Assembly: GCA_017506865.1 (NCBI GenBank)
Contig: JAFCMP010000090.1
Span: 496,001-560,000, forward strand
Direction of reading: 5' to 3'
From: Tribonema minus
Taxonomy: Eukaryota; Sar; Xanthophyceae; Tribonematales; Tribonemataceae
DNA: 64,000 nt
Each line of letters starts with the position of its first letter. Position 1 is the first letter of the stretch. The position numbers and the translations under genes are program-made. The notes beneath the pieces were generated by a model. It did not search any database. It was not told the DNA's origin and saw only the letters and a list, made by a program, of their open reading frames with translations. Of the stretch, positions 1 through 64,000 are shown in pieces.

Positions 1-326
1 CGCGGACGCACGGGACCCGCCCTGACTGAAACATGATGGCAGCATCGCAGACTCTACGCCTGGGCAGTACACGCGTGTACTGCGGTGTACCCGCGGGCCT
101 TATACTGCCCCGCTTCGGTTCCCTTTCAGCAGTTTTAGGCGCTCTCCTATGCTTTTTTCACCGTCCTTCTACAAGACCATGTGAGCACTGCTGTATTTGT
201 GCCATGCTCTGATGCTGCCGCGCGCTTGAATCGCGTGGCATGCTCAAATGTATATGTGTGTGTGTATGTGTACTCGTGTCATTGAAGGATGACGTGTCTC
301 TGTCTTATTGACACGCGCGCTTGCAG

Positions 327-3300
327 CCCGCGCGCGGCGGTCGTCAACGGGCAGCGACAGAACTGCGGACAGGTGAGCGCTGCACAAGGAAGCCAGAAGT
401 ATGCAATTATGCAAGCGAGCCCGGCCATGACCGGCACAAGCACTCTCTGCATTTGCGGTCCAAGCTGCTGCGGGCCAGTGGCTTTTGCCTGAACCGATGA
501 TCATGCCGTTGCTGGTTTCCAAAACACGTTCTATCGCCCCAGGTATCAGCAGACATTGCAGCAAAGATTTTACACGACTGGGTTCGCAGAGCCCCCGGGG
601 GTATACGGTGGTGCTGGTGGCGCAAATAGCACAATGCCATAAGGTGGAATACACACAACAGGTGTGGGTGAACACTGGCCAAAAATCTTTATGGTGCGTG
701 CTGCATGGCCTCACATGTACATACTGGGAGGGCAGAGCTGCTCAGAGCTGCCAGTGTCATTGCCTCTGACCTTGTATCCCATGTCGCACCCATTTACGTC
801 AAACTCGAAGACGGCGCATCCTGAGAGATCTGCCGGCTGTTGGCGTGTTGAGACAGCACATTGACAGTGGATGATTTAACGGTCACGGCAGAACCCGCCC
901 ACCGCTGTGACGGGCCCACCGCTGTGACGGCCGCAACGAACACGTGCCGAATCTGCACGTACGCCCGCTCATTCGCCGCCGCTGGCCGTGGCAGTGTCGC
1001 GCTCAGCGCAACAGGCTCCTGAGCCGCAAATGTGCCTCATACACACCGCTACGCCACCACACCGTCAACAAGCAGTGACTCAATCATACGGCATCGGGGG
1101 CGACCCGTCGCCGCCCCCCACCGCCCCCCCCAAGTCCCCCGTCTGACTGCGCCCTCCCCCCTCCGCCAAGCCCCCCGTCTAACCGCCCTCCCGTGCTCTC
1201 CTGCTCCTGTCGCGCGGCCGCAGCAGCGGTGGCGCGGCTGCGGAGGACGCGCGGCAGCGCGCGCGCCGCGTGCGCGAGGAGCGCGACCGCGAGCGGCAGC
1301 GACTGCGCTCGCTCATTGCCGCGGGGCGGCGTGAGCGCGCGGCGGCGGCGGAGGCGCGCAGCGGCAGCGGTGGCGGCGGCGGCGGCGGCGGCGGCGCGGA
1401 GTTGGTCGTTGTGGCGCCAGGTACGTGCTGCGCTGCTCGGCGCAGTGACGGAGAGGCGCGAGTTGAGAATGACATGTGATGACACGTACGGACGCTTGAG
1501 TGTACGCGCTGCGGCCACTTGCCGCGCCGCTGCTGCCGCCGTGTTGCATTGCTAATGGGCACTGACGTAGTCAGCCGGCCCAAGTCCTCTGTAAGGTTGC
1601 TGCATGCTGTGCGACGGTTTGTATGCTGCTGATGGCCAACATTGTCAGAGAAGGCGCAGTGCACTCGGCGCCGCGCATCCCGTGCCACGCAGCTCCCCCC
1701 CCCCCCCCCAAACCCCCCAATCGACAGCCATGCTCAGCCACACTGACTGTCATGAGCGCACAGGTGCGCAAGACTCAGCAACAACCCCTTCTCCCCCCCC
1801 CACCTCTCCCCCCCTTGCGGCGTGTAGCAGACGCCGCCCCGGCGCGCGCAACACCGCGCCGGCGCCCTCCGCCCGCTCGTCCCACGGGGGACAGCCCGTT
1901 CAGCGCCGGCTGGTCGCCGGACTTGCAAGCGGCGGCGGCAGCGGCTTGGAGCGCGCCGCGCGCTGTCGGCGGCGGCGACGGCGGCGGCAGCGGCAGCGCG
2001 GCGCGCGGGCGGGGGCGTGGCAATGCGGTTGAAGCTGAAGTTAATGGGGGCCACCACCTTCATCGAGAAGGTGAGTGTGCGCGCGGCGGCGGCGGCAGCG
2101 TGCTGTGGCGCATGGCACTTGGAGAAGGGTCTCATTGCCGCGCTGTGCACGCCAGGGAGCAGTGCTCCTGCATGAGGGGGGGGGGGCGCCGTAGCATGCC
2201 GTTGCTGCGCGGCGTGAGCGCTGCACGCAACTGCAGCAGGTGACGTGCCACACCGCACTGCTCACAACTATGAATGTGCAAACTGCTGACCACCGACGCC
2301 ACACGTAGACCACACCCGGCGCACGGGTAGCGGGCCTGTTGCCGCGAGCGGCGACCCTCTGGGCTCTGCTGCGCGCTCGGTGTTGCGGGCATGCGCCAAG
2401 CGACAGTTGCTGCACTCCGTCGCTGCTCATCCATGGCACCATTGAGACGACTCCCCCTCTGTCCACTGCTCTCCTCAGCCGTCTTTGCAATGCCTTCACG
2501 TTCTATGGCGTTGCGCCTGCTTGCCCGCGCCGCACGCGGCTCCGTGCCTTCACCCGCATGCGCGTTCCACCAGCGCGCGCGCGCTTTGACACGCGTCGCA
2601 CCCTCCCGATGCGCAGGCCGAGGCGCCGAGGCATGGGCGCAGAGACGCCCGCCCCCTCCCTACAGCATCCACACCCCCGCACCCGCGGGCTGGTACCCTG
2701 AGCCTGGCAGGGGGCGTCAAGATGCGGTCCGCGCTGGGGCTCCAGAGCGCACACCTGCAGTTTATGAGAGGGCCGCCAATGGGAGTGCCGTCGCTGGCTC
2801 AGAGGTGAGATTAGGGTGTCTGCGGTGCAAAATCTGGTCAGGTGAGGGGGAGCGGAGGGAGGGAGGGGATGCTCGCTGTCACCAGTACATTGTCAAGGCT
2901 GGTCAGTGAAGTCTTGGTCAGTGCGGCCGTGAATCTTGTCTGCTGCCATTGCTGGTATGCGGACTGACGGCAACTGAAACACACGCCAAACGCACAGTGC
3001 CTCTGCATCGTGCCTGCTGCACTGCGCGCCCGGCTCGGGCCGATGCCCAGTCTCCGCAGGGCGTGCCTCGTCAACCGACGCGCGTTCGCCTCTGGTGCTG
3101 CCCGCGCAATCGCGTACTGCCGCTGCGCTAACCCCGCCGCACCCTGCGTCTCACGCGCCGACCGCAGGCAATGTTGAAGATGAACTGTGGTGTTGAAGTT
3201 CCGGGCCCCGCCCCCGCGCTGGCGCGCACGCGCAGCGAGGGCATCTTGGACGAGCTCAGCCGCATGGAGCCCAGCGTCGTAGAGGAACTGCGCTCCGTCA

Positions 3301-6300
3301 TGACGGAGACGCGCAGCAGGTGGGTACGATAGGCACGTCGCGCATTGAAGTTGTGGTGTTGACGTTGAGGCATTGAAGTTGAGGGCCGCATGGAGCCCAG
3401 CGTCGTCAGGGAGCTGCGCTCCGTCGTGACGGAGACGCGCTGCAGGTGGGTACGCTAGGCACGTTGCGTGTTAACCTTGTAGCATTGAAGCTGTGGTGAC
3501 ACGGACACGGACCCAACATCATCGAGGAGCTGCGCTCCGTCACGACATAGACGCGCAGCTGGTGCGTCATCTCTTGAAGTTGTGTTGTCGCAGTGGCAGT
3601 GTCGTGCCTTTGTGATCCAAACTCAGATGCCCGCCATCAGGAACCGCCGTCAATCGCACGCCGTTCGTCACTACCTAGTGCTCTGACCGCGCGATGGTCA
3701 AATCGAGCTGACTGATGGCATGAACGCACGCGCCCGGCCCTCATGTCGCCCAATACCGATGAAGAGGCCATTTTTAAACACATCACGTGTCCTAATTGCG
3801 CGCGGTTGCGGTCGGATTGAGTCGACTGACGGTATTATGACAAAGCAAGCTCGACCCCCAACCTGGCTGCCGCCGCAACAACATCAAGACTGAGCTGGGG
3901 GGGCTGCTCGGAGGTAGCCCGTGCGACATGCCGACCGTGCGCAGTGGCAGGCTCTCGGCATTTGACGTGCATCAGACACGGCGCGTGTTCAAGCTTCAGG
4001 GGTTTGTGTTGTGAGGAAGAAGTACAGGGACTGGCATGCACCGCGTCTCGCACGTATGACACTGTGACATGCTTGTCCCAGCATGCGATGCGCTTGACGG
4101 TGTCGGCAAGCGTCAGATATGAGACATACCGTATGCACCAAGCGCCACGGCCACAAGCCCACAGTCTAGCGGCAGCGCGCTGAGCACCGAGTCGTTCAGG
4201 GGGCACGCGCCTTCACGTGTCCGCACAAATAGCTGAACCTGTGCTTGCGCTAGCATGCAATCATGCACACCTCGGCTCTGCCTCGCACTGCGCGCGCACA
4301 CGCGTGCGCATGTGTTTTCACGCCTGACGATGCCCGCGCTTCTGCTGCTCTTCTGCATGCGCGTCACCACATGCACGCCTCCACGCTTCCGGACAGAGCA
4401 TACCTACCCTCTGCGCCCTTAACCGTAACCCTCACCTCAAACCCTCACCGCGGACAATTGAGGCATGCTAAACACTTGCAACTGACAGTGTGCGTGCGTG
4501 GTCGTGTGTGTGCGCGTGCGCAGCGCGGACGAGAGCGAGGACGAGGTGCTGCTGCCCGCCGTGGACCTGCTGGGACAGGTACGTCACACGGTGACGCTCC
4601 CACGTGTCGGCTAGGAGGGTTAGGATAGGGCTAGGGTCTCCCACGTCCGTACGTGTCGGGTAGCAGGGTTAGGATAGGGCTAATGTCTCCCCGGGGTTGG
4701 GGGTAGGGTAAGGATGTCCTGTGGTGGACCTGCTGGGACAGGTGCGTTGTGGTGACGCTCCCACGTCCAAACCTGTCGGCTAGTAGGGTTAGGATAGGGT
4801 TAGGGTCAGGGTCGGGGTGAGCGTGAGGGTTCATTGCTAGCCTTACGACCGTCAACGCGGAGTTGCCGGGTTCGCGATGCCCCCGCCCCCGTGCGTGCAC
4901 GTCATCTAAGAGAAAGAGGCACTGATCAGGGTGAGGGTTAGAGTCAGGGTTTACTTGGGTTGGGCTTGGGGTTTGACAAGGGGTTCCGCTCATGTGCCGG
5001 TGTCAGCGCTCGCCTCGAAGACGCAGCCCGTGACTCGCCGGGTGCGCGTCGCTCCCTCGCCCATACAAAAGTGTCAGCAGTCAGGGTCAGGGGTTACAGT
5101 AAGGGTTTGGAATGTCTTGCCTTGTCTTGTCTCGTCTTGTGAAGCTGACGGTGCCTCGACCCCGCGCCTGCATGCCGAATGCCATTCTGTCGAACGGACA
5201 TGCGTGTGCGCGGTGTGCACTTGATGTGCACTTTGAAGGGGTAGGGTTAGATTATAGTTAGGGTTATGTAGGTAGGGGGTGGGGTTAGGGTGAGGGTCAG
5301 CTTGCGAGACGCCTTGCACGGCGTCCCCTAGCTGTGGGCCGCACCATCGGAGCGCTTGGCCTTTCGCCGCTGGCAGTCTCGCAAAGTCTCGCGGTCGCTT
5401 CCCGGCCGCCTGTGGCGACAGACGCGAGTGGCGAGAGGGGCTTTGCCCAACGCTACGGCAGCGTCTCTTGCTGTCGACGCTCCTTTGCCTGCAGCGGTTG
5501 GGTGCATCAGCGGTGCAGCGGTCTCACGTGTGCAGGCTACATGCGGCTTTGCAGATGGAGACTGAGATGCGTGGAGTGCGTCACGGACTAGAGCGACAGT
5601 GCTCACGCGCGAGCGCTCGAGGCAGTGTGGTCTCAGTGTCTCGTATGCACCACGGCAAGACGCGCACACTGTCTTTCCGGGCGTTCACATGGACAGTGAC
5701 AGATGCAGATGTAGGCATGTATGCATCAACACATGTGTCCATCGAGAGCCCTGCGGTCCGACACGCAGTTTCAGCAGCAGGTACGGGGCAGCAGTTGACA
5801 CGTAACCCTTGCCCTAATTAGACACCCCGCTGAGCCGGTCTGCATCACGCACCGCGCCTGCCATACGCACACTGCCCTTGGCGGGCGGCGCCTATGGAAA
5901 TACTTCAGAAGTAGCCTCATATAAACACATGTATTGGTGGAAGGCATTCAATTTGACGGCTAACCGCACCTTGTCACCTAGAACACTACGATCTTTTGAT
6001 TCGTTTCCATGAACATTGCGCACATCGTATGCCCCGCCTGCAATGCGTACGTCGCTTACAGCTGGCGGGCCCCGAGTTCAAGCTGCCGCGGGAAGGGGGC
6101 CGGCACAGCGGCGCTGCGGACGCCCGTCCACCTCATGTAACAGCTGAAACCGCTGAAACCACTCCGGCGGATCATGGCGCTGATAGCGACGGCGAGGTGC
6201 GTTGGGAATTGAACAACAGCATAAACGAAATTCCGGATTGTTCATAAATCACTTGTCGTATGGCAAAGTTGACATTGGATTGGTGTGCGTCCGCTGAGAG

Positions 6301-9300
6301 TGACATGGGGTGCAGCTGAAGCAGCAGCACATAGCGTGCGCTTGATGTGCCACTATCTTTCCATCCCCAAACCTCTATTTCAGCTGCACTTCCCGCAAGA
6401 CGGCCTTGTCTTGATGGTAGGCATCAATGCAGCCTTGCTGAATGATTGTATGCAAGGTCCAGTTCTGGCCATCCCAGCAGTCTCAGCTGACGCTTCAGGT
6501 ATCATCTTCAAGATGTAGGTATCACAATGCTCTACTGTTAGCAGAGCCAGCCTTGAGCACTGCCATGCCCGTATGTATGCCACACTGTCACAACCAAGTG
6601 TGTGCGGCAGCATGCTGCGCCAGCTGCGCAGCGAAACACGTTGGTATAGCGATTGGCGTAGGTGTTCTCATGGTATTGTTGACTTTAGGTTTGACGCCTA
6701 TACTGGGTCACATCTCAAATACTTGTTGCGGACCTGTGGGAGCGTCACTGGCCAGCGTGCAGCCCATATCACAACATCGCGCGCGCTCGTCCGCCTGTGC
6801 TGACACAAGCGTTCAAGGCATACTCACGTCGTGTGCGCTCATCGACCCGCGACTCGCGGGGCGGCAGGTAGCGAAACAGAGTCTCCTGCCGCTGTGATGC
6901 GTGGCTGTGCATGTACGGCTCCGTTGATGGCTCTACTGCGACAGTGTGGCACTACGGAGCAAGCCGCAACCGCCGCGGTGCAGAACGGCTCATTGTCTGA
7001 CGCGCGACATCCATGTCGTAGAGAGCCCTCGGCATCGGCAGCAGTGTGTCATCCTTTCCGCGTGGCTCCTGCGCTGTGCTTGCATCGTCTGACGCACTGC
7101 GTCCGTGTTGCATCGTCTAACGCACTGCGTCCGTGTCACAGGGAGTTTCAAAAGAAAAAGCTCGTTTTGCGTAGCAGTGTCGTCCTTTCCTCACGACCCG
7201 TGAGCTGTGCTTCTGCCGCAGGGCGCGCACTACGAAGCGGACATGTTGCCGGAGTACGTGCAGATGCTGGTCAGCATGCAGCAGGCGCTGGAGAGTCTCG
7301 AGTCGGCATCTGAGTCGCGCTCAACGAGCAGCCGCTCTGCCGACAGGTGAGAGATGCGAGCTCGATCGCACATGGGCCGCTGCAGTGTGTATGTGTACTC
7401 GCAATGCACGACTGACATTGAGCGCCGCTGACACCGATCTGCTGAGATTCTTCAGCCCGGAGCATGGGCCAGTGGTGTGGCGACCGTGGTCACTTTGTTG
7501 TTGACCAAGACCGTGTGCGCGACGCACCTGTGAAGGATGCGATCGCAAGCACCACCTCCTTGCCCTGCAACCAGCCATCAACGTGCGCATACATACTACA
7601 TGATCGTCAGCCATCTACATGATCGTCGTGTCTTTTGAACCGCCTGTGGGGCATGCGCGCGTGACCCCAGCGTCCAGCAGAAGGCGTTGAGTGCTGCAGC
7701 AAGGGAGTGATTTTGGAGCGGTTCCACATATGCAGCCCAGCCCTGAGAACAAGCCCCCCACCAGCGTGGCAAGCCCTAGTTTGCGCAGGTTCAGGGCGGC
7801 GAGTAGGGCAAGCAGTAGGATGAATGTGCACGCGCAAATCACATGCAGTCACTCAGGCTTGGGCGTTGGTCGATTCGGGCGCTGACTCACTTCTGGCTTG
7901 GAGGCCTGTTCAAACGTGCAAAGGCCTGCTGATGGTCTGCGCCGTGCATCAGCGGCTATGCCAGCGGTCAGGAGAAGCCATTGGCGTCAGATGAGAAAAC
8001 GTTGGGGTCACCGCACTCGCACTCTCGAGTGCCTCATTCAGCCGTCCTCTGAGCTGATGAGCTGTCCTGACCGCGAATGCCCTGCAATGCACTGCAGCAT
8101 CGTTTACGAAGTTCTTTGTGTACCGCAGCAAGAGGGCGCGCGAGTCTGACTCACTGACTGCCTCGCGTACCGTCGGTTCTCGGTGTAAGGCAAGGCTGAG
8201 GCACTCACACAGCTGAGCAGCTGTATTGAGGCTTCCGCTCTGGCAGTCATCATTTGCGTCATGCCGCTGCCGCATTACAATCCCATAAGGCCCACCCCGT
8301 CAAGCAGGTGTGTGAGCAACAACTAGCCGTGTGTAGCGGGCACGAGCACTTGTTGTCCGTGCCAACATCACCACGAGCGCTGCCGTGTCACGTCCCTCCC
8401 GCGCAGAGCCATCTCCGAGTCTGACTGGGACGACGCGTCCGCAGCACGCGCAGACGCAGCAGCGTGGGACGGCCGCGCGGCCTGGGCAGACGGCGGACAC
8501 CTCGATGCCGTCCGCAGCCCCAGGTACCGTCGACTGCAGCGACAGCTGTTGCGCGCTGTCACGATGTCTGCAAACGCCCCCCGGTACACCATGCGAGCAC
8601 GCGCCGTGACGCCAACGCCAAATGTGAATGTAGAGGAGTAGCTGGAGGAGTGTTGAGCAGAGTTGAGCGCTGCTGCGCGGGCGCCGGGCCGTGGCGCTTT
8701 GCAGAGGTGGTCAGTGAAGCGGCGGTGCAGCGGCTGCGTGCCGATGCGCCAAACACGGCACGAGAGAACATGGCAGCGCCGGACGGCTGGTTGCCTGCCG
8801 GTCTCATTAGTGATCTGCCACAGGGGCGGCGAGTACCGACTTTCATTCACTTCGACTGTGGGCTGCAGGCGTGCCGAGCACCGATGTGTATCATGTGCGT
8901 GCTGGCGCATGCGCTGCTTTGATTCGAGCCTGTACCTCATCGCAAATACAAGTGCCCACCGAGTTCGTGGCAGCATGGTCACCGTGGTTGCTAGCTGGCC
9001 GTGCCCCAACGTTTGAACCCTCTGGATTCACTCTCGCCTGCGTGCCGCGACTCCGGACTTCTTCGCGCCCCTTGCAGCAGCCGCAGCGAGAGGACGGTCG
9101 ATGCACGCGCCGCTGCCGCCGCCGCCTCCGCTCGCGCATCGCCGCTGGTCATGGCGACTGCCGCCGGTGACATGCAGCCACGATCGTCACGCGCATTGCA
9201 TCATGGCTCAGTTGTTAATGACGAGGGAGCGGGCTGCGGTGAAGCTGTCGGCGGGCCGCTTGCGCAGGTGACGCCCCACATGCGCCGACGCTGACAATCA

Positions 9301-12228
9301 CCAAGTAGCATAAAGCGCTGTTCATGTTGCTGCGGCAACCTGTGGAGCTAGTCTCAATATGGTAGCAGCGTTATCGCGGAGCGTCTGCGTGCGCGCGGCA
9401 AGGCATGATGCGCGTTCGCAGTCGCCGCGGCGACGTGATGCGGCGCACGTAGCCTTGCGTGACGGCGGCAGCAAAGTCGCGGATCGCCTGTCTGCGCGCG
9501 CGCGAGTGCTGTGCGGGCGGTGTCATTTGAACTTGGCCCTCGCGCGCTGAGCGCCAGAGGCAGCGGTGCTCGTGGCTCTGCCATGATGTGGCTGCTCGCA
9601 CCAATGATGCGCTTTCTCGCGATCACGGGGTCGTTGTTCAAGCCGCCATCGCAGCTGAACGCAGTCCAGAGGGGGTCGCTCCAGCACCTTTCTTCAAGTT
9701 TCTCAAGTATGTGTCGGCGATTGCGTCTGCACCGAATCATGCAAGTGGCGGCCTACTCAGCGGGCAGCTGATTGCAGCTCCCGTCCGTGTTGTGATGTGT
9801 GGTGCCTGCCCGCATGCTGGCTGCGCACTGCAACACAGCTCACTGCTGACACAGGGACTATCACCATGAGCAACGAAGTTCACTAGTGAAACTGGCCATG
9901 CGAGCTTTACTCCTGAGTGCACGCACTTGCCCTTTGACTATAAAGTGAGTGGTTTGGTGGCACGGGGCACAGCTGTGCCCCCCCTGTGCTGTCACCGCTG
10001 ACCTTCAACATCACATCGAGTCTGATTGCTACCTCAGTGTTCTGCAGAAACGAATATTGCCGCGCGCTTTGAGCTGAGCGTTGCCATTGGTGCCACCGCC
10101 AATCCCAACCGTTGTACGCTCCGTGTTGATTCGCTTACTGTTGACACCCCGCCACTCCGCCGCCCAATCCTTCAGCCGATTTCAGATGCGTGGGGCGCAG
10201 CTGTCGACGGCACAGCGCTCAGTGCGACGTCGCGCAGCCGCCGCTCCGACGAGCCGCCGAGCTTTGCGCTGTCAACGCAGCTCAAGGGCCTCGCGCTGCT
10301 GCAGTCTCAAGCAGGGGCCCCGCACCTGCAGCAAAGCTCCGCAGGTACGTGCCGCTCGGCGGACGCAGAGTTTGCACCTAGCTGCACGCTTGCGAGCTGA
10401 CGCTGCAACTGTGCGGAACCAGGCGCGGCGCGACCGCAAGGGGCTTCAGACACTGAGGGCCCTGGGTTGCTGACGGGGCATGGTAGGGTGTGTTTGTCGA
10501 TTCTGTGCAGGTGGTTAGAGGGGACCCCGCTGCTGCAGCAGCGTGCTGCAGGCAGCGCGCAGCGGCGGCAGTGTGCACCCGCGACGGTCGCTCGCGTGTG
10601 CTGGGGCGACGAGGTGACAGCGACGCCCCCCCCCTCCTCCCCCTTCGCCAATGTGTACTGTTCACGTGTACACTCGGCAGCGGTCGCATTGCAAGAACCG
10701 CGCTCAAGTACCACCATGCATACCTACCTCCATGGAGCACTCTGCTGAGCACTGCGGCTGTCATCTTCTCGAGCCGTCAACAAGTGGTGGCAGAGCGCCT
10801 GCGTCATTGCGCACCCCCAGCCGCAGGCCAATGCCCTTGCAGCTGCTGGCTGACCTTGCGCGCTTTACCGGTGTGGTACCTGTGCGATGCAGCCTTGATT
10901 CCAAGGTCTGGGTCGTTATCCTGCAGTGGCCGCGGGTGCTTGCCATGCAGAGGCAGTGGAAATTTGATCTGCACGTGCCATCACCACATGCTTTGCAGCA
11001 TTCGCCTTCAGCTGCTGTTTTGACGCTGCACGTGCGGTTCAGGCGGTGCCGACCCTGCCATGACCATCATGGGGGTGCGCCTGGGCAGGGATCTGCAGAC
11101 GGAGCTCAGCGTGAACAGGCAGGTTTAAGCCCCTACGCGCGTCCTTGCCCCTGCTTGCTGGGTTCAGTTTTTGTGCCCACATGCATACCTGTGCCCAGCA
11201 CCGGTTTCAGCGCTTGCGCTGCTGACCACCACACCGTGAGAGAAGTTGCACAAGGTTGAAGCCCACCTTCCATGCATACATCTGCGCGCTCCATGATGTG
11301 TGTCAAATGAGCCAAGGTCACCCTGTATGGTTTGCGTGACGACGCTGCACCCTAGCAGCTGCTCCATGCAGCTGCCTTTTTGCAGGTAGCAGCGCCTGAA
11401 GTTGAAGAAGTTGAACGTCCTTGTGACATGACGGCCAACACCCTACCTTATCTCAGGCCTTCATGCACGCACAACATGCCTGTTGTTAATTTGTTTGCTG
11501 ATTTGTAGCCAACATGCGTATCAACAAAGCACACCGCTCACTGCAGAAGCGTCCGTTGGATCAAACGCGTGGATCTATGAAGCGCACAGCTGGACTGCGG
11601 GCACCATCACCACAGTACGCCGCCACCGCCTGACGTCGTTGCTGTCTGCGCATGCTGTGCGCGCAGAGGCGATAGTGCAGCGCACCGCATAGAAGCCCTG
11701 CGCGTTTACCTTGAAGACAGGTGAGCCCGAAGACGGCACATGATTGGTCTGATGTGTGGATCAGAGAACCAATCATGGCGCGACATCACCCACAGGCGCA
11801 CAGAGAGCACTGTCATCTACACCAACGCCATGGGCACCGTGGCACTGGACGTTCATCTGCTAGTGTGCCTTGTCGTAGCATCAGTGCTCAATGGCTTCTT
11901 ACTGGGGCACGAGGCCACCGATTGCCTGCTGTTTGCAGAGACGTCGGCCATCCTCACAAAATGCACATTCCACTGGCGCCAAGCGCAATTGCTCCCATCA
12001 TGACCCTGGAATCGCCTTGTGCGCATGCACCGCTTTGCCAGGCTGGGACTGAGTCCCTTCTTGGGTGCGTACCGGTATCTCAAGCGCATCGGGGAGGGGC
12101 CCGGCGCCGACACCGACGCCGCCGTCACCGCGCAGTTGGAGATGCTCATGGGCGGCGCTGAGCAGCTGACACACCTGCCAGCGCTGCTGCAGCTCATCGC
12201 GGTCGAGGAGCGCTTCGACGAGACGTGA
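327..12228 (+). CDS. 3' part of a 17-exon gene; C-terminus resembles NEK (NIMA-related) protein kinases; 5' partial
   Basis: Proposed exons: 327-372, 1224-1420, 1831-2070, 2711-2804, 3236-3319, 4524-4578, 6062-6196, 6384-6416, 7222-7346, 8407-8523, 9078-9166, 10048-10344, 11043-11122, 11386-11422, 11509-11614, 11667-11720, 12042-12228. All have GT-AG borders, and the frame stays open across every junction for 658 codons to a TGA. Early exons are Arg/Glu-rich and probably coiled-coil (EERDRERQRLRSL), then Ala/Pro/Gly-rich and acidic (ESEDEVLLP, ESDWDDASAA). The last three exons read RIEALRVYLEDRLG, FLGAYRYLK and MGGAEQLTHLPALLQL...ERFDET. From memory this matches the C-terminal block of NEK1/NEK5-like kinases (LE.KLG...F...Y, then LG.EH.HL.PK.L.L). 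The kinase domain would lie outside the window. Weakest exons: 11043-11122 and 11386-11422 (poor donors) and the 52-nt intron 11615-11666. The function is inferred from the tail only; an unrelated coiled-coil protein is possible. Confidence 0.55.
3387..3560 (+). repeat. Two decayed tandem copies of the end of the preceding exon
   Basis: The exon ending at 3319 (RMEPSVVEELRSVMTETRSR, then GTGGGTACG) is repeated at 3387-3444 with its donor (GTGGGTACG kept). A more damaged repeat lies at 3505-3560, where an in-frame TAG and a GGTGCG donor remnant are visible. The intervening intron text (GGCACG, CATTGAAGTTG) is repeated too, so the unit of about 115 bp spans the exon-intron border. Confidence 0.85.
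4608..5305 (+). repeat. Degenerate TTAGGG-like short repeats in an intron
   Basis: Clusters of GGGTTAGGATAGGG, GGGTTAGGGTCAGGG and AGGGTTATG words occur at 4612-4680, 4785-4815, 4928-4970 and 5240-5300, all inside the intron between exons 4524-4578 and 6062-6196. They look like scattered, mutated telomere-type hexamers rather than a chromosome end, because genes continue on both sides. Confidence 0.7.
4721..4815 (+). repeat. Echo of exon 4524-4578 end plus flanking intron
   Basis: The string GTGGACCTGCTGGGACAGGT from the exon end recurs at 4727-4746. It is followed by the same intron words (GTGACGCTCCCACGT, GTCGGCTAG, GGGTTAGGATAGGG) that follow the real donor at 4579. The intron is therefore partly a tandem duplicate of the exon border. 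Confidence 0.85.
5936..6035 (+). repeat. Dispersed intron repeat, copy 1
   Basis: About 95 bp starting GGTGGAAGGCATT, with GACGGCTAACC, ACCTTGTCA and GATCTTTTGATTCGTTTCCAT. It lies just before the acceptor at 6061. A matching copy is at 23347-23440 and a shorter one at 54938-54975, each in an intron of an unrelated gene. No terminal repeats or coding capacity are visible. Confidence 0.75.
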
Positions 12229-14811
12229 CGCCACAGATTTGCGCTCTTTGCGCAATGGATATGTATACACTTTGAGGCAAGACTGGACGTCTCCGGCGTT
12301 TGCTTTCTGCCACCTGCCTGTCAACGCAGCAAGCTGAAGTATGTGAACCTCAGCAATGAATGCACGAATAGCCATGGGCACGGTTTGCGGCAGCGCTCAG
12401 TACCGGAGATAGCACTGCATCCTGCACGGCAGCGGCATGTCATACAATTTGGTGTGCATGCACAAGACCGTCTAGGGCTGCCACAGTGACTTGACGACTG
12501 AGATGTGTACCTCACGTGCCAGAGATGGATGCCCCCCAGGCAGACATAACCGCCTGCAGCTAGTGTTGGTGTTAGCGCACAGGGAGCGCAGCAGGCTTGA
12601 GCATGATCAAAAGGTGAGCGTATAGGTCACATGGTGGCATCGCAGCGTCAGAGAGGATGCTCCAGCCTGAGCTGCTCAACTAATGGCAGACTCAAGTAAT
12701 AAACCAAGCACAGACAACACTCGTGATTTGCTGGTGATGGAACATGAACAAAGTAGCTTGCAGCAGTGTACGACAGCTCAGCATGTCCGATGTGGTCATA
12801 TGCTGAGCGACGCTCTGCTACACCCACTTAGCCCATGCATAGACGCCCGCACGTGCATGCTTTCAGGCCGCCACTGGCATGAATGGTAGCAGCACAAAGC
12901 AGAGCAATAAAGAAGTCATTCACCACAAGGAACCTCGCCAAGTCTCAAATGCAACGGCCGCGCAAGTCTGGCAAGGCAGACCGCGATGGCTGCATGTGAT
13001 AGCTGCCTATCATGCTTGAAACAGCAACGGAGGCATTGGGGGATCATCCTGTCCTGTGTGCCTGAAACTTGGTTGTCCGTTCTCACGTCATCTGCGTCAT
13101 TGAACTTCGGCAGCGTCTTTATGTGTGGAGCGTCATTTGGCCTCTTCATGCTAGGTCATGTTGTGCAAGGCAGAAAGCGCTCAACGCCTCCTAGTTGCCA
13201 TGATGATGCGGCGCTGGATGCTGGCTGACAGCAAGCGGCGCATGAACTTGCTCAATGCAACGGATGTCGCGCTCCTTTACCAACATACGACGGCGCGAGC
13301 CAACCCTTGCTGATATGCGCTGCGTCCGGTAGGGCCACTAGCACGCATGCAGTGCTGCACGCAGCAGTCCTGATCGGCTTGGCCAGCGCGCGCCGCCCTG
13401 CGAAGCGCGGCAACGTCAACCACTCGTATGAACTACTCGAGTATACGAGTAACCAAGTTTTGCTCTCCGCTGTCTACGCGTACGTATGCCTACTAGATTA
13501 CCCGGTCGTCGCACGCAATGGCCAATATCTCAGCCTCACAGGCAAGCGCCGACACCTGAAGCAGCAGCGAACCTTCATGATGGCGTGGACGCTCTCTTCA
13601 AAGCATGCCGGCAGCCCGATCTCGACCGCGTGCAGTCGCCGCGAGGTCCGAACGTCTTCACTTGGTTGAACCTCGCTCGAGCCCCTCTTGGCTGTTGAAG
13701 CAGCACCATAGCTATAGTGGCGGTCTGCCTGCGCAATGCAGCACTCGAGCCTGGCCAACCTAGCATATGGCCCGCCGCGAGCCTCACGATTCTGCCACGC
13801 CACACGTGCCGATGCTGTAAATCCCCCTGCCCCGCGCGGGGCAGGCTTACTTCGCATCTCGCTGCCTGGCCGAGGCTTCATGCACGCCATCAGTGTGAGC
13901 CTCAGGCCTGCTTCCTTCCGACCTGAAGTACTGTAGCAAGGTTCCGGCACATTGTCTCTCGAGCCAAGTACAACAACTCGTCCGACAAGTCAAGTCTGCG
14001 ACCAGAGTACCAAGTTTTTGCTGTTTGACAATATCTCAGCCTCGCACGCAAGCGCCGACACCTGGAGCAGCAGCGGGCCTCGAGGATGGCTTCGGCACTC
14101 TCGCTGACGCATGCCGGCAGCCCGATCTCGGCTAATCAATTGCAACGCCGCGCGAGGTGCGATCGTGTTTGAGCTGGTGCAACCTCGGCCTGGAGCTCAA
14201 TGGCACCCTGGAACGCCTGGAACATCACTGTTGATACTACAATTTGCCTTCAGCAATTCTTTGAAGAACACAACAAAAACGGTGGCGAAGGATTGCGAGG
14301 TTCCCACTTGATTTAAAAGTTGTGAGACCAGATCAGGTCAACCATGTGCGTCTAAGCGTCAACGACAATTGTCGATGCATGCAATGCTTGCAAAGCGGCA
14401 CCTGTATGGCATGTTACTAGTGTGATGCCGAGATGTGGCAGCATCGCCGCATTCTGCATACCAAGCCTCGACGCAAGCAACGGTTGTGAATCAGCAACAA
14501 CAACAGCCCACAAGCTCAGCAAGACGGGCAATCGTTCAACATTATTTGTTCTGCGCGTCCATAGCACAACATTGCAGGATCACTACGCCTCTCACGCTAT
14601 ACTGCCACAGCCAGAACTCTCAAAGACAGTAAATTTATCTATCATCAGCAAGCGCACTGCCGACCTGTCTCATTCGTACTTTCATCTGCCCCATCTTCCT
14701 TTCCATGATGCTGCTGCGCTCGTCACTGAACGGCATCTCACCAACCCCCCGCCCCCCCCCCCCCCGAACCTACCCCTACACACCCATCCACCTCTACTAC
14801 TATACCTACCC
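12229..14811. other. Region without a confident gene
   Basis: Between the end of the NEK-like gene and the last exon of the minus-strand acidic-protein gene. Open frames here are short and lack the strong GC3 bias and splice-site framing of the neighbouring exons. The only structure seen is a duplicated block (13445-13690 and 14003-14200) and C-rich tracts near 14750-14765. Confidence 0.5.
13445..14200 (+). repeat. Duplicated ~200-250-bp block, two direct copies ~510-560 bp apart
   Basis: Copy 1 is about 13445-13690 and copy 2 about 14003-14200. Shared words in the same order: ACCAAGTTTT, AATATCTCAGCCTC, GCAAGCGCCGACACCTG, GCATGCCGGCAGCCCGATCTC, CGCGAGGT and TGCAACCTCG or TTGAACCTCG. Copies differ by many substitutions and small indels, so the duplication is not recent. 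No ORF is conserved between them; they may be remnants of an exon or a mobile element. Confidence 0.75.
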
Positions 14812-17800
14812 CTACCAGAGCCCCGCCCCGCCCCTGCCAGGCGGCGGCGCGCCCGCGCCCGCAAAGTGCGCCCACGCGTCCGCGGGCGCCACGTACGGCA
14901 TCATTTTGGCATCCTCTTCATCATCCTCATCGTCATAGTCATCATCGTCGTCGTCGTCGTCGTCGTCGCTGCCGCGCGCGCGCTCCTCTTCGCGCATCAG
15001 CCCGTCGTCCATGAGCCGAGAGCAGATCTCGCGCCCCCACTCCGTGCGCGCGCTCTGCACGTCGTACGGCTCGTAGTACCTGCGGCGGGCAGTGTAGAGT
15101 TAGGGCTTGGGTTAGACGCAGACGCGGCTATAGGGCCATCGCACGTCAAATCGGTCAGCGGCACCTTGCCGGGGCGTGCAGGCGACATTTGCCGCTTGTG
15201 TGAGCAGCGCACTGTGCACCAAATAGCGCTAGTAAGTCAACCACACATGGCTGATGCAACTCTGTAATTGGGTTAGGATCAGACGCAGACGCGGCGATGG
15301 CGTCATCGCACGTCATCGGTCGGCGGGATCTGGACGGGGGGTGCAAGCAACATTCGCCACTTGTGAGGGCAGCGCACTAAGCACATAGCAGCATTAGTAA
15401 CTACACCTACACATGGCTTATGCAAACCTGCAAACGCGCAACACGAGCCGCAAAGAACAGAAGCAGGAGCGCGCCTCGTCAGTCATTGAGCCGCCGGCGA
15501 GCATGCCGCGCGTCCTTCGTCGCCGCGCTCGCGCGCGGCGCTTCGCCCGTCAATGAATGCGCGCAACGCAGCGCCTCATGCGCATCGCGGCGGCGCTGAC
15601 CCCATGACAAACCTCAACACTTACACTATGCACCCTCAACTGTTAAGGTCACACAGCCCCCGTGCATGCTGCGTGGCGCGCATCCGCCTGACGACAAACC
15701 TCAACACTCACATCAACCTCAACAGTCACGGTCATGCAGCACGGCTCATCATGCGGCGGCACTGGCGTAGTGACATTCTCAACACTCAATTAAGATCGCT
15801 TTTAATTTCAACAGTGGCGCTCCGCGCAGCACGGCTCAGCGCACCTGTCCACGGGCCGCAGCGCGCCTGTCGCGGCGCGCGCGCGGTGCTCCACCCAGCT
15901 GAGCGTTGTGTCCGCGAGCTCGTCGCGCCACGCGCCGTCGCGCGCCATGGCCTCGCGCGCCGCGTACGCGCGCCACGTGTGGCCGACGTGCACCTGGCGT
16001 AGCCGCGCGCCGCACGCCGCCAGCACCAGGCTCAGCAGGGCGTAGTCGCTGATGCCCGCGCGGTGCGCCGTGCCTGGCGACGACGCGGAGGGGGGGAGGG
16101 GGGGAGCGGGGGGGGGGGGGGGGGGGGTCAGCAGTAAGTGACTGTAGCCGCTGTCGCCGGTGCGTTGCGGCGACGGCGGGCTGGTGGGAGGGGATGCAAA
16201 CGCGTCTAGCTGTTGACGTACCCTGTTCCACCGAGAGAGAGAGGGGCAGGGGGAAGGGGCAGTGCACCATGGTTACAGGCGCCGGCAGGTTGCGGTGACA
16301 GCGGCTGGGGGGCGGAGGCGGACGCTGCCTAGTCTTTAAGACACCCTGTTCTGTCGGGAGCGGAGTCGGGAAGTGATGCGTTGACCAGTACACGATGTAG
16401 CTACTACTGCCGTCGACAGGCTGCAGTGACAGACGCTAGGCATTCCCGATGCCGCCGCCGCCGCCGCCGCCGCCGAGTCCGCAGCGCAGTCACTGGCACG
16501 TTCCGCCGCCCTACTTCGCTGCGGCGGCGCCGAAATCACGCCTTCAGCCGGGGCGAGACGAGCACAAACAGGCGCCTGGCACTGACTGACACGTGGGCCC
16601 GGCCGGTGCTCTACGCTGCGCTCACCCCCCGCGCCGTCGCGCCCCGCGGCGCGCTCCGCGAAGAGTCAGCGGCGCAGCGCGAAGACATGACACGCTGCTG
16701 CGCGCCACCGCGGTGCGCACGCGGCGCAGTGAGCTGCGCAGAGCACAGCGTCTGGCAGCGCGGTCGTCGGCACCTCACGCCGCCCCGCCTCGCCGTAGCG
16801 GCGCCAAAACGACCCCTGGGATGAGCGCTGATTTGCCAAACGCAACAGACACATGGGCACCGGTCCTCCACGATCGTGCGCCCCCCCCCCCCCCGTTGCT
16901 CACTTACCCGAGTGGTGGCCTGGCGGTTTCTCCGCAAAGAGCCAGCGGCGCAGCGTCGCGACGCCGCGCGCGTCGAGCCCGCGCGCGTCGTGCGCCTCGA
17001 CGGCGCGCCACGCGTCGCGGTCGATGTGCTCCACGCCTGTCTCCGGCACGTCCTCGAAGGCGCACGAGAACAGCGGCGTCCACGTCGCCTTCTTGCCGTC
17101 GCGCGGCGCGCAGCGCACGGCGGCGGCGACGCCGAAGTCGACCCAGCTGCTGCGCGTGCGGTGGTGGTAGTCGAGCTTGATGTCCACGGAGCGTGGGAGG
17201 GCGTACGGGGACCAGAGCTGGGAGCGCACCTGCGGTGCGCGCGCGTGGTCCGGGGTGCACGCAGGGTTTACTAATTCGTTCCTTTGGCTGACTGATGCAT
17301 CGGCAGATGTGACTGGGGTATGGCGCCTGCCTGATGGGCTGACCAGGTTGCCTGTCGCGGGTGCACTGCCTGCTTGGTCTGACCCCAAGGATGCACATGC
17401 GCTTCTGACTGAGAGTTTTCAGCACAAAGTGCGTATGATGCCGACGCAGAGATGCCACTGCCAGGATGCGCAGCGCCGCCCTAGCGCTGACGCGGGAGCG
17501 CCCAGCACTGTCTCAGCCCAGGCGCCGCAGCCGCTTCCTGGAGTGCCGCTGCGCGGCGCGTGCGCCGTTGAATCAGTGCTCAGCACCGGCCATGTCGCAA
17601 ACGCAGCGCACTGCGCACGGCGTGTGCCTGCGGCCAACACGTGTTCAGCCCGTGCCAGAGCAGTGCTTAGCGCCGGCCGCAGCGCTCAAACCAGAGATAG
17701 CGCGTACACCCGCGGCACGCGTACGAGTACGAGTTTTTGACGCGCGTTTTAACTCGTGCCCGTGGCCGCGGAATAACCCGTACGCGTAACCTGTCGTGTG

Positions 17801-18969
17801 AGGCAACGAGTAAAACCTGCACTGGTGCACAGCTGATAACGCGCGGTACGAGCCTTAACGAGCCTTGACAGACGGTTTTCGCAAGGCAGCTTCAAGCGCC
17901 TTGAATTGTGATACCTGAAACAGGACATTGCTGCGAAGAATCTAATAGAACAGCTAAAAAACCCATTGAAACAGGCAAAAAAACTGTTCGACCAGCAATA
18001 ACCTGTTCGCGTACCTGTTGTCTCAGAGTACAGGTTAAACTCATACCCGTAGCCGCTGTCACACGTATTTCAATACTCGTACGCGTACTTGTCAAAAATT
18101 TTCTCGCGCTACGCGCGACCTGTTCGACAATGGCACTACGCGCCATCTCTGGCTCAAACACTGATTGCAGTTCTCAGCACCTGTCCACGCAGCTGTCTGA
18201 CCTCTGGCCTGAAGACTGCGCCTTCAGGCAGCGCAGAGATTTGCCGCCGGCCGCGCCGATTGACCGGGCGTTGCAAGCGGCGCTCACCAAAATCACGCAC
18301 CGCAGTGCTGCTGAGCACTGCTGCTGAGCACTGCGGTCCGCTCTCCTCTCGCCGCGAGCAGTACTCTACAGGCCAGTACCGAGCTTCGAACGCAGCGCTC
18401 GGAACTACTTGGGCCGTCAGCGGCAGGTGTGCAGCATCATCGCTGCCCTTGTGCCCAGGCACCGCAGCGCGCGCGTTGTTTGCATCGCCGCTGTGCGCTC
18501 AGCAGCTCCATCTCACTCACAAGAAAGGCTATCGTAAGACGCAGCAAAAGATACAGTGCAAGTGTGTTTCCTGACTGAAACTCAGTCGATGGCAAGCCGT
18601 GCGGAGCGCCGCGACCGGCACCGCACCCGCCGCCGCCACCACCGCCGCGCCGCGCCGCGCGACACGCAATTTCTCTCGCCTCCAGCGCGTGCAGCTGCCC
18701 CTCCGCGTCGCCGTCCTCCCACTCCGGGTCCGCGCTCACGCGCAGGCCCGCCAGCAGCGCGGCGGCGAGCGCGGGGTCGGCGCCCGCGTCAGCGCTCAGC
18801 GCCGCCTGCGCGGCCGCGCGCATGTCGCGCTCGAGCGCGTGCCCGTACAGGTCCGCCTCGCTGTACTCGTCGTCCTCCTCGGCGTCGGCGGCGGCGCGCG
18901 CGGCCTCGGCGTCCGCCGCCGCGCCGCGCTCCTTCAGGTAGAGCTTCCAGTCGCCGGCGCAGGAGATCT
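14812..18969 (-). CDS. Multi-exon acidic protein of unknown function (3' part resolved, 5' end not)
   Basis: Read on the minus strand. Exons 17229-16908, 16073-15845 and 15079-14812 join in frame with good sites (donor GTAAGT at 16907, acceptors after C-rich tracts) and end at a TAG at 14812-14814. An upstream exon, about 18969-18627, is strongly coding (DWKLYLKERG, EEDDEYSEADLYGHALERD) but needs one unresolved exon to join in phase, and the start codon was not found. The protein has an Ala/Glu-rich part, a compact middle (SVDIKLDYHHRTRSSWVDFG, GISDYALLSLVLAACG, WVEHRARAATG) and a tail with about ten Asp in a row near the C-terminus. GC3 is very high. I do not recognise a family. It is transcribed away from the tRNA-modification gene at 20078. 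Confidence 0.6.
15090..15430. repeat. Intronic tandem duplication, ~168-bp unit
   Basis: Two consecutive copies, about 15095-15265 and 15266-15425, share GACGCAGACGCGGC, CATCGCACGTCA, GGTCAGCGG or GGTCGGCGG, ACATTTGCC or ACATTCGCC, GCAGCGCACT and ACACATGGCT in the same order. They lie in the intron between exons 16073-15845 and 15079-14812 of the minus-strand gene, directly upstream of the latter's acceptor. Confidence 0.75.
16108..16128 (-). other. Homopolymer C polypyrimidine tract before an acceptor (minus strand)
   Basis: The plus strand shows a run of about 19 G, preceded by GGGGGAGGGGGGGAG. On the coding minus strand this is a near-pure C tract about 35-55 nt upstream of the acceptor of exon 16073-15845, where a polypyrimidine tract is expected. 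Confidence 0.7.
17700..18135. repeat. Block of imperfect short direct and inverted words, lower GC
   Basis: Contains repeated variants of ACGAGT, ACCTGTTCG, AACCCGTACGCG, ACTCGTACGCGTAC and GAAACAGG. Two diverged direct segments stand out (about 17745-17800 and 18027-18090), both running from TTAAACTC or TTAACTCG through CCCGTAGCC or CCCGTGGCC to CGTACGCGTA and TTGTC or CTGTC. It lies inside an intron or gap of the minus-strand acidic-protein gene. No coding capacity is apparent. Confidence 0.45.
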
Positions 18970-20077
18970 CTGCGGCGGTGGTGGGGGGGTGGAAGCGCCG
19001 AGGCAGGTGTGCTGTGGGTCGGGAGAGTGTCTGTCCAAAGCTGAAGTGGTGGCATCGCCGAAGCATCGACGCCGGCCGCCTGTGCTGTGTGAAGCTGCGC
19101 CTGCGCTGGTCGTTTGAGCGGAGGCGTTGCAATGTGCTTGTGCTCCCCCTCCCCCCCCCCGCGCTCCACTGATGGTTGTGATCCCAGGCAGTGGTTCTTG
19201 ACAAGCCCTTGACAAGCCCTGGATGGTGCTAAGCAGCGCTCGATGGTGGGGACGAAGGGGGGGGGCGCATCTGCAGGTGCACAGGTTGGATGGTGTCATG
19301 CGCAGTCGAAAACGCTCTGTGTTGCTCACCTGGAGGCAGGGGAAGCAGCCCAAATCTAGCCACCGCCTCTTGTTGGTACTTGCATGGTTTCGCCATTGGA
19401 GTGCTGTCCTGTCCTTGCACTGCGCCAAATGCACATGCATTCGTATCATGGAAGCCATGTACTATGGCGTGTTGTCACACTGTTGTCTCTTTCACAAGTG
19501 CTGCGACGGTCTGATTGATGTGTGCTGGTCTTGAGCTAGCAGGAGGGCCTAATAGAACACATGCAGCATTATTGAAATGCTGCATTTTTAAACTAGTTTG
19601 ATGCGTGGGACTGAAGAGTACTATGCTCTCAGCACCCAAGACATACAGCGGCTGTAAACATGGCACGCAACCGAAAGCGCCCAGAATGCAAAATCTGTAG
19701 GCAGGAGGTACTACAGAGGCTACATCCTACTCATTCATAGAGTTGTTGTCACTATGTAGTACGTGCAGGCGAAGGCTGGGGTGAAATGAACACATTCGAG
19801 TCGTTAAGGTGCGGTGCTGAGCGACGCAGCGAGCATGTCAGAATCATATTGCTTTCAAGTGGATGGCGACGTCAATGCAAGACAGCTGCTCAGCGCTCAC
19901 CGAGGAGAACACCTGCAGTCAATCAGGGATCTTCAAATCGAACTTGAAGTGTTGAGTCGGAAGTTGTAAGGCCTCGTAGCCTCGCCGGCAGTGCAGTGCA
20001 GTCCAATTAAACACCTCGTGGAAACAGTGTGAGGTGTATAGCATTGTTTGTTCCTCCCGGACGCGTCAGGAGTCGTG
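18970..20077. other. Divergent intergenic / 5' region
   Basis: Lies between the upstream-most recognised exon of the minus-strand acidic-protein gene and the ATG of the tRNA methylthiotransferase gene. It probably holds the undetected first exon(s) of the former and the promoters of both. It has no convincing ORF and is less GC-rich from about 19400 onward. No TATA box or other core element could be called with confidence. Confidence 0.4.
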
Positions 20078-22391
20078 ATGGCGGCTGCAGCTGGATTGGT
20101 GAGGCACGTCACGCGATTGTTGGCCACAGGCCGACGGTTCGCAACAGGGCGATCGGCGGAAGGCCCCGGCCTTGCTGACTTCATCAAAAACAATGCGAAA
20201 GCTGTTTCTACTTCAGTCGCTGGCAGTGTCCAGCAACATCAAACTGCAGAGAGCTCGATGAGCTCGCCAGAAGATGCCTGGGCCGGAACAGGTCACTCGC
20301 CAGAAGATGCCTGGCGAGGGATGTGCAAGGAGGAGAGCAGCGATGCGGTGGAGGCAGCAGCGCAAGCAGCAGCTCTCAAAACCTTCTTTGTGGAGACGTA
20401 CGGCTGCCAGATGAACCTCAGCGACACGGAAATTGTCAGGTGAGTGATTTTATGCATAATTGAAGTTGTCGCCTCAGCTGCGACTGAGGCTGCCTGAGTC
20501 TTGGAAAGCGCACTTCACACAACATGCGCTGCAGGGGATAAAGTGTGCATGCACGCTGCTCAGCATGGCACGTTGACCCAAGTTTCAACAGTGGAATAAA
20601 CTGCAGTAGGTTTGTGCGCCTGCCGCATGAGCCACTCAGAACATGAGCCACTCAGAACATCCTGCCGCTCAAGGCACACACATCACACCATGATGCACAT
20701 ATGCAAGATGCTTCCAGAGAGCCGTGACGGTGCGCGCGGCAACGTGCGCTCTCCATCACTCACCGCACGACGCGCCGTGCACGTCCGCACGCAGATCCGT
20801 GCTCCTGAAAGCCGGATACACGGAGGCGGCGGACCTGGAGACAGCCGCAGTAGTCCTCGCCAACACGTGCGCCATCCGCGAGAACGCGGAGACCAAGGTG
20901 TGGGAGCGCCTCAAGTTCCTGGCGTCAGTGGGGCGCAAGCGCAGGGCGGCGGCGCAGCGGCACGCGCGCGGCTACCCCGCCCCGCCCTCTGCGACGCACT
21001 TCGCCGATCACGGCGGCAGCGGTGGCGGCGACGGCGGTGCTGACGCCGCCGCGCCGCCGGCAGCGCAGCAGCAGCAGCAGCACTTGCCGCCACGCCAGGT
21101 GCAGCAGCAGCGGCACGCTGAATTGCCGCCGTCGCCGCCGCTCTCGGATCTGAAGGTGGGCGTGCTCGGCTGCATGGCGGAGCGGCTCAAGACGAGCCTC
21201 CTGGAGGGGGGTCTGGTGGACCTCGTGGCGGGGCCGGACGCGTACAGGGACCTGCCAAGGCTGCTGGGCCTGGTGAACGGCGGCGGCGATGAGCCGGGTA
21301 AGCAACAAAGTCTTGACAAAAGGATATGCGTTAATGCAACACCTTCAAAGCTCCATAGTCCTGGATTTGATACGCTTTCACCTGTAATACTCCAACCGCC
21401 CCAAGAAGCGTGCTGCGCGGTGCTGAGCGCTGAGGATCCTGCCTACATACCTACGTACCCGCGAGCTCTGGCGAGAGGCAGATTATTGCATAACAGTGCA
21501 TGCTCGGGGCGGCGCTGGCGCGGCAGCCGCCGTACAGGCGGCATCTGTCGCGCAGCGTCGCGACGCGGATGGGGCGTTCGGCCAGAGTGCCGAGCGCTGC
21601 TCTCGACTGCTCACATCGTCGAACCGCGACATGGATGAGTTTGACATGCGCTGCTGCTGCAAAGAACGGTGCAGGCACGTCGCAGGCCGCCGTGTGCGCC
21701 GCGTCTGCACGCATGGCGTGCTGCCGCCCGCGCGCTGACGGTCACGCCTGAACACAGCTCGCGCGCTGACGGTCAGGTCTGGGCACCTCTCCCCGCAGCG
21801 CGCGCCGGCGCGCACTGCGTGCAGGCACGGCAGACGCTGACGCACGTGCTGCGCATCGTCAAGCAGACGTGCTCCGCGGCTCCCCGCGCCGCCGCCGCCG
21901 CCGCTGCCGCCGCCCAGCGTCAACGGGCAGCTGTCGCAGGAGGAGACGTCTTGTACTTTGCGTGCACAGGCGTTGACGCACACTGAATCTGCAACATGCA
22001 CGCGTGCGCCCTCACACCCCCCCCACCCCACCCCCCACCCCCCACCCCCCGCACGCCGCCGCCGCTGCCGCGCAGCCGTCAACGTGCAGCTGTCGCAGGA
22101 GGAGACGTACGCGGACCTGCGGCCCGCGCGGCGCGGCGCCGGCGTGGACGCGTTCGTCTCCGTCATGCGCGGCTGCAACAACATGTGCAGCTACTGCATC
22201 GTACCGTTCACGCGCGGGCGCGAGCGCAGCCGGCCGCTGGCGACGATCGTCGACGAGGTGAGCAGGGGAAGGGGGGGCGGGGGGGGGGGGGGGGGGGGCG
22301 TAGAGCGGCGGCCCGGCGGCGTGAACAGCGTGCTATTGGCACGCATTCGTCTTGCGCCAACAAAAGAATGGCTAGTGCCCGTTGAAGGCTG

Positions 22392-22422
<31 letters not shown>

Positions 22423-25400
22423 AGTGCTGATGACGCGCTGGTTTCTCGTAGCTCCTGACCGGTGCATGTGTCTCCATGTGGCGTCGTTGTGACCATCTCG
22501 ATGTGCTGTCACACCAGTGCACAGCATGTGGCATGCAATGGCACTGCACTGCTCGGCTCTGCTGCATGTGAGCAAGGAGCCCCATCTCAGAGGCGCCGGG
22601 CGAAGAATCTCTGCCGTCCGCGCAGAGTGATGCACCCGGGAGCAGCTGTCGTCAGAAGTCAGGTGGTGGATTGTTGCTTGCCGCGTGTGCTGGCCTTGTG
22701 TGCAGTGCTCAGCAGTGCGCACCGCACGGAACCAAAAAGCTCCACAAGTGCGCATTTTGCATCAACCTGTTGGTCAAGCACGCTGTGCCGCTGGTCGCAT
22801 CTCAACGATGCTCAGCCTCTTCTCGAAGCGTTCGTGCACACTCGTCAGTTCTACCAACCTCCCGTGTACGTGCACCGCTACGATGCGCATGAATCGCGCC
22901 CAGGTGCGGCGGGGCCTTTCCGACGAGGGCGTGAGCGAGGCGACGCTCCTTGTCAACTCGTACCACAACGTGGCGTTTGACGCAATCCCGGAACGTGCGT
23001 ATCATCAACATACCTCTACCCGGATTCTATTCACCAGGTCTGCGCACAATCATCAGTGTGAACCAGCCTCTCGCGTACTTGAAATTGCATCCAGGTGCGG
23101 CGCCTCTCCGACGAGGGCGTGAGGGAGGTGACGCTGCTCGGCCAGAACGTCAACTCGTACCACGATGCGGCGTCGCGCGGGCGCGCCGCTTACGCGACCG
23201 CCGCCGGCTTCACCAACCTGTACCGGCTGCGCGGCGGCGACGGCGCGTACTTTGCGGACCTCCTGCACGCCGTTGCCGAGGTGCGTGCGCTGACTCAGAA
23301 GCAGCAGCAGCAGTAGCAGCGCTCAGCCACGTATGACGGTGATTGGGTGGAAGGCATTGGATTCGACGGCTAACCTTACCTTGTCATCTAGAGCTCTGCG
23401 AGCTTTTGTTTTGTTTCCATAAACTGTGCGGCTCGTGCCGGTGTGTCAAGCTCGAGTGCGACGAGATCGCTGCGTCGATCCGCACAGACGGGTGGTCATA
23501 TGCCTCTCTCCACACGCTCTGCGGGCGCCATTCCTCCTCACATGTGTCACTCGCGTGACGCGATGTGGTGCAGTGCTTATGGCGCTGGCCTGTAGCTGTT
23601 TGACTTAGCAGCAGCAGCAGCGCTCAGCCATGAAGCTGCCGATGCAGGCGCGTGCCAGGCGCACCCATCCTGTAGATCGCTGCGCTGGGGCAGCAGGCCT
23701 GACGGAGGCGCAGGCGACCCCAAGCCACAGGCCGGCCCCCCGCTGACGGCTGTCGCCTGAGGGTTGTGTTAAAGGTTGGGTTAAGGGTCAGGCCACAGTT
23801 GGTGCACCAGTAGCCCGCTCATTATAGTGCTTCGCCGAGGTACACTGACTCAGCAGCAGCAGCAGCAGCGCTCAGCCATGTATGATGGCCGTCCCTATCG
23901 TGCGCGGCTCGTGCCAGTGTGTCAAACGCGCGCACACGCGGCCGCCGGGTCGATCCGGACAGATGCGGTCATGCACTGCCTGCCGCCGCGCTTCTCAGGG
24001 GTAGGGTTAGGATTTGTGGGCGCCACCCTTGCTCAAAACTGTCACCGACTTGCCAATTTTTGTTAAGCAGTACACATGGCGCTGGCCTGTGTCTGTCGAC
24101 TTTGGGAGGACTGGGAGATAAGCGTGCGCCTCGCGTCGCCGCATTCCATTGTTTTGTTGTGGGGGACGCGCTCGCGCATATTGAGTACATGTCAACTCTC
24201 TGCTTTGTGCAGCTGCTGAGCGTATACAGGGCCCTTATTCCAAAACGCCTACCTACTTTGAAGCGCACGGCCTGTAACTGCCGACTTCTGTGCACGCTGT
24301 GCGCGTCAGGCCGACCCGGAGATGTCCCATTCTGTTTGTGGGTGCGGGCGGTTGTGCACTCTCAATCTCGAGTACACGTCGACTTCCTGCGCGCCGTTAT
24401 GACTGCCGCTTGCGCACACATGTACTACTTCAACAGCATTAGAGGCCTGTGTAACTGCCTGTAGCCGTCAACTCCTGTGCGCGCGCGCGCGCGTGCAGGT
24501 CGACCCGGAGATGCGCGTGCGCGTTTTGCGTCGCTGCACCCCACTGTAATTGTGGGGGGCGTGCTTGCGCATTTGAGTACATGTCAGCTCTCTGCTTTGT
24601 GTGAATGTTATACAGGCCTCACTCCAAAACTCCTTCTGTGAAGCGCATGGCCTTTCACCGCCAACTTATGTGCACCCGCACACGTCAGGTCGACCCGGAG
24701 ATGCGCGTGCGCTTCACGTCGCCGCCGTGTCCCATTCCGTTTCGTGGGTGCGTGCGCTCGCGTACACTCGAGTACACGTCGGCTTCCTGCGCTCCGTTAC
24801 GACTGACCTTGCGCATACACATTTACCACTTCATGATCATGATGATTATGTTTGGAGGCCTGTCACTGCCTGTAACCGTCAACTTATGTGCACCCGCGCG
24901 CATGCAGGTCGACCCGGAGATGCGCGTGCGCTTCACGTCGCCGCACCCCAAGGACTTTGCGGACGCCGTCCTGGAGGCCATCGCAGAACGCCACAACGTC
25001 TGCGCGCAGCTGCACCTGCCGGCGCAGAGCGGCAGCTCCGCGGTGCTGCGCGCCATGCGCAGAGGGTACGTATATGTAATAGGCAGAGGGCATGCAGTAT
25101 GGTGCATTTGTACAATAAAGAGCAGGCTTCGGGTCTGCTGCGCACCAGTTCCTTACTAGAAGTATAATCTCGTTATCGTTATTTGCACCAGAGCAGACCT
25201 GCTGCTCGAGTGCGCATGTGCTGCTGCGCGCTGCGTGCTCAGAGCCGCATTGCGTACATTCGTCCGTCACGCACACATCGAACGCAATTCGTGGACACAC
25301 TGGCACTGGACAGACTCGTCCCAGGGCAGAATACCCGCCGCTAGGCGGACAGCAGGGGCCGAAACACTGAGAGCTATCATTGAGCAAGACCGAGCTCAGC

Positions 25401-28400
25401 AGATCGCGCGCGCTTCCTCCCGTGACGTGTCGCACGCGCCAGCTCTTGGCTACCGCACCGTCCTGCACACTCGCGCATTCCGAAACCGCTTGGGCGCGTG
25501 CGCCGCGGCTCGCTCGCGCCGCCACTGCGCCCTGATGGTGGCGTCGGCCGCCGCCCTGCGGCGCGGCAGCCTCGTTTACGGCGCGTGTACGTCGAAGAGC
25601 GCGCACGGGCGGTGTTCCGCTGAGCATCGCCATAATCATCCGGCGGCATGCGCCTTCGCTTCGCCGGGGCTCAGCACCAACGTCATCAGCGGTGTGTGCT
25701 GCTGGCTGTGAAGGAGGCTGATGTATGCGCGGGCAGGCCCTCTGGGGTCCAGCTGCTCGCGGACGCATCCGTCAGCAGGTCTATTTTGCGAGGCATTATC
25801 CTCCCTTGCAGGTCGTTGCGGGTGCCCTTGTGCAGCCGCTGCCGCGCGTGATCAGTGCGTCCTTGCTGGCGGTTACGCTGGCAGTTACATCAGGGGTTGC
25901 GTAAATTGCGCAGCTCTCGTGCTCACTCATTGGGCATATCGCGGCACCCACTCGGCTCTGCAAGTCATGCTGGTGCTGAGACGGCGCTCAACCGAGGACC
26001 CACCTTCCTCGCCTTTGTGCGATGCACAGTTGCCACGCTGCCTGCCTGAATCCCAACTGTTGTGATCGGGAAACGCACTTGTGGCGTTCGCTAGCGCTTT
26101 GCGCGCTTTGCAACGCTTCATAGTTGGCTCAGTCACCTGTGCTGATCATGGTGATGCTCGCGGCGTGACGCTAGCGCTTTGCTCGCTTTGCAATGCTTCA
26201 TGACTTTGCCACCTGTGCTGATCACGGTGACGCTCATTGTGTGACGCTACCACTATGCGCATGTTGCAAATCTCATTACGTTATCGCCTGTGCTGATCCT
26301 CACGATGTGACGCTCCGCAGGTACACGCGCGAGGCGTACCTGGAGCTGGCGCAGCGCGTGCGCCGCCTGATTCCCGGCGTCAGCATGAGCAGCGACTTCA
26401 TCAGCGGCTTCTGCGGCGAGACGGAGGAGGACCACCAGCAGACGCTGTCGCTCATCGAGGTGCGCACAGCCTTGACAAGTGTTTTTACGCTTTTTGGGTT
26501 AGGGTTAGTGTAGGGGGGTAGGGGTAGGGTTAGAGACGGAGGAGGACCACCAGCAGATGCTGTCTCTCATCGAGGTTCGCACAGACTTGTTGCGCTCTCT
26601 GTGTTGGGGTTAGGGCAGCGTAGGGTTTGGGTTTAGGGCTAGGGGTCGAGGAAGACCGCCAGCAGATGTTGTCTCACATCGAGGTTCGCACGAGCTGGAA
26701 CAGAGTTGTCTTGTGCTTGATGGGTTAGGGCAAGGGTCAGGGCAAGGGTCAGCATAGGGCTAGGATCAGGGTTAGAGACGGGCATGAGCCACCAGCAGAC
26801 ACTGTCTCTCATTGGGGTTTGTGCGATCAGAACTCGCGCACCGCGCTCATTTACGTTGTGATATGCACGCTGGGTGAGAAGTGGTGTCGGGGTTATGGTT
26901 TCGAAAAGAGTAGAGGGTTAGGGTTAGGGTTAGGGGCAGGGCATCACATGAGGGTTATCAGCGGCAGCCGCGGCTCTGTCAACCTCGTTTTTCCTTCTCG
27001 CAGTGAGTCATCATCAGCATCACGTAAGGGCTGTGCAGCACCGCTCAACCTCGACTGCGTGCTTCACAGCGTTCACACCGAAGAGCGTGTGACGGCACCA
27101 CCCCGCCTCAGTCCCCAACCCTGACCCTCACCCGAACCCCCATCCTCTTTAATGCATCGCGCGACCGCGCCCCCGCCGTCGCGACGACCGCCGCCGCAGG
27201 AGGTCCAGTTCGACCAGGCCTTCATGTACGCGTACTCGCTTTGCGGCACGTGCGGCGCTCTTACCCTAACCCTGATCCACGGCAGCTGCAGCACTGTCGA
27301 CACAAACCGCGTGCTACGCACTGCGGAGTTTACGGTTCGGATCAGGGTCACCCTTGGGATCACCCTCAGCCCCACCCCAATCCTCACCTTGCTCTAATCC
27401 CGAAGAGTGCGACGGCGCCACCCCACCTCAGCCCACTTCTCATCCCTAACCCTCCACCCCAGCCCTCCTTATTGAATCACGCGACCGCGCCGCTTTGATC
27501 ACCGCAGGAGGTCCGTTTCGACCAGGCCTTCATGTACGCGTACTCGCTGCGCGACAAGACGCACGCGGCGCGGCGCCTGAGCGACGACGTCCCCGCGGAC
27601 GTCAAGCAGCGCCGCCTCGCGGAGGTCATCGCGACGTTCCGCCGCGGCGCGCAGGAGCGGAACCGCAGCGTGGAGCTCGGCAGGTGACGCACCCCTGCGG
27701 GTGTTGGAGTTGCATTTTAGGGTCATCGGCATTTGCGAGGCACCCGGGTTTTGTTCCCTCCACAATTCGAAAACGACGTACAGCGATGTGTTGCGCGATT
27801 GCATCGCGACGTTCCGCCGCGGCGCGCAGGAGCGGAAACGCAGCGTGGAGCTCGGCAGGCGACCGATCCTCGTATGCTGAACGTTTGGGCATCTGTTTTA
27901 ACACAAGGACTTGCAGTGTTGAAGTTTGTTGCTGTGTCATCGCCATCCTAGGACGCCGCGCTCAGGACTCAGGGTGACACAAATTGAGGTTCATTGGTGA
28001 CATCATCAACGTCAACCGACGCGGCGCGTCGGGACAGGAACCGCAGCGTGGAGCTCGGCAGGTGACGCACCCCTGCGGGTGTTGGAGTTTCATTGTAGGG
28101 CATCGGCATGTACGAGGCGCCTGTGAGGCTTCCTTTTGATGTGAGTCATCGCGTGCGTTCGGACTATGCGTCCCGCACGCACGCACTCGTTGAACGCCTC
28201 ACACTTGCAAAGCGTTGACCTGATCTCCTGCGCCCAGATTTCTGGCGGACGTGGAGTCGTTCGACGCAGGAGGTGACGCACAGGACAGGGAACCGAACCC
28301 ACCACTCTGCGAGGCCGGCAACTACACGCATTGTTGCAGTGTGCGATGGCGCGTGGCTCGCCCTGCCGCATAGTGCTGGCGGAGAGAACGCTCGTGCAGC

Positions 28401-29973
28401 AAGCTTGCAGCGAAACTCAGCAGTGGCGCCACGGCTCGCTGACACCTACATACCGTCGGGTGCGTCACCGCGCTGTGCATGCTGCCCGCCGCCGTGCCCA
28501 CCGCAGGTGCGCGCGGCTGCAGCAGCGGCAAAATCTTCGCCACTGGGTTCGTGGTTTGAGGCCAGGAATGCCGGCAGTGGTTAGAAGACGGTCCGGAACC
28601 TCAGATTTTCTCTACCATTCCGCAACGCTGACCGTGGCGTACATGACTGCGTTGCGCGATTGCGCGCGTCGCTGCTCCTTCGCAGGCGCCGCGTGGCTGG
28701 CGGAGGGCCAGAGCCGCCGGTTCGAAAGGCTCACTTTTTAGACACTTGATGATTGTCTATTGGACACACCTGCACACTTGTTGTCTTTGTCTCTTTGTAC
28801 ACACCGGAGACTGCTCCCTAACTATGCACACTGCGCGCTGCGCGTCCCTTGCAGGTGCCGCGTGGTGCTGGTGGAGGGCGCAAGCCGGCGGTCGACGACG
28901 GAGCGGCCGCTGCTCACGGGCCGCACCGACGGCAACAAGCGCGTCGTTATGAACGGCGACACGGCGGTGAGCACTGCTGCACCGGATGAGAGTCTACACT
29001 GGAACACACGGCTCCAATTGTGTGATCGTCAATGTGCAGTCAGACCCTTGTAATGAGTTCAATCACCTGGGGATATCACGTGCCCTGAGCGATAATGAAT
29101 GCAGCACGATCATGGGAGGGGTGAGATTGATGGCCGCCGCGCGCACGCACGCCGGTGACGCACTGGGATAAGATGCCACCGGTGCGCTGCCGCGTGGGCT
29201 GCGGCAAGACGCGCAGTGCTCCTCGCCTGTTCTGAACGGCTGCCGCAATGGTCGTCACTTGCCGTGCCATGCGTCGTTCGTTGCTCAGCGCTGCGCAGGC
29301 GCTCGTCAATGGTGAAGAGCTCGTGCCATCACGCTCAGGGCCCCAAGCCTCTGTACTGAAGCTTTAGGGCTGGGGTTAGGGTTAGGGTTAGGCTCTCTTC
29401 CGCGCTTCGAGCACAATGCATCTTGCAGTTTGCGCCTGTTTTGATCACCTGTGTCAGCCCGTTCTCGGCGCTGCGGATGCTTGCGCCATCACACGTGCCA
29501 ACGCAGCGCCAACCCTCTCAGGCACGTTTGCATCAGCACTCGCCCTCCGCTGCTCGCTGCTGCTGCCGACACACACGCACTCTCCTCGCGCATGGCGCGA
29601 GGCCGGGTCCAGCGCACTGTATGCGCCCCGCTGCTGTCGACACAGCGCATCACAGTGTCTGTGCGACACAGTACCTCCTGCACGACGCGTACAGATACTG
29701 AGGTGCGTCGTATCGACAACACCCGGGCGCGCAGCTGCAACACCAAACTCCCATCTGTTTCTCTGAGCCGCCTTCACGACGTGTGCTGTTGCGCAGGTCC
29801 CCGCCAGCCTCGACGCGGCGGCGCGCGCTGCCGCGGGCGCGCCACTGCCGCCGTCGCCGCTGGTGCTGCCGCAGGCCGGTGACTACGTCCTGGTGCGCGT
29901 GGAGGAGGCCACAGGGCACACGCTCACGGGGCGCGTGCTCGCGCGCACGACGCTGCGCGAGCACCAGCGGTGA
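20078..29973 (+). CDS. CDK5RAP1: CDK5RAP1/MiaB-type tRNA methylthiotransferase (radical SAM), likely mitochondrial
   Basis: Nine exons: 20078-20439, 20795-21297, 22076-22257, 23095-23280, 24908-25065, 26321-26459, 27508-27683, 28855-28966, 29797-29973, giving 664 aa with all phases matching. Family role: adds a 2-methylthio group to N6-isopentenyladenosine at tRNA position 37, using two Fe-S clusters. Visible parts in order: a basic, Arg-rich N-terminus suited to mitochondrial import; the UPF0004 domain with its three cysteines (YGCQMN C110, [11 protein letters not shown]146, LGCMAERL C247); the radical-SAM motif CNNMCSYC (C322, C326, C329) followed by [55 protein letters not shown]; and a C-terminal TRAM domain (GDYVLVRV...GHTLTGRV). 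Human CDK5RAP1 has the same landmarks. Oddity: an insert of about 65 aa rich in Gly, Ala, Gln and Pro (residues ~170-235) between the second and third cluster cysteines. The start is the first ATG of the open frame. Confidence 0.95.
21916..21950 (+). repeat. Echo of exon 3 start of the tRNA methylthiotransferase gene
   Basis: AGCGTCAACGGGCAGCTGTC followed by GCAGGAGGAGACGT resembles the real exon start at 22076 (CCGTCAACGTGCAGCTGTCG, GCAGGAGGAGACGT). It sits about 160 bp upstream in intron 2, with the preceding GCCGCC-rich text also shared. After the match the copy loses the frame. Confidence 0.85.
22270..22420 (+). other. Two long G tracts directly downstream of a 5' splice site
   Basis: Runs of about 20 G (22279-22298) and 28 G (22391-22418) lie in intron 3 within about 20-160 nt of the donor at 22258. 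Both copies sit in similar G-rich text, which suggests a local duplication. Such runs could form G-quadruplexes in RNA. Confidence 0.75.
22903..22985 (+). repeat. Echo of exon 4 of the tRNA methylthiotransferase gene
   Basis: This segment reads [16 protein letters not shown] then [10 protein letters not shown], against [17 protein letters not shown] and VNSYHDAAS in the true exon at 23095. It has substitutions and a small deletion, and its CCCAG acceptor remains. It lies about 190 bp upstream of the real exon. Confidence 0.9.
23290..23990 (+). repeat. Intron 4 tandem units starting with CAG repeats
   Basis: Three units begin with CAGCAGCAG...CGCTCAGCCA (about 23300, 23610 and 23850). The third is preceded by CGCCGAGGTACACTGACTCA, an echo of the exon 4 end and donor (GCCGAGGTGCGTGCGCTGAC). 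Text around 23425-23510 (GCGGCTCGTGCCGGTGTGTC, GATCCGCACAGACG) recurs at 23903-23965. Confidence 0.8.
23347..23440 (+). repeat. Dispersed intron repeat, copy 2
   Basis: Matches 5936-6035: GGTGGAAGGCATTGGATT, GACGGCTAACCTTACC, TTGTCATCTAGAGC, GCTTTTGTTTTGTTTCCATA. It lies in intron 4 of the tRNA methylthiotransferase gene. Confidence 0.75.
24085..24905 (+). repeat. Ladder of tandem exon-5 echoes, ~190-bp unit
   Basis: Before the true exon 5 (24908), the acceptor-plus-exon start GCAGGTCGACCCGGAGATGC is repeated with growing decay upstream: about 24690 (almost intact, [12 protein letters not shown]), 24500 (VDPEMRVR then lost), 24309 (GTCAGGCCGACCCGGAGATG) and a faint trace near 24085. Intron text such as CTGTAACCGTCAACTTATGT and TGCACCCGC is repeated with each unit. 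Confidence 0.9.
26080..26320 (+). repeat. Three ~75-bp tandem units before the exon 6 acceptor
   Basis: GCTAGCGCTTTGC, GCTTTGCAACGCTTCAT, ACCTGTGCTGATCA, GGTGATGCTC and GTGACGCT recur three times, ending at the acceptor CGCTCCGCAG (26320). Only intron sequence is repeated. Confidence 0.8.
26480..27150 (+). repeat. TTAGGG-like repeats in intron 6
   Basis: GGGTTAGGGTTAG-type runs at about 26496-26535, 26604-26645, 26722-26778 and 26912-26937, alternating with the exon-6 echoes. The regular alternation suggests the telomere-like tract is part of the duplicated unit. Confidence 0.75.
26533..26818 (+). repeat. Three echoes of the exon 6 end
   Basis: The exon 6 end ([14 protein letters not shown], then GTGCGC) recurs at 26533-26575 (one change, T to M), 26646-26685 ([11 protein letters not shown]) and 26773-26818 (more diverged). 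Each is followed by GTTCGCA or GTTTGTG and a TTAGGG-like stretch. Confidence 0.92.
27200..27242 (+). repeat. Echo of exon 7 start
   Basis: CGCAG|GAGGTCCAGTTCGA... reads [14 protein letters not shown], nearly identical to the real exon 7 start at 27508 ([14 protein letters not shown]), with an intact acceptor. Immediately afterwards the sequence diverges. The Q here is also found in human CDK5RAP1 (REVQY), so this copy may keep the older state. Confidence 0.9.
27795..28110 (+). repeat. Two echoes of the exon 7 end
   Basis: The true end ([18 protein letters not shown], donor GTGACG at 27684) recurs at about 27801-27859 ([18 protein letters not shown], donor mutated to GCGACC) and at about 28032-28061 (RNRSVELGR with intact GTGACG). 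The third copy also repeats the downstream intron CACCCCTGCGGGTGTTGGAG. Confidence 0.92.
28682..28727 (+). repeat. Echo of exon 8 start
   Basis: CGCAGGCGCCGCGTGGCTGG then CGGAGGGCCAGAGCCGCCGG corresponds to the true exon 8 start at 28855 (GTGCCGCGTGGTGCTGGTGG, AGGGCGCAAGCCGGCGG). The acceptor CAG is kept. Confidence 0.85.
29363..29395 (+). repeat. Short TTAGGG-like array in intron 8
   Basis: TTAGGGCTGGGGTTAGGG followed by TTAGGGTTAGG, the most regular telomere-like run of the window, inside the last intron of the tRNA methylthiotransferase gene. Confidence 0.8.
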
Positions 29974-31485
29974 GCGCGCGCCGCGGTGTGTTTGTCGTGG
30001 TCTCAGATGCCGCGCACGAGCGAGCGTACTTGTTGTCGATTCTCGCTCAGGGCGCGAAAAAGCCCAGATGGTGGATGTCCATGGACCCGCGACTACATGT
30101 GTCCTTCGGTTTGAGTGGACTTCAACTGTCACAGTGCAGCGAGTGTATACCTCAAGGTGCTTCAGTTTGAGTGAACCTCCACCCTCGCTGTACTGTGGTG
30201 TCACACGCGCGGGCGCGGCTGGCCTGTGATGAAGGCGTTGTGCGGGATGTTCTTCAAAGCAGCGGCTGCAATCTGGGTTGGTGGCGCTATTTGAAACAGT
30301 GCGTTCGGATAGTAGCAAAGGTAAGGTTTAAGTTTTACACACTGGCCGGCGGTTGAAACTCGCGCACAGTTGCAGTGCATCACGCCGCAGCGCGATTTGC
30401 CCGCAGCTTGATTTAGTGTGCGTCCTGCACTACCTTGGCAGCTGGTGTCGCGTGACAGCACCATACGTTGCCACTATTGCATACATAGGCGCTGCATACA
30501 GCTGCTTGCAGCCTGCACTACTGTTGTGGGTAGCTGACACAGTGTTTGTTCTCTTTTGTTTGCCTGTGCACTGCTGCGCGCGAGCGCAGGTGGCTAGAGG
30601 GCGGCGGCAGTCAGCACGAGTTGGACATGGATCAAGCTCGAGCGCTGGCTGCCTAGGTGGCCTGCCATGCCATCTGGATGATTTTAGTGCATGAATTAAT
30701 GGACGAAGAGGTTTGATTCAGTGGCACTTGCTGGCACACATCTTGAAACTTTGTTGCATGTTCAGTGGCCATTGTTGGCACTGTGAAGACATGCATGGCA
30801 CAGAGAGTAAACACCTCGTCAGAATTTGACAGGCGCGCTTGCTGAGGGACAATGTACGTGAAGCCACAGGCTCCCCGCAGTAATTGCTGGCTGGCTGGCT
30901 GGAAGCACGGGTAAAAATCCACAACTGCTGCCCCCGGGTTCGCGAACGCATCGTCATCTGGTCTCCAGGCGGCGTCGGAGCGCTGCTGTGCTTCTCTCAG
31001 CCAGCGGTGCTGGCGCTGCTTGTGAGATCATCGGCGGCGATCAGGCAAATGCCGGCGGCGGGTCACGTCAGCAAACAACAAATCTAATCACAATCACCCT
31101 GAAGGAGGCGCCCGTGACCATAGCTTGCCTGCGTTGCCGTGGACCCTGGGGCTGCAACTGATCTGCAGCCTGTCGAATGTCGCTGCAACGTGTACGAGTG
31201 TCGTCATCGACAGCCTCTGGATCCGGGGCATTGGTGAACTCGGGCCTCTCCATCGGCAACAGCAAGAATGAAACCCCTCAGGTATATGAGGCATTTGAAG
31301 CACGCATCAGGACAGCATCGTAGCAGCGATCTCACACTCTGCGGTATGTGTGTGCTAGTGTCCGTACAGAAAAGTTTTGCCTTGGGCATTCAGCGAAGAG
31401 TCACTTCGTCTGTAGCCGGGGCATTGCACAGTTGTGCCAAAATTTCGAAAGACTTACTTCCGAGCACACGAGCTGAGGCAGCGCC
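29974..31485. other. Intergenic region
   Basis: Lies between the tRNA methylthiotransferase stop and the small ARM gene. GC content is lower than in the genes and only short open frames lacking codon bias are present. It may include the 3' UTR of the former and the promoter or an upstream exon of the latter; nothing specific could be called. Confidence 0.5.
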
Positions 31486-31938
31486 ATGGTGCGTGCGCAT
31501 GGCCTGGACACCAGTGCGGCGGCAGCACGTGAGCGCTCGGTAGTGGCGGCGATGTGGACTCACTTTTCCAGCCCGGAGATACAAAGCAGAGCTCTGTATA
31601 GCCTCGCACGCATGGTTCTAGATGACAAGGCCAGAGCCACGCTGGGAAGGGCTGGCGCTTGCGAGGTGGTGGTGGCGGTCATGCGAGCCCACTCCACCGA
31701 CATCTTCATCCAGAGGAGCGGCGTCTACGTCCTGGCCCACCTCGCACACATGCCCCGGAACAGGCGACGCCTCGGGCACCGCGCCAGGAAGCTTGTCCTC
31801 AATCGCGTGCGTGAGCATCCCAGCGACCCAATGATTCAGCAGTGGGGCGTGTTTGCGCTGGATCAGCTCACGGCGGATTGGACGCGAGAGCCAGTAGTGC
31901 GGGTCAAGCAGTGGCTTGTTCGCTGCATATTCGACTGA
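31486..31938 (+). CDS. Small armadillo-repeat protein (150 aa)
   Basis: Single open frame from an ATG in a GCCATGG context to TGA. Two to three ARM-like helical repeats are visible, with the family signature GACEVVVAVMRAH (near residues 57-69) and IQRSGVYVLAHLAHMP, IQQWGVFALDQLTADW. ARM repeats form a superhelix for protein binding; the partner is unknown. It is much shorter than the other ARM genes here, so it may be a truncated copy or the last exon of a longer gene. Codon bias is weaker than in ARM-C, consistent with an older or less expressed copy. It belongs to the ARM cluster that continues to 52239. Confidence 0.6.
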   Translation: MVRAHGLDTSAAAARERSVVAAMWTHFSSPEIQSRALYSLARMVLDDKARATLGRAGACEVVVAVMRAHSTDIFIQRSGVYVLAHLAHMPRNRRRLGHRARKLVLNRVREHPSDPMIQQWGVFALDQLTADWTREPVVRVKQWLVRCIFD

Positions 31939-34088
31939 TGCAGTCAGGCGTGCAACACATCGCTTCTAGCCTCAAGTAGATGCGGCGTTGCGATTTACAG
32001 CTGCATTGCAGCAGCTCATTTCCTATCCAGTGGCCCACGATGTGGTCATTGACCTTCTGTTCACTGCCTTGGTTGATCAGTTCCCAGGTGCAGTTGAATC
32101 TTTTGTGCCACTGGCACTCAGGTCGTCGTTGTAACCTAGAGGCCTCGGTGCATACATATTCCGACTTTCTTGACCGCAGCAACAGCTTCCTCCTTTCAAC
32201 TCAGCGGCATGTAGCTTCTGGCAGCAGCAGCTGCATTGCAGCGCCGATATATGCCTGCGTATCCTGATGTGCACATAAACGTTGTCAGTGTATATCTTCG
32301 TATTGGGATCCGAGATTCGATTTTGCTTTGTTTTCCTGCTTTGCTACCTGCTTTGTTTGCTGTTTGCAGCTCCATTGCCGAAACATCGATCTTTGGTAAT
32401 GCACGAGTGCTATGTGGGATCGTTCGTAGCCGTACCGGCATGCTACAATGAATGTGTGCTGTGTTAATCTAGTCGTACATTCGCCAGCACAGAAGCATCA
32501 TATACGACAACACTTCGCATCGTGCCGTGCACTGCGAACATGTGCACTTGCAGTCAGCACTTGAATCCGGCGCGCAGAGTACCGCATCTGAGCAGCAGCT
32601 TGTTTGTGACTGTGCTGGTCCAATCACATGTCAAGAGTATGCAACAAACCAGCGTGATGCTGTATCCCATGGCCTTGCGCAAGACAATTCAGCACGCCTT
32701 TTGTTGATGATGTTGTGACAATGTAGCTCGATGCGAACTGCCTTGTCCACGGGTGCGATGAGCCACTGTCATGGCTGACTGAAGGTAGCTCGAAAGCAGC
32801 ATGTGATAGCGTTGGAGCAGTGGCTGGATATTTCTGATTCAGCAGGGGCCTCATGCTCCGCGCTGCCTCTCGCCGTGTGAAGCCATCTTGTGAAGCCCAC
32901 ACGTGCGCAGCACACATCGTTTGAGTGATTGTCAGCATCACAGAAATCCAACACTTGAAGCGGCACAGCATTTGCTGCAACTGCTTGGCATTCTGCATAG
33001 CATGCCCTTTTGCCCACTGCACGCGCCACATCTGGTTTGTGACACAAGCGGCTTGCTCTCACTAGTACAACAAATGGCAATGCAGGACCAAGGACAGACC
33101 CGCGAGGTACACATGTTTGATCAAATGTGCAGAAAGGTACATTGAAAAAGGCAGGAGCTGCTCCGCTGCTGCTCAATTGCCTGCCGCACCGCCAGACCCG
33201 TGGCTTGTACGCGAGCAGCCACGCACAGCGCACGTATAACCCTAATGCATACCCTAAAAAAGCGTGCATCTCGTGAAACGCAGCGGCAGTGTGTGTGCGC
33301 TGTGTGCATGCACAACGATGCCAGGCCGAAGCCGGCCGGGCCTGCGCCGCCCATATACCTACGTAGGTACCTACAGAAGCGACAGTGCTCAGTCCGCAAA
33401 TGCGGCCGACCAAGTGTCGTACGGTGGCGATAGTGGCGCACTCCAATACACCGGGCATTTGTTCAAGTACCATTTCAAAAACCACATGGGCGTGCCGTGC
33501 GCTAGGCCCCGGGTCATGAAACGACTGCGTTGACCTTGCGGAGGCTTCAAGCAGCCCGGCCCGGTTTCTGGAATTCTTTGCAGTGAGAAGTGATGCAGAC
33601 GCATACACTTCAATGTAACTGTTTGCTTACATGCGGCTGGCTCCCCGTCAGATACCCAGACCACAGATGTGCTTGTGTCCTCACAAGCGGCGATCGCGCC
33701 TCTGTACAAAACTGCTGAGGGGGGAAGCCCCCCCCCCCTCCCCCTTACACACGCACCGCCCCGCCTCCACACCACGGCCACCGCTCGCCAGCGCAGCGCC
33801 GGAATCGGGGCGGTGAGATGCCCGTGAACACTGCGACTGCGGCATTGCCCCATCACATCGGGCGCAGCGCGCAGAGCACTGCCTCACGGAGCAGCGCCGA
33901 CTGCATCAGGCACCAACGCTCAGCGCCGCGCACGGCACCGGGGCCGAGGCCCGAAGCAGTCAGTCGCGCGCGCCACCACCAACGCGCAATGCCAGCGCCG
34001 TGCATACCGGACTCCCGACATGGCAGCACGCATCCGCGGCGGCAGCAGCGGCGGCGCTGCTGCCGCGGCGCAGCGGCAGTGGCAGCGC
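31939..34088. other. Gene-poor, lower-GC region
   Basis: No exon with matched splice sites or coding bias was found. A long minus-strand open frame (about 32769-33608) lacks bias and an early ATG and is not accepted as a gene. Around 33235 there is a short CCCTAATGCATACCCTAA telomere-like word, and at 33728-33745 a C tract. Confidence 0.45.
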
Positions 34089-35936
34089 TCAGGTGCTGCC
34101 GAAGCGGTACGCGCGCACCGTGTCGACGACGTCCTCGCACGACACGCCGCGCGTCTGGCGGCACAGCGTGGGCGCCCAGTCGTCGTCGCCGCCCTCCGCG
34201 GCGAGGCGCGCCGACGCCTTGGCGCCGCAGCGCTGCACGTCGATGACCCTGCGCGCAGCAGTGTTGGGGGGGGGAGGGAAGGGGGGTCAGGTCAGTACGT
34301 GCTGTACTTGGCAGGAGGGGTGGCCCTGAGCACAGCAGTATTGCTTCCCGGGTGGGGTGGCGGGGGGCGCATGAGGTCAGTGCACGCTGTACATGAGATC
34401 GATGACCCTGCGTGCAGCATTGTTGACGGGGTGGGGTGGGCGCATGGGCCAAGGCGTGCTGTATTCGAGAGTCAGAACTAGCAACAGTGTTGCGCGGTCA
34501 ATACGTTGTGAGCAGCATCTCACGGGGGAGGGGGGGGAGGGGACGTTGCGCGTGAAGTCAATGGGGTAAGGGGGGGGGAGTGGCGACAGCGACTGAGAGC
34601 GACGTGCATGCCGGACCACAAAGACAACAAGTGGCAGACACACAACGCCTGCATGCGGCGTGCACTACGTCCGTGTGCAGGCCGTGCATGATGGGCACCA
34701 TATGTAGCACAGCGACGCTCAGGCGAACACATTATGCTTCTGCCAGGTACGGTTGCAGCAAAAACCTCTTGGGCGGCCAGGCCCAACACGAGGAGATCAC
34801 GTTCAAAAGTGCTTCCACTTTGGCAACATCGCGTGGGGCAGGCGCTTCAACCTGCAGCAACGCTCGACCTGCCCCACAATAAGCGGCCTGCTCTCGCAGT
34901 TCTCTAGCGCACTCCACCTTCTCACAGGCGCGTTTTAGGTACCCAAGTCCTCTCGCTCCCAGTTCAGTGGCAGCCCATCAAAGACACACCAACAGCAGCA
35001 GCGGCGGCGGCAATGAACGCACCTGGGGTGCGCGCGCATGGCAGCGACCAGCGCCTCACGCGCGCCCGCCGCACACAGGCGCGCGCGATTCTCCTCCACC
35101 GCCGCGAGGCCCGCAATCGCGTGCAGCGCGGACTGGCGGAAGGCCAGCGTCGGGGGGCCCGTCCTCAGCGAGCGGATGACGGGCTCGCAGACCCCCACCG
35201 CACCCAGCCTGTCGGCGCGGCAGAGAACCGGTTCCAAAGGGGAGAGGGAGGGGGGGGGGGGTCTCAGGTGCAAGCAGCGGAGGAGCTGGTTTCGTTGGCA
35301 GAAGACGGGTTCCAATTGGTTCATTGGCAGAGAACGGGTTCCACTGGAGGGGGGAGGGAGGTGGCGGGGGTTCTCAGGCGTGAGCAGCGAAAGGGTTGTT
35401 TCATTGCGAGCTGAAGGCAGCATAAGCGAATCTGCGCATACGCACGTGCTCGATGGCAGCGCTCACTAGTACGGCGGCCGTGATTAAGAGCCAGCAGCGC
35501 CGCATCAGCGTCAATATTGTAGCGCAGTAACACCGCTCCATCGCCACAGAGGCTTGACACTGCCGATCGTGGCAACAACACCTGGCGTAGCAGCTGCAAA
35601 CACGCACGCACGCACGCACGCCAGCATCATTGGCAGCCCCTGCAGCAGCGACGGCGCTCTCGAAACGCGGCGCTTGGGCGCCTGTGCCCCTTTCAGGATT
35701 AGGAGTAGGGTTATCCCTCTTAGGATTAGGTTACACCCTCACCTGCGGCTGTTGTCGGCGCTGTAGGCGAGCGTCGCGACGGCGTGCACGCCCTCCTGCT
35801 GCACGTCAGCGTGCGCGGGGAACGCCAGCAGCGCGCGCGCGGCGGCCTCGCACGCGCCCGCGCCGCCCAGCCGCGCCTGAGCACTGCTGCAGCCCAGGTT
35901 GGCCACTGCCTGTTTGGCGTCGACACGGCAGAGGCA

Positions 35937-35970
<34 letters not shown>

Positions 35971-38886
35971 GCTGGCGACATACATGGTGTGTGAGCACAT
36001 GAAGCTGAGTCAGCCACGCCCGAGCGCTGCTGCAGCCCAGGTTGGCCACCGCCTGTCGCGCGGTGGTGTTGCGGGTGCGGCGTTGGGGGCAGGGAGGGGA
36101 CGGCGGCGGATGTTAGCTGGCGGCGTACATGGTGTGTGAGCGCATGGTGCTGAGCGCTGCTGCTCATACTGCATGCGTAGGGGGGAGAATGCGGTGCTGC
36201 GCGCTGTGGTGACGGCGCGATGCCACGGTGTGCGGCTACAGGCACCGCGCCGGCGCCGGCGCCGGCGCCGACAGCGGTGTGATTCAGCGGGCGCGGCACA
36301 CGCACCCGCTGAGAGTGCAAGTTGATCTGGGACTTCAAGTGCAAGCGCGCTGCAGCACCGACACACTGACACGCTGACGATGGCGCCTCTATGCGGGACG
36401 CAAGAGCACGGACGTGATCTGCGGAGGGAAGGCAAGACTTGGATTCAAGACCCTAACTCACCAGCAGCCCCACCTCCTGCACGTCGCGTCACCCGGGTAA
36501 TGCCAAGACTTGGACTCAAGACTCTGACTGCCCTGCAGCCCTGCCTCCTGCACGTCCGCATCGCCGGGCACCGCAAACACTTGCACTCAAGACTTGGGAC
36601 TCGAGACTCTGAACTCACCTGCAGCCCCGCCTCCTGCACGTCCGCGTCGTCAGGGAAAGCCTTCATGCCCGCCACCACCGCCTCGCACGCGCCGCGGCCC
36701 ACCAGGACCTGCGCCAACATGCAACATTGCTCAGTCACGTGATGCTGTGTGACGTTGAAGTTATATTGTACTTCGAAAGTAGTCGGAATGTTGCCGCGAT
36801 GAAGTGGTTGCGGCAACCTCACAGGTGATGCTGTGGTTGCGGCAAGGTCACCGAGTCAGCAATGGGTGCGGCTTGAGGCGTCAATGTCCGCCCCGTGGCA
36901 TTGAACGCATGGGATGGTGAAACGTACCAAGCAAGAGTGTGCACCGACTGGAGCGTGCGGCTCTGCCGTGCCCACGCGGCGTTGAACGGTATGGGATGGT
37001 GGAATGTACTGAGTGGGTGGGCGCCGGGGGGGGGGACAGTGTATACATATGTATATACGGTATGTATGCATGGAGTGCCACAGCGCTCAAAACTGGTAGC
37101 GCGTGGCCAGCCCGTGCATCAGACCTGCATCGACTGCAGCGCTTGAATGGTCGCCTGTCTGGCAGCGCGTACGTAGCGGCAGACAGCAGCAGCTGCTGCA
37201 GTCAATGGCGCGCGCACGACGCACGCCACCCATGCCGCAAAACCGACCACGGGATACCGGAGCGACCATGGCGTTCCGGTATGTGTGATCCAATGGGCTC
37301 TACCGTGACTGAAATAGCATCAAGCGGCCAGCAGAACTCTACAGTACATGCGCACGCACAGAGAGCGGCAAAGAGAGCGCAAGCAAATCGCGCGCGCCAT
37401 GTACACAATGTCGGCACGTGCCTTCTTGTTGGCGGGGTTGCTGTGCGCGAGGCCGGTCACGGCGCGGATGCCCCAGTGCACAATCTCTCGGTCCGCGGGC
37501 TGGCCGCTGAGCGTCGCCACCACCGCCTCGCACGCGCCGCCCTCGCCGAGCGCCGCCCTGTTGTCCTCGTCCGCGGCGAGCTCGTCCAGCGCCTGCGGTC
37601 GAGTGCGAGGCGCCGCAGCTCGTGCGGTCAGCGCTGGCGACTCTAAAACGAGGTGGCGGCGCAGTTTGCCAGTGAGAGCGGACATCTCTGCTGGGCGCGT
37701 CAGGGGGAAGCGGTGAGTGACATGTTGTTGTTGACGTCGCTGAGCATTGCTTCCAAATCAAGAACACGGCAGAGCCACATGTGCTATGCATGCTACTAAT
37801 AATACGCAATGTCACCCAAAGGTGAGGGTGCACCTTTCACCTCCTGGCGACAGATGCTGGCGGCCTCGAGGCCAAGCCTGCCTCTGCGGATTAGAGGCGT
37901 ACATGTAGCTGCTGCAGATTGATTATGGCAGGTCTAGGCGACGTCACCCCTACTCTGCGTCCTGCCCACGGCTTACTCGGCGTTCTCATATGGGGATACC
38001 ATGATCTGGACAGCAGAAAGGGTCGCTGCCTACAGAGAACTCGGACATGGCGCTGTACGTCTCCTTCAGCAGACGGCTACAATAATGGTGAATACAACAC
38101 ACGCAGAGACCGACCGACCGAATCACCGACGCCCACCTGCAGCGTCCAGGACAGCACTCCAGCATCCCGTGCGTGGTTCCGCAGAGCAGCTATGACGACC
38201 TCACAGGCTCCCACGAAACGGAGCCGCCTGGTACAGGCCGTGTACTTGATGCTCCCTTGCTCGCTGTTCAGGAGCTGCTTAACTATTGCTTGAAGACCCT
38301 GCAGTTGAATAGTGGCTTCGCCCGGCCTGTCGCGCATGGAGGCCACCAGCGCTGCGCTCTCTTGGGCCATCATGCTCATCCTGTTGTTGTCGGCCGGAAC
38401 AACTGACAACGCTGTGTTCTGCTGCGGGATGTCTGCAGCTGCAGGAGCTGAGTTGTTCTGCGAGGTGGCGGCCAAGTCACACCACACTTGTGCGAAAGTC
38501 AGAATCTTGGTCCTGGCGATGCCGTAGCTGACGCCTTCCTGCTGAACACACAGACAAGAACACTGCTGATGGTATTCGATGTTTGCTGCACCGCGGACGC
38601 GGCGGATGACGTCTCGGTGCCGTCTGCACGATGACATTCCGCACAGGCAGGCACCGGTAAGACCCCGGGACGAGACCCGGGACGAGATCCACGGTTAGAT
38701 CCCGAGGAGTGAATCACCCCCAAAGCACCCACGTACACACCAGCTGTGGTGCATCGTCTGCATATACAGGTTCTGCATACGGTACGATGTCAGGTGCAAC
38801 GCGTCGCATACTCCATCGATCATCAGAATGACGTTCTGTCCAGCAACAAGTATGCCAAGGATAGACTTCGAGCGCACGAAGAGCAT
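34089..38886 (-). CDS. Armadillo-repeat protein ARM-A, seven exons (about 446 aa)
   Basis: Minus-strand exons: 38886-38737, 38538-38137, 37592-37407, 36708-36619, 35909-35743, 35208-35023, 34248-34089, phases consistent to a TGA at 34091-34089. ARM repeats recur with GACEVVIAALRNH, GGACEAVVATLSG, GRGACEAVVAGMKAF, AGACEAAARALLAF and VGVCEPVIRSLR, each followed by a V/IQ..G.RAVA.LA helix. Several phase-0 introns fall directly after a ...LQ codon pair, so exons correspond to repeat units. The last exon carries a non-ARM tail (VIDVQRCGAKASARL...VRAYRFGST). The first exon is least certain: its donor (GTACGT at 38736) fits, but the ATG at 38886 is simply the first one, and the frame stays open upstream. 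No signal peptide or membrane segment was seen. Probably a protein-interaction scaffold; the partner is unknown. Confidence 0.75.
34380..34425 (-). repeat. Echo of the last ARM-A exon border
   Basis: GATCGATGACCCTGCGTGCA at 34399-34418 duplicates the acceptor/exon-start region at 34240-34259 (CGATGACCCTGCGCGCAGCA). Surrounding GTCAGTGCACGCTGTAC and GTCAGTACGTGCTGTAC words show the unit includes the intron. Confidence 0.8.
35225..35400 (-). repeat. Tandem units upstream of exon 35208-35023
   Basis: AGAACCGGTTCCA, AGACGGGTTCCA and GAACGGGTTCCA, with GGGTCTCAGG(T/C)G and GAGCAGCG or AAGCAGCG neighbours, repeat three times in the ARM-A intron with G-rich stretches between (C-rich on the coding strand). 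Confidence 0.65.
35940..36050 (-). repeat. Poly-C tract and echo of exon 35909-35743 start
   Basis: A run of about 29 G at 35940-35969 (C on the coding strand) lies about 30 nt before the exon acceptor, as a polypyrimidine tract. Upstream, 36012-36046 repeats the exon start: CTGCTGCAGCCCAGGTTGGC then CACCGCCTG, against 35885-35912. Confidence 0.85.
36450..36580 (-). repeat. Two echoes of exon 36708-36619 end
   Basis: The exon end (coding strand ...GCGGACGTGCAGGAGGC GGGGCTGCAG then GTGAGT) is repeated at about 36527-36575 and again at about 36455-36500, each with ACTTGGACTCAAGAC-type intron text. Copies carry substitutions and one lost base. Confidence 0.88.
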
Positions 38887-39027
38887 TGAGATTGCCAAAG
38901 AAGCTGTCGAGTCTGGGTGCGCCGGAGCAGCAGTTCGTTGATTACATGTAGGGTCAGCAGCACGGACGATGTGTCGCCACAACCACCCACATGCACCCTA
39001 CCACACATCCATATTCATACTGCAGTC

Positions 39028-40761
39028 TCACGGGCTGCGTTTGGGCTGCATGGATGGCAGCGTCGGCGCAGGTGGCAGGACCAGGCCATAGCCGCCGCTG
39101 AAAAACTTCACGGCCTCCTCGTCCTCTTTGTACCCCCCACCCCTGAGCCAGCCCATGCCCAAGAAACCCCCTCTCAGCGCTGAGCCACCACCGAGACGCT
39201 GCGGCTGCGCTGTGGTCCTCAAGCAGCCGCCACTGCCATCGCCACCTGGCGTTGGCGCCGCTGCTCGCGGCGGCGGCGACAGCGGCGATGACGCACTTAG
39301 GCCGTCATCAGCGCCAGGGCAGGGCAGCGCGTCTGAGTTGCATGCCGACTCTTGTGTAGGTCCCGCTGCCGCTGCCGCTGCAGCATCAGCAGGCGCAACG
39401 ACTGGTGGTGCACCGCCGTTGCTGCTGCTAGTCCGGTCATTGGCGGCCGCAGGTTTCACCGCGCCCACTCCTGGCACATTGCCTTTATTGGACAGCCAGC
39501 CCGAGGGCGCAAAGGAGGCAGCACGCGCTGCTGCGGCTGGTTTGCAGCCGGGGGAGCGCTCCTGGATACTGGCGCCGCCGCTGCTGCCGCGGCTGCTGCC
39601 AGCAGTTCCAGCAGCGCCGCCGTCAGCAGCCTTCGCTTCCCGTCGCTCCCTCTTCTTGCGCGCGCCCGATGACGGCGCGCCATGAACTGCGCCCTTCTTG
39701 CGCTTGCCAGCCGCCAAATTCGGTGCGGTCGCTGCTGCCGCCGCCGCCGCCGCCGCTGCTGACGCCGCCGCTTCCGCTTCGCTCCGCGGACTGCCACCAC
39801 CGCCGTGTGCTCTGTGACGCGCTGCGGCGCTCCCACCGGGCGGCGCTGCGCGCGCTGCGCCCGCCGCCGCTGCGTGCACCCGCTCCTGCGCGCCGTCCCT
39901 GCAGCCGGCGGCGGCGCTGACGTCCGCGCGGGCAGCGTCCACGAGGCTCGCCGCCGCCGCCGCGGTCGCCACCTTTGAAGTGTGCCTCTCGGCGTCGCTC
40001 CAGCGCCCCCACGCGTCCACGCCATCACGGCGTGCCTCCTCCGCTGCCGTCCACGCTGCCATCGGCGCCTCCGCAGTTGGCGCGGCACCTGCTGAAGCCG
40101 CTGCTGCCGCAGGGAAGCTGTCGTCTGCCCTGCGCTTGCTGGGGAGCGTCGTTTGCATGCTAGCGGTTGCTGTCGCGCCGTGCTGACCCGCTTTTGCATA
40201 CTTCCCTGCTGTCACCGCCGCCTCCTGCGCCTTCGCCGTGGCTGTTGATGTTGTTTCAGGAGCGCCGCTGTCCCGTTTTCTCTTGGCACCCTGGAAGTGC
40301 AACCTCGCTGCTTTCACTGTAACGTCACTTCCCGCTCTCTGCATGCTTTCGGGCACGTGGGAGCTGCGTCGTTTCGGAGCGTGCTGGATAATCATCTCTG
40401 CTGGTTCGATATGAGAGCTGTGTCGCAGCTCGTGTGAGTGGTCCTGTTGGCGTCGCCAGGCACCGCCAGCGCTAGATGATCGTGCCGGAGGTGCAGCATG
40501 ATGCGCACTGTGCAGGCGGCTTGAACTGGTGCCAGCTCCATCACAGCTGTAGCACTGCGTTTGAAGTCTGGATATTTCGCCCTCAGACTGGAGTCTCTCG
40601 TGTTGCGCAATGAAAGCCAGATGCGCATGGGATCGCAGGTGGGCCTTTCCAGGCGTCGGTGCCTGGTTCGTGCACTGGCATATAGACAAGTTCTGTTTGC
40701 AAGTCTCGCACCCCTCTGCTTGGCACATCTGCAGCAACGGTAAGCCACCGCGCTGCGTCAT
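39028..40761 (-). CDS. Single-exon basic/Ala-rich protein, probably nuclear (577 aa)
   Basis: One unbroken minus-strand frame from ATG (40761-40759) to TGA at 39028-39030. The N-terminus has a Cys/His-rich stretch (CQAEGCETCKQNLSICQC, then HLRSHAHLAF) that could bind zinc but fits no family I can name. Several basic clusters look like nuclear localisation signals (AKRKRDS, PSKRRADD, GKRKKG, RKKRERREAK). Long Ala/Gly/Ser/Pro-rich segments fill the middle; the C-terminus contains the less repetitive KEDEEAVKFFSGGYGLVLPP. It starts close to, and has the same orientation as, ARM-A. Because GC-rich DNA easily gives long open frames, the Cys-rich start and non-repetitive C-terminus are the main reasons to accept it. 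Function unknown. Confidence 0.6.
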   Translation of the reverse strand: MTQRGGLPLLQMCQAEGCETCKQNLSICQCTNQAPTPGKAHLRSHAHLAFIAQHERLQSEGEISRLQTQCYSCDGAGTSSSRLHSAHHAAPPARSSSAGGAWRRQQDHSHELRHSSHIEPAEMIIQHAPKRRSSHVPESMQRAGSDVTVKAARLHFQGAKRKRDSGAPETTSTATAKAQEAAVTAGKYAKAGQHGATATASMQTTLPSKRRADDSFPAAAAASAGAAPTAEAPMAAWTAAEEARRDGVDAWGRWSDAERHTSKVATAAAAASLVDAARADVSAAAGCRDGAQERVHAAAAGAARAAPPGGSAAARHRAHGGGGSPRSEAEAAASAAAAAAAAAATAPNLAAGKRKKGAVHGAPSSGARKKRERREAKAADGGAAGTAGSSRGSSGGASIQERSPGCKPAAAARAASFAPSGWLSNKGNVPGVGAVKPAAANDRTSSSNGGAPPVVAPADAAAAAAAGPTQESACNSDALPCPGADDGLSASSPLSPPPRAAAPTPGGDGSGGCLRTTAQPQRLGGGSALRGGFLGMGWLRGGGYKEDEEAVKFFSGGYGLVLPPAPTLPSMQPKRSP

Positions 40762-41089
40762 TGATCTCTTCAAAATGGGCAGAGGACAGGCTGTTGAAGT
40801 TTGCGTCCAGGTGACATGAAGAAATCGAGTCAGGCACGCTAGTTACAGTTTGACCAGTCGTCCCCCACCGCTTGCATGTGACATGATGTCGTACAGCACA
40901 AACGGCGTCTGTGCGTGCCGTCGAGCTGGACCACACCGCTGCTCTTCCACAGCGCTCAATCCTATGCTTGAACTTCAATCTGCCACCGGCGGCAGCCACT
41001 GCCGCGTCTGCCGCCGCCGACGGAGAACAGTGTCTGCGTGAGCGTGGCCGCAATAAGTGCGTAGTGAGCACTACGAGGAACGCACCGCG

Positions 41090-42180
41090 TCGGCGCGCCT
41101 ACGTCGGCGCGCCTGCGAGTGCGGATCGCCGTTGAGATCGAGGTTCATGAGCAGTGCGGACGTCGTGCTGAAGTACCCGATCAGGCAGCCCAGGCTGCTG
41201 CAGCGCTCCGCTGCAGCCGCAGCACCCTGAATGCCAAAATTGTGGCGAAGGCCAGCCGAGCCGGCCATGCTGGGCATGATGAAAGCCAGGAAAACGGCCA
41301 GCAGGAGGCGGCGCAGGTACACCACGATCTCTCAGTACGCGACGTTGCCCCTGTACTGCTGTCACGAGGACGCGCACGCGGCCACCGGGTCGAAACCCAC
41401 TACCACGTTCAATGCTGGTGTACGGGGCAGAGTGTTGCAGCATGCAGGACTCCTTGGGCCACGTCTACTGTGCCCAGCGCATTCACCTGCCGTCACAGAA
41501 AGCGCTGCCGCTGATGCCGCCGCTGCTGTCGCTGCTGCGCCTGCGTATGCAACGGCGCGCTGCCGGCGGCAGTCCGGCACTTGGGCCGCAGCAGCGCCGC
41601 AAACAGCGCGGGGTGGTGCTGATGGGGTACACGAACAGCATTGACGGCGGCATACGCAAAGCAACGCCAGTAGCGCGCGTCGTAGCAGCGGATGGACTAG
41701 TCGGTGCGCAGGTAGCTGGCGCTAAGCTCGCTAAAGCTGTCGTCTGCAAGTTGACAAACACGGCGCTCAACACGCTGCCGAAGATTAGGGAGAGCAACGC
41801 CAGGAGCGCCGTCCGGTGGCGCCGCAGCACCGCCGGGCGCATGGCAGCGGCGGCAGCGAGGCGGGAGCAGTGCTTTGCGCGCCCCGCACGCCACCATGCC
41901 AGTCGGCACGAGCAATAGATGAGCGCCACTGGCAGCAGCGGCGCGAGCGTCATAATCAGGAGCGTCTGGTAGAATTCAAGTTGAAGCGCGCAACGCAGCC
42001 CAGCAGCGGCGTGATGTACGCGAGGAACACGAGGCGCGCGACAGAGCGCGCGACCAGCGCCAGCAGCTGCGGGCCGGTGACAGCGGCGGAGCCCCACATG
42101 AGCTGCTCCACAACGATGGGCACGTAAAGGTAGTTGGCGTCGAAGTGCAGCCGCCCGGCGCTGTCAATGTTAGCCAGCGA
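41090..42180 (-). pseudogene. Decayed remnant of a multi-pass membrane protein gene
   Basis: On the minus strand, recognisable stretches lie in order but in different frames: GRLHFDANYLYVPIVVEQ, ARSVARLVFLAYITPLLGC, YQTLLIMTLAPLLPVALIY, RTALLALLSLIFGSVLSAVF, DDSFSELSASYLRTD, a stop, then SIRCYDARYWRCFAYAAV and MLFVYPIS. Further on (41325-41105) come LRRLLLAVFLAFIMPSMAG and YFSTTSALLMNLDLNG. The CYDARYW...AYAA..VYP signature and hydrophobic segments recall, from memory, large multi-pass membrane proteins of microalgae. At least two frame changes and one in-frame TAG (about 41699) interrupt it, and no introns with good sites explain the breaks. Hence a host pseudogene; family assignment is tentative. 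Confidence 0.55.
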
Positions 42181-42224
42181 TGTCTATACTCTCTCATGAT
42201 ACACTGCTGCGTCTGCAACTACTA

Positions 42225-43369
42225 CTAGTAGTATTGCGTCAGCAGCGGAAAGCAGCCGGCGGTGGCCGCGAACGCGCTGTCGAGCGCTGCCTCGTTCTGC
42301 TCGCCCTCCCACACCCACGAACCGAGCTCCGCGTCGGGGGTGAGCGGCTCGTCCTCCGCGGGCGCCTCCCACCGCAGCGAGCACGTCGTGGAGCTGCAGC
42401 TCGAGTACGTGAGCGTGTCTGTCTCAAAAGATTCCGCAGCCTCTGACGATCGGTGGTCGTGGACTTTGATGACCTTGTTGGTGAACGCGACGTGTGACGC
42501 CGCGTCATCGTCCATGCTGTTGTCGCCGTCGGGCGCGCAGCAAGTCTGCGCGATGTCCGCCGCGAGCGCGCGCGCGACGTGGCGCCCCCACTGCAGCACC
42601 TGCGCGTTGGAGGGGTGGGCGTGCATGGCCGAGACGGCGACGTCCAGCGCGCCCGCGCGCTGCAGTCTGCCGCGGTTGCCGGCATCGGGTGCGAGGCCCG
42701 CGATGGCCATGAGCCCTCACACCTGCAGTGTGCAATGAAGCAGCGTAGGGTGTGGTTATGCCTTCGAAAACGCCAGGCGATGGATTAAAAGCGGAAGTCA
42801 AAATGCAGTCGCGCAGGCCTTCACACGCACGAACTGGCTGCTTACCTGCAGCTCTGCGTGGCTGACGTTTGCACTCATGGCCGCCGCAACCACCTCGCAA
42901 GCTCCTTCAGCTCCGAGCATGGCTCTGTTCTCTTCACGCAGGCCCAGGTGAGCGACGGCCAGAACACCCCACCTCTGCAAGTCAGGTTGGGGGTAGGCGC
43001 ATACGCTTGCGACAGCGGCGGCGGCTGCTGTGGTTGCCATCTTTGCTGCAGGTCTCTGACGTGTAAGCTGGCCGGAATGTGAGCACAAGGTCATGGTGGG
43101 CAGCCATGGTCATCATGTCGACAATCAATCAATCAGCCGATCGTGAGAGTGATGCGTGCGTGATGTTCACGGCTGATCAGCGCAACATGCAGCCGGCAAC
43201 ATCGTGGACCGGGAACTTACGATGCCACCTCTGCACCTGTCGGCAGCCATGCTGGACGGCGCGTGTGTATGTGTATGCAGCAAGCAGCCCATGCGCTGAA
43301 CTCAGAGCTCTCGAGGTTCAACAGCAGATCAGGTGGGGTCCGCCAGGATTCGTCGGGCGGTTGTGGCAT
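42225..43369 (-). CDS. Armadillo-repeat gene ARM-B with an in-frame stop (possible pseudogene)
   Basis: Minus-strand exons 43369-43237, 43045-42846 and 42722-42225 join in phase. Exon 1 reads MPQPPDESWRTPPDLLLNLE; exon 2 carries an ARM repeat (LQRWGVLAVAHLGLREENRA, EGACEVVAAAMSA). Exon 3 begins GTG TGA GGG CTC ATG, where sibling ARM genes have V-W-G-L-M (compare LQVWGLMAVGALAS in ARM-D). The Trp codon has become TGA (plus 42719-42717), after which the frame stays open (LAPDAGNRGRLQRAGALDVA) to LLTQYY and TAG at 42227-42225. The downstream part keeps coding bias and ends in an acidic, Ser/Thr/Glu-rich tail (DPDAELGS-like). Options: recent pseudogene, translation from the ATG right after the stop, readthrough, or a sequencing error. 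It is divergent from ARM-D. Confidence 0.55.
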
Positions 43370-43652
43370 GCTTCTGTCTCGTTGCAACTCGGTTGGAGAC
43401 GGCAGGCGTAATGATAAGTGCCGATGGAACACGACTATTGAACCATGCAGGGCGCACACAAAATCAGCGTGATTCTGTCAACGCCGCACACACCATCGCC
43501 GCGGCATCGAGCTCTCTGAACCCTGCCTCTCATCTGCGGTGGCGCATGCCGGCCTAGAACCGTCGCACGAGTGGTAGTACTTTGACCGATCTAGTAAGAT
43601 CCACAACAACAACAACAGCGAGCACACACATTCGCGACGTCGCTCTCGGTCG
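43370..43652. promoter_or_regulatory. Short divergent intergenic region between ARM-B and ARM-D
   Basis: 283 bp separate the proposed ATGs of two oppositely oriented ARM genes. A shared bidirectional promoter is likely from the layout alone. It contains an ACAACAACAACAAC stretch near 43600; no core promoter element can be named. Confidence 0.4.
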
Positions 43653-44693
43653 ATGAAGCTGCTTCCGAGTTTGCGTGCCTTTACAAACAAGCGCCACGAC
43701 AAAAAAGCAGTGCTTGCAGCCGCAGCTGCGTGCCAAGAACTCCTTGACTGCATGCACGAGCATGTGGCCTGGGCTGAGTTCCAGCACTGGGCATTTGTGG
43801 CCATCACGAGGCTTGCGACGGACCGACACCATCTTGCATGCCTCAGTGATGCGGGATGCTGCGAGGCTGTGGTCGCTGCCCTAGAATCCCACTGGAAGAA
43901 CTCTGCGATTCAGCACTGGGGCTGCCGCGCACTCGCTCTTCTGGCCGCGCACACAGACAACGACGCCCGCCCGTGCATGACGAGAGCGTGCGCCGTAGTG
44001 CTGGCAGCTCTTCGAGGCCACGAGGACGACGAGGAAGTGCAGCACCACGCTGTGCGAGCACTGGCTGGCCTGGCCTTCACCACCCTGCCTAACAGGGCCA
44101 CTCTAATCCGCGGCGGTGCGTGCGCGCGCCTGATCGCCGCCATGGCCACATTTCCACACAGCGCCGACGTCGCGCTCGCGGCGCTGCGCGCGATGGCCGC
44201 CCTCGCACAGGACGAGGACGCGGCCGCAGGCCTCGGCGCAGACGGCGCCTGCGGCGCCGTGCTGGCAGCGCTTAGCGCTCACCCCGCGCGCGCCGACCTG
44301 CAGGTGTGGGGCCTGATGGCGGTCGGCGCGCTCGCCTCCGACGCCGCCAACAGGGGCGCGCTCGGCGCCGGCGGCGGCGCCGCGCGCGCGGTCGCGGCGG
44401 CGCTGCGGCGGCACGCCAGCGACCGCGCCGTGCAGCGCTGGGGGCTGTGGGCGGCGGCGGAGCTCGGACGGGGGGATGTCGCCAACGCGCGCGCGCTCGC
44501 GGCGGCGGGGGTCGGCGGCGCGGCGCGTGCGGCGGCGCGCGCGCACCGCGGCGACGCGGAAGTTCAGCGCGCGTGTCAGCGGCTGGCGGCGGAGGGGCTT
44601 GTGGGAGGGGTGGTCGCTGGCGAAGCGTCAGCGCTCGGTTCGAGGTTCACGTGCGCGAGGCGCGCGGGGGGGGCTGCGCGCGTGCGCATCTAG
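43653..44693 (+). CDS. Armadillo-repeat protein ARM-D, single exon (346 aa)
   Basis: Open frame from ATG (MKLLPSLRAFTNKRHDKK) to TAG, with strong GC3 bias in its second half. About seven ARM repeats can be followed: CCEAVVAALESHW, IQHWGCRALALLAAHT, CAVVLAALRGH, VQHHAVRALAGLAF, GGACARLIAAMATF, GACGAVLAALSAHP, LQVWGLMAVGALASD and VQRWGLWAAAELG. The basic N-terminus and Arg-rich C-terminus lie outside the repeats. Unlike ARM-A and ARM-C it has no introns, yet includes the same repeat borders, so it could derive from a retrocopy or be an intron-poor sibling. Likely a binding scaffold; partner unknown. Divergent from ARM-B. Confidence 0.82.
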   Translation: MKLLPSLRAFTNKRHDKKAVLAAAAACQELLDCMHEHVAWAEFQHWAFVAITRLATDRHHLACLSDAGCCEAVVAALESHWKNSAIQHWGCRALALLAAHTDNDARPCMTRACAVVLAALRGHEDDEEVQHHAVRALAGLAFTTLPNRATLIRGGACARLIAAMATFPHSADVALAALRAMAALAQDEDAAAGLGADGACGAVLAALSAHPARADLQVWGLMAVGALASDAANRGALGAGGGAARAVAAALRRHASDRAVQRWGLWAAAELGRGDVANARALAAAGVGGAARAAARAHRGDAEVQRACQRLAAEGLVGGVVAGEASALGSRFTCARRAGGAARVRI

Positions 44694-47085
44694 TCGCGCA
44701 GCAGCGCGGTCGTGTGTGTGAGGCAATGTTCAGTCGCAGGTTGGTAGGTACGTACGCGTATCGTGCCTGCGGGCCGCGCGCGCGTTTGCACATTAAGGTG
44801 AGCTGCAGTCAAGGCGCTCCTGGTGCCACCCACGTATCACGGACTGCGATGCTTGCGTGTCGATCCTGGCTGATTCGATCGTTAGTTGTTGCCTAGTTTG
44901 GTGTATGCGTAGTGAGGTGTATTCTTGCTGTGCATGTCCCGCAGAGCTGGTTGCAGCTGCTCAATACATTAGCGTCTTCAACTACTTTGATAAGTTTATC
45001 GTTGCCTTTTGCGTGATGTTGATGCTGTGTGGGCGTGATTGGATCAGGCCAGGCCATGATGTACGCAGGGCTTATGCAGACGTGCATTCAACGTTGAGCA
45101 AGCGGTCACCACAGCGGCGCGGCGATGCTGCGGGTGTGCTCACGCTGGTCTGTGCTTCTATAACCTGCGTTATACTTAGGTGCACAGTTGCTCATGCGAA
45201 TCAGGACCGCGTTGGCGATGCTCAATCGAGGGCTCAGCGCAGCTACGCGTGCCACTCACTGCACAAAGAGGAACTGTGTCAGGCAGTCAACACCTTACAG
45301 CCAAGAGGCTGTTCTGAAAGATAGCGTTGCATGTGACCGGATTGCAGCAGTAGTTCAGAAATGTCATCAATGTTGCTGCAGACCTGGCGTGCGTACCATC
45401 ACCATTAGCATGATGGATGGTGTGCCGGGCCCTGCAGCTCTTTGTGTGCCGGAAAGGGGCATCAGGAACTCAGGGATCGATGTTTACGACCGGCGCGGCA
45501 GATTGAGGTGCCATGCTGTCTGGACTGTTGTATGTGGTATGCTCGCAGCAACGGCGGCTACATGCTGCAGCAACCATTCGGTCATGTGTTGGCCACATAT
45601 GTATGCATGTACACAAACATCAAGAGCCCTTGTCGGACCGCGCGCGCGCTATTTGCGGGATGGACGTCCTGTGCATACACATGTGCATTTGATGAAGTAC
45701 CGCAGTCTGGCGTGCTGCAATGAGCCTGTCTGCCAGCAAAATAAACAACAGGCAGGCAGGCAGACGCGCTTGCAATGCGAGCAGTCAGCTTAAATCTGCA
45801 GCGAGAGCAAGCACGCGCCGCAGAGCGACAAGACCCGCATGGCGCTGACATCGACTTTCATTCATGGTGTCCTGCGAGGGAGAGTGCCACACAAACGGTA
45901 AGGCGAGTCACATCTTGCATCAACAGCAGCGCTGTTGTAACTTCCACTACACGTTTGTGCTCCACTCGGTCACATCCTGCCCCTTCCATGCGGGAAAAGC
46001 GCTGCCGCATCCTCAAACCCAAATCGATCAGAAACATTGAATGAAGGAAACCGCTGCGCTCCAGCCCTCGGGCCAAACTCACTTGATGAGCGCTGCTTCT
46101 GCGCGTCGCGGTGCACTGCGCACAGAACTGGTGCCTGAGCCGTGGACGCACTTGTGTTGGATGGCATTCAACTTTGAAGCACTGGAAGTAGTGAAATAGT
46201 GGTGGTGGTGGTGGTGGCGGTGGTAGTGGGAAGTGGTAGTTGAAGTGGTGGTGGAGCAGACCTGCAGCTGATGGCGCGGGCAGCCGCATAGGACCATATG
46301 ACGGCAGCGGCCGCGCACTTAAGTTTCAGCTGGTGCATCAGGCTTACGTCACCTGAGAAAGCCTCTGGAAATCGCTGAAACCGCTGAGAGCACCCGCCAC
46401 CGATGACGCGTTTCCGTCCTGCGCGAGTGAATGAGTACTCGACAATGTCTGCTGCAGCGGATCACGGCGTCGGCGCCCCGTAGGGCACAGCACTGCTCAG
46501 CAACAGGGAACGCATGTGGCGCCGCGCGCAGTGATGAAAGCCGCCTTAAACCCCCCTTGGCGCGTTTCACTCAATTACCCAACAAGGCGACTGCGCCTGT
46601 ACGGTGCGAGGCACGCGACTGCGCGCGCGACTTCTGCCGCCTGGCTGCGCGCTTGCAAGTGAAGGTGAGCGTGGCGCGCAGCTCGCGCGCGCCCCACACT
46701 CAGTAATGCTGTCACGCACGATACCCCAGCCCCCCTGTCCCCCCCCCGCCCCCCCCGCGCACACACACAGCCCCGGGTGACGAGAGTAGGTACATCTGTC
46801 GCACACACCCCCCCCTCCCCCCCTCTCCTTATCACATTTACAACACTGCCGTCGGTGGCTGCACCTGCTGCCGGGGCTTACTCCCCTGCACTCAAACCCC
46901 GCTACGGGGACCCGCTGTCGACGCGCGCAGCCGCTGAGACCGACCAAACGCCGCGAACGCACGGCGAGCTCGGCCCTCTAACCTTGCGCACTGCACACCA
47001 GCTGCACTGGACGAGCTTCGACCTGCCGCCGCCGCCATCGACGCTGCCGCCGGCGGCGGCGTCACGCAACCGCGCGGCTAGCGCA
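44694..47085. other. Gene-poor region between ARM-D and the end of ARM-C
   Basis: No gene is accepted here. A possible plus-strand exon at about 46578-46663 ends in a good donor (CTTGCAAGTGAAG then GTGAGC), but no partner exon could be joined. A GGT microsatellite lies at 46201-46225 and C-rich tracts at 46736-46765. The segment from about 46860 to 47085 is open on the plus strand but lies antisense to the 3' end of ARM-C. Confidence 0.4.
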
Positions 47086-50000
47086 TCAGTCGCTGCCGCT
47101 GCTCAAGTGCGCGTACTTGGCGCGCGCGCCGCGGCCGCGCCGCACGCCGTGCCAGAAGTAGCGCGCGCGCGCCCTGAAGCCCCAGCTCGCGGTGACGGTG
47201 CGCGTGCCGGGCAGCGTTGCGTGCGCTGCTGCTGCTGCTGCGGCGGCGGCGGCGGCGGGGTGTTCGCACGCGGCAGCAGCCTTGGCGCTCAGTCGCTGTA
47301 GCTCGCTGTCGGCAGCGGCGGTTGGCGCCCAGGTGTCGGCGGCGGGCGCGTAGAGGGGGCTGCGCGGCGGCGGTGAGATTGCGGGGAGGGAGTGGTGTTG
47401 GCGACAGGCGTGTACGCGTCGAATTTTACGTATGGGTGTGTGCAACACCTATACGCATGTGATATGTGCATACACATTGAAGGTGTTTAATACTTCTGAA
47501 GTACATGTAGAGGTTACATTGTGTGTAGGGTTAGGATTAGGGTTAGGATTACATTTAGGGTTACGGCTAGGGCTAAGGTTAGGGTTGAGGCTAGGGTCGG
47601 GCTGGTCCACAGCGCTCGACAGCTGTCCCGCAGCGCATGGAGCGGTCACTGTTATCACCAGCACCACATTGCGCCTCGGCAGACATGCATCAAAGAGGAC
47701 GAGGCATGTGAGATCATGCAGTACGCATTAAGTTGAAGTGTGCCAGTCACCTCGCCGAGTCTCATGCGCACGCAGCTGGCACAGCATTCTGGACTGCAAA
47801 AGCTCCTGCCCACCAACAGAGCACCAGCAAAATGTCAAATGAGCCACTGCAGTGACAGCGCTACAGCTGCCAGCACACCGCGCGCCAAAGCCATCAGCAC
47901 ACTGCCTCGCGGTACTGCGACGCGCCCTAATGCACACCTGAGCTCATCCCCCTCGTCGTCATCATCATCAGCGGCATCCGACGATGCGGCAGCGGCGCTG
48001 GCGCAGGTGCTGCCGCCGTAGCCGCGCGCGGCGGCGTCGGCGAGTTCGACCGTCGCCAGCGCCGCGAGAGCGCGCAGTCCGCCCTCCTGGATCACGGCGT
48101 CGGCTGTGTGGTGGTCGAGCGCCGCGGTGACGGCGTCGAAGGCGCCGGCCATGCTCAGAATCGCCTGCACAGCGTAGTAAGGAGCGATGACGTTTGTGAG
48201 CGTTGGTAGCGTGTGGCGCGTGGGGTGACGGTGAGCGTTGCGTGTGCGCGCGGGCATGCGTATTGTGCGTCCAGGTGTTATCCTTGCGGTGCGATGCACG
48301 GATCTGGGTACGACGCAGGTACCTGCACGACACAGTATTCTACGGGCACCGAGCTGCGTCGACACCACAGCGTGCGCACGGGCACGTTCACGGACACGCG
48401 AGCCACGCACGGTGCCGCCACCGTGCCGCAATACCTCCACACAATCGACAGCGCCGGTTGCGCGGCCGCCTCCGTTCGTGAGAGCACGAGGCGGCAAGTA
48501 TCGTGTCTGCTATATGAGACAGATTTGCAAAGGCTTGCCAAGACTGTGAAGGCGCGGCCATCGTTCACCGCGTCACTTGTCGCACTGTCTGCCAGCGGCA
48601 CCACCTTTGAACTCAGTGGCAGGTTTGGGTCACAAGTCAGATTCTGCGAGCCCGCGAACCCTGACCTCGTTGCGTGACGCGCTCTACGCCAGCGCGGCAC
48701 GTCACCATGCACAATGCCTTCACAGCACTGCCTTTGAAGCCTTCGGTCATCAGCATCAAAATTTATTCGCAAATCTAACAAACAGACTCTACGCGCCCTA
48801 GCCTCGTCGCTCAATGCGCGTTGCACCGCCGCGGCGACACGCGCCCACTTCACACGACGCCATTCACACCACTCTTCCACACCAGCATCAAAACCACGCT
48901 AGAGTCAGAGTCAGAGTCAGAGTCAGAGTTACACGCACCCGCACCTCGTCGCGCAGCGCGAGCAGCGCGGCCGCGGCGACGCTGCAACGTCAAGTCATGA
49001 GTCAGAGCCAGAGTCAAGTCACGCACGCACCCGCGCCTCATCGCTCAGCGCGAGCTGCGCCACCGCGGCAACGCCGCAGCGCTGTATCTCCGCGCTGCCG
49101 GGGTAGCCGCACAGCGTCAGAACAACCGCTTCGCACGCGCCGGCGGCTGCGAGCGGCGCGCGCGCTGTGGCAGCGCTCGCCAGCGCGGCGATGGCACGCA
49201 CGCCGTGCAGGCGGACGTCCGCGGCGGTCGGCGCCGCGCGCATGGCGCCGACGACGGCCGCGCAGCCGCCGTCGCGCGCGAGGCGCGCCTGCATGCGTCG
49301 GCGGGGTGCGGATCGGGGAGTATGTAGGTGAGCAGGGCAGAGGGGGGGGGGTTCGGGTAATCAAGACAAAACGGTAGAACTGTGCAAAGCGGACGCACAC
49401 GGCCACTGCGCAGCTGCCGTCGTGCGCGAGGCGCGCCTGCATGCGGCGGTGGGGGAGAAAGGGTTGGTAGGTGAGCGGAGCAGAGGGGGAGGTACTTGTG
49501 GGTGGACGGGGGGTGTGGGGCTAGGGGTGGGGGCTCAACTCATACAAAAGGGTACATAGGTAACGTGCGAAGCGGGCGCACACTACGACTGCACAGACCC
49601 CAGGGCGCATGCAATCTGCGCGTTGCGCGCCATGTGTGTGTGTTTTTGGTGGGGGCAGGGGTATGCAGGTGAGCAGAATCGAGAAGCGGTGGGGTGCGCA
49701 TGTGTGGGGGGGTGAGCATATATGGGAGAGAGAGGGGGGGCAAGATGGAGCAAAGCAAGCCGTAAGTAGGCATGCATGCAGAGGCGCGCTTGACGCGCTC
49801 CCAGTCGCAGCTAGTGCGATGCGAGCAGCAGGTAGAGCCCGTGAAGCAATGCGGCATGGCGGCATACATGCAGGGTGCCAACTGCGCCTGGCGCATAACC
49901 TCGACGTACGCACACACACTGCAGCGAGTCACAAACGCTGCGCTGCACATGCATGGGTCCGCACAGGGTCCCAACGCTTGCCATCGCGGCGGCGGCGGCG

Positions 50001-52239
50001 GCTGCGGCGGCGGCGGCGGCAGCACCGGCATCGGCAGCAGCGGCGGCAGCGGCGGCATCGGCGGCGGCAATGTGCATCAACTGCCTTCTTGCACCGTATC
50101 TTACCTTGTTGGAGTCGTTGGCGGCGAGCGCGGCGACGGCGCGCACGCCGAGGCGCTGCGCGTCCGCGTCGTCGGGGCGCGCACGCAGCAGCGCGGCGAC
50201 GGCGGCGCAGGCGCCCGCGTGGCCGAGGCGCGCGCACGCGGTGGCGTCCGCGGCGAGCTCTATGATGGCCTGCAGCGCCCAGAAGAGGGCGTCGGGGCTC
50301 GCTTGGACCTTGCAGATGGCGGCAGTGACGGCCTCGCACGCGCCGCGCTGGCCGAGCCGGGCTGTGCAGGACATGGAGGGGGGGGGGGGGGGGAGGTGAG
50401 GGGTGGAAAGAGGGGGGGGGGAAGAAGGCGCGGGGGCCGCGACTTGCACCAACAGGTTTTGTGAAAAAGCAGTGTTGACGCAATGAATGGCGCTGGCAGG
50501 TGCGTGGTGCAAATCAGATGTGCATGTGTGACATCAGTAGCGATCGTACGCGGGCAGCTGCAGGCCCAGCTGGCAGCAGCAGCAGCAGCAGCGCTCACCT
50601 CGGTTGAACCTGTCGGCGGCGAGGTGCGCGACGGCGTACGCGCCGCGCTCCTGCACGGCGGCATCGCGCGGGTGCAGCCGCATCGCCGCGACCACCAGCT
50701 CGCACAGGCGCACCGTGCCGAGGCGCGGGCGCCACGTGCCGAAGCCGCGGCCGCAGCCGCCGCGCGCGCCGCCGCCGCCGCCGCCGCCGCCGGTGCCGGG
50801 GCTGAAGAGCCCGCCGAGGCACGCAAAGTACAGGTCGGCGCCTTCGAGGCCGCCGCCGCTGCTGCTGCTGCCGCCGCTGCTGCCGCCGCCGTCGGCGTCG
50901 CACACGGCAAGGTGCGCGGCGGCGTTGAGGCCCGCGCACAGCAGCGGCGCGTTGGTGAGGCCGCGGCGCATGGCGGCGGCGACGAGCGCGCGCGCGCCGG
51001 CGGCGTCGAGCGCGGCTGCGTTGGCGGCGTCGTCGCGCGCGAGGTCCGCGACCGCGCGCAGCGCCCACGTCTGGAGCTCGGCGTTGGCGGGGTGGAGGCG
51101 CAGCGCGCGCGCGGCCGCCTCGCACGCGCCGACGCTGCCCAGCGGCGCCTGAGGGGGGGCGCGGCGGCGATGACGACGTAGCAGGATGTGCGGGGGGGGG
51201 GGGGGGGGGGGGGGGGTGAGTGCAATGCGGTTCTTCTTGAGGAGAGTGGGAGTCATCGACGGCGGGAGTGAGTTGGTGTTCCGCTTGCGCCGCGCTGCGC
51301 GCTGCGGCGTGCATGGCAGCGTTGGTGCAGGTCCATTGCGACCCGGCGCATCAGAACCTGGCGGCGTCTATCTAGCTAAAGGCAGATGCAGTCCTGCCGG
51401 CATTCAGTTGCAGGTCAAATGCTCTGTGCACGAAGTGGCACAAGGCTTGCAGTAGCTCCAGTGTGTTGGATGGATGCGCTTGCTCGCCTCCGATATACCT
51501 CAAAAGAGATGAGAACATTTGATGCCGCTCCCACAAAAGCGGGCACGCTGCTCCAAAATGAAATCAAACTAGAAAGCGTTGACATTCGGGCGACAACTAT
51601 TCTCTGACAAGTACATGAACAAAAGTGTTGTCCTCCAGAAGAATCAGCGAAAATAAGAAGAGAGAACGACCAGCACACGGCGCAGCGGCCTGCACCCACC
51701 TGCGCTCCCGGGTGCTTTGCCAGCAGCGCTATGGCAGCGGCTCCGCTGCTCTGGATGTCGCCACGCCCGGGGTGGGTTCTCATGGCCGCTATGACGGCGT
51801 CGCCAATGATGGCCAGCGGCGATCTGCATCCGTCGATGTCGATGTCCGGGTGCAAGACTTCCGCCAGGTGCACGATCGCCAGGCAGCCGGACTGCTGCAG
51901 GTCGGCGTGACGCGGAAAGGCTCGGAGGGCCGCAACTACTAGCTCATGCGCGTTCGCCTCCAGCAGCATGAGTTTGGCCGGGAGGTTCTTGTAGGCAAGG
52001 CCCGCAACCGCCCTCAGGGCCCAGAGCTGCACCTCCTGGCTGAATGGATGCGAGCGCAGTGCAGTTCCCACTGCGCTGCAAGCGCCCGCCAGGCCAAGCT
52101 TAGCTGCTGTGGAGGTGTCCGCTGCCAGAACCGCGATCGTTTTGGTGCCCCAAGCCTGTGTCTCTACGCTTGAGGGCGAGGCTTGCATCAGGCTCACCAA
52201 CCTGGCCTCCGAGAACGGGCCATCGTGACTGATGCACAT
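47086..52239 (-). CDS. Armadillo-repeat protein ARM-C, six exons (701 aa)
   Basis: Minus-strand exons 52239-51700, 51148-50599, 50361-50105, 49288-49031, 48164-47938 and 47359-47086 join with all phases matching (2106 nt). Repeats are clear: AGACSAVGTALRSHP, VQLWALRAVAGLAYKN, LQTWALRAVADLARDD, VGACEAAARALRLHP, RGACEAVTAAICKV, AGACAAVAALLRARP, GGCAAVVGAMRAAP and AGACEAVVLTLCGYP. Exon 2 has a Gly/Ser-rich interruption (GGGSSGGSSSS); exon 5 ends in an acidic DDDDDEGDEL. The last exon leaves the ARM fold (TWAPTAAADSELQRLSAKAA, an Ala run, SWGFRARARYFWHGV). If the last intron is retained, translation ends instead at 47835. The start is the first ATG; the frame is open upstream to a TTG at 52263. 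No membrane or signal segment; a protein-binding scaffold of unknown partner. Divergent from the SLC25 gene. Confidence 0.85.
47520..47600. repeat. TTAGGG-like tract in the last ARM-C intron
   Basis: TAGGGTTAGGATTAGGGT, TTAGGATTACATTTAGGG and AAGGTTAGGGTTGAGG follow one another on the plus strand, a degenerate telomere-type run inside the intron 47937-47360. Confidence 0.75.
48660..49005 (-). repeat. Echoes of the ARM-C exon 49288-49031 end
   Basis: The exon end (plus strand CGCGCCTCATCGCTCAGCGC, GAGCTGCGCCACCGCGGC) recurs at 48943-48985 (CACCTCGTCGCGCAGCGCGA, GCGGCCGCGGCGACG) and 48800-48842 (GCCTCGTCGCTCAATGCGCG, CACCGCCGCGGCGAC), with a weak fourth copy near 48664. A GAGTCA microsatellite (48902-48930) lies between them. 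Confidence 0.82.
49300..49680 (-). repeat. Two echoes of the ARM-C exon 49288-49031 start
   Basis: The exon start with acceptor (plus strand GAGGCGCGCCTGCATGCGTC) recurs at 49428-49447 (GAGGCGCGCCTGCATGCGGC) and weakly at 49596-49630 (GGGCGCATGC...GCGCGCCATG). AGGTGAGCAG, AGCGGACGCACAC and AGCGGGCGCACAC words show units of about 150-190 bp. Confidence 0.85.
50376..50395 (-). other. Poly-C polypyrimidine tract before an ARM-C acceptor
   Basis: A run of about 16 G on the plus strand is C on the coding strand, lying about 15-30 nt upstream of the acceptor of exon 50361-50105. A similar run of about 25 (51192-51216) lies about 45-70 nt before exon 51148-50599. Confidence 0.75.
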
Positions 52240-52957
52240 GCTTTGAGTGAAATTGGGACTCAAGAAGCCGGCGGCGAGCGGCGAGAGGGAGGGATTGGAT
52301 TCGCTGTCGCGCGTCTCTAGAGTAAGCTTTCATGCACGACGACGCCAATTCAAAAATGCCATCATCCGGCAGGCAGGTCGCCAACTGCTCTCGGGGCAAC
52401 GCGGCCAAGAGAATGCATGGGTGAGTTGCAAAGTTGAACTTTAGGGCCATCAAGTCCAGGTCACCAACGGCACAGCACCCCAACTGAGGTCAAACCTGTC
52501 TGAGTTGCCTGCAGGTCAGCCGCAACCTTTTTGATGGGATGGGAACCCCAGGGCGGGACCGTTGTGGACCGTTGTGGATCCCGGGCATATTCTCGGGAAT
52601 CAGGATGATGATGACCGTCCGTCGCGGGTGATCGCAGCGCTGACTCGAAAAACGACCAAACAGCTTACGGCGGCGAGCTGAACCACAGCAAGGCAGGCCA
52701 GGAATCGCCTTCTGCGAGCGGTGCTGCAGCCAGGGAGGCATTGGCAGGAACTGCGACGTGCGTCGTCAGGTTTTCTGGCTGCCTCGGATTTCCACAAGGA
52801 GAGCAGACCTCGCTCAGCTCAGCTTCGCTGTGGCCACACGCGCATAGCTGCGGTGTGCCTACATCAGGAACGACGCGCCTAACACCTGTACAGTACTCAT
52901 TGCTGCTGACCACCACCGCTCCTGACCGCGCGCGCGTGCTTCATTCGCGCTCTGGCG
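52240..52957. promoter_or_regulatory. Divergent intergenic region, ARM-C / SLC25
   Basis: About 0.7 kb between oppositely oriented start codons; promoters of both genes must lie here or in upstream non-coding exons. A minus-strand frame from about 52450 to 52264 could be a 5' UTR or a further N-terminal exon of ARM-C. No specific element recognised. Confidence 0.4.
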
Positions 52958-55900
52958 ATGGGAGACCATGAGCGGAGATCGGTGTACGCCCGGCCTCTTT
53001 GTGCTGTTTTGGCCGGATGCACGGCGGAGCTGGCCACGGCGCCTATCGAAATTACGAAAGTACGGCTGCAGCTCTTGCCAGGTAAAGTCAATGTTTCCCA
53101 CACGACTAGTTTCCGCTCAAACACGACGAGTTACCGAACTTGTTGCAACACCAGTAGGCAGTTCTGAGGACTGCGAGGCTTCCATTCGCCTCGTTGCTGC
53201 ATCTGTTCTGCGAAGCGTGCGTATTCTATACGTTGGAGCACGTTTACATGCAGTATCTGACAAGTGCATGAGTAATGGTTTTTGCAGTTGATGCATGATC
53301 GGGAGTTCAGGAGGCGCCAGCCTTCAACAACACTTCGTTTTGCTGCATTAGACCAGTCGTGAATGCTAGGCAATTTTCTACTGCAGTAAAATTCGTGCAG
53401 TAGTGAGCTGGGCTGCTGTTGGCATTGATGTACTGCTTGCGAGGACAGCTTTGGCCCCATACCAGCCCCGGACCCTCGGTTGAGGCACCAACTGTCGCTT
53501 GTGCCATGCGTCAGGCCGCGCCGCCGCCACACTCGCCCTACAATACAATGCTCGCGCCCCCCCTGCGCTCCTTCGCAGCACCTGTTGATAGCATATGCAT
53601 GAGCCTCATTCCTGCATCACACCGCTACACGCGCACTCGATCAGGCGCACCGCCCGTCACCACCGTCGTGGCCTCCATCTACAACGGCGCGGGGGTGGGC
53701 GGGTTCTGGCAGGGCATCCGGCCCTCGCTCGCGCGCCAGGTCCTGTGCTGCGGCGCGCGATTCGCCGCGTACGACCCGTTGAAAAAGCGCATCTGCGCGG
53801 CGACGCCGGCGACAGCAGCGGCGGCGGCGCGCGGCGGCGCGGGCGCGAATGCGCCGCCGGCGCTGTGGCAGATGTGCCTCGCGGGCGGCGGCGCCGGCGC
53901 CATCATGGGCGTGGTGCGTAGCAGCGCTCAGTAATGATGGCGTCGTGCTGCGCACTTGCAGGCGCCCTCTGCGATGAGAGGTCCCAAGTGTGTCACACGG
54001 TGCGTGTGTTACTCTGAGATGCGGCATGTAGCTGGCACTGCCTGGGCCGTCGTGTGTGTGGTGTGCAGCGGCGCACGTGTTGCTGATGCTCAGCGCCTCG
54101 CCGCACGCAGGCGTACGCTCGTCCAGCTGCGCAGCGCGGCGGCACAATCGCCGCGCCGGCGCACGTTGTCTGAGTTCAGTACGGCGCTGCTGCCGAGCTG
54201 CAACCGAGTGCAGCATACATACCTTTGCTGCGCACAAGTCCACGAGCGCACAGGCCGCCGGTGCTTCCTCTCACGCGCGCCATCGCCACACCATCCGCGC
54301 ATCGCCGCCGCTGCGCAGGTCGGGTGCCCCGCGGACCTGCTGAAGACGCGCGCGCAGTCGGGGCTGGGCGCGCAGCAGCGCTCCGGCGCGCGCGCGCAAG
54401 GCCTGTACGCGTCGCTGCGCGCCATCGTGCAGCAGGAGGGCGTGCTGGCGCTGTGGCGCGGCGTCGTGCCCATGGTGCAGCGCAGCGCCTTCGTCAGCAT
54501 GGTGAGCGCTGCTGCACGTGCGGCGTTTGCAGAAAGAGCAGTCGGGGCGTGTGCGTTGTACGGCTCCGCAGGCACGCGCGTGCGCGGTGCCGCCGCGTCG
54601 CTGATGGATGCTGCCCTGACAATGCGTCGCACGTGCTACGTCGTGGTAGTGCCTGGGACTCTGGTGCTGTGTGCATCCTGCGGTGGAATGGGGGTCTTGT
54701 ATCATCACATGTACCTCACCTTTAGCATACCTGCGCAGCACACCTGCGCACTGTACCTGGCCACTGTCCCTGCCCACTACGCTCGCTCACCAATATCCAT
54801 GCGTACACCCGCCTACAATACCTGCCTATCGCACGTATGTACCCACTCTCACAGGCGAAGCTGAGCAACACGTATACCCGCTTATCACATGTATCTACCC
54901 TCACCGGCGGAGCTGGCCATGTATGGCTCCGCCAAGTATTACGATCTTTTGATTCGTTTCCATTACCATCTAGCATACCCGTACCTACAGTCACAGGCGG
55001 AGCAGGTCACAGGCGGCGCTGACCATGTATGACACTGCAAAGTGTTACCATCTAGCATACCCACGTGCTGCTGTACCTACGTACCCCTGCAGGCGGAGCT
55101 CGCTGTGTACGACTCCGCCAAGCACTGGCTCGCCGACACCCCCCTGGTGCCGCCCGGCGCGCCAACGCACGCCGCCGCGTCCATAGCGGCGGGGTTCGCG
55201 GCCGCGGTGGTCGGCACCCCCATAGATCTCGCAAAGGTGAGACAACTTGCCTGAAAGTGGACCCTTGGCGTTCACAGTCCAGTTCCAAATCCAAAGAACC
55301 CAAGAACTCGAGTCACAGAGTGCTCAAGCCCCCCTGGATTTGTTTCTGAAACTCGGCTAGTGGGTCCGGTTACGCGCGGTCTGCCAAACCAAGTCGCCTG
55401 GTACTCGAGTCGCCTAGTACTCGAGTCTTAGAAGTAATTGAGTCACTCTGAGCACGCGGGCCTGGTCACATGCAGTCTGACCACAGCGCGCGCGCTTGCT
55501 AAGCCAGTGAGTGTATTCGGTGAAGAGTGCGCTGACAACATCTTCAACTCACATGCGCACGCATGTGTACGGCATTTGCACCCTACGAGGCGCGTCACAC
55601 TTGCTGCACGCCGTGCGTGGCGGCTGCTCATGGCACGAGTGGACGACACGCCGCGCCGGCGGCATGGCAGCATTGGCGCCTGCTGCTGCTGACACGTGGG
55701 ATCGCTGCACGCACCTGACTGAACAGCGACGTCACACCACGTCAAAAGTGATGGCGTGCTGCAGTACACAAAAGGTGCTCGCGTGCGCGCCCCAAACAAC
55801 CGCTCGCGCACGCGCGCAAACACACGCAAACACTGCTGAGCAACGCGGTGATGCTGATTTTCGCCTTGTGCGCACGTGTGCCTGTCGCGCAGAACCGCCT

Positions 55901-57482
55901 CATGGTGGACGGCATGCAGGGCGAGGGCCTGCGCCCGCAGTACACAGGCATGCTCGACGTGCTCCGCAAGGTACGTAGGTGCCCCCGTTCATTACAGTCA
56001 TGTATGTATACACGCACATGGCTTGGACTGTAGCCAAAAGCGCATCTGGTATTGCACGCAGTACACGGGCATGCTCGACGTGCTCCGCAAGGTACGTAGG
56101 TACCCCCGTTCATCACAGGCATGTATGTACGCACGCACATGGACTGTATACGATGTGCGTATTTGCGTACATGTGGCCAGGGTTCAGGCGCGCGCAGTGC
56201 TCAGTGATGTAGACGTGCGTACCGTAGGCATGCATGTACACGCATGAACTGTGTACACACGCGTACACATGGTGAGAGTGATGTGCGCTGCTTGCCGCGG
56301 GCATCTGGCGCGCGACAGGGTCCAGCGACAGAGGGGCAGGAGGTTGGTGTGGTAGTGCACGCGTGCTGTCGCACGCGTCTTGATAACCACGGTGCCCTCT
56401 ACCTGGAACGTGCAGTCAGAACGCAGCGCGGAGTCAGAGTATGATGGAGTGGACGTGTGCTCAGAGCTCAGCGCGCGTCTCGCATCACACAGCATTTGCG
56501 CCCTCTACTGCGGATGCCTGCCCCGTTGGAACTGACGCCAGCCCTATGGCACGGCATGCCGTGAGATGTGCCGTCAAACTCTGTACATCAGTCTGTGCAT
56601 CTTTGTCACGTGAGCGTTGCATCTCTCACCGCGCTGCGCCTCTCTCATGTGCCTCCGCCTCTTGCAGAGCGCACAACAGGACGGCCTGCGCAGCCTGTAC
56701 AAGGGCTTCCTGCCAACGTGGATGCGCATTGGCCCTTGGGCCATTGTCATGTGAGTGTCCGTCTGCTTGGTCAAGCCGAGGGTTGGGGATACGGTTAATT
56801 AGGCCGGTGGCTACAGTAGGGCTTAGGGCCACGGTCAAGGTTTTGTGTGGGTTGGGTAGTGTTGAGCACTGGGGCGGCTTTTGCTCCTGCTCGTCTGGCG
56901 AGCACTGTTGCGTAGAGGCGTGTGAATATTGCCACATCGAATGCATTTCGATGGCTCGAGGCACCTGCGCGTATTGCCGTTGATAGCAAGTGAGCCGTGG
57001 GCGCTGCAGCCGAGTGGCCACACAGGGCACTGCTTTGCGATCTGTGCCACTGCAGCGCTTCAGCAAGGTGCCTGTGTCACGTTTTCATGTCATGATTGTC
57101 GATTGACGGCTTGTGCATGTGTAGTGCCGCAACAAGCGTGCGCTTGAGGGCTGCTTTTCATTTCATCAAAGTTCAAGCGGTGACATTGCTGGCAGGTGAC
57201 CTTGACCAAGCATGAGCATGTACTGTACTACTGTGCATCTTAAAGCACCGCCGTGTTGCTGCACAGTTTGCGGTGTTGATCACATGTCAGTACAGGCGTA
57301 CACACCACAGAACACAGGCACATGGGCACATCCGTTCACCAGCGCTCCCCCCCCTCTCCCCTGTGCACAGGTTCATGACGTACGAGCAGCTGATGCTCAG
57401 CGTGGACGCGCTCAGCGAACGCGCCGAACACACCAAGACGAGCATCAGGCTGAGCACTGACTCTCTCAGCACGCAGGCCTGA
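52958..57482 (+). CDS. Mitochondrial carrier (SLC25 family), UCP/dicarboxylate-carrier-like
   Basis: Seven exons, 52958-53081, 53645-53913, 54319-54501, 55093-55236, 55893-55970, 56668-56750 and 57371-57482, give 330 aa with matching phases. The three family signatures are present: PIEITKVRLQL (P29, E31, K34), CPADLLKTRAQ (P135, D137, K140) and TPIDLAK (235-240), each ending the odd-numbered helix of one of three repeats. Other typical pieces are FWQGIRPSLARQ, LWRGVVPMVQRSAF and LYKGFLPTWMRIGPW with FMTYEQL at the end. Length and order fit SLC25 carriers, six-helix proteins of the inner mitochondrial membrane that exchange metabolites or protons. The WMRIGPW...TYEQL end and PIEITKVRLQL resemble uncoupling-protein, dicarboxylate and oxoglutarate carriers, but the substrate cannot be told. 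A short Ala/Gly insert lies after KKRICAATP. Divergent from ARM-C. Confidence 0.92.
54850..55040 (+). repeat. Tandem echoes of SLC25 exon 4 start
   Basis: The exon start CAG|GCGGAGCTCGCTGTGTA, coding AELAVYDSAK, recurs as GCGGAGCTGGCCATGTATGG (54907-54926, ELAMYGSAK) and GGCGGCGCTGACCATGTATG (55011-55030, MYDTAK). Weaker copies are at about 54850 and 54985. TACCATCTAGCATACCC recurs between copies. Confidence 0.85.
54938..54975 (+). repeat. Dispersed intron repeat, copy 3 (short)
   Basis: TTACGATCTTTTGATTCGTT TCCATTACC matches the core of copy 1 (CTACGATCTTTTGATTCGTT TCCATGAAC at 5987-6015). It is embedded in the exon-4 echo array of the carrier gene. Confidence 0.7.
56055..56145 (+). repeat. 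Near-identical echo of SLC25 exon 5 end
   Basis: CGCAGTACACGGGCATGCTC GACGTGCTCCGCAAG plus donor GTACGTAGGT (56058-56101) repeats 55937-55980 with one base change. The following intron text (CCCCGTTCAT, CATGTATGTA, ACGCACATGG) is also repeated. It keeps an intact donor, so it may be used as an alternative or cryptic site. Confidence 0.92.
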
Positions 57483-58271
57483 AGCACATCCTTGAAGTTG
57501 GCCACCACCCTGTGCCCGGCTTGTGCCCGGCCACAATCACCATCGACACGCAAGAGGGACTGCCCCCCCCCCTGCCCCCTTCCATTTGCTCCTTCCAAGG
57601 GCCTGTAAAAAGCTCTGTTGACTTCTGTTTAGCCGGCGCGGGGACCGTGCGCGCCTCTGTTAGTAACCGGGCGGGCACACACCATTTTGATACCGGCCGG
57701 GCGCACCCGGCCCGCTGTACGACTGGTTTGTAAAGGTTTCAATAGTCGCGTCGCATGTATTTCGCGGGAAACGAGGCCTTTGCCTCGAGGCCGTACGAAC
57801 CCCCACCTGCAGGGTCATCATTGTTTGTTGGTTGCGGTTGCCGCTTGCGGCGCCCTGCCGCACGGCGGCGGACAAAGCCCCATCTGGCATATTTACCTCG
57901 TGCTGTAATCAGTACCCAGGTCACGAACTGCGCATGCCTTGTAGGTTTTTCATCCTACTGCTTGCTCTCGCCTGAGCGTTGAGAGGTGCCTGCAGAATCC
58001 TGTGCTGTGCCATGGTGCGCCACACCAGTGGCCCTTCGCATAGCAAAACGAAAGCGTTCTTAAAAAGCTAGCATCGGCGCCTAGAACAGCCAAAAAAGCA
58101 AGAATCAGGAAGCCTGGCACATGGTTGCGTGCTTGCCACATACATGCTTGCGCCAGCAGTCTGTTGATATGTGCAGCACAGCTTCTCACACAAGCGGCTC
58201 TCCTTCAGCGATTGTGGAGCTTGTGGATGTGTTCAAGAGTGACCTGCTGGACACTGTGCTGGAGGTAGCAT

Positions 58272-58307
<36 letters not shown>

Positions 58308-58876
58308 TTTTCTGCTGCTCGTAGTGTTCGACAACCGCCCCCATACGATTGCTGCTGTGGTGGGAGACAGCCGCATCAACGTGGACTAGATGGCAGGCTC
58401 CATCACGCCTCACGTTCTCATCAGTGTCTGCATTCGCGCAGTCCAGCATGTTGAATGCATGTTGGGGTTATTTGAGTTGAACGACCCAGCTTCGCCGAGC
58501 TTCTGCGCGGCGCCTCGCCTGCCTTGCTCTACGTTTTCGTGCGTAGAACTGTCATGTATGCACGACGTCAAAACCTCTGACAATGCAAGCGACCACACCC
58601 ATGCACAACTCACACTTCATACACTTCATCGTCAGACAGATGCTCGTGGTGCAAGGCACTGCCATTGCATAATCTTGAAGCGCGCGGCCCGGTTGTGCAC
58701 CTGGCAAAAAAGTGCACTTGCTGTAGTGCTGCACCATGCAGTTGTACACATACATGAAATGGAGCACATTGCGCGTCTGTGCATGCGCCGCACCAGCACA
58801 TTCAACAAGCAGTACAAACGAGTACATCTCTGCTCGTTAGCACCGAGAGGTGCGGCAGCGCTCGCGGTGGCGCTGA
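57483..58876. other. Intergenic region between SLC25 and the LINE
   Basis: No gene accepted. It has a C tract of about 37 nt at 58271-58307. The unidentified 5' end of the LINE must lie in this region; no target-site duplication was recognised. Confidence 0.45.
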
Positions 58877-59017
58877 TGGTGGCGAGGGTGCATCAGCGGA
58901 GGGGGCCCCAGAGCGGCAGGTGCGGCGACAGCAGCGGCAGCGCCAGGCCCTGCAGGCGCAGCAGGTGGGGCAGGTGGGCTTTTCACGTGGACCATCTCAA
59001 CCCCCGCAGTCGCAGCA

Positions 59018-62000
59018 GTGCTTGACAGCATCAGCCTCGATGAGCTGTGCAAGCTGCAGTTCGCGACAACTAGAAGCCTTGCTAGACCACGCAATCGTCG
59101 CTATGTGGGAGCTGCACTGGAGAACGCAGCAACACATCTGTTGGCACACACAATGACGATGTTCGTCAATGCGGCGCGGGAGCCAGATTCCGCAGGGCGG
59201 GTGCAGCGACTGCAAAGATCCACGATTCTACACCACCTCATGCCATCACTCATCACCTCCACCGATGGCGCACCTGGCATCACTCGCTCCGACAGAATCA
59301 GAATGTTGGCACGCGGTGAGCTTGACCGGTTGGTGCCAGCGCTCCTCGCACACGCGCGTGCGCACCGGCGCTGGCGCGCGCGCCAGCAAACGGAGGCAGC
59401 GATCAACGCCTACGTCCTACAGTGCATGGGCACACGGGGGGGGCTACAGCAGGCAGCGCGTTTCCTTCAGCCCAAAACGGTGGCGATACCTGATGATGAC
59501 TGCTTTGCCGCCATGCAGTCCAAACACCCCCCCGCTGCGCCAGGGGAACAACTCCATGAGCTATCCGGCATGGTTGATCAGCTTGTGGCGAAAGCAGCCG
59601 ACATGCCAGCAGAACTCAGCCTGTTACAGGGGGAGGGAATTGAGCCAGAGACGGTTGCCAAGCTCATCCAGCGAGCAAGCCCTTACAGTGGAGCAGGCCC
59701 ATCGGGGCTGCGCTACAGCCACCTGCAGGATGCGCTACGCACAAGCTGGGGACGGCATGAGTTTGCTGCTGTCCTCACACGGTGGCTTCAGACCGTTATG
59801 CGGGAGGCTGCGCGGCTGCCGGATGCCTTCTGGCAGTTGCATGGCGCGGGGCGCCTGACGCCACTTGCAGAACAACAGGAAGATGGTACAGCTAAGCAGC
59901 GGCCCATCGTTTGCGGCGAGGTGCTGCAGCGACTATGCACTTCGGTGTACGTGGCAGACCGCAAAGACTTCCTGGCGGAGCTCCTTGAGCCAGACGGGCA
60001 GTATGGGGTAGCCGTCTCAGCAGGAGCGGAGAAAGCGGCCATGGCCGGCAAACTCGCGTATGAGCTCGGTCACTGGCAGTTCATGCTGGACCTCAAGAAT
60101 GCCTTCAACATGGTGTTCGTCCTGGCGGCAGCGGAATGGGTAGCAGCACAGCTGCCGGACTTCCTCGACTACTTCATCGGCACATACGTTCGCACTCGGC
60201 CACGCCTGCTGTTCCAGCACGTTGACGGCTCCACGCGCATCATCATGTCTCAGCGCGGGTTTAAGCAGGGGGACCCCGCGGCACCGATGCTCTTCTGCGG
60301 CGCCATTGCTCAGTGCTTGAAACGGTTCAATGAGGCGGCGGCTGCGCAGCGTGCGCGGAGGCGGATGGGCGCCTACATGGACGATGCCAACGTCCGAACA
60401 GGCGCTTGCACGCTGACTCAGGATGACATACAGGCGGTGGCGCAGCTCAAACAACACTTTGCGGAGGTGGGGCTGGAGCTAAACCTCACCAAGTCACGCG
60501 CGCTGCCTGGCAGGGGGCATGTGGTGACAGACCACGAGCGGCAACTGCTGCAGCAGCTGGGCGTTCAGCTAGTGGGGGATACGGATGAAAATCAGAACCG
60601 TGGAGCTGTGTTGCTGGGGGTGCCGGTGGGCCACAGCAGCTTTGTGGACGCATGGCTGCGCAGGGAAGCGGGTGCAGGCGGGGCAGGGGCTCGATTTGCA
60701 GAGCGATGCGCGCGCCTGACATCTCCGAGGGCTATGTTCAGGTTACTGCGCTACTGCGTGGTGCCTCGCATGACGTACTGCCTGCGCACCATTCCCACTA
60801 CGCAGACAGCAACAGCCGCCAAGGAGTGGGATCGGGTCACGCAGTGGGTGCTTGAGCACTCAATGGGCCTGCAGCCACCAGGCCAGACCTGGCGCCAGTT
60901 TGAGCAAAGTGGGGCCCACTTCCATCTGGCAGCGCACGGCCCAGCCTTACAGCAAGCGCGACTCCCAACACGGCATGGCGGCCTTGGCATTACCAGCGCC
61001 TGCGACATCGCTGATGCTGCGTATGTGGCGGGCACGTTGCAAGCGCTGCAACCAGCACTCTCTGGATGGGCGGGGGTGCTGCAGCAGGCGGCTCCTCAAG
61101 CGGCTGCAGACAACGCTGCTGAGGATGCGGCAACACAAGCGACACCGGCAGCAGCGGCAGCAGCACCAGCACCAGCAGCATCAGCAGCGGCAACTGTTAC
61201 AGCGGCAGCGGCGGTTGCCAGTGGAGGCGCGACCGCTCCGGCAGCGGCAACTGCATCAGCGGCTGGCCGCGCTTATGGCGCAGCCATTCCGGCAACACAC
61301 GACGCAGCTGCCGCTGGATCAGGGGCCGCGGCGGCAGCACAGGCGGCACCAGCGGCAGCAGCAGCAGCGGCGGCGCACGGCGCAACTACTCCGGCGGCAG
61401 CAGCAGCGGCGGCAGCAGCAGCTGCTCCAGCATCAGAGGCTGCTGCAGCAGCGGCAGCACATGTTGCACCTCAAGTGGCCTCGGCGGCATCACTAACTGC
61501 AGCATCAACAGCAGCGGCTGCGGGCATAGGCAATACAGCTGCTACAGGCCCTACTAGCCTAAGGGCTGCTGCAGCACCTGCAACAGGAGCAGCGTCGGCA
61601 GGCGGCGCCGCAACCGTGCCGGCTGCGACAGCGGCAATGGCGGTGGCAGCGGCCAATGCGGCAGGTGCTGCACCAACACCTGCGGCAGCAGCAACACCAC
61701 TGGCAGCAGCAGCAACGGCAGGCGGCACAGCTGCAGCACCAGCGCACGCAGCAGCGGCAGCCGTCAATGCAGGCGCTGCGCGTTCCACACCAGCAATGCT
61801 ACAAGGCGCAGCAGCAGCAGAGGTGGCGCGCCTGCCCCTCATGCGGACGATCGCCACAGCTGCCACATCTCTACGTGCAGCAACAGGTGACAAGCTGGAA
61901 CATATACTGCCACCAGCGCTAACGCCACTGCAGCAGCAACCACCTACGCAGCAGCCGCCGCTGCGGCCGACAGCAGGTGGTGGCACTGGTGCGGATGCTG

Positions 62001-62968
62001 CTTGCGTACTTGACGCCAGTGCTCTGCAGTTGCAGTGTAGCCTGAAGCGCCCCAATCAGAGTGCGCTTGCAGATGCCGTCGCTACCGAGCTTGCAGATAA
62101 GGTGGAGGCGGACCTGCAACAGCTGCCGCAGGGCACGCAACGCACGCAAGCACTTGCTCGATTCCGGTCGCAGCGCCACATGCACTCGATCGGCATGGCA
62201 TTCCTCAACGAGCCCATGTACTCCACAACGGCTTCGTTCGATGGCCTATCCTGGCAGCTGGCCGTCAAACGCGCCATCGGAGTAGAGGAGCAGACGGCAG
62301 GCTGCAAGCTGTGCGGAAAGTCGCCGGGCGGCACCCTGCATGCACGGCTGTGTCAAGCGCCACGCGTCAAGGCGCACGACACCATTGTCCACAATAGCGT
62401 CAAGAGGGCCACGCAGCGCCTCCTGCGGCAATACCTCAAAACGGGACTGGTGGACGAGGACTACACGCCGTTTCTGGGGTCCGCCGGGCCGCCGGGGAGT
62501 CGCAGGATGGACATTGTGCTGCCTGCCGACGCCTTCCCGGTGACCGGCTACGACGACCCGACACGCCACCTACCGCTCATGGTGGACGTTACCTGCTTCG
62601 AGGCACAGGTGGCGTCGCGGGCGGCGAAGACTGCAGCAGACCCCGAGCGATGCTGCCGCGACCAAGAGGCCGCCAAGACTACCCACTATTCTGGTCATTA
62701 TGATCAGAATTGCTACAAACTTGCCACATTGGCAATAGGGTCATTTGGCAGCATCGGGGAGCAGGGGCGGAAGCTGCTGGAGGCTGTGGCGACGGAGTAT
62801 GCCAGCAGGATGTCAGTGCCCGGAGGAGCGCGCCCTAAAGCTCTCAAGGGCATCGCCCTGGCGCGCTTACGCTCGGCACTGTCGGCAGCGCTCCACATGG
62901 CGTACTCTGGCCGTGTCATGACACACATGGCAGAATCCAGGGGGGGGGGCACATGGAGGAGGACGTAG
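59018..62968 (+). CDS. LINE polyprotein: reverse transcriptase plus restriction-like endonuclease
   Basis: About 1316 codons from a GTG at 59018; the frame is open further up (to about 58877) without ATG, and the first in-frame ATG is at 59153, so the true N-terminus is unknown. Domains: helical N-region ending in AAMQSKHPP; RT with SGLRYSHLQDAL, QRPIVCGEVL, motif A MLDLKNAFN (about 356-364), motif B GFKQGDPAAPMLF (414-426) and catalytic YMDD (453-456); then a long Ala/Thr/Pro-rich linker (about 690-937); then a CCHC zinc knuckle (C1096, C1099, H1108, C1112) and restriction-like endonuclease residues RRMD (D1165) and MVDV (D1190). RT copies RNA at a nick made by the endonuclease. Motif A has AFN where most LINEs have AFD. 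The DNA-binding fingers typical of R2 N-termini are not seen. Confidence 0.93.
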   Translation: MLDSISLDELCKLQFATTRSLARPRNRRYVGAALENAATHLLAHTMTMFVNAAREPDSAGRVQRLQRSTILHHLMPSLITSTDGAPGITRSDRIRMLARGELDRLVPALLAHARAHRRWRARQQTEAAINAYVLQCMGTRGGLQQAARFLQPKTVAIPDDDCFAAMQSKHPPAAPGEQLHELSGMVDQLVAKAADMPAELSLLQGEGIEPETVAKLIQRASPYSGAGPSGLRYSHLQDALRTSWGRHEFAAVLTRWLQTVMREAARLPDAFWQLHGAGRLTPLAEQQEDGTAKQRPIVCGEVLQRLCTSVYVADRKDFLAELLEPDGQYGVAVSAGAEKAAMAGKLAYELGHWQFMLDLKNAFNMVFVLAAAEWVAAQLPDFLDYFIGTYVRTRPRLLFQHVDGSTRIIMSQRGFKQGDPAAPMLFCGAIAQCLKRFNEAAAAQRARRRMGAYMDDANVRTGACTLTQDDIQAVAQLKQHFAEVGLELNLTKSRALPGRGHVVTDHERQLLQQLGVQLVGDTDENQNRGAVLLGVPVGHSSFVDAWLRREAGAGGAGARFAERCARLTSPRAMFRLLRYCVVPRMTYCLRTIPTTQTATAAKEWDRVTQWVLEHSMGLQPPGQTWRQFEQSGAHFHLAAHGPALQQARLPTRHGGLGITSACDIADAAYVAGTLQALQPALSGWAGVLQQAAPQAAADNAAEDAATQATPAAAAAAPAPAASAAATVTAAAAVASGGATAPAAATASAAGRAYGAAIPATHDAAAAGSGAAAAAQAAPAAAAAAAAHGATTPAAAAAAAAAAAPASEAAAAAAAHVAPQVASAASLTAASTAAAAGIGNTAATGPTSLRAAAAPATGAASAGGAATVPAATAAMAVAAANAAGAAPTPAAAATPLAAAATAGGTAAAPAHAAAAAVNAGAARSTPAMLQGAAAAEVARLPLMRTIATAATSLRAATGDKLEHILPPALTPLQQQPPTQQPPLRPTAGGGTGADAACVLDASALQLQCSLKRPNQSALADAVATELADKVEADLQQLPQGTQRTQALARFRSQRHMHSIGMAFLNEPMYSTTASFDGLSWQLAVKRAIGVEEQTAGCKLCGKSPGGTLHARLCQAPRVKAHDTIVHNSVKRATQRLLRQYLKTGLVDEDYTPFLGSAGPPGSRRMDIVLPADAFPVTGYDDPTRHLPLMVDVTCFEAQVASRAAKTAADPERCCRDQEAAKTTHYSGHYDQNCYKLATLAIGSFGSIGEQGRKLLEAVATEYASRMSVPGGARPKALKGIALARLRSALSAALHMAYSGRVMTHMAESRGGGTWRRT
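61090..61830 (+). repeat. GCA-rich low-complexity tract inside the LINE ORF
   Basis: About 740 bp of GCA/GCG/GCC codons with interspersed ACA, CCA and GGC encode an almost pure Ala/Thr/Pro/Gly linker between reverse transcriptase and endonuclease. The same DNA read in the other plus frames gives Gln/Arg-rich or Ser-rich frames, which are shadows. Confidence 0.9.
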
Positions 62969-63647
62969 GGGAGGACCCCGAGATGCCATTTGGCGGCGGC
63001 GGCGTTTGAGTGGTTGTCGTTGCGACACTTTCAGACTGTCATACGACATGTAGATTCCTTACAGCTAGATGCCAATCATCTGGGCTTTTCGCGCCCTGAG
63101 CGAGAATTAATAAAAAGTACAAAAAGTCCTAGGGCACAGCGCAGACTAGGCAACCCGGCCTCCCTTGGGCCTTTATAAATACAAGTCCATACGTACAAAA
63201 AGTGCAAAAGGGTGCATTGGGCACTGAAGCGACTCGTCAAAGGCACATGTAAACCTGACATGTGTGTGTGTGTGTGAGTGTGGTAGCTTGCATTACTTTG
63301 AGGTGCAACGCCAAAGCAGATTGAGCACTACCACAGAAGCAGCTATGCCCGTGAGCTAACCAAGCCACCTACCCCCCCCCCCCCCCCCCCCCCCCCCGCC
63401 CCCCGCCACACTGTCACTCTACATACACAGGAGGACTAGAACGGTCCAAGAACGGTTCTAACGCTCGTGCGCTCGGGAGGACGCCGCAGCTGCGCTGGCA
63501 CTCGCTGAGCACGCAAGGATGAACAGGCGCAGGGTGGCACAATCATGCAAGTGCAGCCCATCCACCGGCGGCATTGCCGAGGCGACGGGCAGCGGTGCAC
63601 AGAACGACCCCATAGCTGGTCCACAGAATGGTCCCAGAACTGTCAGA
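62969..63647. other. LINE 3' flank and intergenic sequence
   Basis: After the LINE stop: an A-rich stretch (63105-63125), TTTATAAATAC near 63174, a TG microsatellite (63261-63277) and a C tract of about 24 nt at 63374-63397. No ORF of note. Confidence 0.45.
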
Positions 63648-63717
63648 TCACATGACCGCGCCCTCCTTGATGATCATCTTGATGATGTCATCCACGTCGA
63701 TCTCTCCAAACGCGCTA
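63648..63717 (-). CDS. Probable last exon of a minus-strand gene entering from the right
   Basis: On the minus strand, a pyrimidine-rich acceptor (TTCTTCCCCTTGCAG) precedes an exon that reads SAFGEIDVDDIIKMII then KEGAVM and stops at TGA (63650-63648). The GEIDVDDIIKMI part resembles the second half of an EF-hand loop and exit helix, but 22 residues are too few to assign a family. The rest of the gene would lie further right, partly beyond the window. Alternative: chance. Confidence 0.35.
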
Positions 63718-64000
63718 CTGCAAGGGGAAGAAGCGCGAGCTTGCGAAGGTCAGAGACTCACGCTGCCGTTGGCGCTGGCTGAGCGATTTTGAACTGGCAA
63801 ATAATATCTGATAATAAAGCAGCAAACCGAGCTGAGAGTTGGCATTACATTTGCAGTGAGATTGACTGAGCGAAGGCGTCCTGGTATGTACATTGGTGCA
63901 CCATCTGGTAGACCGAGACAAAGTTGATAGTACTGTCGACATGCAAACAGCCAATGTGCCAACTCCAAAAACAACCATGTACAACTGCAATGCCGCGAGC
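63718..64000. other. Right-edge region
   Basis: Probably intron of the minus-strand gene that ends at 63648. No further exon recognised before the window ends. Confidence 0.35.

What the first reader, a model, noticed from the sequence alone, without database searches (positions are those of the whole stretch)
3236..56145. Introns built from decayed tandem copies of exon borders ('exon echoes') in at least five genes
Seen in the NEK-like gene, the tRNA methylthiotransferase gene, ARM-A, ARM-C and the SLC25 gene: the end or start of an exon, with its splice site and some intron, is repeated one to four times in the adjoining intron. Copies differ in age, from near-identical (56058) to barely visible (24085). 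Tandem genomic duplication is an accepted route for creating introns. Here the same process appears to act repeatedly and across the genome, lengthening introns and leaving datable fossils. I know of no description at this density.
Basis: partly seen in the sequence, partly recalled or inferred. Interest (0 to 1): 0.9.

Follow-up and report, generated by a model that had tools for sequence, protein, structure and literature searches.

The report
Intron ends copied from exon borders
In this stretch of a eukaryotic genome, short pieces of DNA spanning the edge of an exon have been copied repeatedly into the neighbouring intron, where the copies slowly decay, so that these introns seem to have grown inward from their ends.

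Summary
With exon-only probes (50 bases at each of 62 exon borders in six gene models), 14 of 62 recur in their own adjoining intron at z>5, against 1 of 1,860 non-adjacent border/intron pairs. Controls gave nothing: inverted 0 of 62, the exon's other intron 0 of 48, mid-exon 0 of 34. Copied units are mostly about 60-160 bp, straddle the splice junction, are direct, and range from near-identical to barely visible.

The copies decay like non-coding DNA: changed codons are 25 synonymous, 60 non-synonymous, 1 stop, as random substitution predicts. In two genes, homologous proteins run across the echo-bearing junctions with at most a one-residue gap, so the outer splice sites are presumably used. 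Existing introns are lengthened; none shows creation by duplication. Tandem duplication is a known process. Unusual here are the density (about one border in four) and the focus: recurrent windows are 182/1073 in introns but 16/796 in other non-coding DNA, and within introns they cluster within about 250 bp of exons. Retention or detection bias could explain part of this. No genome, RNA or eukaryotic relative was available.

The parts
   Evidence: gene model; echo z 19.4
3385..3496 (+). echo of donor border 3319: exon part 55/61, intron part 38/51, GT kept, offset 126
3506..3567 (+). second echo of donor border 3319: exon part 46/56, GT kept
4724..4807 (+). echo of donor border 4578: exon part 18/18, intron part 52/58
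15103..15433 (-). intron-only tandem pair (167 bp apart, 77%) upstream of the acceptor of M1 exon 14815-15079
21882..21949 (+). echo of acceptor border 22076 (MTT): exon part 31/32, intron part 30/35, AG kept
22892..22976 (+). echo of acceptor border 23095 (MTT): exon part 62/70, AG kept
24109..24907 (+). array with echoes of acceptor border 24908 (MTT) at 24266-24324 (exon 14/15), 24330-24565 (52/65) and 24650-24725 (37/37)
26078..26298 (+). intron-only tandem repeat (period 76-79) upstream of acceptor 26321
26533..26819 (+). two echoes of donor border 26459 (MTT): exon parts 40/42 and 30/36
27078..27248 (+). echo of acceptor border 27508 (MTT): exon part 44/49, intron part 85/106
27781..27863 (+). 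echo of donor border 27683 (MTT): exon part 68/77, GT changed to GC
28016..28121 (+). second echo of donor border 27683: exon part 41/45, intron part 55/60
28653..28725 (+). echo of acceptor border 28855 (MTT): exon part 33/39
36011..36154 (-). tandem copy of 35868-36009 at acceptor border 35876 (ARM-A); only 9 exon bases; AG changed to GG
36433..36568 (-). two echoes of donor border 36619 (ARM-A): exon parts 32/36 and 36/42
48903..48989 (-). echo of donor border 49023 (ARM-C; exact donor position uncertain): exon part 48/57
49389..49492 (-). echo of acceptor border 49288 (ARM-C): exon part 39/42, intron part 46/56
54896..55053 (+). old, decayed copy of SLC25 acceptor border 55093 (41-column match at 54896-54936), itself repeated at 55007-55053
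56054..56272 (+). echoes of donor border 55970 (SLC25): first exon 36/38, intron 46/51; second (56175-56272) much decayed
20396..29970 (+). MTT gene: MiaB-type tRNA methylthiotransferase, nine modelled exons
53645..57479 (+). SLC25 mitochondrial carrier gene, six modelled exons
34092..37592 (-). ARM-A gene, five exons used in the tests (Pfam ARM matches below cut-off)
47117..52039 (-). ARM-C gene, six exons used in the tests
14815..18969 (-). M1, unnamed four-exon gene model; no Pfam hit; weak echo at donor 16908

Best explanation
These are short local direct duplications of DNA that straddle splice junctions, fixed and then left to decay inside introns. A segment of mostly 60-160 bp, covering 9-77 aligned bases of an exon's edge, the splice site and adjoining intron, is duplicated head to tail or with a spacer. 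The inner copy falls inside the intron; the outermost donor and acceptor still give the right protein, so the extra copy is spliced out and evolves freely. Repetition builds introns inward from both ends. Shown: the copies, their direct orientation, their same-side position, decay without coding constraint and concentration near exon borders in this window. Inferred: that the outer sites are the ones spliced, that the events are DNA-level duplications, and that most echoes are functionless.
For: Same-side direct 14/62 against inverted 0/62, cross-side 0/48, mid-exon 0/34. Recurring windows fall 25%, 2%, 0% going into the exon and from 27% to about 10% going into the intron. Some units are head to tail with offset about equal to unit length (126, 115, 143, 90, 167 bp). 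Echo changes: 25 synonymous, 60 non-synonymous, 1 stop, random expectation 26/72/2%; exon-part mismatch 105/908 against intron-part 193/1162, as expected if only the exon original is constrained (several echoes share one border, so cells are not independent). Offsets are multiples of three in 7 of 21, the chance share. The MTT and SLC25 proteins joined at the outer sites align to solved homologues with at most a one-residue gap at the echo-bearing junctions. Recurring windows: introns 182/1073, other non-coding 16/796.
Against: Some copies are spaced, not head to tail: a block at about 27625-27689 recurs nearly intact at about 27800-27864 with unrelated flanks, which needs a later deletion or a templated insertion. 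18 of 21 echoes keep their splice dinucleotide, so many intact decoy sites sit in the introns and I cannot show that they are ignored. My gene finder itself called seven exons inside echoes, in five of six models; I removed them by hand, and only for MTT and SLC25 does homology back that choice. No transcript data.
Confidence: 0.78

Rival explanations
1. Duplication is uniform over non-coding DNA, and the border focus is a retention and detection effect. Exon copies are protected from change and deletion, so pairs that include an exon edge stay recognisable longer, and deletions near exons are not tolerated, so copies there persist.
For: Exon parts diverge less than intron parts. In a simulation with detection bias, border pairs are detected at 0.62 against 0.41 for intron pairs (score threshold set by me to approximate 45 bits). 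With a two-fold bias put on the rotation expectation, 13 of 19 clusters is not significant (P about 0.10; with a 1.5-fold bias 0.026).
Against: Simulated border share 0.33 against 13 of 19 observed, P 0.0015. Pure intron windows, which gain nothing from exon conservation, are also richer near borders: 120/540 within 250 bp, 61/533 beyond, rotation P 0.001. The unassigned non-coding DNA has one local repeat cluster of at least 45 bits against 19 in gene spans (P 0.0003).
Confidence: 0.4
2. A splicing- or transcription-linked process aims breaks or template switches at splice junctions (for example R-loops or nucleosome edges at exon ends; recalled candidates, not tested), so the duplications are targeted.
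For: Border peak in the recurrence profile, near absence from other non-coding DNA, 13 of 19 clusters straddling a border against 6.5 expected by rotation, P 0.0023.
Against: Part of the excess is explained by detection bias; breakpoints were not tested systematically for microhomology or motifs; no mechanism demonstrated; one 64-kb window, with MTT supplying 81 of the 182 recurring intron windows.
Confidence: 0.25
3. Rogers-type intron gain: the introns themselves arose by tandem duplication of exon segments carrying AGGT.
For: Local tandem duplication has acted in the same genes.
Against: The 21 counted echoes, at 14 borders, carry splice junction and intron sequence along with the exon part. 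The acceptor echoes lie towards the acceptor end of the intron, not at its start, and the donor and acceptor arrays of intron 26460-27507 show no match to each other at 40 bits or more.
Confidence: 0.05
4. The echoes are functional alternative exons or splice sites.
For: 18 of 21 keep GT or AG; the gene finder reads seven of them as exons; the SLC25 55093 copy still reads like the exon start.
Against: Decay blind to codons, and offsets with no preference for multiples of three; homologous proteins lack the extra residues at these junctions. Per-base identities of 88% and 83% would by themselves keep about 15-16 of 21 dinucleotides (my arithmetic).
Confidence: 0.07

Closest known systems
[quoted passage not shown] potato RdRp case, PMC4974935, passages read)
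   Same: Tandem duplication across an intron/exon structure; in potato the copied unit included the 3' side of an intron and the start of the exon
   Different: There a new intron was gained; here existing introns are lengthened and the copies stay inside them, at many borders in one window
Internal gene duplication (Gao and Lynch 2009; not held; known only as cited in PMC4974935 and PMC3443670)
   Same: Duplications of segments within genes
   Different: As cited, that work concerns intron creation and duplicated segments with whole introns; here partial exon edges become intron filler
Stwintronisation by donor duplication (Lipomyces, PMC7138796, passages read)
   Same: Duplication of a donor site inside an existing intron
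   Different: There 4-7 nt duplications are proposed to give nested functional introns; here units are mostly 60-160 bp and no nested splicing is shown
Introner elements (Amoebophrya PMC7789003, passages; Pelagomonas PMC9481584, passages)
   Same: Repeated sequence in introns of protists
   Different: Introners are dispersed families; here copies are local to their own exon border

Membership tests
Local tandem (direct) duplication | second copy in direct orientation near the first | tested here: met
   14/62 direct, 0/62 inverted; head-to-tail pairs
Local tandem (direct) duplication | copies contiguous, no spacer | tested here: inconclusive
   met for some units (115, 126, 143, 167 bp); others have spacers (about 27625-27689 to 27800-27864)
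Rogers-type intron gain by tandem duplication | new intron runs from GT of one exonic copy to AG of the next | tested here: not met
   the 21 counted echoes at 14 borders include junction and intron sequence
Rogers-type intron gain by tandem duplication | intron absent in relatives | not testable with these tools
   no related eukaryotic loci found
Introner element | family of similar introns in unrelated genes | tested here: not met
   1 pair of different introns with at least 45 bits, an 85-bp match, among 31 introns
Tandem (alternative) exon duplication | whole exon copied with both splice sites | tested here: not met
   mid-exon probes 0/34 (exons of at least 150 bp), cross-side 0/48 (exons of at least 100 bp)
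Tandem (alternative) exon duplication | copy under coding constraint | tested here: not met
   25 syn/60 nonsyn/1 stop, random-like
Stwintron | two consecutive splicing reactions with a nested intron | not testable with these tools
   no RNA data

The most novel reading that the evidence does not exclude
In this lineage duplication is aimed at splice junctions: a splicing- or transcription-linked process keeps copying exon borders into introns, so introns grow from their ends, and about a quarter of exon borders carry a datable copy, while other non-coding DNA is largely spared.
Probability: 0.25. Interest if true: 0.85.

Novelty: new variant of a known kind. Interest (0 to 1): 0.6.

Why it matters
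Intron growth is usually put down to transposons (general knowledge, recalled). Here intron sequence can be traced to the exon next door, with copies of graded age, which would let one date intron growth and measure how fast unused splice sites decay. It also poses a splicing question: many introns would hold near-perfect decoy sites beside the true ones. In practice such echoes mislead gene prediction: my own gene finder called seven exons inside echoes, in five of six models.

Tried and rejected
Whole-genome tests: no genome is held. The organism was not identified. Rfam at gathering threshold: 0 matches; tRNAs: 0 (ARAGORN with the bacterial setting). Introner family and Rogers-type intron gain were rejected. 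Chance and low complexity were rejected. The 'targeting' claim was weakened by allowing for detection bias.

Rows dropped: from the gene-finder output I left out, before the tests, seven predicted exons that lie inside echoes (3410-3445, 24499-24516, 28686-28719, 36462-36476, 48939-48981, 49401-49436, 56062-56091) and others that I judged doubtful or on the wrong strand (among them 1224-1420, 1952-2070, 25403-25584, 28238-28272, ARM-A predictions above 37592, ARM-C predictions below 47117, and predictions opposite MTT, M1 and SLC25); 21099-21155 was merged into one exon. From, 21 of 23 aligned pairs entered (M1 16908 and SLC25 55093 left out). In one search, 5 exon-exon protein repeats were left out (30 of 35 pairs used). 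The 'unassigned' DNA (20,230 bp) is what my models left out of gene spans, minus the retroelement ORF and 40001-44699; it may hold unrecognised genes. The control scan cut it into 800-bp blocks and found 3/713; the fairer one found 16/796, 12 of them in one stretch holding one repeat pair.
Full report
What was checked. The window is a GC-rich eukaryotic stretch (59-67% G+C in 4-kb blocks) with intron-rich genes. No genome is held, so all work is on these 64 kb. I trained a small gene finder on the window itself. Together they have 31 introns, 27,964 bp, and 62 exon borders facing an intron.

Is it more than chance? Comparing the window with itself, 37 matches of at least 50 bits lie within 1 kb and 10 lie further apart; 20 shuffled windows gave none at that score. 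Nine of the 37 are in ARM-coding or retroelement sequence and are not echoes. To avoid counting intron-intron repeats, I used exon sequence alone: the 50 bases at each border, searched in each intron and scored against 200 dinucleotide shuffles. In the adjoining intron 15 of 62 exceed z 4 and 14 exceed z 5; in other introns of the same gene 1 of 288 exceeds z 5; in introns of other genes 0 of 1,572 exceed z 5 and 5 exceed z 4. A repeat with new shuffles again gave 14 of 62, and three controls gave nothing: inverted 0 of 62, the exon's other intron 0 of 48, mid-exon 0 of 34.

Anatomy. Twenty-three pairs were aligned base by base; 21 of them, at 14 borders, were used for counting. Units straddle the junction with 9-77 aligned exon bases plus intron sequence. 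Some are head to tail (115, 126, 143 and 90 bp; the intron-only pair at 15103 with 167 bp); others are spaced, such as the block at about 27625-27689 that recurs at about 27800-27864 with unrelated flanks. Arrays occur at both ends of one intron: in 26460-27507 the donor side and the acceptor side each have their own. Counting only bases inside matches of 45 bits or more, 15.5% of all intron sequence lies in local duplications; 60-64% does in three introns, and 14 of 31 introns have none.

Decay. Exon parts of echoes differ from the true exon at 105 of 908 bases, intron parts at 193 of 1,162 (P 0.001); gap openings are rarer in exon parts (17 against 58, P 0.0002). Mismatches by codon position are 28/305, 36/302, 41/301 (P 0.23), and changed codons are 25 synonymous, 60 non-synonymous and 1 stop, close to random. 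Several echoes share a border, so these P values are optimistic. The copies thus decay without coding constraint while the original is held. Splice dinucleotides survive in 18 of 21; per-base identity alone would keep about 15-16, so there is no sign that decoy sites are purged.

Which copy is used? I have no RNA. The MTT protein joined at the outermost sites aligns to the solved MiaB without a gap at junctions 22257/23095, 23280/24908 and 26459/27508 and with a one-residue gap near 21297/22076 and 27683/28855; the SLC25 protein has no gap at 55970/56668. The echoes are therefore inferred to be spliced out in these two genes. For ARM-A, ARM-C and the + gene this was not tested by homology, and my gene finder did read seven echoes as extra exons, which I removed.

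Is the process aimed at exon borders? Of 19 unsupervised duplication clusters in the gene spans, 13 have a copy straddling an exon border; rotating the annotation gives 6.5 on average (P 0.0023), and constrained placement 5.2 (0 of 1,000 reach 13). Since exon originals are preserved, border pairs stay visible longer: a simulation gives a detection chance of 0.62 against 0.41 and an expected border share of 0.33 (P 0.0015). If a full two-fold bias is put on the rotation expectation, P is only 0.10. Two tests that do not lean on exon conservation still point to borders: intron windows that recur elsewhere in the same intron are 120/540 within 250 bp of an exon and 61/533 beyond (rotation P 0.001), and recurring windows are 182/1073 in introns but 16/796 in unassigned non-coding DNA. 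The signal is uneven: MTT gives 81 of the 182, and four introns of the + gene give none. Retention near exons could still produce both. I therefore hold targeting at about one in four.

What it is not. It is not an introner family: among 31 introns only one pair of different introns shares a match of at least 45 bits. It does not look like whole-exon duplication: mid-exon probes found nothing. It is not Rogers-type intron creation at the 14 aligned borders, since the copies already contain intron and junction. Assembly error is unlikely, as the matches range from about 97% to 70% identity and have different spacers, but reads were not available.

Literature. Seen as passages: PMC4974935 (potato RdRp: new intron from duplication of an intron/exon structure, plus an 83-bp duplication inside an intron), PMC3443670 (review of mechanisms), PMC7138796 (4-7 nt donor duplications in Lipomyces), PMC7789003 and PMC9481584; search listings only for the rest. 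Gao and Lynch 2009 is not held and was seen only as cited. Nine searches listed no paper whose title or abstract start describes exon borders repeatedly copied into their own introns at this density. Searches listed 15 of 226 and 20 of 25 hits, two searches had no hits, and the library omits most subscription journals, so this is weak evidence.

Verdict. Confirmed observation; a known kind of event in an unusual concentration and position; a new variant, with a testable possibility that splice junctions are duplication hot spots.

Noticed in passing
58877-62968 (+): Open frame of 1,363 codons with a reverse transcriptase domain (PF00078, E 1.4e-10); probably a retrotransposon ORF.
   Followed up: partly
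5936-6020 and 23346-23430: An 85-bp sequence, 82% identical, shared by introns of two different genes; the only such pair at 45 bits or more among 31 introns.
   Followed up: no
13523-13682 and 14029-14196: A 160-bp direct repeat about 506 bp apart (75%) outside the gene models, the only local repeat of at least 45 bits in the unassigned DNA.
   Followed up: partly
16090, 22391, 35940, 51192, 58273, 63372: Runs of 25-38 G or C, some imperfect.
   Followed up: no
20396-29970: Against prokaryote genomes the methylthiotransferase matches at 49-56%; the best 80 records are mostly Bacteroidetes-group. No eukaryotic relatives were searchable, so origin is open.
   Followed up: no
introns such as 4600-4860, 26480-26760: Introns with GGGTTAGG-like motifs on the sense strand.
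   Followed up: no
44016-44558 (+): A further ARM-like coding stretch on the + strand between ARM-A and ARM-C (Pfam ARM matches below cut-off).
   Followed up: no
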